A stretch of DNA of 64,000 nt from Gonatopus flavifemur (lineage: Eukaryota; Arthropoda; Insecta; Hymenoptera; Dryinidae): contig JAFFJZ010000010.1 in assembly GCA_018340375.1 (NCBI GenBank), positions 12,400,001 to 12,464,000 of the forward strand, read 5' to 3'. Shown here piece after piece: positions 1 to 64,000 of this stretch. The notes beneath the pieces were generated by a model. It had not been told where the DNA came from. It ran no database searches and saw only the letters and a list, made by a program, of their open reading frames with translations. Made by a program: the position numbers and the translations under genes. Position 1 is the first letter of the stretch. Each line of letters starts with the position of its first letter.

Positions 1-325
1 AACGTAGTTGGAAAGTATTTGGAGCGTGGATTTGAGCGTATACCGAGCGTCAAGTGGAACATCAAGAGTGGTTCGAGCGTATATTTGAAGTCTGTGAAGC
101 GTATCGAAAGAAACAATAATTTCATAGAAACCGGGCTTTACGCCCGGAAGCGTTATTGAAGAGTGGATAGGAAGCATGCAAGAAGCATTAGAAAAGTAAT
201 CTGAAACATTCTTACGCTTCCGTCACTCTTGATAACACGCTTCCCTTCCACCAGGGGTGTTTCAACATTGAAAAGGAATAGTAGGTTCTTCAGTTTTTCT
301 TTGTTTTCAGTTCCTAAAGCGATAA
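1..325. repeat. Partial palindromic repeat at window edge
   Basis: No gene is seen. GAGCGT-type motifs recur in the first 120 bases. A small hairpin CCGGGC-TTTAC-GCCCGG lies at 131-147. The stretch at about 149-175 is the approximate reverse complement of 214-243 (AAGCG...GGAAGC against GCTTCC...CGCTT). The ACCAGGGG near 252 may be the right end of a CCC/GGG foldback element whose left end lies outside the window. Confidence 0.35.
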
Positions 326-827
326 CCCGAAGAGAACATAAAGCTTCAGCGAACGTTCAGATTAGATCTGTATAGATCGGCTCGAAGGTTTATGAAAGCT
401 AACTTTTAGATTCACAAACGTTTGTCAAAGGTACAACGAACGTTGAGATGTCCGCCTCGAAATACGTTCAGGAAACATAGATGGAACGTTCTCTGAAGGT
501 TCATCGAAGGTTTAACGAAGCTCCACAAAAATATCTATACTTATATTAATTTGATCAATTTATATGAAAAATAAATTAATTAATAAACATAAATTATTAA
601 AAATTAATCCAAGTATAGATATTTTTGTGGAGCTTCGTTAAACCTTCGAAGAACCTTCAGCGAACGCTCCATCTATGTTTCCTGAACGTATTTCGAGGCA
701 GACATTTCAACGTCCGTAAAACCTTTGTCAAACGTTTGTGAATCTAAAAGTTAGCTCTAATGAACCTCTGGCCCGATCTATACACATCTGATCTGAACGT
801 TCGCTAAAGCTTCATGTTCTCTTCGGG
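326..827. mobile_element. CCCGAA-type foldback element, copy 1
   Basis: Two arms of about 220 bases are inverted copies of each other, starting CCCGAAGAGAACAT and ending ATGTTCTCTTCGGG, around a short AT-rich centre near 560-600. No coding capacity. A second copy of the same family is at 36751-37253. The flanking dinucleotides (AA/TG) do not match here, so the duplication may have decayed. Confidence 0.85.
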
Positions 828-874
828 TGCTGTGTGAATCAAATAGAAACTGCATGAAATACCCGATGATTTTT

Positions 875-1135
875 TCGGGCGGATAGTGACTGGTTTTTCG
901 GCCTTTGAAATCCGAGTGAAATCAATCAAAAAATATTTTGTCCGGTTTTTACCGGTTTTCCATACTGTGAAATACCGCTTGGATGAAATATTCGAGGGTA
1001 CTTTCCGTCGGATTGTGACTGGTTTTTCGGCTTGTGAAATTCAAGTGAGACCAGGCAAAAAATATTTCGTCCGCGATTGACTGGTTTTCCATACTGTAAA
1101 ATACAGCTTGGATTAAATATTCGAGGGTACTTTCC
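875..1135. repeat. 129-bp repeat, two units
   Basis: Two units spaced exactly 129 bases apart (GATAGTGAC at 882, GATTGTGAC at 1011), each carrying GACTGGTTTTTCGGC. The same unit, with the same 129-base spacing, occurs at 10324-10760, and both loci are preceded by TAGAAACTGCATGAAATACC. The open frame across this repeat is not considered a gene. Confidence 0.8.
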
Positions 1136-1177
1136 AAGGGCATATCCAGGATTTTTTTTTGGGGGTCCACGTTTGAT

Positions 1178-1198
1178 ATGTGTGTGTGTGTGTGTGTG
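1178..1198. repeat. (TG)n microsatellite
   Basis: About ten TG dinucleotides following a short T and G run. Confidence 0.9.
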
Positions 1199-1972
1199 GG
1201 AACAAAGAGAGAGCGTTTCATGAATCATTAATTTATATTGTTACCACGATTAAGAGAGTAACGAAACAAAGAATACAGAAGATCTGTTTATAAATACTTT
1301 AATACATTCATTAACTCATTAAAATGTCTCATATTTAAACAAATTTACAAAAGCATAACAAGGAACAGGTTTGTGATAAAGATAGAAGAGAGTTGGTTTA
1401 AAACCAATAGTATTACATTTTCAGGAGATTCCATAGTGTTAAAATATTTCATACATGAGTACGAAAATCAATATCTCTTATTTGAGATACAATTTGTATC
1501 AATACTTTAAGTTCTTATAAATATTCAATTGATACAATCATTAATATTTTTGGGTCATTATATCAAGCATTAATGAATCTCCAACAGTATCTGAAAATTA
1601 TACATCAAATAAGGCAGCACAAAAGTTAAATGAAAGTTATATTATTGCATTACTTGAATATGCCGAAGAGTTTAAATATTTGAAATCCAAAACATCTCAT
1701 AAATCAATTTCAAATAAATTTATGATTTCATATAAAAATGTAAAAACTGTATAAGAATTCCAAGAGATTCGATCAGCCAAATGGCAAAATCTCATAAAAC
1801 CATATGAAATCAAGTTTATATACTAGATTTTATCTGGTTTCTGTCCTAGAAATAACTACCCAATGAGAACTTTTGGAATATTTGTTATGTCACTTGAGAA
1901 ATCATCTGATTCTGTGTCAGATTCAGAACTTGAATCAGAAGATCCAGAATCATTCGAACAAGCCCGTACAGC
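1199..1972. other. AT-rich stretch without recognised gene
   Basis: No convincing coding frame, RNA gene or delimited element was seen. Confidence 0.5.
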
Positions 1973-2343
1973 ACAACCACCGATCCTCCACCTAGGACTT
2001 CGGTGGACCGGAGGTGGAGAAATGGGAGCCGTGGAAATAAGGGAGAAATAAGGGAGAGTCTCCGTTGAGGCAACGGAGAGGCGACGGAGAAATGTCCGCC
2101 CCCTGTATTTTCGATATAATTCTTATTGGTGCATTTACGTAACCAAATCTGAATGTATGAATTCACGAATTTAAGTTTTACTGAAAATACAGGGGGCGGA
2201 CATTTCTCCGTCGCCTCTCTGTTGCCTCAACGGAGACTCTCCCTTATTTCTCCCTTATTTCCACGGCTCCCATTTCTCCACCAATTCTCCACCTCCAGTC
2301 CACTGAAGTCTTAGGTGGAGGATCGGTGGTTTTGCTGTACGGG
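1973..2343. mobile_element. CCCGTACAGC foldback element, copy 1
   Basis: 371-bp palindromic element beginning CCCGTACAGCACAACC and ending TTGCTGTACGGG, flanked on both sides by AG (2-bp TSD). The arms carry GGAGGTGGAG, TTGAGGCAACGGAGAGGCG and TGTCCGCCCCCTGTA motifs and meet at a roughly 75-base AT-rich loop. Related copies are at 3537-3906, 4277-4532, 30511-30656 and 37779-38612. Confidence 0.9.
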
Positions 2344-2784
2344 AGGGATGAAGATAGCATTCGCAATGCCATTTTCATTTTCCTCCACTTCAATGAGTTC
2401 TTCTCGAACGCGTTTTTGTCTTTTCTGTTGACGTGGATGTGACATTTAAAAGAGTAAATAAGCAAATGACGGTAGTTCATTTACTTTTGATTACTTAAAA
2501 GCGTAGAATAGAAATACCCACCCAAGAATTACTATGATAGGGAGCTCCTAAAATAATACGGTGCAATATCGAAGTAACGTGGTATATTGATGTAAACAAT
2601 GTGAAATATTGATATATGGTGAATATTTCTATGTGATAAATGTTTGATTCGATTGCGTCTCAATTTGAACAGGATTTGAAATAAATAAATGAAATCACAG
2701 ATTTATTGAGAAAATATATTTTGATATTTATTAAATACTAATAATTACACAATGAAAATGTTGAATTTGTAATTGGTGATCTCA

Positions 2785-3055
2785 GAAACCATTCAGCAAT
2801 TTTTTTCTCAATAACTATGGACTTGCGGGAAAATTTTGTAGGAACAAAAAAGTCTCGAAATCAGTCAAACGATACCCTCAAATTTTTTTCAGATTTTTGA
2901 AACAATTTTTCCATTTTCCGGAAAATCAAAAATGTTTTTTTACGGGTCTGAAAAAATTTGAGGGTATTTTGTGACGAATTTTAAGACGTTTTTGTTCTCA
3001 GGAAATTTGTCCTAAAGTCCTTAGAAATCGAGAAAAAAATTGCTGAAGATGAAAA
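2785..3055. repeat. Imperfect hairpin, ~110-base arms
   Basis: CAGCAATTTTTTTCTC near 2794 pairs with GAGAAAAAAATTGCTG near 3033. Pairing continues inward through TACCCTCAAATTTTTTTCAG and its counterpart CTGAAAAAATTTGAGGGTA. No clear termini or TSD were identified. The flanks 2344-2784 and 3056-3536 hold no recognised gene. Confidence 0.7.
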
Positions 3056-3536
3056 GTAAAATTTATTGTTTCGGACGCTTTTTTGTATGGATAAACATTT
3101 TTTTTATTAATCTTAAGCCGATAACTTTCAGTTGACGGTCCATGGACGCGATATTTATCAGTATTAAGTATGTAGAAAAATGCAAAAGCAAACAAAAACA
3201 TGGTCTTGAAAAATTCTGTTTTCAAAAAAACAGTACTTTTGTTTTTATTTGCAATTTTCACAGAAAAAAAACTCATTTTAGGGACTTCTGAACATCACCA
3301 TTCGAAAGAGCGACCTTCAAAACATAGGATACCGTGGCTCAAAAATTTTTCTTCGACCAAATTCATTGTACAAAGAATCTGAAATTTGGTGTCCAAAAGT
3401 GTCCGCTCAGGCGCTAATGGGTTAACCCTACACCAACCATTTTTATCTAAGAAAAAAGTTTAATAATTATTCCAGTCATCCGAATATAGTTCCTCTTTAT
3501 ATAAATCATTCGATCGGTAATTTTTTAATATCCCAT

Positions 3537-3906
3537 CCCGTACAGCACAACCACCGATCCTCCACCTAGGACTTCAGTGGACTGGAGGTGGAGAATTGGT
3601 GGAGAAACGGGAGCCGTGGAAATAAGGAAGAAATAAGGGAGAGTCTCCGTTGAGGCAACGGAGAGGCGACGGAGAAATGTCCGCCCCCTGTATTTTCAAT
3701 GTAATTCTTATTGGTGCATTTACGTAACCAAATCTGAATGTATGAATTCACGGATTTAAGTTTTACTGAAAATACAAGGGGTGGACATTTCTCCGTCGTC
3801 TCTCCGTTGCCTCAACGGAGACTCTCCCTTATTTCTCCCTTACTTCCACGGCTCCCATTTCTCCACCAATTGTCCACCTCCAGTCCACCGAAGTCCTAGG
3901 TGGAGG
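3537..3906. mobile_element. CCCGTACAGC foldback element, copy 2, right end lost
   Basis: Near-identical to 1973-2343 over most of its length (same CCCGTACAGCACAACC start, same loop), but the last ~25 bases of the right arm are missing; the sequence diverges after GGTGGAGG. High similarity suggests recent activity of the family. Confidence 0.85.
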
Positions 3907-4276
3907 GGTACATACATACAGTTCTAACATATCCCATTGTTGAAACCCCTGTTGTTTCCTTGATTTCCATCGTTGGGACATCTGTTTTTTCTGAAACTAT
4001 ACGTAAAAATGTTCACAAAACTAATATGTAATCTAAAACTCATAAGCATTAAAATATCCAAATCATCTGGGGTGTACGACACCCCAGAACGGAGTCCTAT
4101 AGGGTTAAATCTCGAAGAATCACCCCTGAAAATTGCAGATTTTTTTATGAATTCAGTTCCGAGTATTTTGGTGCGAAAAAAAATGTGCTCGGATGGTAAA
4201 TTTGGTATATCATCTCAATGGAATTATTATATTATGAAATACAGCGATTTATTTATAAGCGCTTTTTATAACCTAT

Positions 4277-4532
4277 CCCGATGGGATTCGTCGCCCCCAT
4301 ACAGAATTTGGGTGGAAAATCGGTGAAGGAACTGTTGCTCGAGGGAAATGCGACGTGGTGGCAACGGAGAAATGTCCGGCGTCGATTTTCAAGCGGGCAT
4401 TTCTCCGTTGCCACCATATCGCATTTCCCTCGAGCAACCGTTCCTCCACCGATCTATCTCATCCACCAATTTTTCACCTGAATTCCACCTATGTGGAGGC
4501 GACGGATTCCATCGGTGGTTGTCCTGTACGGG
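4277..4532. mobile_element. CCCGTACAGC foldback element, diverged copy
   Basis: Arms GAGGGAAATGCGA...GGCAACGGAGAAATG and their reverse complement surround a ~25-base loop. The right end reads CCTGTACGGG. The left end appears to have lost ~15 bases just inside CCCG. The flanks are CTAT and TATA, so a TSD of AT/TA is ambiguous. Confidence 0.7.
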
Positions 4533-4578
4533 TATATTCTTCACGATATTAACATAGTTTGCAGGTTCAATATGAGAG

Positions 4579-4881
4579 TCCTGGTGAAAAAATCTCACTG
4601 AAAATTACTGAAATTTTCAGAGATTTTCAGTGAAAAGTTGTTCATAATTTCTCAGAGAGTTTCAGTAATTTCCATAAAAATTTTTAGTGAAAACACTTGC
4701 CTGATAAGAGAATTTTTCAGAATTTTTCGGAGTTTTTCAAAATTTGAAAGAATTTTCATGGATTCTCAGATTATCTCAGATTTTTTCAAAGTCCGTCAGA
4801 GTTTTTTAGTAAGATTCAGAGTTCTGCAGTGAAATTCAGTGAAATTTTCAGAGACTTTCAGAGAAATGTTTTTCAGCAGGG
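4579..4881. mobile_element. CCTGGTGAAAAA-type MITE, copy 1
   Basis: Ends TCCTGGTGAAAAA and TTTTTCAGCAGGG are flanked by AG on both sides. The interior is made of TTTTCAGAG/CTCTGAAA-like words. Same family as 56240-56426. Confidence 0.75.
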
Positions 4882-5069
4882 AGGCCGTATGAAACACAAT
4901 GTCCATTCGCTTTTTCACCGTAGATTCGTGTTTTTGGCTCGGAAAATGCAAATATCGAACGACTTCTGCAAAACTCCTGACCGATCCTCATAAACAATCT
5001 ATTAATCACAGGTAATCAATGATTCAATTGTCCATTAATTTTCCATTCTCGTGAAAATTCGATCGATGA

Positions 5070-5136
5070 GTTCCATTGCATTCTATCAGATCCCATGTGA
5101 AATTTCATGTAGAATCTAATGGAATGCAATGGAACA
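5070..5136. repeat. Short hairpin
   Basis: GTTCCATTGCATTCTA pairs with the ATGGAATGCAATGGAAC side around a ~20-base loop. The rest of 4882-6178 shows no gene or further delimited element. Confidence 0.7.
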
Positions 5137-6178
5137 TATAGATACATCATTTAGCATTGGCAGTAGAGCATATTCAAGGTGATCAGGTTGTCAGATCATC
5201 AAAGTGGGATGAGCCAGGAGGGTTTAATACGAGACTCGGGAATAATAGCAACAGAGAAGAAGCTTTTTTGCTCTGCCCATTGTTAAAATACCAGTGATTC
5301 AACGGCAGAAGTCCTGCGTATTCTATTCCTGCTCAGAGCAAGATAAATAGATGTTTTCCAGAGAAATTCAAGAATACCAGGACACGAACGTCCAAAAGAC
5401 TGACCCTCTTAACAGTAGTGAAAATGAAACAAAACAACTCGACTACTCGCAAGCCTTTCATGTTATTCTCTTCTGCAGCGTACGAGAAATTTCGAAACGC
5501 ATCATTCGTATCATGTTTACATGCTACCTTTAATAATTCTCATAGATTTCATTGACGTAAACTCATTCATGACTCACAACTTTCATTGAGTTCATTCTAA
5601 GGGAACGTACATAAGATTACCCCCTTCAATTGTATCTTGATTATAATCTATCGTCAATTGTATTATCCTCGTAGAGAGAGAAATATGTCATAACAACCGG
5701 TTTCTATGATTCAGTAAATTTTTTTTATTCATATGTAAATCAACTCTCACTTTTTTATTGTATCTTTTTTTCGAATTCGAATGCCAACTTTGTCTTTCCC
5801 ACGGTTGCTCATATGACGACTTTATTTTTACTGCACATTTTTCTTAAGGATGAACGCACAATTACATTTTATAGTTTTTCTATGAAAAATTGCGATGGTC
5901 AAATAGCTAGTGCACTAGCGATTGTTCGAACAATTGGGAACTGGGCAGGTTGATTGGTGCTGTGTAAATCAATGGATTTCACTGATTTGGTTTCAGAGAG
6001 TAATCAAAATCTCATGACGAGCCGAAAACGATCCTTTGAAAACAGCGATTTGGAAATATTTTAAAGTACCAAGCACGTGTTGATTTTATAAGCAAACCTC
6101 GAATCAACGAACGATACGAACTGGACCCAACTGCCTTGTTGAAGGTGCCAGGTAGATCCAAACAAAAAATAGTTCTCA

Positions 6179-9036
6179 CCCAGCCAACAAAATCAAGGCA
6201 GCGCTTCTGGCAGTGGTGCTACCATTCACTTATACAGTTAAAAATCTTCTGTGCATATGTGGCTTCATTTATGTATGGAAATAGGAGCGACTTGGTAGTA
6301 TTTTTATTAGGAGCACTACTTGGTAGCGCTGAGGGAGGGCTACGTTATAAATTGAATCATATATATGTTATGGTAGCATGCAGTCTCACGGTAATGGAAA
6401 AGGTACTACGTTACTCCCACTACCCGACTGGAAATTGTCATCAGGTTAACCCAACATATGATGAGGACCTGACAAGGTCATCCGAAATAAGGAATACCCG
6501 TTACGGTCCTGATCGGGATTAGGTGTGGATGACTCACGTATGGATGACCTCATTTGGTCCTAGTCAGGATTTCCTCAAATTATCCTGAAAAGGTCGAAGT
6601 AGGTTTTCCTCGCTGTATCCGCATCAGGACCTCGTTCGGTCATCCTAAGATCATGGACATAGTTTGATAAACTGAATACAAGAATGTACAGACTTGATTT
6701 CAGATTGTACACTCTTTGATTAAACAAATTTTCCTTCAATAAGAAGGACATGTTTGAACGATTTTCAACTGTGCCTGTTTTTAAATTCAATCCCTTCATT
6801 CCGAACACATTACCTACTTCTGAAAACTGTTGAACAATTTGTTCAATCTATTCTCAATGTGAATTGAAAACTAACTATTTGGGTTTTAATTAGGCGGAAC
6901 TTATGAAAATTGCACAAGATTTTCCACGTTATGCATACAGCGAAAAAACCTTAGCAAACGTTCAACCATCACCAGCGAAATAAGTATTTCATTTAACTTA
7001 TCACAATTCTCATAAGGTTGATTGATTGACTATTCAGCATCATTTTTCTTTCCTACACATCACATCATCTGAGTATTATTCAAAGAGTATATATGAACTG
7101 AATGAATATGTGTTTCGTCATAATCAAATATAAGTTTCGAACAAGTACTCTTCTTTCGTTATGTCTTGATTAATACGCATAAAAAAATCTGTTATTGAGT
7201 GCAAAATGAATTATTGAATCAGTTATCACTGCTGTAATATGTAAAAAATCATAAGTTGCTGATGTGGTGACAATTAATTCTATTCAAATATACAATAATA
7301 TCAACAACGACAATATCTATATGAATATTAATTTACATCAGTATTTCTCGGAAAAAACTCAGAAATCCCAATCATTTTGTAATAATAAAGGTCATGAAGA
7401 ACTCATTCGATCAAAAATATTTCAAGCGAATGTTCAAAATGAAATGCAAAAAACTTGAATTATTCACTTTCAGCTCGACGGATGGTTTTACTTTTCAAAT
7501 TAAAGAGTACTCTTGAAGTTGAAATTTGTTAATTTCAGAAAAAAGCCTCATTTTCTGAGTTGAATTTGTTGTTAGGGTGATGATAAACTTGTAAGAAGAG
7601 TTTGAAAGTTGAGTGGAATCTATATTGATCAGGAAAGTCCAAATCGTGTGGCAAAAGTTAGAAAATCTGTCAACTTAGCTCACGGCGCATGGGCTTTTCT
7701 TCACTAAACCAAATGCTGGCAGGAGAAATTCATCAAAATATAGTGGATTCAAAGTGATGTGAAGTAAGAGAGGACCGAAATATTCATTAGATTTTATTCG
7801 TTCTTATAAACGTTCTAAAAAATAAGAAAAGACTATAGAAGATCCAAAGTGTCGTCTTCCCATATTTTTGTTCCAATAATGTTGTCTCATGTTCCTACAA
7901 ATAAATGTTATTATATTTATGAAACAGGTTCAATACACGTTTTCTCAACCTAACACTAGTTACTGGTGAAAAGATACGAAAATGCACACTCAGAAATGCA
8001 AATCATTGAAACAAAAATATTGAGAGACGATACATTGAGTCATACATAGCCTTACCATATTTATCAACATTTTTATAATAACTAATAAAATTCAATGCAT
8101 GTATCTGTCCTCCCTCACTTCACATCACTTTGAATTCACTATATTTTGATGAATTTCTCCTGCCAGCATTTGGTTTAGTAAAGAAAAGCTGATAGAATAC
8201 CCATGCGCTGTCAGCTAAGTTGACAGATTTTCTAACTTTTGCCACACGATTTGGACTTTCCTGATCAATATAGATTCCACTCAACTTTCAAACTCTTCCT
8301 ACAAGTTTATCATCACCCTAACAACAAATTCAACTCAGAAGATAAGGCTTTTTTCTCAAATTTGAAAATTTCAACTCCAAGAGTGCTCTTCAATTTGAAA
8401 AATAAAACCATCCGACGAGCTGCAAGTGAATAATTCAAGTTTTTTGTTATTCATTTTGAACATTCTTCTGACATATTTTTGATCAAATGAGTTCTTCATG
8501 ACTCATATTTCTTACAAAATCAATATGATCTCTGAGTTTTTGCCTAGAAGTGCTGATGTAAGTATTTGAAGAAAATTCATTTTCACTGCATCAACAAATT
8601 ACGATTTTTTGACACGTTACAACAGCTATGACTGATTCACTTAATCATTTTGCACTTACTAACAGACTTTTTGATACACATTATTCAAGAAATAACTACC
8701 ACACATTTCACAAAAATAATTCATCCATTTGTTGATCACATAAATTTAACCTCACATCTGTCAACCGAACTGCAATTTTCACACAGGCTCATAGATTAGT
8801 TTTGATTTATTTTTGAGGTTTTAGTAAGGAATTCCTCACAAAATCCTAATTAGTCTTTCCTGATGGGGTCCTCATAATAGTGCAGCGTGACATGACTTGT
8901 TAGGTCCTGATGAGGTTGCCTTATCAGGACCTGATCTGGATCAAGGTTTACCTGATCTGGTCCATGGGGTAAATTTCTAGTCGGGTAGCACTGCTAGTAA
9001 CGGAAACGTGAATTTGGAAGCACTTTGCTGGCTGGG
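6179..9036. mobile_element. Outer CCC/GGG element carrying a nested foldback
   Basis: Begins CCCAGCCAACAAA and ends TTTGCTGGCTGGG, flanked on both sides by CA. Between the short arms sits the complete element 6423-8985, so this one inserted earlier. It has no recognisable coding capacity; the open frame at 6136-6522 spans the element boundary and is not credited. Confidence 0.75.
6423..8985. mobile_element. 2.56-kb foldback element, CCCGACT ends
   Basis: Starts CCCGACTGGAAATT and ends AATTTCTAGTCGGG, flanked by TA on both sides. The arms are long inverted copies: for example 7466-7773 against 8109-8430, and AATCAGTTATCACTGCTG near 7217 against its counterpart near 8620. A single-copy loop of about 335 bases lies at 7774-8108. 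Pairing weakens towards the outer parts. A second family member, with the same ends, is 45870-49314. No transposase is visible in arms or loop. Confidence 0.85.
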
Positions 9037-9127
9037 CAGGCTTTGAACGGTTTTTGTTCCAGAAAATCCGGTCAAAAACTGACAAAATCTCTACCTGGTA
9101 TCGTCCGAAATCACCAAATTTGGAATA

Positions 9128-10020
9128 CCAGGTGTACTGGTATGAAATGAGCGCTTTTTTGTGAAAATGAAACACTAATTGCGGATGGGAAAACAAAAAA
9201 AAATTTATTCAAAGTATTGACCATTGCTTTCTACACATTTTGACCACCTTTCTGGCAATTTGTGGATACCACGCCAATAGGAATGTTCGTCTTTTGAAGC
9301 AAACCAATCAGACACCCAATTTTCGACTTCTTCGTAAGAATCGAAGTGCTGCTCAGCCAATGCTCGTCCCATCGTTGAAAACAAATGGTAGTCGGAAGGG
9401 GTCAAGTCTGGTGAATACGGCGGATGGGGTAGCAGCTCCCAACCAAGCCATGCTTTGATTGTATCCTGAACCGGTTTCGCTTTGTGTGCAGGTGCATTGT
9501 CGTGTAATAAAATTACTTTGCCGTGTCTTCTGGCCCATTCTGGTCGTTTTTCGATCAATGAATGGTTCAAATTGATCATTTGTTGTCTTTAGCGATTAGT
9601 ATTAACAGTGTCACCAGGTTTTAGAAACTCATGATACACCACACCTTTTTAGTCCCACCAAACACAGAGCATTGCCTTCTTGCCGAATTGATCTGGTTTT
9701 CCAGTCGATGTTGATGGTTGTCCTGGATTAACCCATGATTTCCTCCATTTAGGATTCTTAAAATAAATCTATTTTTCATCGCCAGTAACAATTCGATGCA
9801 AAACTGATTTTCTTTCGTGTCTTTGAAGCAAAATGTCACAAGTGTTTTTTCGGTTTCCCATCTGTCTTTCATTCAATTCATGTGGCACCCATTTTTCACA
9901 CTTTTGAATCTTTCCCACAGCTTTCAAACGGTCAGAGATTGTTTGTTGTGCAACATTTAACATTGCTGCCATTTGCTCTTGACTTGAATGACTTCTTCAT
10001 CCAATATTGCTTGCAGTTCG
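9128..10020 (-). pseudogene. Mariner transposase remnant, mauritiana-like
   Basis: Reading leftwards from about 10020, the protein shows AILDE..., MAAMLNVAQQTISDRL, the WVPHELNERQ block, HRIVTGDEK, then after frame breaks HDNAPAHKAKP, PPYSPDLTPSDYHLF and the end SNGQYFE at 9205. These match the mauritiana lineage of mariner (DD34D transposases of about 345 residues that bind terminal repeats and perform TA-targeted cut-and-paste). The first ~80 residues are absent, and at least two frameshifts lie between 9580 and 10000. CCAGGTGTACTGG after a TA at 9126-9127 is the surviving terminal repeat. Not functional. Confidence 0.9.
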
Positions 10021-10323
10021 GCCCCTATTCGAAATGTCCGACAGTTCCAGACAAAAAATTGTTTGTCAGGTTTCTAGTCGGTTTTTGTCCCGTACAATTT
10101 CAGATGATACTGACAAAATATATTTCAGCGGCCTCTGATGGGTTCGCCACTTGCTTGATATGTCCGGAAAATCCAGATAGAAAAATTTTTCATCGGGTTC
10201 TTGGTCGGTTTTTATCCCGTTAGATCCTTAACAATGCTGACGAAATATCTCGTGACAGCTTTTCTCCCATTTTGCACGCTATGTAAATCAGATAGAAACT
10301 GCATGAAATACCCGAGGGTTTTT
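10021..10323. repeat. Degenerate repeat upstream of the 129-bp array
   Basis: Short motifs shared with the 129-bp unit (TCTAGTCGGTTTTTGTCCCG, repeated as TCTTGGTCGGTTTTTATCCCG-like) occur at about 10070 and 10200. Followed by TAGAAACTGCATGAAATACC, which also precedes the unit at 841. Confidence 0.5.
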
Positions 10324-10760
10324 TCCGTCGGATAGTGACTAGTTTTTCGGCCTGTGAAATCTGAGTGAGATCTATCGAGAAATGTTTTGTCCGGTTTTGA
10401 CCGGTTTTCCCTACTGTAAAATACAGCTTGGATGAAATATTCTAGGACAATTTCCGTCGGATAGTGACTAGTTTTTTGGCCTGTGAAATCTGAGTGAGAT
10501 CTATCGAGAAATATTTTGTCCAGTTTTGACCGGTTTTCCCCACTGTAAAATACAGCTTGGATGAAATATTCTAGGACAATTTCCGTCGGATAGTGACTAG
10601 TTTTTTGGCCTGTGAAATCTGAGTGAGATCTATCGAGAAATATTTTGTCCGGTTTTGACCGGTTTTCCCTACTGTAAAATACAGCTTGGATGAAATATTC
10701 TAGGACAATTTCCGTCGAATTGTGACTGGTTCTTCGGCTCGTGAAATCTGAGTTTAAATC
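10324..10760. repeat. 129-bp tandem repeat, about 3.4 units
   Basis: TCCGTCG recurs at 10324, 10453, 10582 and 10711, exactly 129 bases apart. The first three units are almost identical (GGATAGTGACTAGTTTTT, TACAGCTTGGATGAAATATT), the last is diverged. Homologous to 875-1135. Confidence 0.93.
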
Positions 10761-10801
10761 TATTCACCTAAAAATGATCCTGTTCACCCCGTTTTACGGT
10801 A

Positions 10802-11087
10802 CCCATATAGCACACGAAGAATGCTTTGTGAAGGACAAGAAAAGAATTCTTTGAGAACTATTTTCGAACCAATGAATTCAGAAAGAGCTCTGAATGAGTT
10901 CAATGTTTAGGAAATTAACGAATTCTTTAAGGATACTGAAACAATTCTTCCAGTATTTTTAGAGACCTCGTTAATGTCTCAAACATTGAACTTTTTCAAA
11001 GCTCGTTATGAATTCATCAGTTCGAGGAGAGTTTTCTAAACATTCTATTCTCGTTCTTAGAAGGAAATTCTTCTTGTGTTATATGGG
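10802..11087. mobile_element. CCCATATAGCACA foldback element
   Basis: 286-bp hairpin: CCCATATAGCACACGAAGAA at the left and TTCTTCTTGTGTTATATGGG at the right, with arms of ~130 bases (TCTTTGAGAACTATTTTCGA and counterpart). Flanking dinucleotides TA and TG do not match. Confidence 0.8.
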
Positions 11088-11502
11088 TGAATTGTACGTA
11101 GATATGATTTGTCAGACTTTGACTGGTTTTTCAACCTTTGAAATCCGAATAGTGAAACCCGAAGCCTCAAAGATCGTTTTATAAACGTAGATCAAATGTA
11201 TGAGTATTCGAATGTTTCAAGAACCTTTACAAAACGCATATTAACCTAAAGTAAATCTACCTCACCTGAAGAGATTGTGTCGTCTTAGGGCATCGAATAA
11301 AAAATTCTTACAAACATATTTCGTTCAAAATTGACGGGTTTTGTGTATCGTAAAATTGCAGTTAGAAGCCGTATAAGGTATTTTTCCACATATACATTAT
11401 CCCAAGGTAACTCTTTTTCCATCCTGCTAAATCGAAACAGCGAGGTAAGTAAGGCGAAGAAACATTGTTTCAGGGATGATCTTCCCTTCGAACTACCTTG
11501 TA

Positions 11503-12605
11503 ACACGTCGTTCAATAAGTTCCGAGACTAACAACTAAAACAACATTTTTTCCTCAAAAATCATTCTTATTCATCAATATAATCTCCTTTCGAAGTGATA
11601 CAATCTTTCCAACGCCTTTTCAACATTTCTATACCATGTTTATAGAAGGATTTATCCTTTGCTCAAAAGTAGGCTTCAGTTTCGGCAATGACTTCATCAT
11701 TCGAGCCAAATTTTTTTCCCTGGAGCATTTTGTTGAGATGAGCAAGGAGCTAGTAGACGCTGGGGGCTAAATCTGGCGAATACGGGGGATGGGGAAGCAA
11801 ATCAAAGCCCAACTCGTTGAATTTTGCCATTGTTTCCATGGACTTGTGGCATGGTGCATTGTCTTGGTGAAAAGGGATTTTTTTCTTCTTCATGTGCGGT
11901 CGTTTTGCTGTGATCTCCTTCTTCAAACGTACCAACGAGTCAATATAATGATCACTGTTGATCGATTTACCTTTTTCCGGATAGTCAATGAAAATCACGC
12001 CATGTGTATCCCAAAAAACAGACGTCATGACTTTGCCAGCAGACTGCTGCGTTTTTGGACGCTTTGGGCGGCTTTCGCCAGCCATGCGCCACTCGGATGA
12101 TTGCCGATTCGACTCCGGAGTGACATGATGTATCCATGTTTCATCCATGGTCACGTATCGACGCAGGAAATCCTTTTTATTGCGAGTAAATGGCGATAAA
12201 CAGCTCTCTGAATCGTCGACTCGTTGCTGTTTTTGCTCCACTGAAAGCAATCGCGGCACCCACTTGGAAAAAACCTTTTTCATGCTCAATTTTTCATGAA
12301 GGATTGTAAATACGCTTCCAGATGATCTCACGGACCTTCACTTTGCGATTTTTCATTACGATTTTTAACACTTCACTCACATTTTCCGGTGTAACGGCTT
12401 CCAATGGCCTACCCGAACGTTCCGCATCGTTTGTGCCCGTCCGACCACGTTTAAACTCAGCCTACCAACGACAAATCGTTGGTTTGGATGGAGAGGAGTC
12501 CGGATAACGTTTTTCGAGCCATTGCTGGGCTTCTACGGTGTTTTCACCCATTAAAAAACAATGTTTCATCAACACTCGGAACTCACTTTTTTCCATTTTT
12601 CAAAC
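11503..12605 (-). pseudogene. Mariner transposase pseudogene, irritans-like
   Basis: The minus strand from the ATG near 12597 reads MEKSEFRVLMKHCFLMGENT, SSPSKPTICRW, RSGRPLEAVTPENV, YVTMDETWIHHVTPESNRQS, FHQDNAPCHKS, LLPHPPYSPDLAPS, ending KGDYIDE near 11575. This is a nearly full-length DD34D transposase of the irritans lineage (~345 residues). At least three in-frame stops are visible: after CRW, just after PSVY, and after AETEAYF; a frame change lies near 12330. TCGTTCAATAAGTTCCGAGA at ~11508-11527 looks like the 3' terminal repeat; no matching 5' terminal repeat is seen beyond 12605, so the element is probably 5'-truncated. Confidence 0.92.
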
Positions 12606-12639
12606 AAATTACAAAGTTAATGCGGTGGAATAAAGTCTA

Positions 12640-13450
12640 AAATTGAATTGGACATTTCTCATTCAATGCTATTGAATATTCAATCCCGTAAATATTCCTT
12701 TTATTTCCCATAAATTGCACTGAAAAAAAATTTCATCGAAAATCAATTATATTTTGTTGTTAGGGTAACTGAATATCATAGTCAAGTCAACGAATATATG
12801 ATCAGATTGACAGTATAATCGTTGACTTGACACCATGATGGTTGATTCAACTGCATGTAGTTGAGTCAACAGTGCATGTAGTTGAGGCAACAGTCAGATT
12901 CAGTTGGATATATCCAATCGTATTCTACTGTTGAATCAACTATATCACCGTTGTCTGTACCCACCTTTTTTTCAGTGTGGGATGATCGAATAATCCAATT
13001 GAAACCTATTGACCAATAAAATAAACAAACTCAAATCGAATTGGATATTCTGGATAGAAACCCAGTAAGTCTTGAATTTTTTACAATTTTCCCATTGGTT
13101 CCGATAGACCGAAATCACCGAAAATTCTGATAAAAACCGATAATTTAATCCGCTGAAAGGAATTCTGAATTCGAATTGGATATTTCTCATTCAATCCTAT
13201 TCAATTTTTAGATCCGTAAATGGTCCTATTATTCCCCATGAATTCGGATAGTGGAATAATCCGATTAAAACCTACAGACCGATCAAATCTGTACGAACTC
13301 TAAACGAATTGGACATTCTTCATAAAAACCGATTAAATTTCCCATTACGTAACATTTACGATCGGTTCCAATAGCTTTGGTCATGGAAATTTCCGATAAA
13401 AACCATTTGCCTCATGAAATGGAGAAATTTTCATATTCTCAATCAGATAT
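12640..13450. repeat. ~133-bp tandem array interrupted by a MITE
   Basis: GAATTGGAYATT starts recur at 12645, 13038, 13173 and 13306. After removal of the 12718-12977 insertion the spacings are about 131, 135 and 133 bases. Units share CTCATTCAAT, ATTTCCCATGAATT-like and AATAATCCRATTRAAACC words. No coding frame. The unit-to-unit comparison supplies an empty site for the inserted MITE. Confidence 0.75.
12718..12977. mobile_element. CACTG-ended MITE in tandem array
   Basis: 260 bp, beginning CACTGAAAAAAAA and ending TTTTTTTCAGTG, flanked by TG on both sides. The interior has GTTGA/TCAAC words (GTTGAGTCAACAG, TTGAATCAACTA). Replacing the element and one TG restores a sequence colinear with a neighbouring tandem unit (CATAAAT-TG-GGAT against CATGAAT-TC-GGAT). 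Confidence 0.88.
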
Positions 13451-14155
13451 CTCTCATACAAACCGATTGATCACTGAAAGTCATATTAATTCCAATAAAA
13501 CAAATATTTTTCTATCGGTAAATCCTCGATTCAATCCTATATATACCACGTTCCAATTAATTCCTATTCATCTTGAATCGGTAGTTGAGCCTCTCCGATT
13601 GACCCTATTCATTCCGATCAATTTTGAATCGGTTTTTATCGGTTTCTATTGGACCTTTTAACCAGGGGACTTTACTCTGACCTCGATAACTCTGCTGTTT
13701 GTGGTCCGATCGACGTGAAATTTTTACACGTTTCGTGTGAAGGTTCGCACTCTAGGGAAATGTGGCCCGTTCGGTACTACTAGCACCATCTTGGGGTTAG
13801 TCTCGGGACTGATTGAACGATGTGTTACCAGAGATGAGTTGAAGAGATCGCTAACGAGATATGGAAACCATAGTCCAGTTTATGATTGGCAGTATCACGT
13901 TTTCCGTTTATCTCTTCATACTGGTTGCCTTAGAAGAAAAATTCAGGCAATCATATATTTTTCTTCAAAAGAAAAAAACGTGATACGGATCATGAATTTC
14001 AACATTGTTTTAGCAATCTCTGCTATCCGTCTCTGGTGTTACTTACAACAGCAGCTCCGTAAATTGATGTTTTGTTTGTTGCAGAGACATCCAGCTGAGA
14101 ATTCCCGGATGCACGGGATTCCCAAATTTCCATGCAGACTCAGATTCTCACCCGG
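13451..14155. other. No recognised gene
   Basis: 13451-13670 continues CCGATT/AAACCG-type repeat words related to the preceding array. 13670-14155 contains an inverted pair around TATCACGTTTT (13890) and AAAACGTGATACG (13976). Open frames here look non-coding. Confidence 0.45.
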
Positions 14156-14300
14156 GAAAAATTAATTAGCTGTGATAGTTATTTTGTAATAAAAATATTG
14201 CTGTGATAGCTAAATTTCAGCGGCTACAACAACAATAACTGTTGCTGCCACGGCTAAAAAATAGCTACCATGCCTATTATTTAGCTATCCAAATATCAAC
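14156..14300. repeat. TAGCT/GCTGTGATAGC-rich repeat fragment
   Basis: Words TTAGCTATCC, GCTGTGATAGC and AAAAAATAGCTACC match the host repeat at 17337-17527 and 18100-18183, so this is another dispersed copy or fragment. Confidence 0.5.
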
Positions 14301-14411
14301 CACATGATTTTCCTTCGTGTGGATCTGTGTTACCCTTCAAGGCACCCCCTAGGTTCTTCGATCGTCTTTCAATCATTCCAAAAAATCATACTGGCAAAAC
14401 GTCTGGTTAAA

Positions 14412-14655
14412 CGGAGAAAAAAATTCACCATGACAGTAAAATCTCATTTCGTTTGATACTTTTTGCTGGAACGACAAATTTTTTGTCAGCAAAAAATTTC
14501 GACTCATTCGGCAAAATGTGTTTGCTATTCCATAAGCAATACTGAAAATTTTGCTGTCTCAGCAGATTTTTCGCTGCTACAATAGCAAAAAAGTTGCTGT
14601 ATCAGCAACAATTGAGAAACTTTGTGTCTTCACGAATTTTGTCTTCTCCGTTCAT
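14412..14655. mobile_element. CGGAGAA-ended MITE with GCTG words
   Basis: AACGGAGAAAAAAATTC at the left pairs with GAATTTTGTCTTCTCCGTT at the right. Interior words TTTGCTGT, CAGCAAAAA and TTTGCTATTCCATAAGCAAT are shared with 21470-21760 and 60440-60711. Confidence 0.6.
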
Positions 14656-15662
14656 CCTCTCATCGTGACTGATAGGATTTCTATCCATTGTGCGGATAGG
14701 TTTTGAAAATCGTTGATGAAATTCACATTTCGGAAACCGAGAGCAATGAAAAAATTTTATTTTCTAGAATTTGAGATGATGGAATTCTTTTAGAGTATAA
14801 GTACCGGTATACAAACGATCTACACCTTTTGAATTCCAGTCGAAATCTTTCAAACCTCTTGGTGTCCCGCCGAGATGTCCAAGATTTGTTGCAAAACGTT
14901 GACCTTCTTACCGTTGACAACACTTTCTACACAGTATTTTGTTTCCATCACTTCCAACATTTCAAGTTCTAAATGTTGTATTTATGAAACCTCATTTTTG
15001 AATTGTTTTTATTATTGAGAAAGATCTCAAGTGGAAAAACCCAATACTCATGTAGACTCTTCAAACTTTCCTCTTGACATGCAACTCCACTTGAACACTC
15101 CGCATCGATTTCAAAAGGATACATCTCTTTCCGCTCAATTTTCATGGAATCCTGACAAGAAGTCTTTCGAAACTCGATTAACATTTTTCTTTAATCATTA
15201 ATCCTCTCATATATATATTCGTTTGCTCCCACGATTGAATGATCGTTCTACTTTCATTTTTAACGTCTGTATTTGAACCCATTGAACGTGATATCCGATC
15301 ATTTTCGTTTCTCTTCCTTTTTTATAAAAACACATAAAAAACAAAGTCGAAGTCAATGATCGTGACCCATTGATATGAATGAGTTTATGTTTTTTAAAAA
15401 GAATGCATAATTTTATATGTAGATTGTTACAGATGAATTTCCGTTCCCCTAAACAGGTCTGCCCACCTCTCTAAATCGGCCTTGACTCTAACGTGTTGGA
15501 TCCGGAACGATTGTTGGAAGAAATTCATGCGGAATTCGATGATCGATTCACTTTGCGTCATTGAGAGTCTTTTACCTGGGACAGAACGCACCCTTGCCAT
15601 TGAATACTCTCAATAATGAAGCAGAAAACAAACTTCTGTTTGTCGTGTTCTTTTTTGCACAG
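14656..15662. other. No recognised gene
   Basis: A short stretch at 15457-15615 is open in two frames (for example LLEEIHAEFDDRF, and in another frame DSLCVIESLLPG), but neither could be identified nor tied to convincing splice sites. Confidence 0.35.
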
Positions 15663-15941
15663 TATTGACGTCAAATCGCCAATCATACATGTTTGAGAGG
15701 TATTTCATATTTCCTAACGATGACGAAGCAAAGGAGGCTAATCGCAAAGTAAGAATTCAATTATTTTATTTATTAACCACGAAAATATTATCGCGGGTTT
15801 TAGTTCGTTTGTGTGGGTATTTATGGTTTTTTTTTATAGGAAAGGAAATGCGAAAACCCCTGCTATAAAAATACGATTCAAACTCTCAAGAGAATACAAA
15901 CCACTCAGTATGTTTACGGAGAAAAAGGTATTCCTGGTTAA
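15663..15941 (+). CDS. Candidate two-exon gene fragment, unknown product
   Basis: Function not recognised. A pyrimidine-rich acceptor (TTCTTTTTTGCACAG, AG at 15661-15662) precedes an open exon 15663-15748 that encodes SYMFERYFIFPNDDEAKEAN and ends at the donor GTAAGA. The 91-base AT-rich intron 15749-15839 ends TTTTTTTTATAG. The second exon continues in phase 0 with ERKCENPCYKNTIQTL and runs to a TAA at 15939-15941. Intron length, both splice sites and frame agree, which is unusual by chance. The piece has two close cysteines. It could be the broken end of a longer gene: a MITE begins 11 bases after the stop. No start codon or upstream exon could be fixed. Confidence 0.3.
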
Positions 15942-15952
15942 AAAATTCGATT

Positions 15953-16103
15953 CACTGTAAAAATAAAGTCTTAATCTGTTTGCATCTTAATTTCAGACAA
16001 TGCTTTTTCCATTGTGTCGGCGATTGTTTTTTTCGGCTTAATTTGTTCGCATCGTAGATTCAGCCATGAAATGAGCTGAATTTAAGACTTTCTTTTTACA
16101 GTG
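15953..16103. mobile_element. CACTGTAAAAA MITE
   Basis: Starts CACTGTAAAAATAAAGTCTT and ends AAGACTTTCTTTTTACAGTG. Flanks TT/TC differ at one base. A partial copy is at 44504-44571. Confidence 0.8.
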
Positions 16104-16574
16104 TCGAATCCCGATACAAGAAGCTGATTCAAATCGATACAAAAAATGGAATGAATGAGTTTGAATTGTGTTTCTGCATCGAAATTAATAGAAATCAATC
16201 GGTTTAATGGGATTTTTCAACACTAAAAGTACCACAATGGACGTTGAAATACATCCATTGGATGTTCTTGGAGATTTGTGGTCTGTTGGGGTCCTATTAC
16301 CTTTCAAATTTCATTAGAAAAAATAAATAATCAGAAGAAAGTCAGTGGTTTTATTATATCATCTGTAATTTTCGATACCTTTCTTTCTATCAATAGGACT
16401 CTGAAGGTGTTTATTGAGGAGGTCATTGTGAAATATATTCAATCCAACTGAGCAATTTCTAATCAGTATCAACAGGATCTTTCCGAGCTCCACGGAAAAA
16501 AATGTTAAATTTCTCTACATAGCACAATAATGCTGTGTTTTGAGGCTTTTAATTGTCAATTTCATAAGATCAAT
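16104..16574. other. No recognised gene
   Basis: TCTGCATCGAAATTAATAG near 16173 resembles the interior of the MITE at 33488-33611 and marks a fragment of that family. Nothing else is delimited. Confidence 0.45.
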
Positions 16575-17132
16575 CCCAAGTGTGTATCAACGGCGGGCCC
16601 CATCTACGCCCAGGGTGGATGCCCATGCTACCCAACGTGGGCCAAGCTGGGCAGACAAATGGGGCCAACCCTGGGATGATAACATCGTTTCCAGCTTGGC
16701 CGTATTGCTTTGCCCGAGAATTGGTAACACCACGGGCCCAGCATAAACCCAGACTAGGCAATCAATACTGCCCCTTCCTTTTTGTTTTGAAATTGGAAAA
16801 TTGCTTTGAATTCTACCCAGTTCTACATCGTTCCCAGTGTTGAGCCCCATCCTGCTCATATGGGCCCAAGACTGGACCAAAGTGGGGCCAAAATTCATAC
16901 ACGCTGAGGATTGTACACACATGCTCGGGATATAAATTCACCCCAATCTTGGCCGAACGCTGGGCCAAATTGGGGCCCAGTTCAAATGTGTCCGCACTAA
17001 GATTCATTATTTCCATTTTTTACCAACCATAATTGTATGGGAAAACACAACAGGGCCAAGATTGAGCCAACAGCTTAAAGAGGATGGACCCAGCCTGGGG
17101 CCCATTGTCATTAAAGGCAATACACGCTCGGG
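16575..17132. mobile_element. CCCAAGTGTGTAT element, copy 1
   Basis: 558 bp, starting CCCAAGTGTGTATC and ending AATACACGCTCGGG, flanked by AT on both sides. The interior is unusually GC-rich for the region, with repeated GGGCCCA, TTGGGCC and GGCCAAG words. An inverted copy of nearly the same length is at 24516-25075. The overlapping open frames on both strands arise from the GGCCC-rich composition and are not credited. Confidence 0.9.
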
Positions 17133-17529
17133 ATGTCTTCATTACAGCAAATTCCTGCTAAAGGTGAAACTCTTCGGATCTAAGTTCCAGAGCCAAGTTC
17201 GGGAGTTCTGGGTCAAAATAGGGCTTTAACTGGTACAATTCTTCAACTTGGGAAATTTCTATCCAAGATATTACAGCGGAAGTAGAATGAAAAAGAAAAT
17301 TTGCAATTTCCAACCGTAGATTCAGTAGTTCAATATGTAAAAAAGGAAATAGCTATGGTAGCTACTCACTTTTTAGCACCCGTTTTTCACCGCTGTAGCT
17401 GAAGTAATTGCAGATGTAGCTATTTTTTAGCTACCGCAGGAGGAAATCGTAGCTAGAACTGCATGGGTTTTGTGGTTGAAATTTGGATAGCCAAATAATT
17501 GACCTGGTCAATTTTCGCTGCGGCAGCTA

Positions 17530-17826
17530 TACTGACAGAAAAACGACATGGTTAAAACATTCGTGGTCGCGATAACTTGAAATCTGGTTCGATTTACCAG
17601 GAAATATGATTGTGATGTCCGAAAAAAAAGGTTGAAGCCAAAATTAACTACATTTTTCCGGTTAGAAAATCTAGATTCTTTTCTCGGTGTGATAACCAGA
17701 ATATGTAGTTAATTTCGGCTTCAACCACTTTTTCTGGACATCACCATCACATTTCCTGGTAAATCGTATCAGATTTCAAGTTATTGCGAACACGAATGTT
17801 TCAACCAGTTCGTATTTCTGTCAGTG
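17530..17826. mobile_element. CACTGACAGAAA MITE
   Basis: Left end TACTGACAGAAA (first base changed from C), right end TTTCTGTCAGTG, flanked by TA. Arms are inverted over ~110 bases (ACCAGGAAATATGATTGTGA and counterpart; AATTAACTACAT with ATGTAGTTAATT). Its last bases were duplicated by the adjacent 8-bp TSD element, so it was there first. Confidence 0.82.
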
Positions 17827-17831
17827 TACAT

Positions 17832-18091
17832 TAGGGTGGTTCTTATTTTATATATAAATAGTGTTTTTTGATTTTTTTTTGTCAACAAACAAGTTTTCTG
17901 TACGGCCCACCCTATAATTTTGTTCTTCATCATGAAGGAGTGTTAAAATATTTTTTACATAATTTTCAAAATATTGTAACACTCCTCCATGATGAAGAAC
18001 AAAATTATAGGGTGGGCCGTACAGAAAACTTGTTTGTTGACAACAAAAAAATCAAAAAACACTATTTATATATAAAATAAGAACCACCCTA
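17832..18091. mobile_element. hAT-like palindromic MITE, copy 1, 8-bp TSD
   Basis: Starts TAGGGTGGTTCTTATTTT and ends AAAATAAGAACCACCCTA, flanked by the perfect direct repeat GTGTACAT at 17824-17831 and 18092-18099. It is an almost perfect palindrome over its full 260 bases with only a small loop near 17960. An 8-bp TSD is characteristic of the hAT superfamily and a few others. A 106-bp deletion derivative is at 37294-37399. No protein is encoded. Confidence 0.95.
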
Positions 18092-18183
18092 GTGTACATT
18101 TCTTGCTGCTACCGCTACGTGAGTCGCTGTGGTAGTTAAAAAATAGCTCCGTAGCTAATTTTGAGCTATCCAAATAATAGCTA

Positions 18184-19474
18184 CAGGTTGGTTGAAAAGT
18201 TCCTGCGCTCACCAAGAGATAGCACTGCTAGCTCAAAACTTTTTTTTTCTCAAGTTGGTATATCTGTCCTGAGAACACATGCAAAGTTACAAGTCATTCT
18301 GTCAATTCATTCTTTGTTTACAAGCCATTTGAAGTTGACGTGTCATTGATTTTTCTTGATATGGCAAAAATTGAATATCGTGCAGTCATTAGATTCTTTG
18401 TTTTGAAGGGTTTAAAAGCTAAGGAAATTTATGAACAATTGTTAGAAGTGTATAAGGAGTCCTCACCTTCAAAACGCACCGTTGAATTTTGAGCTGGTGA
18501 GTTTAAACGTGATCGTACTAGCCTTGAAGACGATCCACGCGAAGGACCACCAAAAACTGCAACCACAGCAGAAATCATTGAGCATGCACATAATATGGTT
18601 AGTGAAGATCCAAGTTTGACTAAGCGTGAAATTGCTAATGCCATAGGCATCTCAGACGAACGAGTACTCCATATTTTACATGAAGAATTACGTATGAAAA
18701 AACTGTTTGGAAAGTTAGTGCCGCACACGTTAACAATTCAACAAAAACTGGATCGAAAACAAATTTCTCAGCGTAATTTGGAGCGTTTTAAGCAGAATAA
18801 AACCGACTTCTTGCGTCGTTTTATAACTATGGATGAGACTTGGATCTACCACCATGATCCTAAATTGAAACAAGAACGTTTACAGTGGACTGAAGCTGGT
18901 TGTTCAGCTCCAAAGCAGGTGAAGTCACAACGATCAGCAAAGAAGGTTATGACATCAGTTTTTTGGGATGCAAAAGGAATTTTGTTCATTGGGAATCTTC
19001 AGAAAGGTAAAACAATCAACTCCGAATATTACTGCAGCCTTTTGGATCAGCTGGATGAAAAAATTCGTGAGAAAAGACCTGGTTTAAAGAAGAAAAAAAT
19101 CGTTTTTCATCACGATAATGCACCTGCTCAAAAAAGTGTTTTGACGATAGCTAAATTCAAAGAACTCAACTACGAATTGCTTGAACATCCACCGTATTCG
19201 CCAGATTTGGCTCCTAGCGACTACTATCTCTTCAGAAATCTCAAACAATTCCTTCGTGGAAAGCATTTTTCGTCGAATGAAGAGGCCATAGCAGCCGTAG
19301 ACGGTTATTTTGCAGAGCTTCCGGAAAACCATTATAAGGATGGGATAAAATTATTGGAAGATCATTGGAACAAGTGTATTGAGCTTCTAGGAGATTATAT
19401 TGAATAAAGAAATATATTTCGTAACAAAAACAGTATTCTTTCATTTCGAGCGCAGAAACTTTTCAACCAACCTG
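18184..19474 (+). mobile_element. Near-complete mariner element
   Basis: 1291 bp flanked by TA at 18182-18183 and 19475-19476. Both terminal inverted repeats are present: CAGGTTGGTTGAAAAGTTCC begins the left one (18184-18210), and the right one (19448-19474) differs at a single position over 27 bases. Contains the transposase frame 18361-19407. Inserted in the TAGCT repeat. Confidence 0.96.
18361..19407 (+). pseudogene. Mariner transposase with a single premature stop
   Basis: Full-length 348-codon transposase frame starting MAKIEYRAVIRFFVLKGL. The only defect seen is a TGA at 18490-18492 (codon 44), in the helix-turn-helix region, where related mariners have the W of a W.A.FK motif. The rest is open: WVPH-like LVPHTL block, then D158 (TMDETW), D252 (HHDNAP) and D287 (SPDLAPSDYYLF), the DD34D catalytic triad. 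It normally excises and inserts the element at TA. The open frame from the internal ATG at 18595 would lack the DNA-binding half. The stop implies inactivity unless read through. Confidence 0.95.
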
Positions 19475-19476
19475 TA

Positions 19477-20448
19477 ATTATTTTTTTCCATGTATTATCT
19501 GATGAACAATATTACATCATATATTGTGAGATTTTGAATTCAAAGGCCCAAAGTTCTTCGTTATCGCACTACGCCAGTCAATTTTTACAATATTCTTCTT
19601 TGCGTGCAAAAACATAAGTCATTCCGATGAAACGATGCTAATAATTCTGACAATGTTGATATTTTTCACGCTCATCTTCGTAATTTATGTACTTTGAAAT
19701 ATTACAACAATGATAAAAATGTATAAAAAAACATATCCTCTTATCTCATAAGTCACATTGTTCAAATCACATTTATCTTTACAACGGTAGATAGACGAAC
19801 AAAAATTTAAATGACTAAAATCATGGCAAATATTGAAACTCAAATTCTGAAACAGACATGTCTGCGAGAGGTATTTTGTTTAAAGAATACAAAACCTCTG
19901 AACTCCAAGTAAATATGATTTTATCACCCATGGCGAATGAATCACAGATATGTAAATCTTTATCCAATTTTCTATATATTATTCAATAAAAATGCTAATT
20001 CCATAGTTTGAATTCTTTCCACTACGCGGGAGATGTGAATATACTCAAACTTTATCGACAACGATTGAGAGGCATCGAGGAACTGCATTTATTTCAATGG
20101 AAACTTCCGATTGTTTTCTGTTTTTCTCTATCTTGGGCGTTGTACGTATTATTTTAATTGTTCCGAACGTCTCTGAAAATTATCTATGAATTTTATTGAG
20201 TCAATAATGGATAAAGAACCAATTTATATCTTATTTTCCAAATTTGTTAAAATCCTGAAATTTATTGCCAATATACAAGTCTAAAGTGTCGACGACACGA
20301 TGATTCGATCCTATATTGAAGAAGATTACTCATGCGGGTATAAAAAAAAGGGAATTATTGATTTGTACCAACTATTGTGAAGGGAAGTGTAGTACAAATA
20401 GAAATAAAAACCGATTAAAAAGGATGAATTTTCGTGGCGCCTGATGGA
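19477..20448. other. No recognised gene
   Basis: AT-rich sequence with no clear frame, element end or RNA gene. Confidence 0.5.
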
Positions 20449-20595
20449 ATGTACACAATCTTCTTGGTTTGCAGACTGGTTTCGTATCCTGTCTTCCATG
20501 CTCCTAACTCTGATCGTTGCTTCGGATGTTGGGAAGAAGAGGATTCACTGAATTTATATACCCGAGTGGACGATTGGGGGGTGCAGAATTATTAA
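20449..20595 (+). CDS. Possible 48-codon small ORF or terminal exon
   Basis: Reads MYTIFLVCRLVSYPVFHAPN then a CFGCWEEED segment to a TAA. A good acceptor-like TTCTTGGTTTGCAG inside it (ending 20474) means it might instead be a terminal exon. Composition (C..CW, acidic patch) is less simple than its surroundings. No homology recognised; weak call. Confidence 0.2.
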   Translation: MYTIFLVCRLVSYPVFHAPNSDRCFGCWEEEDSLNLYTRVDDWGVQNY

Positions 20596-21469
20596 TAATG
20601 ATTCATCAAAGACGAAATTTGAGTATCCGGAATGAGATTTTACTTTTCCATTGTGAATATTGGATAGAGTTCTTGAATCCTAATAGAAATGTGTAATATT
20701 CATACAACTAGTTGAATTGCGACTGTATGAAAACTGTATACAATAAGAAAAAACGTATACATGAATGCTATCACAAATTTATGTGAAATTTGGATATAAT
20801 TATGATATGTATTATGTGTATCCGGTATTCAAATTATATACAAGATTTATGAACTCATTCCATAACGAGGGTGGAAGCATTTTCAAAATTATATATAATT
20901 TATATACAAATTATATCGAATTATATATTTATAGAAAATTTTCCACCCGGGAATTGGAATAAGATTTTGTAAAATAATACTTTTCCTCCCACTAATGGTA
21001 ATAACCATCAAGATCAACCTCCTAATACTCCAGGCTTACGGACAAAAATAGTACTTTATCTAACGAAAGTTCTCTCAATGTATTTATAATATATTGAAAT
21101 TCCATGTTTTACCAAATTTTAAGGCAAAAATATTATAAAATACAATTTTAAACTATTATTCGATATAAGACCAACAGAAAAGCAACTTTCAAAATATTAT
21201 GAAAATAGAATTATAATTGTGTGAAAATCGATGGAATAATTGATGGATAATTGGGTGAAAATTGATCCATAATTGAGTGAAAATTGACGAAATGAACGAA
21301 CGCCATAGCGAGCGATAATTGATCAATTTCGTGATTTGACGAAGTCACGTACGTTTGCAGCGCCTTTGATGGAAGTTTTTAATTGCATATTTATTTCTGA
21401 TAAAGAAAAGAAAGTTCTGAAACATATTGATTCACCAACTACGTGAAAAATTCCAACACGAAGGAAACA
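20596..21469. other. No recognised gene
   Basis: 20700-20960 is rich in TATATACAA/ATTATAT words, and 21225-21290 has three AATTGR(G)TGAAAATTGA-like repeats. No coding frame is supported. Confidence 0.45.
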
Positions 21470-22110
21470 ACAATTCGTCGGGACAGCAGAATCTGATTTT
21501 GCTGGAAATTTTTCCTCTGACAACAATCTATTTGCCATCACAGCAATGTTATTAGCTATAGCAGCGACTTTTCAGCTGTGGCAGCAAAAATCGTTGACTT
21601 CTCCAGCGGAATTTGTTTGCTATTCTATAAATAATACTGAAAATTTGCTGGAAGAGTAAACATTCTTTGCTGTAACAGCTAAAAAATCGCTGCTCCAGTG
21701 GAAGAGATCCAGCAAAATTAGATTTCGCTATGACAGTGAATTTCCTTTTTCTCCGTGAATGTATGATATATGCATGATTAGAACATTCTGTCGGAAACTT
21801 CATAAGAATATTGTGAAGTTTTTTACATAAACAGTTTATTAAATTTCATAACGGAGATATTGGATTCAATAATAGAATTTTTAATGTTAATTTGTGAAAT
21901 TTGATGAATAATTTTTAATTTTCAAAAACACTCAGAAAAAAAGTTGCTGAAACAGCAAACCTCGAAAATTTGCTTTGCTGACATGGCAAAACTTGGTATT
22001 ACAGCAAAAATCTGGTTCTTTTAACAAGCGCTTGCCATTCAGCAATCCGGGATTGTAGATATACAGACGTCTAGAAAATTTTGCTGAATTCCCGAGCGGA
22101 AATTTGTTAC
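21470..22110. repeat. GCTG/CAGC-word MITE fragments
   Basis: Two stretches (about 21470-21765 and 21930-22100) carry TTTGCTATTC, GCAGCGAC and CAGCAAA words like 14412-14655 and 60440-60711; the first ends TTCTCCGTG at 21756. Ends are not well defined. Confidence 0.5.
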
Positions 22111-22393
22111 GGCTACATTGTGATCCTCGTCCTGTTTGTCCTGTTTGGTGTTTTAATCAGGGTGAAGTTCATATAGATATGAAAGGGCGATCACATTCAT
22201 ACAGATTCATAGCAGGGTGGTGCTGAAGTTGACTGCGTGATCCCAAAGATCCAAATTCGATTCATAACGAAATGAATGTTTTTTTCATTTAGAATTGTGA
22301 ATTTGGTTCCGATGGGAACATATCGAAATCTAAATGAGAATCGATTACCAAAATAACCTCGACTGAAGCTGTTTTCGAATATTGCCGTCTCAA

Positions 22394-22501
22394 CCCAAGT
22401 AATACAAGAAGTTCGGAGAATGTGCTCGAACATTCTAAGAATGGTCCAGCACCTTCTGAGATTGTTCGAGCACATTCTTAGAACTTCTCGTGTTACTTGG
22501 G
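22394..22501. mobile_element. CCCAAGTAA hairpin MITE
   Basis: 108 bp from CCCAAGTAATACAAGAAGTT to AACTTCTCGTGTTACTTGGG, flanked by AA on both sides. Nearly complete palindrome (TGTGCTCGAACATTCT and counterpart). Confidence 0.92.
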
Positions 22502-22614
22502 AATGGGACCTAATAATGTTCTGTTTATACCAAAGATGAGAAGAATCTACTGCTTTTCATTTTTCTTACTACATGGAGAAAAAAGATCATGGAATGATCG
22601 CTAGAAAAGATAGT

Positions 22615-22780
22615 AAACTGGTGACAACTACGGATTTCTGTACACAATCGCTAACAGAGACGAGTAATGGTTCCTATATTTTGGTATATTAAAATACAAT
22701 ATAGTATACCAAAATGGGAATCATTACTCGTCTCCGTTAGCGACTGTGTACAGAAATTCGTAGTTGTCACCAGTTTAGTT
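22615..22780. repeat. Near-perfect hairpin, ~77-base arms
   Basis: AAACTGGTGACAACTACGGA pairs with TTCGTAGTTGTCACCAGTTT, and the pairing runs through TTTTGGTATA to a ~10-base loop near 22690. Confidence 0.85.
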
Positions 22781-23056
22781 CCGTACGGAATCAGATCAGT
22801 ATAAGATTTATGTTATGGTATTTCAGTAAGATCTTATTAGTTTAGTTTGAGCATACTTCAACAATAGAATCAAAATTGATGGAAATAACAAAGAACGCAA
22901 ATTTTCCAATGATCATACAAGCTTGTCTCAGTCTTGTCACATTTTTTTCATCGTTTTAAGATAATTCATGTACGGTATTCTGAGGGAGAAAGTCATGAAC
23001 TGAAATATGAATCAATTACTTCTTCATCCATATCTGCGATCAAAGAAGCTCGTCGT
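22781..23056. repeat. Fragment of the CCCATGCAGG family interior
   Basis: CCGTACGGAATCAGATCAGT through TATCTGCGATCAAAGAAGC matches the interiors of 31572-32312 and 53914-54772 with few differences, but the family's ends are absent here. Confidence 0.8.
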
Positions 23057-23693
23057 TCTTCAATCTTCATCGTTTATTTTGAGTTTTAAGCAAAAAACCT
23101 ATTCTTCGAAATGTATGCCCCCTTCGATTTTTTCGAATAAATTCTCGAAAAAGCTTGGATGAATTTGGAAAATTTTTAGACCAGTCCGATTGTGGGCGAC
23201 AGTTCCGTTCTATTTTTTTTCTCATTTCGAAAAATTGTTCTTTTTTCCAACTATTATTTTTCGACTTAATTCAACCAATAAACATTTTTAGATCGGTCTA
23301 TTTATCTGCTACGAATTTTTTTTAAACACTTTGCCTTTCAGAATATACTATTTTTTTGAATTTTTCTTCTCATTCAGTAAATTAATTTTAAAGATTAACT
23401 AAGAACTACTTATAAGTTATCTTCACAACCTAAGAAAGGATAATAAATGATATTAATGATAATAAATTCATCCTTCTTTAAACTCCAAAATCATAAGCAA
23501 TATTTATTTTTTTTTACGCTTAAATAATTTGTGAATTTCAAATTCATTTGAGTTTGAGTATTTTTTAATAACATAATTCTGATCCAGGCAGCATCAGAAT
23601 ATACTATGAACGTTGAACGAATATTCGAAATATATATATTCATATATTTATATTAATATATGTATATAATATATTATTTTATATATATATTAT

Positions 23694-23727
<34 letters not shown>

Positions 23728-24085
23728 TTCGAATATTCGTTCAACGTTCATAGTATATTCTTATACTGTCTGGATGAGAACTATGTTATTAATCCTTATC
23801 CATATTAATGTTCATTATCCTTTCTTAGGTTATAAAGATAATTTATAAGTAGTTCTTAGTTAATCTTTAAAATTAATTTACTGAATGAGAAGAAAAATTC
23901 AAAAAAAATAGTATATTCTGAAAGGCAAAGTGTTTGAAAAAAATTCGTAGCAGCTAAATAGACCGATCTAGAAATGTTTATCCGTCAAATTGATTCAAAA
24001 AAACCGAAGGGGGAATACATTTCGAAAAAACGGTTTTTTCGCTTGAAACTCAAAATAAAGGATGAAGGAATTGATGAAGAATAAA
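23057..24085. repeat. 1-kb palindrome with (TA)n centre
   Basis: Arms from TTCTTCAATCTTCATCG to GATGAAGAAT pair through GAACTACTTATAAGTTATCT, TTTGCCTTTCAGAATATACT and CGTTGAACGAATATTCGAAA. The centre (about 23630-23730) is almost pure AT/TATA repeat. No TSD was identified. Confidence 0.88.
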
Positions 24086-24515
24086 GACGTATTCTTTTCT
24101 TGAAAGTATATCTAAAAACGAAAAGTTTGAAACAAAACAGCCCGATTGGTGTATTTTCTGCAAAGTTATGAGCGTTTCAAGAAAATAACCTCGAATTTTG
24201 AAAAGAATCGGTATCTCGGAAACGGGTAGCCAAAGAAATAAATATCTGAAAAAATTCATGAAAGCGTTTTTCATCGGTCTCATTAACATAAAAATTCTCC
24301 AAAAATATTGGAGGGGGTGACCTCGAAAAGTAGCCGATTTGGTATGGAATGTCCCTTAGATAAACTCACAGAATATATTCAAATCGCATCGAATGGAATT
24401 TCGCAAGAATATTATACAGTTTCCACCAACTGTTGTGAGATCTGTGGAGATGCAGTGGACACCCTGGTGAAAATGAAGCGTATAGAGCGGTTCGGAAGCA
24501 TAACCGAACAGTGAT
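24086..24515. other. No recognised gene
   Basis: An open frame at 24308-24514 begins with TTG rather than ATG and has no recognisable domain. Confidence 0.45.
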
Positions 24516-25075
24516 CCCAAGCGTGTATTGCCTATAATGACAATGGGACCCAGACTGGGTCCATCCTCTTTAACCCAGTATTGGGGAATGACGATGGGGC
24601 CCATGTTGGCTCAATCTTGGCCCTGTTGTGCTTCCCCATACAATTAGAGTTGAACAAAAATGGAAATAATTAATCATAGTGCGGGCACATTTGAACTTGG
24701 CCCCAATTTGGACCAGCGTTAGGCCAAGATTGGGGTGAATCCCGAGCATGTGTGTACAATCCTCAGCGTGTGAGAATTTTGGTCCCACTCTGGCCCAGTC
24801 TTGGGCCCATATTGGCAGGATGGGGCCCATGCTGGCTTGAGGTGGGCCCTATTGTATATACATGCTAGGGGTTCTATAATTTCAAAACGAAAAGGAAGAG
24901 GCAGTATTGATTGCGTAGTCTGGGTTCATGCTGGGCCCGTGGTGTTACCAATTCTCGGGCAAAGCAATACGGCCAAGCTGGGAACGATGTTATCATCCCA
25001 GGGTTGGCCCCACGTTGGGTAGCATGGGTACCCACCCTGGGCGTAGATAGGGCCCGCCGTCAATACACACTTGGG
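24516..25075. mobile_element. CCCAAGTGTGTAT element, copy 2 (inverted)
   Basis: 560 bp flanked by AT on both sides, ends CCCAAGCGTGTATTG and AATACACACTTGGG. It is the reverse-complement copy of 16575-17132, including the CCAGCTTGGCCGTATTGCTT and GGTAACACCACGGGCCCAGC segments. Confidence 0.92.
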
Positions 25076-25915
25076 ATCTAACGAGTGAACGGGCAGAATG
25101 GTCCGCCGCCCGTCCCGTGGTAAAAATATGATGTACGTTCGCGCGAGGGAATGTAATTTTACATTCTAAAATATACGACACTTCTCTCAGTGTATATTCG
25201 CATCCAATTGTCGTGACAATTTGTGCCATCAGCGACACTCCATTTCACTAGGGTGGTTCTCAATTTGAGATATGTTGTAGAACTCATAAAATTAATAAAT
25301 GCGTATTTTTTTGAAGGGATGAAGATTGGAAAAATCATGAAAATTCCGAGGTTTATTGGGATATTTTGAATGCACTGGTTCATAAATTTGAATAAATGAT
25401 ATATCCAAAGAAAGAAATTGAGGGAAAATCATGTGTTTTATTGGAATAAATTTCAGGCCAGGAATTTACCACTATTTGTATCCATAGAATATGGGGATTT
25501 GTTATCTTAGGGGCAAATAGAGGCGGACAAGGGTGAATTCCTGCTTTGACAATGTTTTCAAATCGAAGACAGTATTGTCCTTCAATTTTTCTCTTCGGAT
25601 CCATCATTTCTTTGAATTTATGAACCAGTGCTTTCAAAATCTCCCAATGAAATTCAGGATTTCCATCGTTTTTTCCATCCATCCGGAACATCTCGGTATA
25701 TAATATAATTTATACATAAATTCGCAATTATTGACTTAGCAATAATGATTTTAATTTCTGATTCAGTATTTTTAAAAAAGAAAAAATTGAAAAAAAAATT
25801 AATGGTTCCTGCGACTTTTTTAGCTCACACTTAACTGCCTTTTGAGTTGCACTTGTTTCTTATTCATTGTATTTATCAAGATAAATTGATTATAAATTCG
25901 GAAAAAAATAGTTTA
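25076..25915. other. No recognised gene; single TIR fragment
   Basis: TAGGGTGGTTCTCAATTT at 25252 resembles the end of the hAT-like MITE at 17832, but its partner is missing. The remainder shows no supported gene. Confidence 0.4.
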
Positions 25916-26065
25916 GATCTCGCTAGATCCAAAGCATGGTAAATGTAGATCTATTTAGATCTAAATAGATCTAGTTGAATCTATTTAGATCTATGTGGAT
26001 CTACGCAGATCTGAATCAACAGAAATAAATCTAATTCGACTTGGATTCTTCCACTTTTTAGATCT
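25916..26065. repeat. TAGATCT-word repeat
   Basis: About a dozen close variants of TAGATCTA/GGATCTA in 150 bases. Confidence 0.7.
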
Positions 26066-26166
26066 AAATTAATTTTTCCTCAGAATACCATCCTTTTTGT
26101 CCTGTTTTGTTTGGTGATAAAAAGAAAAAGTTTCTAGTGTACTTATGGACTTCTCAGGTTACTTGA

Positions 26167-26548
26167 GGGGATACCAGCGATCCCCATTGATGCAACCCGC
26201 CATACAAGATTACCGACTGAGTAAACATTTTCTCGGCAAGAATACTCTGAACTGAATTCATGAAGAAGGATGAAATTTTCAGGAATCAATCTTCAATCCT
26301 TCATCTACTGCTGTACATCACCCGAATTTTGAATTTCGAAAAAAAAGTTTGTGTTATTGACTGAGGAAAAATGTTTCTTCGAAATTCAAAATTCGGGCGA
26401 TGTAAAGCAATAATTGAAGGATTGAAGATTGATTCTTGAAAATTTCATACTTCATCATCTCTGTTCGGAGTATTCTTGCTGAGAAAATGTTTACTCAGTC
26501 GGTACGCTTGTATGGCGGGTTGCATCAGCGGGGATCGCTGGTATCCTC
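26167..26548. mobile_element. TTAA-site foldback element 1
   Basis: Ends GGGGATACCAGCGATCCCC and GGGGATCGCTGGTATCCTC with ~180-base inverted arms (GGTTGCATC, TTTTCTCGGCAAGAATACTC and counterparts). Flanked by TTGA (one change from TTAA) on the left and TTAA on the right. TTAA targeting with GGG/CCC ends is reminiscent of piggyBac-type elements. Confidence 0.8.
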
Positions 26549-26552
26549 TTAA

Positions 26553-27608
26553 GGGGGGATCTTGCTTCAGGAGGCCTTAAAAAAGCTTTTTCTTGGAGAA
26601 TTTTTTTAGATACGAACAAAATAATTTTGTGTATGTTTCAAGTTGATGAAAAAATTTTTTTTCAATGAGAAATAATGAGGGAAAGTGTGTTTTCTCCGGT
26701 TTTCATTTTTACAATCATGACACCGAAACAAATTATCAGTTACCCTTACTCCAAATCAGTTCCAGCAACTAGATACAGTTGTTGATATTTGGATAACTAA
26801 AACGGGCGTTGGCTCAACTAAATTCAAATTTAATTTCTCTGACCGGCTCCTATTATTTTATTACTTGGAACTAATTTTCACAACTAACTCCAGTTCATTC
26901 GGTCAAATAAATTATTTTTTTCGGTATATAAACTGGTGGGAATGATTGCAAAAAAACTAGACGTCCGATTGAAATGAACCAAAGCTTGTTACCTTCAGTT
27001 TTGTATCCTCTTCTATTTGAACCTAAAAAGTTTATGGAAAATCATGTCTAAGCAATTTTTGAAGCAAGTTCAAGTGATTTTTCTTCCTCCAAAAAGAACT
27101 GTTTTTTTTTTTATAAAAACCCCCGAGTAAATTTTGAATTCCACGATTTCTTCCAGGTTTTCTTGGTTCACGTAGGAGAATGATGTATGAGAATTGAAAT
27201 GCCGTTTGGTTTTTCTGTTTTAGATAAGAAATACGTGTTGTATCTTTCCCACCCCCTGGCAACAATGAAGCGTGCTCTAAGCGTGGATATCCACCAAATC
27301 ATTCTTCGGAGGGTATCTATCTCTTTCCACACGACATTTTCGAAAAGAGATAGCAAACCTCTGAAGAGTAATTTGGCGGATATCCACGCTTAGAGCACGC
27401 TTAGGGCCGATAGAGGACTTGAATTGCGAGGCGCTCTACGAATGTGAACGTAACTCTTACTTATATGATCTTTTCACACTAGAAAAAAATTCTTTTTCAC
27501 TTGAAGAATAGAAGTGAAAAGTTCGTTGGATAAAAATATTTTTTGGTACCGAAAAAATATTGTCAAAAAAAAACACTATTTTGAGGCCTCCTAAAACAGG
27601 ATCCACCC
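26553..27608. mobile_element. TTAA-site foldback element 2
   Basis: Left end GGGGGGATCTTGCTTCAGGA and right end CCTCCTAAAACAGGATCCACCC between TTAA at 26549-26552 and TTAA at 27609-27612. It shares its left TTAA with element 26167-26548. Interior includes a further hairpin at 27270-27400. No transposase frame. Confidence 0.78.
27270..27400. repeat. Hairpin inside TTAA element
   Basis: GCGTGCTCTAAGCGTGGATA pairs with TATCCACGCTTAGAGCACGC; arms ~55 bases continue through GAGGGTATCTATCTCTTT-like pairing. Confidence 0.9.
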
Positions 27609-27679
27609 TTAACCTTGCATCGAGGGGAGTTTCTACATTACACCTTGGATAAAGTCGTCTTTTTTTTCAACAAACCACA

Positions 27680-27890
27680 CTGAAGTTTGAACCGTTTATT
27701 GAAATGAATTGATGATTGAATAACAAAATATTCAGCTGTCAAATACCCAAGATCTTGCATTACATCCTTCAGAAGTGGTTTCCAGTTCCAAGGAAGTAAT
27801 TCGAGGAGATGAATAACGACGATTCATCGGATTTTATGAATTTTCGTTTCGTTGCCACAAACGATTCAAATTTCAAGAGCATTAAAACAA
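27680..27890. repeat. GAAGTTTGAATCGTTT repeat, copy 1
   Basis: Element with GAAGTTTGAACCGTTT at one end and AAACGATTCAAATTTC at the other. Shares TTTTCGTTTCGTT and GATTCATCGGATTTTATG-like segments with 43950-44160 (same strand) and 44935-45120 (opposite strand). Confidence 0.65.
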
Positions 27891-28186
27891 TAGCAGTTTT
27901 TTTCCTCAAATGTATTCTTGAAATACTCTTATCAACCTTTTTTCTTGTTTCAAAATTTCATATTCAAAGGTAGATTGCTTAGTTTGTTTGCAAACGCAGC
28001 AACACAGCATTCAGTTTCCACAGAAAATCCGTACCGAAAACAGGCGATCTTTGAAATAAGATGTAGCCACATTCAATTGGACCTTCCGCAGTGTTTTGAA
28101 GTGAACCATGCTTGGCACAATGGAATTACGTAACTTGGACCAGGACGTATAATCCATAACTTCTTTTTGGACGTTCTGGTCCAATG

Positions 28187-28720
28187 CAGGGTTGTCAGGT
28201 CCCATCCACAATAAATCGCCGATTTCTGACGCGTGAGTCGCCCAAAATATCTGAATAAACATTCCCCTGGAATAAGAAATCGGGTATTGTTGAATAAGAA
28301 TTGGGTTGATAAGAAAATTCTGATGCAAAATTCGTATAGATTCCGATTAAATTTTGTAAATCGGCTTCAATAAGATTCTTTAAGCAGGGATTGTTTGGAG
28401 CATCAATATATTAGAATGAAAGGAACAAGTGTGGAGGTTTTGCACAAGTGGGAAGTGGGTTCGTAGATCGTGGCATCAATTCAACTTTTCTTCCATCAAA
28501 TGGAATCTCTAAGGGATTTTTAGTGTATTTCAGTTGGATAATCTTAGCGAACCAATCCGATTTTCGGATTCTGTTCCTTTTCTTAGAATTTTTGGTCTTT
28601 GGAAAAATCGCCTAAAAGTCGCCGTTCAGAATAGCGAATATCGCCCAATTTTTGAACAATCGCAGATCTGAAAATTTGGTCGCAAATTGAGTTGTCAAAT
28701 CGCCCAATCTGACAACCCTG
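28187..28720. mobile_element. Non-autonomous hAT element, 8-bp TSD
   Basis: 534 bp with perfect 12-bp ends CAGGGTTGTCAG and CTGACAACCCTG, flanked by perfect 8-bp direct repeats GTCCAATG (28179-28186 and 28721-28728). CAGGG-type ends and an 8-bp duplication identify the hAT superfamily. Subterminal AAATCGCC/GGCGATTT motifs recur near both ends (28223, 28603, 28697), possible transposase-binding sites. No transposase frame. Confidence 0.95.
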
Positions 28721-28754
28721 GTCCAATGTTGCGACTCAAGGCTAGGACGAGGTT

Positions 28755-28850
28755 CCCCAGTGGAAATCATCCTAGTCATTTTCTAGGTCTCGCGAGGCCC
28801 CACCAGCGCCTTCTAAGGAACTCGCAAGGCCTGGCAAAACGTTGTACAAT
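28755..28850. repeat. Half of a CCCTAGCAG-type MITE
   Basis: CCCCAGTGGAAATCATCCTA followed by TTTTCTAGGTCTCGCGAGGC resembles the element 45722-45839, but no matching right end is found. Further downstream GGTTCAAAAACGC...GTGGCC (28855) is inverted as GGCCACGTTTTTGGGTTC (29978). Confidence 0.5.
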
Positions 28851-29039
28851 GGTTCAAAAACGCAAAGACGTGGCCAAAAGTCGAAAAAAATGTTCTTTCT
28901 GAAAACCCTTTTGATAGTCTGTATTGTCTGACTGATAGTTGGGGATCTCGAAAAAACGATGGAGAAGACCCAAGTATTTTTACAAGGCTCCCGAGCTCGC
29001 CTGAAAGTTTCACCTTGGTGACGCAACATTTTGAGCATA

Positions 29040-29283
29040 CCACTGAACTCTATAATATACTGGAATGATTACTCCCCAGATTATTGCGGTCAGAGAGAGA
29101 AGTTCAAGCCTTAAATGCCAGACAAAGATAAGGAGGATAAGGGGAAGAGAATCAGACAAAGATAAGGAGAATAAGGGGTAGAGGTTCGAGGGAGAAGAAA
29201 TTTCACAATAGTATGTGGCTGACCAGCATAAACTGTAGAATATGTGAAGAGTGCTCATTCCAGTATGTTATAGAGTTCAATGG
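29040..29283. repeat. Hairpin with ~40-base arms
   Basis: GAACTCTATAATATACTGGAATG pairing region at the left (kept short: ACTCTATAATATACTGG) matches CCAGTATGTTATAGAGT at the right. A GACAAAGATAAGGAG direct repeat lies in the loop. Confidence 0.75.
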
Positions 29284-29589
29284 AGCATACCGAAGAGAAA
29301 TGAATCTTTTGTTTTCAAAAGTGTATCGTTTTCGTTAACATTTACCGATCCCCAAGTCTCATTATGGAACCTCCTACTGATAATGATAATGAGTACTGTC
29401 GAATCTATAAATTCAAAATTTGGGACAAATGATATTCTCATTGTTAATTCCCTAGTGGAAATGGGAGCGTAAGAAGGGTATGAAGCGACGCGGGAGAATA
29501 AATGAAACAGGATATAAGCGTAAAAGAAGTGGAAATTGAAACATTAGACGCTTCATTTGTTCCAAAGTTCGCTTCCGGTGAACGGAAAT

Positions 29590-29850
29590 TTTCACCAGGG
29601 TTTTTTGAGTCGCTGATTATGAATTTGACATCAGATTTTTCCAAAACAAAATTGTGGATCCAATATGGTGGCTATGATTTGGAAACAACTTGTAAATCCC
29701 GAAACATTTCATTGTCTAAGGGTTTTCTTGGGTCGCTTGTTATGAATAATATCTGACATCGGATCTTTCAAAAATAACTTCTCTTTATCGTGGATCCAGT
29801 ATGGCGGATATTTTTCAGGAACAATTGGAATTTGGGGAATTTTATTATCT
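29590..29850. repeat. ~122-bp direct duplication
   Basis: GGGTTTTTTGAGTCGCTG at 29598 recurs as GGGTTTTCTTGGGTCGCT at 29720, followed in both by TGGATCCARTATGG. Confidence 0.65.
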
Positions 29851-30101
29851 GAGGGTATTGAAGGCTGCTGAACACGGATTCCAAATGGACTTTTTGAATT
29901 TCGGAATTTTGACAACGGATTCATATTCAGCGACCCTTACAACCCCCGAGTGAAGAGTTTCAAACCTTGTATTTTTGGCCACGTTTTTGGGTTCTTGAAC
30001 CACTATGCACTGGTTTTTTGTTCTTTTTTTTGGACTCTGGTCCGATCTCAAGGGCCAAAGTTGGATGATTTGTTCCCTTCCACCCTAATTGTTAGATAAT
30101 A

Positions 30102-31277
30102 CAGGGTGCCCCATTTTGAATAGTCAGGGCTTATATCTCCCAAAGTAATGGGGCTGGAAGAAAAATCCTCGGGAAAAAGTTGCAGGGTGCAGAGGGGGAC
30201 ATTTGATGATAACCTCGATTTCGACCTCAGACTCAATCTTCAAGGTCATTTTGAGGTCAACTTGTGTTTCTCAAATGGGACCCCCTATTTTTAACTACAT
30301 CCTTGGAATATAGTGGAAAACCAAGAAACTTTTGTCTGAACTAGTTTCCTGAAATTTGCGAAGATAGCGCTCTAATCGATGAAGAAAGAAAGGAGATTCA
30401 AGAGACACTCTTGTTGCTTTCTGTGCGGAACAATACTTACCTCTTAATTTTTTGCTCCTCAACAGGGCCGTGTATTTATCGCAAATACGTAACGTATTTG
30501 AGCATTTAGTCCCTAACAGCACATCCACCGATTTCTACGGCGCATCTCCGTGGACTCCACGTCGATCAATGGTGGACGTGGATAGAACGTGGATGAACGG
30601 AGATCCCACGTGAAGGTAACATGTAAGCAACGTAGAAATGTCCGGTGTTGTACGGGTGAATTCACGAGATGATTGGATCAGGGAATTATCACTCAATTAT
30701 GTAACCCGACTATTCCCAAAACTCACAGACACATACTTCTCTAGTCGAAATAATTGGCCTTTTTCAGGGCCACAGTGATGTGCAAAGTCCGATTGCGCAA
30801 CCTCCTCGTGGTGCACATTAGGTAACGCTAATGCCGACGGCAGTTCCCCGAAGATTGGGAACCAGGGCTGCATTAAGGCAGGTGAGGGCCAATGGCCCTT
30901 AATCCGGCCCTGTTGGGAAGAAATAACTGAAGAGGTAGGTGTCGTTTCGCACAGAAGGCGGTAAGAGTGTTTCTTGAATCTCCTTTCTTTCTTTCTTTAT
31001 CGATTAGATCGCCACCTTCGCAAATTTCAGGAAACTAGTTCAGACAAAAGTTTCTTGGTTTTCAACTACATTCCAAGGATGTAGTTAAAAATAGGGGGTC
31101 CCATTTGAGAAACACAAGTTGACCTCAAAATGACCTTGAAGATGGAGTCTGAGGTCGAAGTCAAGGTTACCATCAAATGTCCCCCTCAGAACTCTGCAAC
31201 TTTCTCCCGAGACTTTTTCTTCCAGCCCCATTACTTTGGGAGATATAAGCCCTGGCTATTTAAAATAGGACACCCTG
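30102..31277. mobile_element. CAGGGTG long palindrome
   Basis: Ends CAGGGTGCCCCATTTT and AAAATAGGACACCCTG between TA dinucleotides. Arms of about 370 bases (30102-30470 and 30905-31277) match closely: ATATCTCCCAAAGTAATGGG, TGACCTCAAAATGACCTTGA, TTTTCAACTACATTCCAAGG. The ~430-base spacer holds a diverged CCCGTACAGC element (30511-30656). Open frames in the arms are palindrome by-products. Confidence 0.88.
30511..30656. mobile_element. CCCTAACAGC element, related to CCCGTACAGC family
   Basis: CCCTAACAGCACATCCACCG to GTTGTACGGG, with CCACGTGGATxGAACGGAGAT-type arms as in 37779-38612. The flanks GT/TG do not match exactly. Confidence 0.65.
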
Positions 31278-31571
31278 TATATTCTCCATCAAATGATATA
31301 AATTTTGGAATAATAATTCAATCTTCTTCTGGAGTTCTTCTGTTCAATAAGAAGAAAAACTTGTGTAAAACTTATCTTCCTTCCATCAACTCACGACATT
31401 TTCCTTTTATCACAGTTTCTCCTTTTTCTTCGACTCCCTGACACGCAGGAAAAGGACTCTTACAGGGCTCTCCAATCACATAATTCTGTTCACAACGATA
31501 TAATACCAGTTCTCAATAAATAATGAGAATCTCGATCAGATATTTTCTGATATCACGTCGTGTGTACGACG

Positions 31572-32312
31572 TTAATTCACCCATGCAGGTATTGCCAAGA
31601 CTGAAAAAAACCCAAGCTTGTCCCGAGGTTGGCACACGTGTCAGAAACAAACCTCCGTGAAGAACAATTGGCCCAATATTGTTCCATGAATGTCCCGTTG
31701 TTCCAAATGCATAGTCAGTCATGGTACATTTGTTAATATTTTTGAAATGGTCACTACGTTTGGTACAAGCTTGGCACAAGTGTAAAAATCGAGCATTCGT
31801 TGAGAACAATTGTGTTGAGAACAAAACATAATTAATTCTACACACTATAGTGATGCATCAGTTTTTCGGGTAACTCGGGGGATTCCAATGTGGGATTCCG
31901 TACGGGATCAGATCATTATAAGATTTATGTTATAGTATTTCAGTAAGATCTTATTAGTTTAGTTTGAGTATAATTCAACAATGGAATCAAAATTGATTGA
32001 AATATCAAAGAACGCGAATTTTTCAATGATCATACAAGCTTGTCTCAGTCTTGTCACATTTTTTCTATCGTTTTCAAATAATTCATGTACGGTATTTTGA
32101 GGGAGAAAGTCATGAACTGAAATATGAATCAATTACTTTTTTCATCCACATCTGCGATCAAAGAAGCATTGGTTGATGCTTGGTAAATGAATTGGACCAG
32201 GCCTGGCAAAACCACTGGCCTAAGCTTGTCCTGATCTTATCATTCCCAAGCCTGGGCCAAGTTTGGTATATTGTTTAAGACAAGTCTCGGCAGATCTTGT
32301 GTCAGGCCATTA
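31572..32312. mobile_element. CCCATGCAGG family, truncated copy
   Basis: From CCCATGCAGGTATTGCCAAG through GAAACAAACCTCCGTGAAGA, GTACGGGATCAGATCATTAT and CCTGGGCCAAGTTTGGTA, colinear with 53914-54772. Lacks a ~200-base internal segment and its right end, which is replaced by the hairpin that follows. Confidence 0.85.
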
Positions 32313-32510
32313 ATAATGAATACCATACTTTTCAGTGTCCGAGCATCAGTCTTGTCCAGTAAGTAGTATACTTCTTCAGGAGAGTCCAAGACAGTATGGT
32401 ACTTTTAGAGTTATTTTCACGTAAATAATTTGATCTGGACAAGACTGATGCTCAGACAATATAAAGTATGGTACTTCTTAGCAGACCTTTTTTCTCCGTG
32501 TATAATATGT
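32313..32510. repeat. Hairpin, left end missing, CTCCGTG right end
   Basis: GAGCATCAGTCTTGTCCAG pairs with CTGGACAAGACTGATGCTC, and ATACCATACTTTTCA-type pairing continues outward. The right arm continues to TTTTTTCTCCGTG, a CACGG-type end; the left counterpart is absent. Confidence 0.75.
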
Positions 32511-33015
32511 TGGTCCCTTCTACCTCTCCGACAACACCACATCACCATCATTTGTTCATTGAAAAATATTGTTTTACATCTTTAAAGGTCCGATAAAGTG
32601 ACCTTCAACGTTCCAAAACCTCAATTCTTTTCTCGTTGACAGTTCTTTTCAATAACGTAAACACTGATGATTAAAATGATCAGTTATATCATAAAATGCT
32701 CCGAATCATAGGGTGAATATTACTCTCCGAGTTCCACGATTCTCAATGTAGGCGTGATGTATTCAATTCAACAAATGTTAACAATGAATTACAATAAAAG
32801 AAGAGTACTCAACGTAACATTTCAAACCTTGAAAATCCAATAACATTGTGGAGAAGTTATAAATCACACATTGCAAACATTTATTGTTATCGATATTTCT
32901 GGAAGAATCGACTAGTTTAGCATAATAACATTCTACATGGAATGAAGGGAGGAAAACAAAATACCTCGGAATTTGGTGAATGCTAAAACATTAACTTGTC
33001 AACGTTTCCAACGAG
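32511..33015. other. No recognised gene
   Basis: Nothing delimited; ordinary AT-rich sequence. Confidence 0.5.
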
Positions 33016-33254
33016 TACCGAAAAAAAAAAATTTTGTTGAAATGTGAACAACCAAAGACTTTAGTTATGCTAACCAAATTTTTGTTGTTGCAAGAAAACA
33101 TTTGGTATTAGACACAAAATATTTTTGTTAACACATTTAGGAACAAAATAATTTTGTTGAAAGCACAAAAATTTGGTTGAAGGAACAAAAGTTTTCTGTT
33201 GTTCACATATCAATCAAAATGTTTTGTTGTTTTAACCAAATAGTTTTCTCGGTG
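33016..33254. mobile_element. CACCGAGAAAA MITE
   Basis: Left TACCGAAAAAAA (first base changed), right TTTTCTCGGTG, flanked by AG on both sides. Interior built of AAATTTTGTTG / CAACAAAAT words. Confidence 0.75.
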
Positions 33255-33487
33255 AGGGATGTAAATAAAAAGAAAAACATAATCACGCTCGAGACGTGTA
33301 AGTTTTCTTTGTACATATACGTAATACCATGAATGAATAATGGACACACGTAAGCGAACGTGCGTAAGTAGTACGAAACAAGTAATCTCGACGACTCAAT
33401 CGAATACAACAAATACATCTGCCTCGAGGAGGAGTGGTAGAGGAATCAAAGGTTAAGGACAAGACAGAAAACAAATTTTTCTCCCAT

Positions 33488-33611
33488 TTCTGCTTGAAGA
33501 ATCTGATTGAACCGATTGATTCTCATCGAGAATCAATTGTTAATGGGTTTGAATCGGTATTCTGCATCGGAATTAATGAGAATCAATCGGAATCAATGAA
33601 TTCAAGCAGGG
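33488..33611. mobile_element. TGCTTGAA...TTCAAGCAGGG MITE upstream of NRF-like gene
   Basis: 124 bp; right end GAATTCAAGCAGGG, left end TTCTGCTTGAAG (two terminal bases changed), flanked by AT on both sides. Interior GAATCAATTG / TTGATTCTC palindromic words. Lies about 200 bases upstream of the putative transcription start. Confidence 0.65.
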
Positions 33612-33753
33612 ATGCGTGTTATCGTCCCGCGGGATGAATCCTCGAGTGCACCTGCGATAACCGAATGCAACTCTTCTCAGAGCTGTACATTGGTGAAAAG
33701 AAACCAACGTCTTATGCAGGAGTTTGAGTTGACTCGTTTTGCCCTAGCACACG

Positions 33754-33850
33754 TATAAAATGAATGTCAGTGTGTATTACGCGTGCACCGTGGATTTACT
33801 ATACGCGAAGCTCGGTCAGTTAGATAAACACTAATCTCACAAAGGCTCAT
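33754..33850 (+). promoter_or_regulatory. Candidate core promoter of the NRF-like gene
   Basis: An arthropod initiator-like TCAGTT lies at 33816-33821 with a DPE-like GCTCAT at +28 to +33. A TATAAAAT at 33754-33761 is also present, but too far upstream (~64 bases) for that initiator; it would suit a start near 33785. The surrounding 33600-34230 is less AT-rich and repeat-free, as expected of a promoter and 5' UTR. Confidence 0.3.
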
Positions 33851-34231
33851 ATACGTACACCAAGCGATGGTTGTATATGTAGAGTCTTGAGTCCCGGGTT
33901 ATAAAGTTTGCTCGTGTTGGTGGGGCGCGATTGAGATACACTACTGCACATGTATCCATATATATACGCACACCTACCACCTTCGGCAGTTTTTAATAAA
34001 TAGGCACTGTCTTCTCTACGGTTGAACAGACTTGGTCGATTCATTCGAGTTGTTTGGGGCAGATATCACAAAACCGGCCGATCGGATTCGATTTGTCGTT
34101 TATTTACTTTTCCTTCTTCTCTCTTTTCTCGTTTCCAACAATTTTGAAGGATCGAAAGGAAAAGTTACATATATACACACATATATACGTAAATACACGC
34201 ATAGTGTTACGCGATCATTCAATCTCATAGA

Positions 34232-34718
34232 ATGACGATATTAAGGGAAATACTATGGACACCACTACCATTACTCTTATGTTTCTCGTTACTTTTACCA
34301 GTTGGTACAACGAACTGCAGCCGGCAGAACCTGGTTTATTCGAGTAAGCAGCAGGTATATTCGAGTAATGTGAGTTCACCGGATAAAACTTGGCTACTGC
34401 AATTTCGTAATCACATCGCCGACGACGAGGAAGATGCAGGAAATGCTGTCGAATCGAACGTGCAAAAGCATCAACAATCGAACACGGTGACCGGAATACA
34501 CAATCAAACGAACGCCAACTCGGTTTTCGAAGATGACCAACAATTCCGTATCGTGGACAATGAAAGTCGTGAGAAAGACAGTTATTCGTGGTTTACGGAT
34601 ATACCCTTGCTACCGGTTTTATTCGCACAGTCCGAGTACTTACCGGAAGGAACGTGCAAGAAACAAGTGAAAAGATACGTGAGAGAGTTGGAGAACGGAA
34701 CCCTATGGGCTGTACAAA
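34232..34718 (+). CDS. First coding exon, NRF-6-like (nose resistant to fluoxetine) protein
   Basis: Partial CDS of 162 codons plus one base, ending at a strong donor (CAAA|GTGAGT, GT at 34719-34720). The start ATG opens a signal peptide: LPLLLCFSLLLPVG at residues 12-25. Residues 30-135 are a polar, low-conservation stretch, followed by TCKKQVKRYVRELENGTLWAVQ-type sequence near 141-162. In insect NRF-6 family proteins (N-terminal NRF domain, then multi-pass acyltransferase-3 domain) a cysteine, a Tyr and a Leu-rich helix lead into WAxxM, and here the split codon A|TG would supply that M. The family is membrane-bound and linked to lipid or yolk transport and drug sensitivity. No later exon was found in the following 29 kb, so intron 1 is long or the gene is broken. 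Identification rests on a short motif. Confidence 0.72.
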
Positions 34719-36750
34719 GTGAGTACTCGTTTCTTTTCTCCTCCCTTCGTTTATTCTATTCGAAAAATATTCATATCGTCGTTCGATAGTCTCTTTCTTT
34801 TCATTTATATAACACCAAGTGAATAATTGTGAACGCGAAAGAAAATATGTCGCTGCATCAGCGGTTCGTGTGCTTGTGAAACAGTAGAGGTTTCCCATTT
34901 CAGTATATTCATTCTTACTCGAAGAACCTTGAAGGATAAACTAAGATAATCAACAGATATTTGTGGAAAATTGTATACAGAAAACGGTGCAATCGAGATT
35001 ATCGTATGCAAAGTTTTCAACTTCATTGTTCGTCGCGCGTTATCTTTTTTCGATAAAACGACCGAAAAAAGACTCTAACGTCATCAAAGTTGAGAATAAT
35101 TCAAGTCTATTTAAGTATTAGATAATTTTATTAATTCACGTTTGATTGCATTCTTGTAGCGAATAATAGAATTGAGAATTCGTACAAGGACACAAATTAT
35201 TGTTGATTTTTCAAATAGCAATGGACTTCCCAATTGTCGGAACAATGATTTGCTTGTTTCTTTCAATTCTCGCGTTAATCCAACACTGGAATTGGAAAAA
35301 AATAAAGGTTTCGGGGGTTTAATTCACATGCAAATTTTCATTTTTCACGCTGGTAGAGGAGAGAGGAATTTCCGGTACCCCGAAGGCTGAAAATTTGGAA
35401 TCACCTTGGAGTCGTGGAAGAAAAAACCATTTCAAAAGAGAGACTGTCTTCTTCAAAACATGTGTCAAGATTTTTTCTTCTATCTCAATGTTTCCAATGA
35501 ATTGAAGTCTTGTTGTCGTTTTTTCCATCTTTTACTGCTGATTTGAATGATTACTTTTCGACAATGAATCGCCGCGTTGGGAAATATCTATTCACGCCAA
35601 TGCTGAATAGATCATTTTTTTGGCTTTCAAATTGCTTTTCAGTTCTCAATCTATGATTCTGTGTCAACGAAGTTATGGAATTCTTCCATGAAAAACACAG
35701 TTTTGCTTTGGAATTATCGATTGTATCGAAAGATTGCAAAAACTTCCAGTCAGCAGTGTAGAACGAGTTGATAGATGACGTTGCACTTGTATGAAACGTT
35801 TTGAAAACTCTCCCCGCCCATGTTTTTCAAAGTATTGCCTAGACATTTTATAATAGTCTCAGGATAATATGTACAAATGTGTAGACTTTTTGTAAATATG
35901 GAAGATCCAACATATATAAAGCAAATGCATAATTCAAACACCTCGAGTGAAAGGATTATATGCAAGTTATATGAGAATTATATAAACCCCGCTGTTAGAG
36001 AAAGATTTTATGAGATTCGTCTGAAGTTGTTACAATTATCATCAGATATTACACGTACATTTCATGCACACATTTTATAATGAATCGAAGAAGTCTCTCT
36101 CCACAAGAATGTTTGTACAATTCAGAGTTTCGTACGTGAAAATTGTGTGACGTATTGTTGTACCGAACACTGTATAATGTACTCCAGAAATTGTATGAAA
36201 AATTCATGTTCATTTTGTGGGATTTGTCTTAAATACAAGATTATATACAATTTTTGTATAATTTATGTATAAAGTTGTCATGTAAAATTCTACAAGGTTA
36301 GATACTTTTTTAATTCAGTCTAAAAGAATTATATGAAATCATATTTTCAAGAAATAGAATGTTGATAGCAAAAGAACTTAGTTCGACTCGTAAAATGATT
36401 CTCTTCGGTAGAAAATAATCTGTAGAAGTGAAGAAGGTTGTTACTCTTAACATACCAGGAAAAAGCATTACGCATTGAGTTATATGTAAATCTGATTCAG
36501 ATGTATCTAGATTACACAAAAAAGAGTTGGGTACGCAATTGGTGATGTCGATGCTTCTTTACAGAGAATATGTACAATTGCGATCGATATTTGAGCGGAA
36601 TCTGTAAGAACTAGATGGTTTTGTTGCAAAAGAGAATCGATCCTTATCCAAGATCGAATTATCCTCAATTAACCGTATCAAGAAGAATCAGAGAGATACC
36701 CAGCCAGCCATGGATTGATTCCAATGACATTTGCTAATAATTGATCAATT
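34719..36750 (+). other. Start of intron 1 of the NRF-like gene; no other gene
   Basis: Begins with the donor GTGAGT. No exon continuing the NRF domain was found. 35850-36300 has TATATRCAA words but no delimited element. Confidence 0.5.
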
Positions 36751-37253
36751 CCCGAAAAGAACATGAAGCTTCAGCGAACGTTCAGATCAGATGTGTATAG
36801 ATCGGGCCGAAGGTTCATTAGAGCTAACTTTTATATTCACAAACGTTTGACAAAGGTTCTACGAACGTTGAAATGTCCGCCTCGAAATACGTCCAGGAAA
36901 CGTAGATGAAACGTTCGCTGAAGGTTCATTGAAGGTTTGACGAAGCTTCGCAACAATATCTATACTTATATTAATTTTGATCGATTTATATGAAAAATCA
37001 AATAATTAGTAAACATAAATTATTATAAATTAATCTAAGTATAGATATTTTTGTCAAGCCTCCTCAAACTTTCGATGAATCTTCAACGAACGTTCCATCT
37101 ATGTTTTCTGAGAGTATTTTGAGGTGGACATTTCAATGTTCGTAGTACGTTCGTCGAATGTTTGTGAATCGAAAAGTTAGCTTTCATGAATTTTCGAGCC
37201 GATCTATACAGATCTAATTTGAACGTTCGCCAAAGCTTCATGTTCTTTTCGGG
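36751..37253. mobile_element. CCCGAA-type foldback element, copy 2
   Basis: 503 bp, CCCGAAAAGAACATGAAGC to GCTTCATGTTCTTTTCGGG, flanked by TT on both sides. Arms correspond to 326-827 (AACGTTCAGATCAGAT, AAATGTCCGCCTCGAAATAC). Confidence 0.93.
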
Positions 37254-37293
37254 TTATTTGGGAATCATGTAGGATCTTTATGCGCATGTCCAT

Positions 37294-37399
37294 TAGGGTG
37301 GTTCTTATTTTATATATAAATAGTGTTTTTTTTATTTTTTTGTTGTCAACAAAACAAAATCAAAAAACACTTTTTATATATAAAATAAGAACCACCCTA
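37294..37399. mobile_element. hAT-like palindromic MITE, copy 2, 8-bp TSD
   Basis: 106-bp version of 17832-18091 with the same ends (TAGGGTGGTTCTTATTTT, AAAATAAGAACCACCCTA) and a central deletion. Flanked by perfect ATGTCCAT repeats at 37286-37293 and 37400-37407. Confidence 0.95.
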
Positions 37400-37517
37400 A
37401 TGTCCATTCATTGGATAATTATTGATCGAAAATTGATCATTTTTGAAGGGCCAATTGTTGGTCGCTAATGCGGACATAGAAGAGGACAATTATTGATCAA
37501 TCCCGTGGTCCATAGAA

Positions 37518-37674
37518 CCCTAGTAGCACAAGAATGTTTGAAATATCCTATAGATGTTCATAGAACATTCAAATATGCGAAAATATTCTATGAATGTTCA
37601 TAGGACATTCGAAACGTATCAATATATTCTGTGCATGTTCATAGAATATTCCAAACATTCTTGTGCTACTTGGG
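37518..37674. mobile_element. CCCTAGTAGCACAAG hairpin MITE
   Basis: CCCTAGTAGCACAAGAATGT to ACATTCTTGTGCTACTTGGG, flanked by AA on both sides. The centre repeats TATGAATGTTCATAG/ACATTC words. Confidence 0.93.
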
Positions 37675-37837
37675 AATTGACCAAAAAGTTGATCATTCAA
37701 CATATGGAAATGTAAAACATCACTTATTTTCTATCGGTAATATGGAGTTTTGCATTGATCATGTCATGTTAATAGAATCCCGTACAGCATCGGACATTTC
37801 TACGTTGCCTCCGCGTGGAATCTCCGTTCATCCACGT

Positions 37838-38534
37838 CCCAGTAAACATACAAATCTTAAAGACATCTAAAAGATGTCTAAGAAAAGACATCTTTTCGAC
37901 ATTTCTCAAAGACAACTTATAGACTCCTTTTAGATGTCTCACTGAAGACATTTCTAAGAAGTCATAGTTTGTAATTCCAAAAAAACACGAAGGTCCAAAG
38001 AATATTCAGTGGAGGTGCATTGAACGTCCGGACATTGGATGGTCCGAACATTCCTTGAACATAAATGTACGTATAATGAACGTGAATTTCACCTAAAAGA
38101 TCTGTGTCTTGGGGAAGTTACAGGGATGGAATATATAATTCGCAAGACATTTTCAGATCATCTGAAAGTGTACTTCAACCGTGGGTAATAAAACCTATTC
38201 ATTCCTATTGAATGTAATAAATTCACATTAAAATTCGAATTCTGCACGTTTCATAGGAATAAATGGGTTTTTTTATCAATCAGGGAAGAGGTCCTAAGAA
38301 AAATTTGCATCATATCTAAAACTCGTCTTGAAGAAGTCTAAAAGATATCTTTTAGATATCTAGTAAGAGTTCTAAAAGATGTCTTACTCAAGACATGTTG
38401 TGGATGTCTAAAACTGTCGCATAAGACATCTTTTAGACTTTTTTTAGATATCTTTCAGAACAGTTTGTAAAACATCTTGCGAAGTCGCAAGACATCTTTT
38501 AGATTTCGAAAAGATATCTTTTTGTCTATGTGGG
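37838..38534. mobile_element. CCCAGTAAACATA element rich in AGACATCTTTTAGA words
   Basis: Starts CCCAGTAAACATACAAATC and ends TTTTTGTCTATGTGGG, flanked by GT on both sides. Contains many variants of AAAGATGTCT/AGACATCTTTT in both orientations. Hosts 38179-38285. Confidence 0.85.
38179..38285. mobile_element. Small MITE nested in 37838-38534
   Basis: CCGTGGGTAATAAAACCTAT to AATGGGTTTTTTTATCAATCAGGG-type right end, flanked by AA on both sides. Same family as 59707-59826 (ACCCATTCATTCC, GGAAT..ATGGGTTTTT). Confidence 0.72.
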
Positions 38535-38612
38535 GTTCTATTCACGTCCACTATTTATCCACGTGGAGTCCACGGAGATGCGACGTGGAAATCGGTGGAT
38601 GTGCTGTTAGGG

Positions 38613-39459
38613 ATAGAATTATTTATTACAAAAAATTGTTGTGGTTTATCGATTCATTCATCTCCGTCGTATCAGTGATCGCAACTTATTCGAATTTTAT
38701 ATTATTCGTGGCGTGGTAAAATTGTCGCGGTGAATTGAGATTATTCATAAGCTCAATTTCGGTTTGAATTTCAGTTTCGGAGCATGGATGCAACTTCCTA
38801 TTATTATTATAACTGAGTGAACCGATTGAACTCCATTCCAATCAAAAAGTGTGGTTTCGGATTATAATTTCTATTTGAATTAGCAATACGCAAATTTCCG
38901 GATAATTATATATTATAATGTTGAATGATCGGATTCAGTTTCACAGTGTCGTCATCACAGTTTTGAAATGAAAAAATTAAAAACAAATATTCAATAAATT
39001 TGAACAAAATTCTTTTACACGGAAGTTATTATATTAGTACCTGTTTTGAAGTGATTCAAAGTTTTATAGTATATATCAATCAATAACGAGTTCTTGGTCA
39101 ATTTTCGATTATTCTCAGACCAAAATAATTGTCCAATGATTGCCAAATTATGGGTCACATTATTTCACAGCTGATGGCAGCACCTATGCCCATGCCATTG
39201 ACCAAAGATTGCCCTTCAATTGGGAAATCCAATGGTCCACTGAAATTGGTCAATTATTGGTTGGCAATGCGGACACAAAAATGGACAAGTATTTTCTCAA
39301 TCCCTCCCAATCTCATTGGGTAATAATTGACCAGTTATTTATCAGCTTCGGTTAGCTGGGTAGTTGTCAGTATTCCTGACTATACTCGGAGGTTTTTGAA
39401 AGATAGTAAAACTATTTCTTATAACATTTTTGAAACGTTTTCAAAATGGTGTTTGCTAT
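38613..39459. other. No recognised gene; TTGGTCAATT-rich segment
   Basis: 39100-39350 has several TTGGTCAAT / ATTGACCA words in both orientations and GCAATGCGGACAC, related to GCTAATGCGGACAT at 37465, suggesting a degraded element. Confidence 0.45.
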
Positions 39460-39884
39460 CCCAGATAGTGTTGCCGCAAGCCGCAAAACGAGCCGTAAGG
39501 AATTTTAGATTTGAAATTATCTGGATTGAAAGTGAACTCTTCTTTAGTCAACCAAATTGGTTTGAAATTCAGTTTAATAGACCCTCAACTGAATTTCAAG
39601 GTTCGAACTGGAATATAACTTTATAGATACGAGTTTTAAATTAGTTTATATTCGAGCCGGTTTCGAGCCGACATTTCGAGCTGGATCTATACTGTTCAAT
39701 GTATGAACCGGTTGAAAATTCAAATCCACGGAACTGTGCATTATTATCAACTCCCAAACCAAAGTATAGGACCATTCAACCAAGTAATGAGACAATTTTT
39801 ACTTCTTATAGTCCTAACTAAATCCAGTGGAAGTCTAAAGCTTGTTACAGCTCGTTTTGCGGCTCGCGGCAACACTAATCCGAG
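39460..39884. mobile_element. CCCAGATAG foldback element
   Basis: Left CCCAGATAGTGTTGCCGCAA, right TTGCGGCTCGCGGCAACACT ending CCGAG. Flanked by AT within a symmetrical TTGCT-AT / AT-AGCAA target. Arms continue through GCCGCAAAACGAGC. Confidence 0.75.
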
Positions 39885-40060
39885 ATAGCAATTTAACCTT
39901 ACTGCAATGCTGTCAGGCAAGCTTGTGACAAGTTTGACATAAGCCTCCTAGTTGATACACGCGACAAGGGTACAAGCTTACAAAACCCTCGCAGCAGTGT
40001 TGTAGCAACCCTTACACTGACAAGGTTGTCAATAACAAGCCAAAAACAATCGAATGACAA

Positions 40061-40291
40061 CCCGAGTCAAAAAGTGAAACCTGATTTAGCTCTGATTCGT
40101 TGCGTATTACGGAGTGAATCAGGTTTAATTTCATTTTTCACCCTGATCTTGCCCTGTTCTCAACCTGATCTTGCTTTTAACATTCTTATTCAACCTGATG
40201 TTAACCTTTTTTCACCCCGATTGAACTCTGGATCGTTGCGGATTACGGAATTGATCAGGCTTTAAAAAGTATCACAATTTTTCGACTCGGG
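40061..40291. mobile_element. CCCGAGTCAAAA MITE
   Basis: CCCGAGTCAAAAAGTGAAACC to TTTTTCGACTCGGG with ATCAGG/CCTGAT words between, flanked by AA on both sides. It sits inside a further inverted repeat (CTGTCAGGCAAGCTTGTGAC near 39910 and GACAGGCTTATGACAGGCTT near 40310, ending TTATCTGGG). Confidence 0.85.
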
Positions 40292-40511
40292 AAGTCTAAC
40301 AAAGAACGACAGGCTTATGACAGGCTTACATGTTATCTGGGATGTAACGTGGTATGGAACCCAATATAAGGCCCGTTTAAAAGTTACATACCCGCGCTTT
40401 TGTGGTTCTTTGTCTCCCCCCTACATGAAAGTATAGTTTTTTTTACGTTCAACTAAATTCATTTCAATCGAATGAATTTAAATATGAAATTAATACAAGT
40501 TTATTAACCTA

Positions 40512-40740
40512 CACGGAAAAATTGTGCAGTGGGATTTACAGCAGAACTGCCGTCATTTCAATACCCACTCTGCACGGAAAAAAAAATGATGTTGGATTTA
40601 CAACATTTCGTTCGATCACCATAGAAACCCCTAATGTTTCTATGGAGATCGAACGAAACATTGTAAATCCAACATCATCTTTTTTTCCGTGTGCGATTGA
40701 AATGGCTGCTGTTAAAACTACCGCAGTGAATTCGTCACAT
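40512..40740. repeat. CAGCAGAACTGCC repeat with nested MITE
   Basis: TTTACAGCAGAACTGCCGTC on the left and TGGCTGCTGTTAAAACTACC on the right are inverted counterparts. A related copy is at 42251-42367. The pair is split by 40573-40691. Confidence 0.6.
40573..40691. mobile_element. CACGGAAAA hairpin MITE
   Basis: 119-bp near-perfect palindrome CACGGAAAAAAAAATGATG ... CATCATCTTTTTTTCCGTG, flanked by TG on both sides. Arms include TTGGATTTACAACATTTCGT. Confidence 0.92.
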
Positions 40741-41015
40741 AACCTAACACATTATCATTTGAATTTTATCATCGATGTGATGATTTTAATGGCCGAGTTT
40801 GGAGAATAACGTGTAGGAAGTGAACAGAGAATACTTATTCGATTGAAATATTGTGTCAGGTACTGAAAAACAAATTTTCTATGGTCAATTCCATTGCATC
40901 GAATAAGCAGTTTGCGAATTTACCACGCTCATCGTCAGTTTGAATTTGAATGTCTCGAATATCACAAATGCAAGCCCCGTTGAAAAAATCTGATAGATGT
41001 TCAAATACCGCTATA

Positions 41016-41159
41016 CACAGAAACAAAAATTCTCGTATCAAGAAAACATGGTTGTCTTCGTTATATATGAAACACGGATTGTCTCAGTTCAATGCAATTC
41101 GTGTTTCATATATAATGAAACCATGTTTTCTTGATACAAGAATTTTTTCTTTTTCTGTG
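41016..41159. mobile_element. CACAGAAAC hairpin MITE
   Basis: 144-bp near-perfect palindrome CACAGAAACAAAAATTCTCG ... TTTTTCTTTTTCTGTG with arms through AAGAAAACATGGTT, flanked by TA on both sides. Confidence 0.92.
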
Positions 41160-41232
41160 TAGAATCCCATATATCCTTATAAAATTTTATCAGGTTCAGT
41201 GGTGGTATTTGGACACTTTTATCAGATTTTAA

Positions 41233-41954
41233 GGGGTTATATACAGTTAAGGGGCGCAAAAAAAGCGATTTTTCAAGAATTTTTCCTGAAAAGACAGTTA
41301 AATTGATTATTGTCAAAATTTTTACACATAATCAGATAACTTTGGCCTGTATTTTAATATTTTTTATTTGTAAAAATAATGATTTTGAGAGCTGTTATAG
41401 CTGATCTTCAGGAGCTCCTCTAAAAAAAAGCGCTTTGCGGTGACCACGATATCTCGGGACTAACTCTTTTAAAATGAAAAAAACAAGATGGATTTCGTTA
41501 AAATAATGCATAATCTAGTAATTAATCAAAGGAATAAGTAAAATAAAATTTTTTGACGAAATGGCAGCTTCTAAAAAAAAAATTGATTTTGCGCCAAAAT
41601 TTTGGCCTTAAATTGTTCATAAAAATAAAAATATTCATCGGTGAGAAGAAACCTTCGATTAATTACTGAAAAATATAGTCAACAAACTTGTGTTGAAATT
41701 TGAGACTGATCGGTCCAGCCGTTTTCGAGAAATCTTGGTCACCGACTTTGAAAACACAGTTTGGAGAAAAACGCATTCCAAGTTTCAAAAGCCCTTGACA
41801 TAGAGTAAAAAAATTTTACAAATATGCGTGTAACTTGGACGAAAATCGTCGAATTGACTTGAAATTTTCTGTGTGTGTACTTGAATGTATGTAAATTACG
41901 AAAATGAAATAAAAAAAAATCAATTTTTTGAAAATTTGAACTGTATATAACCCC
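41233..41954. mobile_element. TTAA-site element, GGGGTTATATACAGTT ends
   Basis: 722 bp between TTAA at 41229-41232 and 41955-41958. Ends GGGGTTATATACAGTT and AACTGTATATAACCCC are perfect 16-bp inverted repeats. The interior is not palindromic and carries no transposase. TTAA targeting suggests piggyBac-type mobilisation. Confidence 0.88.
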
Positions 41955-42250
41955 TTAATAAAAACGTATAAGTTTGTATGATATTTTTCCTAGTGGGAGG
42001 AGAAATTGAGTTCAGAATGTATAAGAACTCATGAAATTCATGTGAAACAACAATTCCTGAACAAAAAAAACCAGGGATGATTCTCTAAGAAAAGAATTTT
42101 TTTCCGAAATTCAAAATTTGGGATAATTTTAATCAACAACAAAAAATTCCAACTGATATTGTCAAGTTTTCTGCATTGTGAAGAATCTCAATTCTATAAT
42201 CAAATTGATGATGTTGACATAAAATTGAATTCAAATAAACACGACCTCAC

Positions 42251-42367
42251 TGTGGCAGTTTTAACAACAGTCATTGCTGTGGATTCAACAGTAGCCGATT
42301 TTATTACAGCGCCGCAATTGAAATAACGTCAGTTCTGCTGTAAACTCAACAGCACTGTGTTTCCGTG
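42251..42367. repeat. CAGTTTTAACAACAG repeat copy
   Basis: CAGTTTTAACAACAG and CTGCTGTAAACTCAACAG are inverted; right end GTTTCCGTG followed by TA. Related to 40512-40740. Confidence 0.55.
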
Positions 42368-42977
42368 TATAATAAGATATTCATCGCACTGAAATGAAAT
42401 TTCATTCATTTCAAATGAGATTTACTTGGATCAATTGAAATCTTATTTGATTCGATCGAAAATCAATTTGGTTCGCACTCAAATGAATCATTTTGCTGGA
42501 CGCGTTTTAATTGAATTTTCTCTCAAGTACAAGGTGAATAAAAAACCACGTACTTTGAAGTCAACCAACCACCTTCCCCTCCCTCGATGTAGCTGAATGA
42601 TGTGACTCCCCTTTCCTCCCCCTTCATCGACCACGTAGTTTATACGCGGCCCTAATTAAACGGTTGTATGATGGACCAATATTGCTTTTCCAGATTGGGG
42701 TACAAAAGTTCCAAAATATTTGATCCAACCCCATAGTTCCAAGAAAAAAGTTCCAATAAACAATAGTCCCAATGATATATTGCTACAAAAGTATATATTT
42801 CCCAACCCTATAAAAGATCCAAAAAGAGATTAGTAGTCAGAAATACAAATTATATCCAATCGTTCTTGAATAGACAATTATCTCATCTTTTTCTACATAT
42901 TCTTCATAATTAGAAACTATATTGAAAACTCGTTCATCTGTTTTTCATCGAGTAGGCGCACGAGCCTTCTTTATTTT

Positions 42978-43190
42978 CTAGCCGAGGCCCAGTTGTCGCA
43001 ACATACTCTCACTATTTGCTCGCTCTTCTTGTAATTCAGGTAAAAAATTACATAAACTTGGATGATAACGCCCTACAACGATTTGGAAACGATTATGCCA
43101 TCCCTCAGACACGTTATTCGTTCTTGACAGCTTCTGGCGTACAGCGTTGTATTGTTTAATGTTTATATCACGTTGACTTGTTGAACCAAG
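42978..43190 (-). pseudogene. Mutator-like (MULE) transposase C-terminal remnant
   Basis: Reads SRTNNVSEGWHNRFQIVVG, then RYHPSLCNFLPELQEERANS to a stop. The order RTNN..EGWH..F....HPxxxxFL..L..E is typical of the C-terminal part of MULE transposases, often linked with FLYWCH zinc fingers in insects. Only ~70 codons remain and the catalytic DDE residues are not present. It lies inside the inverted repeat 42697-43550, so it may be a captured or residual piece of an autonomous parent. Confidence 0.65.
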
Positions 43191-43265
43191 TAGAACCAAG
43201 AACTATTGGACAAAAAGTCTTGTGAACCAAAAACAAGTTTTTGTAACTTTTAGAGTGGAACCACA

Positions 43266-43523
43266 CACGGAGAAAAATTGTCTATTATAAATTACTAGAC
43301 TCGCTAGTATATTGCGGATATACTTGCATTTTGAAGTTATATACCAAACATTCTCTTCAAAAGTACCAGACTTTCTGGGAGTTAATGGTAGGATAATAAC
43401 ATTTCATCATAGAAAATCTGATGCTTTTGATCAGAATGTTTGGTATATAACCTTAAAATGCAAGTATATCCTCAATATACTATAGCGAGTCTAGTAATTT
43501 ATAATAGATAATTTTTCTCAGTG
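43266..43523. mobile_element. CACGGAGAAAAATT MITE
   Basis: 258 bp, CACGGAGAAAAATTGTCTAT to AATTTTTCTCAGTG, flanked by CA on both sides. Arms of ~95 bases pair through AAATTACTAGACTCGCTA and TTTGGTATATAAC. Confidence 0.92.
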
Positions 43524-43949
43524 CAGTTTTGGAACTTTTGACTCCCTACCCTTTGCCAAGCTAGGGCCAGTTATCAACGCTGGCATTCCTTAACTGGGTA
43601 AGCGTAGAATGATTATTGCATCACGCGGATCAGCACTACATAAATAAATATACACGGAGACAAAAAATAACATTAATATTGCTGGATTGACAATACAATT
43701 TTGTTATATATCAACCCACAATAAATATCGTGAAAATACAACAGTCAATATCGCTCAACTAGCAATAATATTACATTGTCAAGATTATTAACAATTCAAA
43801 TATGCAATTTTGCAATATGATATAGTTCTGTGAATAATTTATATTTACATATTCGGAAAAATGACTTTTGGGTGAGAAAAAGCAATTTTTCGTCCGAATT
43901 TATCTCTACAAACATTCCATCACGGTTTCTTTTGATTCACTTGTGATAT

Positions 43950-44160
43950 TGCTGAAGTTCGAATCGTTTATTGGAACGAATTTGTGATCGAACAACCCAA
44001 TATCCAGCTATTAGAGATTAAAAATCTTGCATCATATCTCTCCAAAAATGTCTCCAATTGCAAGGATGTAATTTAATGTGAAAAATAACTATGGTTCATC
44101 AGATTATGTGAGTTTGAATTTTCGTTTCGTTTTTATAACCGATTCGAACTTCAAGAACAT
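43950..44160. repeat. GAAGTTCGAATCGTTT repeat, copy 2
   Basis: Same layout as 27680-27890: GAAGTTCGAATCGTTTATTG at the left, AACCGATTCGAACTTC at the right, TTTTCGTTTCGTTTT before it. Confidence 0.65.
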
Positions 44161-44211
44161 CATTTGTGAGGAAAGGCAATTTTGAATTCCAATGTTAGAA
44201 GTTGCCTTAGC

Positions 44212-44275
44212 GAGATTCGAACCCGTTCCTTCGAGTGGGAAACACAGCCTTAATCTCATCAGCGGATCTCTAAGA
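44212..44275 (-). ncRNA. tRNA-like sequence (tRNA pseudogene or SINE head)
   Basis: On the minus strand, GATGAGATTAAGGC resembles a class II tRNA A box, and GGTTCGAATCTC (44212-44223) is a good B box with T loop TTCGAAT. TTAGAGA and TCGCTAA could form an acceptor stem with one mismatch. The anticodon arm does not fold convincingly, so a functional tRNA is unlikely. Confidence 0.3.
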
Positions 44276-44503
44276 TGACACCTGAGTACTTAATTGGCCA
44301 TATATCGTAATTGTTCAGAGTTTACAATGAAAATACATTTAGGACGAATTTATATGTAAAGTTTGTTGATCGATCGGAAATTGAAATTAATTGTTGTGTT
44401 TGTGAATTCAAGAAAAACTTCATCAAAAAGGAATCAGTAGGAAAATGTATATCAATTTTAACCGTTTCTCGTGATGGATCAAAATTGATTTCTCACGGGA
44501 ATA

Positions 44504-44571
44504 ATCACTGTAAAAAGAAAGTCTTAAATTCAGCTCATTTCATGGCTGAATCTATGATGCAAACAAATATA
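44504..44571. repeat. Partial copy of CACTGTAAAAA MITE
   Basis: CACTGTAAAAAGAAAGTCTT then AAATTCAGCTCATTTCATGG matches the reverse complement of the right half of 15953-16103; the other half is absent. Confidence 0.75.
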
Positions 44572-44934
44572 TGGCTATTCTGACGATGAATGGATTTTGT
44601 TACGATTGGTTCAATTGGTTTTGTTAATTCAATGATACTTACTGTTCTCGTTGCTTGATATTGTTTTGTCAAATCAACAATGTTTATTGTGAGTTGAAAT
44701 GGCAATTCATATTGTCATTCAAACCACTGATTTTCAGCAATAAAATTCTTGTTAACAAAACAATGTGTCATTGCTATAAGAACAACGAATGATTGTATAA
44801 CCAGCAATCAAATGTTCACCCTCAGTTACCCCACGGGAGTCAAAAGGAGACGAAAGGTTTTCTGAAGATCTGATCTCCCATTCGTAGGGTGAATAAGAGG
44901 TACGATTTGAAACCAAAACAGGAATCTAATTTAA

Positions 44935-45120
44935 GATGTTGTTGAAGTTTGAATCGTTCACACAAACAAAACGAAAATTCAAACTCACCAAATTTGATGA
45001 ACCATCGTTATTTACCTTCTCGAATTAACTCCTGGGAACTAGAAACGTTGCTTGAAGCATGTTAACTGAATATTTCGTTATTCGATTACTAATTTGTTTC
45101 AATAAATGATTCAAACTTCA
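44935..45120. repeat. GAAGTTTGAATCGTT repeat, copy 3 (inverted)
   Basis: TTGAAGTTTGAATCGTT at the left and AATGATTCAAACTTCAACA at the right, with AAACGAAAATTCAAACTCAC in reverse orientation to 43950-44160. The rest of 44280-45650 holds AACAATGTTTATTG-type words of degraded MITEs and no gene. Confidence 0.6.
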
Positions 45121-45721
45121 ACAACAAACAATTCGAGAACCATGGTACATTTTTTATCATTGAAAAAGCTGCGTTTAGTTGATTGCAATGCACTGCTTTC
45201 AATTAAAAGGTCAACGAAGACACGCGAAAATATGTGGGGTAACAATTCTTATATTGCTGGTTCTACCATACACATTTTTTTTCGTGTACAGGCGCTTTGT
45301 CTACTGTACAACTTAATTCGAAATTCAATTGGATGAACTCGATTGAATGTGACTGAATTCTCGGTTAGGAAATACAGGGTTACCACAGCCTGGAAATTCG
45401 ATGCATTTCGTTGGTTGTTCTATTCAACGCGAATTTATTGTTGATCAATTCCGTTGGAATTTCCAGATTGTGGCAACCATGAAATAGTAAATTGTAGTCC
45501 AATTGTTAACATTCCATTGCACTAGTTCTTACAGCAACAGCACATTCATTTGTTAACGAAAATTGTATTGCTGAAAATCCCTGATTAAAATGACAATATC
45601 AGTTGTCATTTAAACTCACAATAAACATTGTCGATTCCTGATTTTAGATGTGTTATTTACACAGGAAAGAATTTTGCGTCGTTTCACGCAGTACACATGA
45701 TTTTGTAAAATATTCAACACT

Positions 45722-45839
45722 CCCTAGCAGAAATCACTCTAGTATTTCTCTAGGTAATTACGAGGCCTCACAAGTCCTTGCAAGTTACTTGCGAGGCCTT
45801 GCGAGACCTAGAGAACGACTAGAGTGAGTTCTACTAGGG
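45722..45839. mobile_element. CCCTAGCAG hairpin MITE
   Basis: 118 bp, CCCTAGCAGAAATCACTCTA to TAGAGTGAGTTCTACTAGGG, flanked by CT on both sides. Arms CTCTAGGTAATTACGAGGCC and counterpart. Confidence 0.93.
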
Positions 45840-46058
45840 CTTTTGTGTATTAATTTGTCACAATTGTGTCCCGACTGGAAAAAATACAAGGGCCATTATC
45901 ATGATCGGATCACGACAGCCCGATGTAGTAGTCAGGCCCTGATAATGTAGCCTGATCGGGACCCGATCATACATGTAACGCAAAGGCGTGATGAGGAAAC
46001 GATCAGGTAAGAATGATCAGGACCTCGTGAGCTAACCTGATTCGAAAAGGCACCAATA

Positions 46059-47352
46059 CGAGGGTGGATTGATAAGTTTCCGGCCTGGCCAAGAAAAACA
46101 ACGTTTTTAAGAATTTTTTTTTTCTTATTTCTCAACATAATCTCCTCCAAGGCTGATACATTTCTCATAGCGGTGTTCTAGTCTAGTAATGCCATCTCTA
46201 TAGACTGATTCGTCAAGCTCCTCAAAATACCCATTTACAGCTTCGATTACTTCTTCATTGTCCGCAAATCTCTTACCGCCAAGCCATTTTCTGAGGTTAG
46301 GAAACAGATAATAGTCACTCGGGGCTAGGTCTGGAGAGTAGGGAGGGTGCCGCATTAATTCAAACTTCAGATCGTTGATTTTAGCCATCGCAACGATTGA
46401 CGTGTGCGCTGGTGCGTTATCGTGATGAAACAAGATTTTTTTCTTCGCCAGATGAGGTCGTTTAATTTTCACTTCGTGGCTCAAACGTTGCAATAAGTCT
46501 GCGTAGTATTGACCAGTGATAGTTTTACCCTTTTCAAGGTAATCAATGTATATAATACCTCTTGCATCCCAAAAAACAGTAGCCATAACCTTGTTCGCCG
46601 AAAAAATTGTTTTTGTCTTCTTTGGAGTTGGTTCCCCTGGTCCAATCCACTGTTTAGACTGTTCTTTGGTTTCAGGAGTGTAGTGGTGGACCCAAGTTTC
46701 GTCAACGGTTACGAATCGACGCAAAAATTCGCTTGGATTACGCTTATACAACGCCAAATTGGCGGTAGAAATGTTCTTTCGAATCAATTTTTGGTCGACT
46801 GTTAGCAAACGCGGCACCCATCTTGCACAGAGCTTTTCCATATACAAATGTTGGTGCAAAATATTTTGTACACGTTCATATGACATCTTACAGGTCTCAG
46901 CTATCTCACGAACTTTTAATCTGCGATCTTTCAGCACTATTTGATGGATTTTTTCGATCATATCTGGAGTTGTGACCTCAATGGAGCGTCCTGAGCGAGG
47001 CTCATCAGAGGTGCTCACACGACCCTTTTTAAACTCGGAAACCCACTGCTTAACGGTTGAATATGATGGGGAGGATGTCCCCAGTGTTGAGTCCATCTCT
47101 TCTTTAATTTCCTTCGGCGTTGACCCCTTCAAATAAAAGTATTTGATGACAGCACGATTTTCCAGTTTTTCCATTTTTACGAAAAACACAGAGGCGTCTT
47201 GGTCAGCGTGCTCTCAAAACTAAACTAACATGGCGATCGGACTGAAACTATAGCTACAAGCTATCTAAGGATGGTACTATAGAACGCCACCTCAAGGTAG
47301 GCCTAGTGGCGCCATCTCTTGGTCAGGCCGGAAACTTATCAATCCACCCTCG
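46059..47352 (-). mobile_element. Complete mariner element
   Basis: 1294 bp flanked by TA at 46057-46058 and 47353-47354. Terminal inver­ted repeats begin CGAGGGTGGATTGATAAGTT and match over about 36 bases with one mismatch. The TGATAAGT..CCGG core resembles irritans-type mariner ends. Encodes the intact transposase 46125-47174. Confidence 0.97.
46125..47174 (-). CDS. Mariner transposase, intact
   Basis: Uninterrupted 349-residue protein, the usual length for the family, on the minus strand. The ATG at 47174 (MEKLENRAVIKYFYLKG) is preferred over an upstream GTG in frame. Residues 1-110 form the paired helix-turn-helix DNA-binding region (STVKQWVSEFKKG at 39-51, LKVREIAETCKMSYERVQNI at 86-105). 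WVPRLLTVDQK at 119-129 is the linker. The catalytic DD34D triad is D158 (TVDETWVHH), D252 (HHDNAPAH) and D287 (SPDLAPSDYYLF). It would bind the terminal repeats of 46059-47352 and move it between TA sites in the nucleus. Intactness and near-perfect ends imply recent insertion. Expression signals were not identified. Confidence 0.97.
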   Translation of the reverse strand: MEKLENRAVIKYFYLKGSTPKEIKEEMDSTLGTSSPSYSTVKQWVSEFKKGRVSTSDEPRSGRSIEVTTPDMIEKIHQIVLKDRRLKVREIAETCKMSYERVQNILHQHLYMEKLCARWVPRLLTVDQKLIRKNISTANLALYKRNPSEFLRRFVTVDETWVHHYTPETKEQSKQWIGPGEPTPKKTKTIFSANKVMATVFWDARGIIYIDYLEKGKTITGQYYADLLQRLSHEVKIKRPHLAKKKILFHHDNAPAHTSIVAMAKINDLKFELMRHPPYSPDLAPSDYYLFPNLRKWLGGKRFADNEEVIEAVNGYFEELDESVYRDGITRLEHRYEKCISLGGDYVEK

Positions 47353-47964
47353 TAAACCAGAAAAAGTGCTAGGGCCATTATCATGTTCAGATCATGTCAG
47401 CTACATTCTAGATCTAAGCGGGAGAGAAGCGGATATTGAAACGTTTTTACGCTTCATTCGTTTCAACATTCGTTTCATGTGTTCCAACATTCGCTTTCCA
47501 CGAGCGGAAATTTTCACCATAGATGTCTTATACAAATCATGATTCCGATTCTGTATTAAGACTGAGAATTTATAAATTTTTATGCTAGTGAGTATTTTTG
47601 TCATTCAATTTACACATGCCAATAACTGTGTAAATTTTGGATTTCATGATTTATGACCATGTGGATACAATACTGATTTATGCGGGGTAATATCTGTACA
47701 TTAGGAGTGTGAATATCAGTAAGTATTTCCCTCCCAGTTTAGATCTAGTTCAACCAATCTCCCGTCAGATGGAGATGTAAACCGGTTATAACTCTTCAAG
47801 TGCATGTTTACACCACTGAGTGCACTGATAGAAATTTATCAAAATATACATTTCATTGGAATATACGGTGCGTCTGCAACGGGATGTTCGTGGTAACACT
47901 AAATATAACGTGTAAGAATTACAATCGAGTGGCTACATACAGTCATATGCAATAAAAAAAAGAT

Positions 47965-48232
47965 CCCTGTGCGAAAAAACCAATAGAAACCGATAGGCGA
48001 AATCCTAATGGAATCAATGATATCCTATCGGTTTCTATGCGGTTATTGTCACAGGACCCAAGGGTTTCTATGAGATTCTAAGTGGAATCTGATGTTCCAT
48101 GGGTTTCTATCAGCATGATCGGCAAAACCTGATTAATTCTGATAGAAATAAAATAGCCTATCGGTTTCTATGCGGTTATTGTCACAGTAACTATGGGAAT
48201 CCATGGGAATCTATGGGATTTTTCGGACAGGG
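47965..48232. mobile_element. CCCTGTGCGAAAAAACC MITE
   Basis: 268 bp, CCCTGTGCGAAAAAACCAAT to GGGATTTTTCGGACAGGG, flanked by AT on both sides. Contains the duplicated TATCGGTTTCTATGCGGTTA segment (48033 and 48157). Confidence 0.9.
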
Positions 48233-48803
48233 ATGGCAAACATACGCTAGATATGATTCAAGCAAGATGGCATATAACCTCTCCTTTCAAGTCACATTTG
48301 TAACCTTTTTAACCTCTCATTTTCCATCATATAACTGAATGGTATCTGAAGTTTCAGAAAAATATGTGGAAATGGGTTTCAAAATAGATAGACACTTGAA
48401 TATATAGATGGATAGGCGGATGGTTGATGAGAGTAGAGTACCGAGTCTTAGTTACACTCCGTGGCAAAATAGATGTTTCAGATCAGGCATATATGAAAGG
48501 GCCCAACATGATCCTGGTCATATTACCTGATGTTAGTTTACCATATACGAGGAAAATCCTATTTTATATCCTAAGATATCTTTTGAATTTTTCAAATTTC
48601 CCTCAGAAATGAGGACGATAAGGCATCGATTTTCATAACTCAACCATAGAGGGGCCTGATAAGGATTGGATTCTCTAACACTACATAAATCTGTTGTGAA
48701 ATGAGTATTCCACGACAGGGACATACGGGAGGGCCCGACGTGGCCCTGATTACATTACCTGGTGGCACTTGATTATATGTAGAGAAATCTATACCTGAGG
48801 CAA

Positions 48804-48972
48804 CCCTAGTAGAAATGCTCTAGTAATTGACGAGTTTTGTAACACTTAACTAGCCAGAAACTAGACGCTTACAAGTGTGTCGTAGGGTTTTGGTGAGGTA
48901 CTTGCGAGTGTCTAGTATTTGGCTAGTTGAGCGTTACAAAACTCGTCAATAACTAGAGTATTTCTACTTGGG
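48804..48972. mobile_element. CCCTAGTAG hairpin MITE in 45870-49314
   Basis: 169 bp, CCCTAGTAGAAATGCTCTAG to AGAGTATTTCTACTTGGG, flanked by AA on both sides. Arms pair through TGACGAGTTTTGTAAC and AACTAGCCA. Confidence 0.93.
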
Positions 48973-49395
48973 AAATCTATTGGGCCACGATAAGGCCCCG
49001 GTTCAATATCCTTGTCACGGTCTGCGTCGGAAAATCAATATTCCATGTTAGGATGACATATCAGATCCCGGTGAGGCGCGGATCTTCTTACCTGGTTGCA
49101 CATATCTTTATGTGAAACCACGTCTACTCAAGGCACATACATCAGGGCTTGGTCAAAAACTGATATCATGACCTGATGGGACTCCAATCAACACAGCATG
49201 AAAGGCAATCTCAGTCGATCCTGATCCGGTCATGATCAGGCATGCCTTAATAAGGTATACCTTAAGATTACCCAATCATGCCCTTATGACTGATCGGGCA
49301 AATTTTTAGTCGGGGTTAACTTGATACACAAAACTGTTGAATATTTTACACTATCATGTGTACTGCGTCAAAATGACACAAAATTTTTTACTGTG

Positions 49396-49974
49396 TATTG
49401 AGAAATCAACAATCCAGTCTTCTTTTGATTCTAGCTCATGGTGAATAAGAAGTATCAAGCGTACGATTACTTCTTATTATCTTCGATCAGGACTGGCCCT
49501 GTCTTCGATTTGTTCAATCGAAATCTACGATGGAATTAAATTGGTTTACACAAATTTTAATCACCCGGAGAAAAATGTAGCTCGAAAGTGAAGGATCTTG
49601 GATATTTCTTAGTTCTTTAATAATGTTCAAACAAATCATATTCTTGTCAAATTTCCCTCAACAAAACTGAAATATTAGAAGAAATCGTTGAATTTCAATA
49701 ATGAAATAATGACATTCCATGTTCGATTGTTGAAAAGTTCATATTTTTACAATTTTCTTTCATTGATGAATAATTTTTCATTTTTTATGAGTAATATTTT
49801 ACAAAAATCTGAACTGTCTTATATTTATTAAAAAGCTACGCGATATTCTCAGATTTTCTTAAAAATTACTATATTTTTCAACCGCATAGTTCTTCCAATA
49901 TCATTTCCTGCTCAAATAGGCAAACAATTTGTGTTAAAAAAATCTTGCTGGAATCAATTCCACAAGTGGAAGAG
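49396..49974. other. No recognised gene
   Basis: Nothing delimited. Confidence 0.5.
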
Positions 49975-50661
49975 TCTTTAGAATTATATGTGGAAAACTT
50001 GACGTTATTTTCAAAATGTTGCCATGAAGTCAAAAGAAATTATAAATGTATGGGGTCTTTTGCATACGACAGTGCTAGTCTTTGGGTATGAAAAACACTT
50101 TTTATTCAAAATCGCATTTTTTTTCTCATGGTTAAAACGGGCGAACCGCTACAAGTCATAATTTTCAATCCAGAACAAAAAATAAAAAAGTTCCTTCAAA
50201 TATATCTCAAAATCTAGCTATCTACGTGGGATTTTTTCCGAGAAACAGATTTTGAAGAAAATGTTGTCATTTTGAAATTCTTTTTCTTCGATTTTTTCGA
50301 AATAATCGTCCAAAAATCGACTATAAAATCGGTGAAAAAGCTGGTATCGGAAAAATTGTACGTAGATAGCTAGATTCTGAGCTATATTTTGAGAAACTTT
50401 TTTATATTGTGTTCTAGATTGAAAATTGTGACCCGTAGCGGTAGTACGCCCGTTTCAACCATGAGAAAAAAACTGTTTTTTTTTACCGTATTACCATGCC
50501 GCCATTTGGGATTAAACAAATTGAATAAAAAGTGTTTTTTGTACTCAAAGACTAGCACTTTCATATGCAAAGAAACCCCATACATTGATAATTTTCTTTG
50601 ACTTCATGGCAACACTTTGAAAATAACGTCAAATTTTTCGTCCACAAAGTGATATTACCCC
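49975..50661. repeat. ~680-bp foldback element
   Basis: TTGACGTTATTTTCAAAATG pairs with CATTTTGAAAATAACGTCAA-type sequence at the right (ACACTTTGAAAATAACGTCA). Arms of ~280 bases continue through GACTAGCACTTTCATATGCA, CCATGAGAAAAAA and ACGTAGATAGCTAG. The right end GATATTACCCC is followed by TTCA and resembles the TTAA/GGGG group; the left end is eroded. Confidence 0.85.
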
Positions 50662-50694
50662 TTCATTAAATAAAAATTATATAGAAATCTCCAT

Positions 50695-51599
50695 CCCAGG
50701 TAGGAATTAACAAATGGCCCAAGCTTGGCCCGATCTTGGCTCAATTATGACTTATATTGGGCCAGAATCCATGAGGAAAAATGGCCCAAGCTTGGTGAAA
50801 GCTTGGGATGATAACCTCGTGCCAGGCTTGGTGTTCAATATTGGGCCAGAATGCAATGCCAAGCATGGCCCAATGTCTCATGATATATGTATTATGAGTA
50901 TTTTGGAGCTTGGCTCATACGATTAAACCGGATATGGCCCAAGTTGTGTATTTCAACTTTTGCCGTGCTTCAACCTGATTCTTCAAACATACTTCTTGAA
51001 GAAAAAAATGACGTTATTTTTCATGCCATTCCTGCTAAAAATTTCCTATAGAAAACGATAAGATTTTTAGCAGGGATATCGGTACAACTCTGTAAAAATC
51101 ACAAACATGGAGATGTGGCATAGGTTCTCAAATAAACATTGGTTGTACATTGGCCCAATATTGGTTCACCATGCTTGACAGTTTAATGTTTTGCCAAGCT
51201 TCAACCACTTGTTGTAATTACATTCCCTACGAAACGTGCTATAGATTCTCAAATAACAAATGGTTTGATATTGGGCCGATAGTGGTTCGCTATGCTTGGT
51301 AGCTTAATGTTTTGCCAATCTTCAACCACTTGTTGTATAGGCGTTCTTTATGAAACATGGTGTGGGTTCTCAAATAACAAACGGTTTTATATTGGGTTGA
51401 TATTGGTTCGCCATGTTTGGGAGCCCAATATTTTGCCAAGCTTGCACCAGTTGTCATATTGGCATTTCCCATGGAACCCGGTATGGTTTCTAGAATGAAC
51501 AACGGTTGTATATTGAACCAATATTGGTTCGCGATACTTGGCAGCCCAGTATTTTGCCAAGCATGGGCCAGTTGTCAATATTGGCATTTCCTACCTGGA
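50695..51599. mobile_element. CCCAGGTAGGAA element with 121-bp tandem repeats
   Basis: Ends CCCAGGTAGGAA and TTCCTACCTGGA (last base changed), flanked by AT on both sides. The interior is rich in TTGGCCCA/GCCAAGC words. From 51115 on it consists of about four tandem units, with TTCTCAAATAAC-type starts at 51125, 51246, 51367 and 51488, exactly 121 bases apart. Confidence 0.85.
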
Positions 51600-52316
51600 A
51601 TATAGCATGCGGTTTCTTTCCTGGTCAATAAGTTTTGAAACTTACCAACTTTCCAACAGTTTTCATCTGTTTATCCAAACTAATTTTACACATCCAATTC
51701 AAGATGGAGAAAAATAAAATTTTCTAATGGAATCAATCTGTAATTTTTATCGTTTTGAAAATCGAAGTACGATTCATTGAAAAATTATCCTCCGTCTTAA
51801 TTTGAACGTGCAAATTTTGAATATCGGATAGAAATTGTTGAAACTTGATCACACCGTAAGTTTTTTTTCTTCTTCTTCATTGACATCTATCTAACGTTTC
51901 GAGCTGGCTTTCGTTTCAACGATAAAATTACTCAGAAACTTTAATACGAAGAAACATTCTTGTACACCAGAAAATTTTTAGTTTGAATAAAATAATCATT
52001 CTCCAAATACAAATATATCATGTTTTACTTTGGGTTTTCCCTCTCTCAAAAAGAAAATAAATAAATAAATAATTATAAGAAAAACAACACGTGGATAATA
52101 TTTGTCACCTATCTAATGAGCACTCAAGTCATAAATATCCTTTAATCGTTTCGAAAAGCTCATTATCATTGAAAGTATCATAACAGTTATCGTCATCAAT
52201 AGGTCATAATCATGACGCGTAATACTTATAAAAAAGGAGAAAAACAGCGAACGGTGAACGTAAATTCTCTATTACATAAGTTACATAAGGTTGTACACAA
52301 ATCATCCACATTGTCT
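51600..52316. other. No recognised gene
   Basis: AT-rich, may include the 3' UTR of the minus-strand gene that ends at 52317; no clear AATAAA was assigned. Confidence 0.45.
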
Positions 52317-52871
52317 TTAATTTCTCGCATCAATGGATGTAAAAGCAAAACTGAATTTTAATTTCTCATCAAAATTTCGATTACGTCCTTGTTTATCATG
52401 GATATACGCATGATCGACCAAAAAAGTCTCAGCTCTGGTTTGATTTAATGTAATATCCCTCGATATAAAAAATTTAAATTCAGTTTTGCGCGTTCCATTC
52501 ATTGACTTTTCATATTCATTTTTTGACCATGAGCAGAACTTTGATGATGGAAGTTTGATATCTCGCGATCCGATTGGTAATAATTCTTCTAATTTTTGTC
52601 GATAAATTCCTGCATAGTGTTTTCTTCTTTTTTCATATATTCTTCTATCAGTCGAGAGATCTATAATAATATGTATACGAGATGTTTAATTGGCAGGATC
52701 AGGGGACGTGTTTGCTTCATGGTTGCAATAACGATAAAGTAACATGAATTAATACTAATTGTTAGACGGATTTACTTATGGAATATGTATGGATTTGAAT
52801 GTCGCGTGAATTCGGTTCGAAAGGAAACACCGAAGACGAATTTTTGAATTCATTATGCGATAGGCGAGACA
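52317..52871 (-). CDS. Terminal exon(s) of an unrecognised gene
   Basis: Product not recognised. The last exon, complement(52317-52660), is open for 113 codons up to a TAA. It reads LSTDRRIYEKRRKHYAGIYR, later KLPSSKFCSWSKNEYEKS and TFLVDHAYIHDKQGRNRNFD. It contains no start-type codon in its first half, so it is easily overlooked, and an in-frame stop just upstream falls beyond a good acceptor (TATTATTATAG). A 115-base AT-rich intron (52661-52775, donor GTAAAT) would join it in phase to an upstream open stretch complement(52776-52871) reading HNEFKNSSSVFPFEPNSRDI. The last exon is well supported as coding; the upstream piece is weak. It is basic, with no membrane segment. It could be a host gene or an old viral or transposon gene. 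Confidence 0.5.
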
Positions 52872-53913
52872 ATATGCTTGTAATTATATATTCCCATCAG
52901 GGACGTGGTGACGAAATAATGAATGGCATAATTTTCATGTTCTTCATCGTGATTATCACCCTCTTTGAAATGTAGATAGTTCTGGTACTAACCCTAAACT
53001 ATGAACCCAACATTGGACCCAACACAATATGGATTCATTGAAACTGTCTATCTTATTCGTTCTAACGTTCATCGACGAATTGTTGATACGTGTTGAAACA
53101 TAACCATCTGAAAAAACAGTGATCAATCGGGAGCCACTATAGCACTTACAGAAATTATCAGAAGTCAAAAATCCCCAAATTTTTATGAAATATATTATAT
53201 TTGTTGGAGGTTGTACCAATAAAACCGATGAAAAGTCCGAAATTAAAAAAATGACAGACATGCAAATTTTTGGCAGTGTTTTTTCACTTCTTTTTCGCTT
53301 TTTAAAGTGCTACAAAAAGAATAGAAAAGAAAAGTGTCATCCACGTTTAGCTTCATCCTCCAATAAATTCAACCAGCTTCAAAATAGAAAAAAAAAGCGA
53401 TCCGTTCAGTAGTTATTGAGATATCGTGGAGCCAAACTGGAAAAACATGGTTTCGAGAAAAACGCCTTCGAAGTTTCGGGATACGAATCCTTTGACTTGA
53501 GAAAATTTTGTTCATGTACTTTAAGACCCATTTAATGAGTTTCAAATAACTCAAGTTCTTAATTTACTTTCTTCTTGAGGAAGAAAATTTTTCTGCTTGA
53601 TGCGAAATTCACCTTAAAATGTTTTCCCTGAGAATTGCCATATTTTTTCAAGTCTTTATTTGAAATCCTGTTTTGACGAGAATCCTTCTGGATCCTACCT
53701 CAACGTTAGATCGTACGTTTAGGGTCACTCAACTGTTTGGACGCTTTTAAATATTCCATTTCTTCATTTCTCCCTGTTCGAACTTCAGCATTGAACGGGA
53801 ATTGTGTCTACCTCTGTCCTCTGTCCCTTTCTCAAATCCACTTAAGGGAGCAGAAATTTACAAGAGTGATCTCCAGTGGAAAAATTCTACTAAACGTCTT
53901 TGAAAATTTCAGA
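52872..53913. other. No recognised gene
   Basis: Possible location of further upstream exons of the minus-strand gene, but none could be fixed. The open frame at complement(52956-53261) has no recognisable features. Confidence 0.4.
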
Positions 53914-54772
53914 CCCATGCAGGTATTGCCAAGACTGAAAACATCCAAGTTTGTCCCAAGGTTGACACATGTGTCAGAAACAAACCTCCGTGAAGAACAA
54001 TAGGCCCAATATTGTTCCATGATTGTTCCGTTGTTCTAAATGCATAGTCAGTCATGGTACATTTGTTAATATTTTTGAAATGGTCACTACGTTTGGTACA
54101 AGCTTGGCACAAGTGTAAAAATCGAGCATTCGTTGAGAACAATTGTGCCAATATTGCCCACATGAGTGGCACAATGTTTATCAATATTGACTGCCCTTGT
54201 GTGCAAACCTATTGGGGCGAGCTTGGGCGAAAGCTGCCCACTCTGGAGCAGGCTCGAGTCAGGCCTGGGCCGATAGTTAAGCTCACTAGGGATGATATAC
54301 ACGTGAAGATGAACCATCAGTTTTTCGGGTGACACGAGGGATTCCAATGTTGGATTCCGTACGGGATCAGATCATTATAAGATTTATGTTATGGTATTTC
54401 AGTAAGATCTTATTAGTTCAGTTTGAGCATAATTCAACAATAGAATCAAAATTGATTGAAATAACAAAGAACGCAAATTTTCCAATGGTCATACAAGCTT
54501 GTCCCAGTCTTGTCACATCTTTTCTATCGTTTCAAGATAATTCTGAAAGAGAAAGCAATTGCTTTTTTCATCCATATCTGCGATTAAAGAAACATTGGTT
54601 GATGCTTGGTAAATGAATTGAACCGGACCTGGCAAAACCACTGGCCCAAGCTTGTCCTGATCTCATCATTCCCAAGCCTGGGCCAAGTTTGGTAAATTGT
54701 TCAAGATAAGTCTCGGCAGGTCTTGTGCCAGACTTGCACCATCATTGGGCCATTGGTCCACACACACATGGG
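53914..54772. mobile_element. CCCATGCAGG element, full copy
   Basis: 859 bp, CCCATGCAGGTATTGCC to CCACACACACATGGG, flanked by GA on both sides. The interior matches 31572-32312 (truncated) and 22781-23056 (fragment) and carries TTGGGCCA/GGCCCAAG words shared with the CCCAAGTGTG and CCCAGGTAGG families. Confidence 0.87.
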
Positions 54773-56239
54773 GAGGTATTCATAATTTTCCAGAATTTTT
54801 TCTTAGTAAAATTTTTTTCACGAGGGAAACAACCAGTTCGGTCCTTCGACGTGTTTCGAAGTAAAAGTTTGAAGGTGGGTAGAGTGGATTATAAGAAATT
54901 TGGATGAGCGTTCAGAAGATTCTATTCAACTGCAAGAATGTTGATTCGAATCCGGTCCTACTGGTGCATTCTTTGTTTTTTAGTCGCGATTCATCCGCAG
55001 ACATTCAAAAGAACAAAGCCTCGTATACCGACTAGAAAATTTTTATTCCAGATGGGGTCATGGACTTTAAATGCTGTTCATCATCAGCTAGGATGAACTC
55101 TGTACGATAACAAACGTGATTCTTCTACCTCGAAAATACCATTCTCAAAATATTCCTTCATAAATTTTTACATAAAATCACTCATGTTCTTCACGATGTA
55201 TTCGAACAAGGGCGAGAAGTATAGAAAAGGTTCAATAATCTGTTGTATCGCTTTTGTAAAAATTGCAAAATCCAGTATCAATGACTTACGCAAAAAACAC
55301 GATTCAAGGGAGAGAAGAATCATCCTTTATTACCTGAATTTGTCATTCGAATGAAAGTTCATCGACATGAAGAACAATCAAACCTCAATATCTCAACCTT
55401 TTATCACTAATTCACGCTCGGTAGTCACTTGAACAGCAAATTCAAAAAATTCCCAAAACATTGTGAGAAATGATTCATCCGCCTCTATTGACATTGTCTT
55501 GATTTGAATACTAGAATGAAATTCATCAGAGAGGTAAACGATAATCCAATAGATGCATCATTTTTTTTGAAATTCGATAATTCAGGTAAAAAGAAGTTGT
55601 AAAAACAATTGAGAGTGAAATAAGAATCTCTCTGTCTCCTATTTCAACCTTGAAACATTATGTAAAGTTAATACACGAGAAATGCCAATTTTATTTCGGT
55701 ACATGGATGAAAGTATTTTTTTCCCTCGCTCTCTTTTTCACCGAAATACGTCGAAAAGAGAGAAGAGGACACGTTCCGAGCGCCGGTTGATTTCAATGAT
55801 GCGTGTGTATTCTTTTATTTTTATACGTTCATCAAGATCGTCATTATTATATTCTTTCAAAGAAAACCAGTTTTGTGCAACTCCACCGAGGAGGTCTGAT
55901 TAACGATGTACGTTGGTCAATCACCTTTGGGAATTGTTTATTACACTTAAGGGAAGAAATTCGATGAATGATTTATGTTTTCGGTCGATTATCACTCATC
56001 GAGGATTCGAAATGCGTTTTGTGTTGGAGAGATTCAATCGTGGATATCTAAATTCATAGTCATACGATCTTCGTACTAATTGGATTCAACGGTTCAAGAA
56101 GATATGAACCATCTTCAGTATTATTTACCACTTATAATGGAGCTTTTATGTGATGATAATGATCTTGGTGTTCAAATACTTTTTTATGAAACATCAAGTG
56201 ATTCTAACAACTAAATAGAGAGCTATAAACTTAGCTAAT
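54773..56239. other. No recognised gene
   Basis: Single-copy-looking sequence. 55720-55900 is less AT-rich but no exon is supported. Confidence 0.45.
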
Positions 56240-56426
56240 CTCTGGTGGAAAAGTCTCCAACAATTTCAGAGATGTTCATACTTTCTCAGAGCACTTCAGT
56301 GTTTTCCAAAGATATTCATAGATATTCAAAGACCTTTTCCGTGAAAAAACGTGTCCGGTAAGCGAGAGTTTTTCAGAGTTTTTCAGAGTTCTTCATTCAA
56401 GTTCAGAGAAATTTTTTTCACCAGGG
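56240..56426. mobile_element. CTCTGGTGGAAAA MITE, copy 2
   Basis: 187 bp, CTCTGGTGGAAAAGTCTC to AAATTTTTTTCACCAGGG, flanked by AT on both sides. TTTTTCAGAG and TCAGAGA words as in 4579-4881. Confidence 0.8.
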
Positions 56427-56796
56427 ATGTAGCAGAATTTTGATTTTTACTGCAAACGATTCGCGTATTTTATTCGAATTAATTCGACTAGAAATCATTG
56501 GATTTTTTCAGATCAAATATTTACGATAATGTTGAGATTTTATATCTTCAGTCCGCAGTCATTGACCGCGTTATCATTGACTCCAGAAATGTATCATGTA
56601 AAAGGATTATAATTCTCAACAAAAGAACATTCATCATATGGCTTGATGGGATAAAAAGGGTTTCTCGCAGATTTTTATTTTTCCTCGAGGTGCACATAGC
56701 ACTTTTTCTCACACCTGCAAGAAAATAAAGAATTATAATTATCTATATAGTTTTGATATAGAATGTGCAACAAATAGTCAGCACTCCATATGTATA

Positions 56797-57712
56797 CCCA
56801 TATAAACATTTTCAAGTCCCGCCAATGCTGACAATAGAATATAACTTGGCGCAATGTTGACAGGCAAGGCTTGGCAGTCTATAAATATTTAATTTCGATT
56901 GACAACAAATACAATATTGTACCGATATCGGTGTTCAACGAATTTCGGTTGTCAGCCTACCATTGATTCACAATTCCGCCAGGCTTGGCGCTTGCTAGGC
57001 TCATCCTTGGTCCAACATTGACCGAACGATATATTCTACTGAGAGTGAGGATCATTTGAAACGTAGTTGAATATTGCCACAAACTTTGGTCTAGTTTGGA
57101 CAAAAATGAGTTTTCAATGTAGCGCCGATCATTGGTAATAGCATGGCTCCATATTGGTATGCTCCTTACTTTGAACTTTTGATGGCTGAATTTCTAGTTA
57201 AGTTACCGATCGAGTGTTTCTCACGAGTGGGGAGAGATGTATACAAGGAATATATAAGGCTTAAATAATTCTCTGGAACAACAGTCAATCGTTCTTTGTT
57301 CCAGGTTACACCAGAGGGCTTATACCGCTGATCCATATTGTGTATACTTCTCGTGGCAAACTTTAGCAAAAAAAAACACCGAATTGTTCACAAATAAATC
57401 AGGAAAACATCATAAGATCCCAAATAACATATATTGGAACATTGTGAAATGCGCATACTTTTTGTACATTTTTGGGTTAATTATTTTTTACAGTTTTATC
57501 ATTGGCGCAACATTGATAAACGAATTTTTCTATTGTTTGCCAATGATGGTCTATTTCAATTGCCATTCTTGCACCAATGATGGAGGTCCATTGGAAAAAA
57601 ACATTGATAAATCATAAAATGATGTTATCATTCCAGTGTTTGGTTGCCAAGCCTCGGCCATACTTCATATACCTTGTGCCATACTAGCGCCAATGGTAAA
57701 TTTCTTTACGGG
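56797..57712 (+). mobile_element. CCCATATA element, copy 1
   Basis: 916 bp, starting CCCATATAAACATTTTCAAG and ending GGTAAATTTCTTTACGGG; flanks ATA/ATA (or TA/AT). Rich in GCCAAGCTTGGC-like and CAACATTG words. It is an inverted copy of 58292-59151 (GCCAATGCTGACAATAGAAT, CCAAGCCTCGGCCATACTT). Confidence 0.8.
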
Positions 57713-58204
57713 ATATTTTAGAGCGGAAGGAAAGTCGATATTTTCCTCCCGCTGTGGCGGACGGAAAGTCAAGATCAGCGTTGTGAGATTACGGAATTTC
57801 CCCCTGGTCGACAGCACTTCCAAACAGGAAACCTGCAAAATCCGTATCTGGCAACGCTTGCAAGGATGTTCCTCACGCTTTCAACAGACGTGCAGAAAGA
57901 GAGTATTTTCCTCTCTTCTTGATACATTCGTTTAAAATTTAGCAATTTTTTTCCCTCAAAATAGGGCTGACAACAGACGCTTGCCTTGCAGGTGTGGAGG
58001 AAAGTCATGTTCCTCATTATTTTTGTATGGTAATGAGTCTTGAAACTCTTGAAAATGTTCCATTTTATTTCTTCTGTGCTCAAACAGGAGTTGAAATGAA
58101 GCAAAACACACAACGGAGTTGGTTCTTCTTTAAACGGTTCCCTCGGATCTGTTCTTTCGGATACTCAAATCTAAATGATTATAATTCTCTAAATTTCTTG
58201 GAGA
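57713..58204. other. Spacer between two inverted element copies; no gene
   Basis: Contains TTTTCCTC/GGAAAG words and an open frame on the minus strand (57775-58113) without recognisable domains. Confidence 0.4.
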
Positions 58205-59230
58205 TCAAATTCACTTCTGAAGAGTAAAAATACTGCAAGTCCAACAAGAGTGAGGTTCCACTCCTAAAGAGTGAATTTTCACTCTTAAAAGCCCATATAG
58301 AAATTTACAATTCGCGCTAGCATGGTGCAACGTAGATAAAGTATGGCCGAGGCTTGGCAACCAAGCATGGCACAAATCTGGAATGATAACATCATTTTAT
58401 GATTTACCGACGTGTTTTTCCAATGAAGTCCCATCATCGATGAAACAATGGCAATGAAATATACCATCACTGGCAAACAATTGGAAATTTTGTTCGTGAA
58501 TGCTGCACCAATGAACAAAGTAAAAAATATTTAACCCAAAAATTTATAAAAAGTATGCGCATTTCGCAATTTCTGACATATATTGTTTGAAGTCTTATTG
58601 TTTTCCTCTTATTTGTTTGTGGACAACCCGGCGTCTTTTGTCGCCGGAGCCCTCTAGTGTGACTCATAGTAAAGAGCGATTGACTGATTTTCCAAAGACT
58701 TACTTAAACCTTATATATTCTTCGTATATGCGTTTCACCACTCGCGAGAAACACTTGATTAGTAACGTAGCAAAAATATTATTTAGGTTGCCAATATTGA
58801 GCCATGCTATTACCAATGATCGGTGCTACATTGGAAGCTAATTTCTATCGAAACTAGGCCAAGGTTTGGGGCAATATTGAACCATATTCTAAATGATCCT
58901 GGCGTTGAATGGAATCTATCGTTCAGTCAATGTTGGGCCAAGGATGAGCCAAGCAAAAGCCAAGCTTGGCGCAATTGTGCCACAATAATAGGCTGAGAAA
59001 CGAAATCCATCGAACACCGACATCGGTGCAACGTTGTATTCATTGTTAATCAACATTGAAGATTTATAGATTGCCAAGCCTTGTCTGTCAGCATTGCGCC
59101 AAGTTATATTTTATTGTCAGCATTGGCGAAGCCCAAAAATTTTTGTATGGGAGAAGGTGAAATTTCACTGTTTAAACCGAGGAAAAACGTCACTCTTTCT
59201 GGACTTGCAGTATTTTCACTCTTCGGGAGT
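58205..59230. repeat. CACTCTT hairpin opened by an insertion
   Basis: GTAAAAATACTGCAAGTCCA at 58209 and TGGACTTGCAGTATTTTCAC at 59200 are inverted counterparts. The element 58292-59151 sits in the loop of this older hairpin. Confidence 0.75.
58292..59151 (-). mobile_element. CCCATATA element, copy 2
   Basis: 860 bp, CCCATATAGAAATTTACAAT to AAATTTTTGTATGGG, flanked by AG on both sides; inverted relative to 56797-57712. Confidence 0.85.
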
Positions 59231-59706
59231 GAATTTTCCACTCCAAGGAATTTATAGAATACTATTTTGAATATTTTCAAATTCTAAGAGTGGACATGGA
59301 ATCGCTTTATAAAAAATAGAAAAATTATCCTTTTCATATCAATCCGATCTTCCGTTATGTTAATTAATCTATCATTAATTCATTCCATTAATATTTTTTA
59401 CTGATTTTTTTAATGAGGTGTTTTGACTTCAGATTAAAAAATTGTTTATTTACATCCTCCTAAGGAGGATCGTTTTGAATGGAAATGTTTTCTTCGAATT
59501 TTAAATTTTCATTAGGAAACTTTGAGTTTGATAAAATTATCTTATTATCTGATAAAGAAAAAACTTTTGCATTAGTCAAACAACATTGTAATAATTTAAA
59601 ATGAATCTATTCGGGAAATTGTAAGTAAACAAACTCATGTGCGGTACCATTTTCAAGAAATATAGAGAAATGTTTCAATGAATATGATGAAAGTTTTTCG
59701 AAACCA

Positions 59707-59826
59707 CCCTGGTTGAAGAAACCCATTCATTCCCACTAGAATGTGCAAATTTTCGATTAAATCCATTGAATTTGAATTGTAAATCTGCAAATTTAATGGG
59801 AATTGGTGGGATTTTTTTAACGAGGG
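59707..59826. mobile_element. CCCTGGTTGAAGAAACCC MITE
   Basis: 120 bp, CCCTGGTTGAAGAAACCCAT to GGGATTTTTTTAACGAGGG; flanks CA/TA differ at one base. Same family as 38179-38285. Confidence 0.72.
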
Positions 59827-62180
59827 TACGTAATGTAAATTAGAAAATATTTATTATAAATAGACGAAGCAAATGAAATTGAAAACTTATTCCCGATGGT
59901 GGTTATTCGCTTCAATCATATAACTATTTAAATCTCTCAATCATGCCCGAAAAAAGCTGTGCTAATTATCTATTAGTTGTGGGAACTACTCTGAATTCAA
60001 GGTCAAAAATCTTCAATTCGAGTCAATGCCACTAGTCACAGCTATACGTAGTCTTCCGTGTATATGATACTTGTCGCGGTTCATTCCCTTCAGAATGTTG
60101 AACTTGACACTATTACTTTCTAATTTGAATTGATGTAACACTAAACTATAAAGATAATACTTTTTAACGCTGCGAAAGATATTTCTCAATGTTTCCAATG
60201 TTATTTTTCTATTAGAATAAAAAAAATAAATAAACAAATTCATCTGCTTATTCAGTCATCAGTTGAATTGTATGATTTCATCGAAATACATCGAATCAAG
60301 TTTTACTCTCAACCACTTCACGTAATTAAACTTCTTTGTGATTCGATCAATTCGACTGCTGTGTATAATTTTGAACTGTCACCAATATATAATATAAATT
60401 AATGTTTCCATTAGAGATCTGATTTTACTGAGTCACTTTTCTTTGAAACAGCAAGTTTTTTAGCCACAACAGTAACTTTTTAGCTGTGACAAAAAAATGT
60501 TTGCTCCTCCAGCAAATATTACTAGACTATTTTGAAAATTTTTGTCAGTCCTGTGAAAAATTTGCTGCTTTAATCGATCATGTTCCTGTCTCATCGATCT
60601 AGTTAGCTGCGGCAGCGAATCTTCAGTTAGATTAGCAAAAAGATTTCCTATTCTATGTATATAATACCTCGATTTGCTGTGTCAGAAAATCTTTTTTTTT
60701 CCATGTAATTTCATTAGATAATTTCAAAATAAAACAAATTTATGAATGAAAATCCAACGCAACAACGAATTTCTTCTCAAGGTACGTCTTGTAGCAACAG
60801 CTTTGAGATCATTCCATCGTTACTCCATCGTTTCGTGTTTCTCAATTATTAACATACTTCATTTTGACGGTTTGAACTGTTGAAAGTGCATCATTAGAAT
60901 ACTCGGACGCAACATCGTGATGGTAGACTATAGGAAAAAGGGAACGAAAAAAGTCAAACGGGTATTGCCAATGTTATATTCTACTTTCGTAAGAACGAGT
61001 TTCATGTATTGTTTGGTCAAATGCTATTGGAATAATAAATTTTATCGTTTCAACAATTTTGATTTCTTGAAGTTCGTTATACGTGAAGCAAGGAAAACTA
61101 TGAAATTGAAATTCCTCAACAATTATCAAAATATTCATATGAAATGGATACTATATACCACCATTATGCATCATGTTCGTAATAGATCGTGTAGTCCAAA
61201 AGGATAATGAAAGTAATAAAAATAAGGTATGTACAGTCTCGGTAGAGTCTCCTCGTGATACTACGAGGGGAATGTGTTATTGCTTCAGCGATTACATAAT
61301 TTCAGTGAATCATTAAAATAATTGCACCCATATGTGGAATTTTTTATGCTTCTAACATGAAATTCATTAGCCGGAATATTGGGTGCTCATTGATGAAACT
61401 TATTCGAAGTGTGACGGCGTTTTGTTTTGAACATGAAATTCAATTAGATTTCACAGAGTTGTGCAACATATTTTCATTGAAGAGCAAGAATCTTGTTCCG
61501 ATGAATGTGATTATCATGAATTATTCCAATGTGAATGACCTCATCGGAAAGATTGTTTTGAATTTGTAAGCAGGAAATTTATTGTTGCATTTTAATATTG
61601 TTCCACAAATCTGTTCGACGTTCGATAAAATAATTCTTCAAATGTTCAAGAAAAACTTATTTGTTCCTATTTTTAGCTAGAGTTTTTTTTATAATTATTG
61701 ACAAGCTTCAAAAGATCAAATTGAGATATAAATATACCAAGTTTTTATATAACTTTCCATAAAAAATAAAAAAAAACTCACCATCTATTCGGAGGGGAGA
61801 GCGGATTTCACCACGATGTTGTTTTCGATTTGATTACAATACAATCGTTGATATTTTTATAACGTGTCGATGACCAGGTGATTTTACTTTTGAAGAGAAA
61901 AAAACGCGTTTTCTCAAGCGGATGCAAAAAGATACAGAATAATTGGAGTTGAAGGTAACACGAAACAAGTATCAGAAGTCATTTGATTTTTTATCAATCA
62001 ACACAGATAATTTTAGTCACAAATGGAATCGCATTTATGCTTCGATCAAGATATTTTCCATAATTGCAGGGAATTTTTGTTTTTACTTTCTTTTTTTCGA
62101 ATATCTGGTCAGAATAATTCGATAATAGATACTTGGTGTTATAATTAGGTTTTAGAACCTACACGAGTAAAAATAAATTA
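59827..62180. other. Mostly gene-free; two doubtful open frames
   Basis: 60440-60711 carries GCTG/CAGCAAA MITE words as in 14412-14655. Frames at 60920-61207 (MVDYRKKGTKKVKRVLPMLY) and 61357-61569 look slightly protein-like (Lys/Arg and Leu-rich) but have no recognised domain, splice context or homology, so they are not called. Confidence 0.4.
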
Positions 62181-62680
62181 TTCAAAAGTTCATCGCAGTC
62201 ATCGCGTAGTCAGTGGAGTGATAAAAAAGTCGGTCGGAGTCATTCGAAGTAATCTTGCTGACAAGGGTACGGAAGGCTCGAGATGCATTTTGAGCGATTT
62301 TTTCCGAAATATTCGCAAGGGTTTGTCAGTGCTCCATGAAAAGTCAGTGCGGACGGACTTTCTAGAGACTTTTGAGGAACTTTGCGGAAAATTATGTCGT
62401 GCGAGAGTTCGTTAGTAATCCCTGAAAAGTAAGCGATGAGAGACTTTTGACTGACTTGTTGTTGACTTTCATGAGACCCTCGAAAAACTTTGCGAAATAT
62501 CACGTCTCGCGAGGTCCGTGAATATTCCACAAAATTCTCCAAAAAGTCAGCTAAAAAGCAGTTGAAACTCCCTCACAGTTGACTTTTTACGGATTACTGA
62601 CGAGCTCTCGTGGGACGTAATGTTTCACAAAGTTCTTCAAAAGTCCCTTTAAAGTCAGCCAAACGTCAGTCAAAGGTACC
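62181..62680. repeat. AAGTCAGT/TGACTTT-word repeat block
   Basis: Many variants of GACTTTTGA, AAAGTCAG and AACTTTGCGAAA in both orientations over ~500 bases (GAGGAACTTTGCGGAAAAT near 62373, GAAAAACTTTGCGAAATAT near 62482, ACAAAGTTCTTCAAAAGTC near 62625). Probably a degraded palindromic element. Confidence 0.55.
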
Positions 62681-62980
62681 CATGTGGAAATAGCCAAAGT
62701 TGACAAATGGCCCGGTACAGGCAAAGTTATATTTGCCAGACTTCGGCAGAAACAACTGTGCCCATTTAGAATCATTACCGTTTTCCAACTAGCGCCAAAT
62801 GTTCGCCGGATTCCAGACGGTACTAACTTACGTGGACAGACGGTCTTCAGCCAGTATCGAATTAATACTGTTCGGAATTGCGTCAGTACCGAATCAGAGT
62901 TGGTCGGATGGTGAAATGCGAAAAAAAGACAATACGACACCAATACCGATGCAACGTTGTTTTGATACGGAATAGATAGT
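62681..62980. other. No recognised gene
   Basis: Slightly GC-richer; open frames on both strands but no domain recognised. Confidence 0.4.
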
Positions 62981-63071
62981 CCCTAGCAGGTGTGTACCCC
63001 ATTTCACCAATATGGGTCCAAGACTGTGCCAGAGTGGAACCAGAGTGGGCCAGAGTTCATACACGCTAGGG
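62981..63071. mobile_element. CCCTAGCAGGTGTGTA mini-element
   Basis: 91 bp, CCCTAGCAGGTGTGTACC to CATACACGCTAGGG, flanked by GT on both sides. Interior GGGTCCAAGACTGTGCCAG and GTGGGCCAGAG words relate it to the CCCAAGTGTG family (16575-17132). Confidence 0.85.
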
Positions 63072-63124
63072 GTGGATAGGGATTCCACTGATGTTTTCAA
63101 TAGCACGGTTACTTTCATGAGACA

Positions 63125-63334
63125 CACTGTTAAAAATTTTGTATCAAAAATGATATTGAATTTCGTAACGGGCTATGATATGAAATTTTGTTTCAAAACT
63201 GATCCTAAATTTTATAACAATGATACAAACAGATATGACCACAGGTGTCGACATGATACAAAATTTCGTAACACTGATACGTAAAAAACTTGGTATCCGT
63301 GTTATGAAGTTGTGTACTGATTTTTTTAACAGTG
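63125..63334. mobile_element. CACTGTTAAAAA MITE
   Basis: 210 bp, CACTGTTAAAAATTTTGTAT to TTTTTTTAACAGTG, flanked by CA on both sides. Internal ATGATAYRAAATTT words in both orientations. Confidence 0.9.
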
Positions 63335-63348
63335 CAATACTGCGCCAG

Positions 63349-63532
63349 CACAGTAAAAAGTGAGACTCAAAGTGATCCCGAATATCAGCCTAAAAATGCA
63401 GCCAAAAGTAGCGCTCATTTCAACTGAAATTCAGTCTTTCTCATTGCTTACTTTCAGTTGGAATAGGCGCTACTTTTGGCTGCATTTTTAAGCTGATATT
63501 CGGGATCACTTTGAGTTTCACTTCTCACTGTG
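63349..63532. mobile_element. CACAGTAAAAAGTGAG hairpin MITE
   Basis: 184 bp, CACAGTAAAAAGTGAGACTC to GAGTTTCACTTCTCACTGTG, flanked by AG on both sides. Arms ~80 bases with few mismatches (GATCCCGAATATCAGC, GCAGCCAAAAGTAGCGC). Confidence 0.94.
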
Positions 63533-63540
63533 AGTATTGA

Positions 63541-63833
63541 GCCAGAGTCAGTATTAGCATTCAATATGTTCGATAGATGACAATGTGCCAGTATTGATAT
63601 TGATCTCTGGCTGACTATGGAATCGGTAGTCAACTGACGTTAAAATCACGGTCTTGGCAATTCAGTTGTTGTAGTAAGCCGAAGTCTTACCAGCATTAGG
63701 CCAGAGTTGGTATGATCATTCAATATATTTGAAAGATAGAAATGTGCCAGTATTGATAAGGCTCTGACTGATTACGAAATTGGTCGTCGACTGACGTTAA
63801 AATCACGATCTTGGCAATTCGGCTCTTGTACAC
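63541..63833. repeat. ~158-bp tandem duplication
   Basis: GCCAGAGTCAGTATTAGCAT at 63541 recurs as GCCAGAGTTGGTATGATCAT at 63700. Shared AATGTGCCAGTATTGATA and GACGTTAAAATCACGRTCTT keep register through the unit. Confidence 0.85.
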
Positions 63834-64000
63834 GGAAAAAAAGAAATAGTTGCAGCAACTACTCAAATAGTCGATTTTCGACCATATACTTGAGTAGTTG
63901 CTGCAGCTGCTTAGTGATCCAGACTAGTAACTGGATCGTTGCGCTAACTAACGTAAATACCTGAGGTATTTTGAACCAGTTGAGACAGCTAACGTGTTAC
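63834..64000. repeat. CACGGAAAA element running off the window
   Basis: TACACGGAAAAAAAGAAATA begins a likely CACNG element. A palindrome GTTGCAGCAACTACTCAA ... TTGAGTAGTTGCTGCAGC follows at 63850-63912. No right end before the window edge. Confidence 0.6.

Follow-up and report, generated by a model that had tools for sequence, protein, structure and literature searches.

Which transposase moves the palindromic elements of this locus, and to which superfamily does it belong? The window (the whole 64-kb stretch of DNA analysed here) holds many elements with CCC...GGG inverted ends (TIRs) and equal dinucleotides on their two sides, which the initial annotation took for a 2-bp flanking duplication (TSD). 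We found an end with the given dinucleotide for 24 of the 24 elements in its list, a count that is not independent evidence, since ends with a match were favoured in it. One start was moved from 1973 to 1963, and 37838 and 33488 were found to end at 38534 and 33611. Four starts are additional to that list: 326, 3537 and 10802, which have good TIRs and unequal flanks, and 29450, which has TT. The elements, all unstranded, are as follows.

326..827, element of 502 bp, family of 36751; perfect 14-bp TIR, flanks unequal
1963..2343, non-autonomous CCC..GGG element of 381 bp; TIR 13/14, TSD AG
3537..4532, element, family of 1963; TIR 13/14, flanks unequal
4579..4881, element of 303 bp, left end TCC; TIR 11/14, TSD AG
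6179..9036, element of 2858 bp, host of 6423-8985; left TIR CCCAGCCAACA, TSD CA
6423..8985, non-coding foldback element of 2563 bp from an apparent recent burst; TSD TA
10802..11087, element of 286 bp; TIR 12/14, flanks unequal
16575..17132, element of 558 bp, family of 24516 (inverted, 80%); TSD AT
22394..22501, element of 108 bp; TIR 12/14, TSD AA
24516..25075, element of 560 bp; TSD AT
29450..29600, element of 151 bp, missing from the earlier list; TIR 11/14, TSD TT
33488..33611, element of 124 bp, left end TTC; TIR 9/14, TSD AT
36751..37253, element of 503 bp; TSD TT
37518..37674, element of 157 bp; left TIR CCCTAGTAGCAC, TSD AA
37779..38612, CCCGTACAG element, host of 37838-38534; TIR 9/14, TSD AT
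37838..38534, element of 697 bp, poor TIR past CCC; TSD GT, empty site in the window
38179..38285, weaker element of 107 bp inside 37838-38534, left end CCG; TIR 10/14, TSD AA
39460..40341, element of 882 bp, host of 40061-40291; weaker TIR (9/14), TSD AT
40061..40291, element of 231 bp; right TIR CCCGAGTCGAA, TSD AA
45722..45839, element of 118 bp; TIR 12/14, TSD CT
45870..49314, element of 3445 bp with CCCGACT ends; TIR 10/14, TSD GT
47965..48232, element of 268 bp; TSD AT
48804..48972, element of 169 bp; TIR 12/14, TSD AA
50695..51599, element of 905 bp, right end GGA, tandem repeats inside; TSD AT
53914..54772, element of 859 bp; weaker TIR (9/14), TSD GA
56240..56426, element of 187 bp, left end CTC; TIR 11/14, TSD AT
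58292..59151, element of 860 bp; TIR 12/14, TSD AG
62981..63071, element of 91 bp; TIR 11/14, TSD GT

One or two terminal bases are changed at 4579, 33488, 38179 and 56240. The CCC core was kept in 52 (first C), 52 (second C) and 53 (third C) of 54 window ends, a tally that omits 33488 and places the right end of 37838 2 bp short. The extent of 33488..33611 is backed by family copies spanning approximately query 3 to 125. Partial paralogues of 53914..54772 lie at 31579 and 22779, and 45870..49314 encloses a mariner (46057-47354) as well as elements 47965 and 48804.

We then scanned the window blindly for CCC...GGG termini paired 60-4500 bp apart with a TIR match of at least 12 of 14 bases, kept pairs whose palindrome stops at the ends (no more than 3 matches in the 6 flanking bases), and allowed one pair per start and end. 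The results showed equal flanking dinucleotides in 13 of 20 pairs, compared with 165 of 2314 (7.1%) for the other 63 trinucleotides under the same procedure (binomial P ~6e-11). Other TIR cut-offs gave 18 of 52 CCC...GGG pairs at 11/14 and 6 of 10 at 13/14. When the flanks were moved outward by 1, 2, 3, 4 or 5 bases, 0, 1, 2, 0 and 1 of the 20 pairs matched, and none of the 20 pairs in this window scan had a 3-bp flank match. The matching dinucleotides at CCC...GGG ends in the window are confirmed as real. Among the 13, the pair 20946-24959 probably arose by chance.

Copies of four window families were examined in the 636-Mb source genome, where each family gave hundreds to thousands of first-look candidates; the copies were drawn from the 40 best-scoring of each. 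A 2-bp duplication was found in 75 of 88 distinct insertions, far from the ~6% genome-wide at which the initial annotation would have abandoned its claim. For family 36751 (2561 first-look candidates; of the 40 that were scored, almost all spanned 1-503), 40 copies were fetched and 2 with damaged ends removed; 29 of the remaining 38 had a 2-bp TSD, 3 had a 3-bp match only, and 6 had neither. The 29 TSDs comprised 10 different dinucleotides, TA accounting for 7. All 20 fetched copies of family 24516 (2938 first-look candidates, 40 scored) had a 2-bp TSD, as did 18 of 20 copies of family 37518, or 15 of 17 distinct insertions with four copies counted as one. In family 6423, the TSD was present in 12 of 14 examined copies, namely 8 of 9 end pairs (10 fetched, one right end missed) and 4 of 5 full copies; the figure becomes 11 of 13 distinct insertions if two copies with similar flanks are one insertion. 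When the flanks of these copies were mispaired, they matched in 178 of 1406, 46 of 380, 52 of 380 and 9 of 72 cases; this chance rate of 12-14%, which replaces the 1 in 16 assumed earlier, is explained by the AT-richness of the genome.

Empty sites confirmed the duplication, as the initial annotation had suggested checking. An uninterrupted paralogue of the host element 37779..38612 lies at 30510-30656 in the window, and its empty site at 30587-30588 has a single GT, confirming the GT TSD of 37838-38534. Genome-wide empty sites had TT (L031), AT (L039) and TT (L066), and a further one, read by eye, had TT plus one extra base (L068). The empty site at L047 had ATA and supports a 3-bp duplication, the one case with such support among the few duplications of that length; L092 and L105 gave no clean empty sites. 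The description of the duplication as a non-specific 2-bp one held in that it is not restricted to TA, and needed amending for the few 3-bp cases and for the pooled target sites, which show AT-richness and a weak preference of symmetric form.

These data bear on two alternative readings. That the matching dinucleotides are the element's own bases, or arise by chance from palindromes in AT-rich DNA, would suit the frequency of palindromic AT in the earlier list and the free matches that long palindromes give. However, among non-palindromic dinucleotides alone the blind scan of the window found matches in 10 of 15 CCC...GGG pairs versus 118 of 1765 pairs with other ends, wrongly paired flanks match too seldom, and the single copy of the dinucleotide at empty sites refutes this reading; we give it practically no credence. 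An origin from ISL2EU or PHIS-type MITEs, served by a PIF/Harbinger-related transposase, would account for a 2-bp TSD, but the ISL2EU TSD as described in PMC4482050 is always AT, inside A|AT|T, and its termini usually start with GG, whereas the dinucleotides here vary and the ends are CCC. The transposase described there also differs from Transposase_21, and we consider this origin very improbable. Of the two candidates named earlier, the CACTA/EnSpm relative fits and ISL2EU does not.

Other superfamilies were rejected. Tc1/mariner would require TA targets, and the window's mariners are separate; piggyBac has a TTAA TSD, whereas the TSD here is 2 bp and variable. ATon of Aedes, AT-specific in the account of PMC3422177, does not fit these elements. 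Plavaka has TGT..ACA or CATCA..TGATG ends with a 2-3 bp TSD, unlike the CCC..GGG ends here, and its profile scored 20 bits on the resident protein P0121, below its cut-off. One TIR scanned against viral contigs gave no match.

The initial annotation held that the superfamily could not be named from sequence. A CCC core with a 2-bp TSD is, however, the signature of animal TRC elements in PMC1636069 and PMC4298943, the former reporting it for 7 of 14 SmTRC1 copies, and Transposase_21 elements with such ends reside in this genome. The CCC core, the sequence-free 2-bp TSD and the Transposase_21 partner together point to TRC, or animal CACTA/EnSpm. The window elements are very probably non-autonomous animal TRC (CACTA/EnSpm, CMC) MITEs and larger foldbacks, with ends recognised in trans by Transposase_21 DDE transposases that several coexisting lineages encode elsewhere.

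We searched the source genome with the Transposase_21 profile. The results showed 90 matches, 80 of them above the curated cut-off (one of these only with neighbours), and none in the window, either in this search or in a Pfam scan of 146 of its 167 open frames (at least 72 aa; the 21 shortest left out). The earlier view of the elements as non-autonomous, with a transposase gene in another part of the genome, is supported. The Pfam scan found mariner-type domains (best E 7e-26); weak single matches in the window (E 0.0025-0.0084) were to Med6, DUF5921, PH_TRF2_HOY1, HTH_3, HTH_24 and Sld5. Ten of the 90 matches were fetched, two of which are one insertion, leaving nine independent loci. Three of the nine are enclosed by CCC..GGG TIRs with equal dinucleotides:

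C3, coding TRC locus of 14.9 kb; TIR 40/41 bases, TSD CA
C68a, coding TRC locus of 13.1 kb; CCC..GGG TIRs, TSD AT
C346/C351, coding TRC locus of 13.4/12.8 kb; CCC..GGG TIRs, TSD AT

C68b has TIRs and lacks a TSD, and convincing ends were not found at the other five loci (C394, C302, C281, C357 and C78). A strict blind scan gave no TSD enrichment of CCC pairs at Transposase_21 loci (1 of 7 versus 477 of 6223); what ties these loci to the ends is instead the length of their TIRs and a common end sequence. In several of them, equal dinucleotides also flank further pairs that are weaker or lie further in. A 96% copy of 47965..48232 sits in C68a with TSD CT. A TRC transposase would be expected to have a DDE triad along with the motifs C(2)C and H(3-4)H; in P0121, CSFC and HVSSEH, read by eye, are candidates for the two motifs.

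By the Repbase rule for non-autonomous elements (positions 1-11 alike with at most one mismatch and equal TSD length; PMC4455052), the window ends sort into 12 groups, between which the rule does not hold. Families 37518, 6179 and 40061 match TRC elements directly under it; the remaining groups are assigned on just two features, the CCC core and the length of the TSD. The right TIR of 40061-40291, CCCGAGTCGAA, equals positions 1-11 of the Transposase_21-encoding element C346/C351, and this is the only window family tied to a resident coding element. A larger coding element with a matching end was found for 40061; none was found for family 6423 among the Transposase_21 loci examined.

The initial annotation proposed one transposase for the whole collection. 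A single TRC transposase that recognised the CCC core plus a loose subterminal motif would explain the CCC and the loosely CCCNNRYAGNAMA-like pattern common to the ends, and also why a weak target preference derived from one family reappears in the others (z 4.05). The nine resident Transposase_21 proteins, however, are 27.6-68.8% identical to each other, several with long open frames; the 12 end groups fail the 11-base rule among themselves; and the identity of scored copies to the window copy varies by family (91-93%, 93-94%, 94-97% and 100%). A single transposase is therefore unlikely. In the preferred reading of several coexisting TRC lineages, each would probably serve families with matching ends. 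Transposase_21 (tnp2-type) DDE transposases from larger TRC elements would recognise the CCC...GGG ends in trans, and insertion after a staggered cut would join them to two target positions lying 2 bp, occasionally 3 bp, apart, with gap repair then creating the flanking duplication.

Family 6423-8985 is the youngest. In all 40 scored places the initial 278 bp, and likewise the final 286 bp, show 100% identity, and because at least 40 copies are identical over ~280 bases at each terminus, the family appears to have been mobilised very recently. The chances seem evenly balanced that this species has, or had until very recently, an active TRC transposase that amplified 6423-8985, leaving 40 or more and perhaps hundreds of near-identical copies with TSDs mostly of 2 and sometimes of 3 bp. 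An animal CACTA system would then be live in this genome; to our knowledge, none has been demonstrated experimentally so far. The family is young enough for testing live transposition.

These findings indicate that CCC ends with a 2-bp duplication, easily left as an "unknown MITE", can be assigned to animal CACTA, that an animal genome can be densely packed with TRC derivatives of several coexisting lineages, and that duplication length can change from 2 to 3 bp inside one family. We make no claim that the window families are absent from print.

Plant CACTA (En/Spm) elements belong to the same superfamily by Transposase_21, and their usual TSD is 3 bp. Their core is CACTA, as given in PMC1636069, whereas it is CCC here; 3-bp duplications are also reported for fungal EnSpm in PMC12730594. 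Spongebob/EnSpm-4N1_HM of Hydra and insects, with a 2-bp TSD, has a TIR, CCCAGCCAACA, equal to that of 6179 over positions 1-11, the termini alone being compared (PMC4298943). Among the TRC elements described in PMC1636069, SmTRC1 and its relatives are alike in CCC core, 2-bp TSD and Transposase_21; the first 12 bases of the Tribolium TIR are the same as the left TIR CCCTAGTAGCAC of 37518, and the 10-bp Aedes TIR matches 9/10 in 6179 and 37838. The TRC elements published there are coding, whereas those here are mostly non-coding, 0.1-3.4 kb long and of many families, with a few 3-bp TSDs.

The initial annotation had described window elements with CCC...GGG ends and matching flanking dinucleotides. 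Because its examples were self-chosen, we scanned the window blind for all pairs of CCC and GGG termini whose 14-base terminal inverted repeats (TIRs) matched, and treated the 63 other trinucleotides identically as a control. The results showed equal flanking dinucleotides in 13 of 20 CCC pairs versus 165 of 2314 pairs with other ends (10/15 versus 118/1765 with palindromic dinucleotides excluded). The match at CCC pairs spanned exactly 2 bases and was lost on shifting. We also searched the genome (636 Mb in 402 contigs), in which the window occupies 12400001-12464000 of contig C2, with four window elements and fetched copies from the best-scoring of each family, which are probably its younger ones. 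Family 36751-37253 gave 2561 first-look candidates, the best 40 of which were scored, almost all end to end; 40 copies were fetched, and among the 38 with both ends, 29 had a 2-bp target site duplication (TSD), 3 had a 3-bp TSD only and 6 had neither. A 2-bp TSD flanked 20/20 fetched copies of family 24516-25075 (best 40 of 2938 candidates scored), and TSDs flanked 18/20 copies of family 37518-37674 (best 40 of 311 candidates scored), equal to 15/17 distinct insertions. In family 6423-8985, 12/14 copies had TSDs (8/9 and 4/5 in two sets, with one of ten right ends missed in the first), and two copies with alike flanks (24/30 and 11/16 bases) brought the strictest count to 11/13. Pooled over the four families, the 2-bp TSD was present in 75/88, and control flanks paired across copies matched in 178/1406, 46/380, 52/380 and 9/72 cases (families 36751, 24516, 37518 and 6423, respectively). 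These results confirm the 2-bp duplication of CCC...GGG elements more strongly than had been claimed.

Genomic empty sites were sought by comparing the joined flanks of fetched copies with the genome sequence retrieved in the analysis. Empty sites were found for copies L031 (TT), L039 (AT) and L066 (TT), and for L068 (TT, plus one extra base adjoining the element, read by eye), and the joined flanks of L092 gave no clean empty site in that sequence. Within the window, element 37838-38534 is inserted in a CCCGTACAG element; no interruption occurs at the corresponding point of that element's paralogue at 30510-30656, where GT stands once. L105 is a 37518-type element within a 36751-type element; its flanks carry extra bases missing from uninterrupted copies, and plain AAA was read at this site in 63 of 64 matched readings of family copies. 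Three family 36751 copies (L029, L047 and L062) carried 3-bp duplications (CAA, ATA and GAA) in place of 2 bp; these three were seen among nine copies without a 2-bp duplication, versus about 0.25 predicted from a wrong-pairing rate of 39 in 1406 (P ~0.0016). L047 lies in a satellite, and its site was spanned by 17 alignments to copy L011; both alignments compared base by base showed a single ATA. These empty satellite units back a 3-bp duplication at L047. Target sites pooled over families and read on both strands leaned weakly to ATTAC-WW-GTAAT (77 sites), and a flank consensus from family 36751 alone (ATAAC..GTTAT) scored 3.73 of 10 in the other families versus a background of 2.92 (z 4.05, n = 48).

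The first 278 bases of 6423-8985 were identical in 40/40 scored places (best 40 of 889 first-look candidates), as were the last 286 bases (best 40 of 1725 candidates), and over ~2563 bases, alignments of five full copies to the window element had 6-53 mismatches and 2-18 gap columns. The element is non-coding, its longest open stretch being 90 aa; its movement must have been recent and driven in trans. No partner was found for it, as its exact 11-base ends occurred in none of the ten Transposase_21 loci fetched. This recent burst and the slip of the duplication from 2 to 3 bp are the parts worth following.

A second group of window elements had CAC...GTG ends (about CACNGNRAAAAA), also with equal flanking dinucleotides:

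12718-12977, CAC...GTG element, flank TG
40573-40691, CAC...GTG element, flank TG
41016-41159, CAC...GTG element, flank TA
43266-43523, CAC...GTG element, flank CA
45660-49395, CAC...GTG element enclosing two CCC elements, flank TA
63125-63334, CAC...GTG element, flank CA
63349-63532, CAC...GTG element, flank AG

CAC ranked second in the blind scan (7/23 equal; P ~0.05 corrected for 64 trinucleotides), and the flanks of a CAC-related copy in the Transposase_21 locus C357 (8671-8926) did not match. Related palindromic elements at 17825-18098 and 37291-37402 differ centrally by ~150 bp, and their ends are not CCC. The only window genes with convincing Pfam scores were mariner transposases. A complete mariner (46057-47354; 1298 bp, long TIR, 354-aa open frame) lies within CCC element 45870-49314; copies were found in loci C281 (98.8%) and C68b (96.4%), and the protein database includes a protein with 98% identity (source tag lgn).

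Transposase_21 had 90 genome matches, 80 of them marked above the cut-off, with open frames up to 859 aa. We fetched 20 kb around ten of the 90, representing nine independent loci, three of which were enclosed by CCC...GGG TIRs with equal dinucleotides:

C3, 14.9 kb, TIR 40/41 bases, flank CA
C68a, 13.1 kb, CCC...GGG TIRs, flank AT
C346/C351, 13.4/12.8 kb, flank AT, same flanks on two contigs

The right ends of C346 and window element 40061 were identical over positions 1-11. C68b had TIRs and no TSD, and clear ends were absent in five of the nine loci examined. Other pairs in these loci, either weaker or lying further in, likewise had equal dinucleotides, and a strict blind scan of these loci showed no CCC enrichment (1/7 CCC pairs versus 477/6223 others). 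One resident transposase, of the animal CACTA/EnSpm branch (TRC), had 15 protein matches at E up to 1e-20; the six with a named source came from the parasitoid wasps Microplitis, Cotesia and Venturia (38-50% identity), a pattern that points to a hymenopteran source without establishing it. By its relatives, this eukaryotic genome is that of an animal.

The initial annotation attributed the whole collection to one transposase and left the superfamily unnamed. It was right in kind, and the superfamily can now be given as TRC, but a single transposase does not fit: apart from the duplicate pair C346/C351 (99.5%), the resident Transposase_21 proteins were 27.6-68.8% identical pairwise, and 27 window elements fell into 12 groups under the Repbase rule of positions 1-11. 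The data are better read as several TRC lineages living side by side, with separate satellites for each.

Published animal TRC elements form a CACTA/EnSpm branch in which the ends have a CCC core and the TSD is 2 bp long, the repeat being present in 7/14 SmTRC1 copies (PMC1636069). Under the Repbase rule, a non-autonomous element is placed in a superfamily when its TSD length is the same and its positions 1-11 agree with at most one mismatch (PMC4455052). The CCC...GGG window elements are animal TRC, i.e. CACTA/EnSpm, and are new members of an already known kind. Element 37518 was identical over 12 bases to the Tribolium TRC TIR CCCTAGTAGCACCG... (PMC1636069) and element 6179 over 11 bases to the Hydra Spongebob TIR CCCAGCCAACATTG... 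(PMC4298943), each agreeing with the Repbase rule against its respective counterpart.
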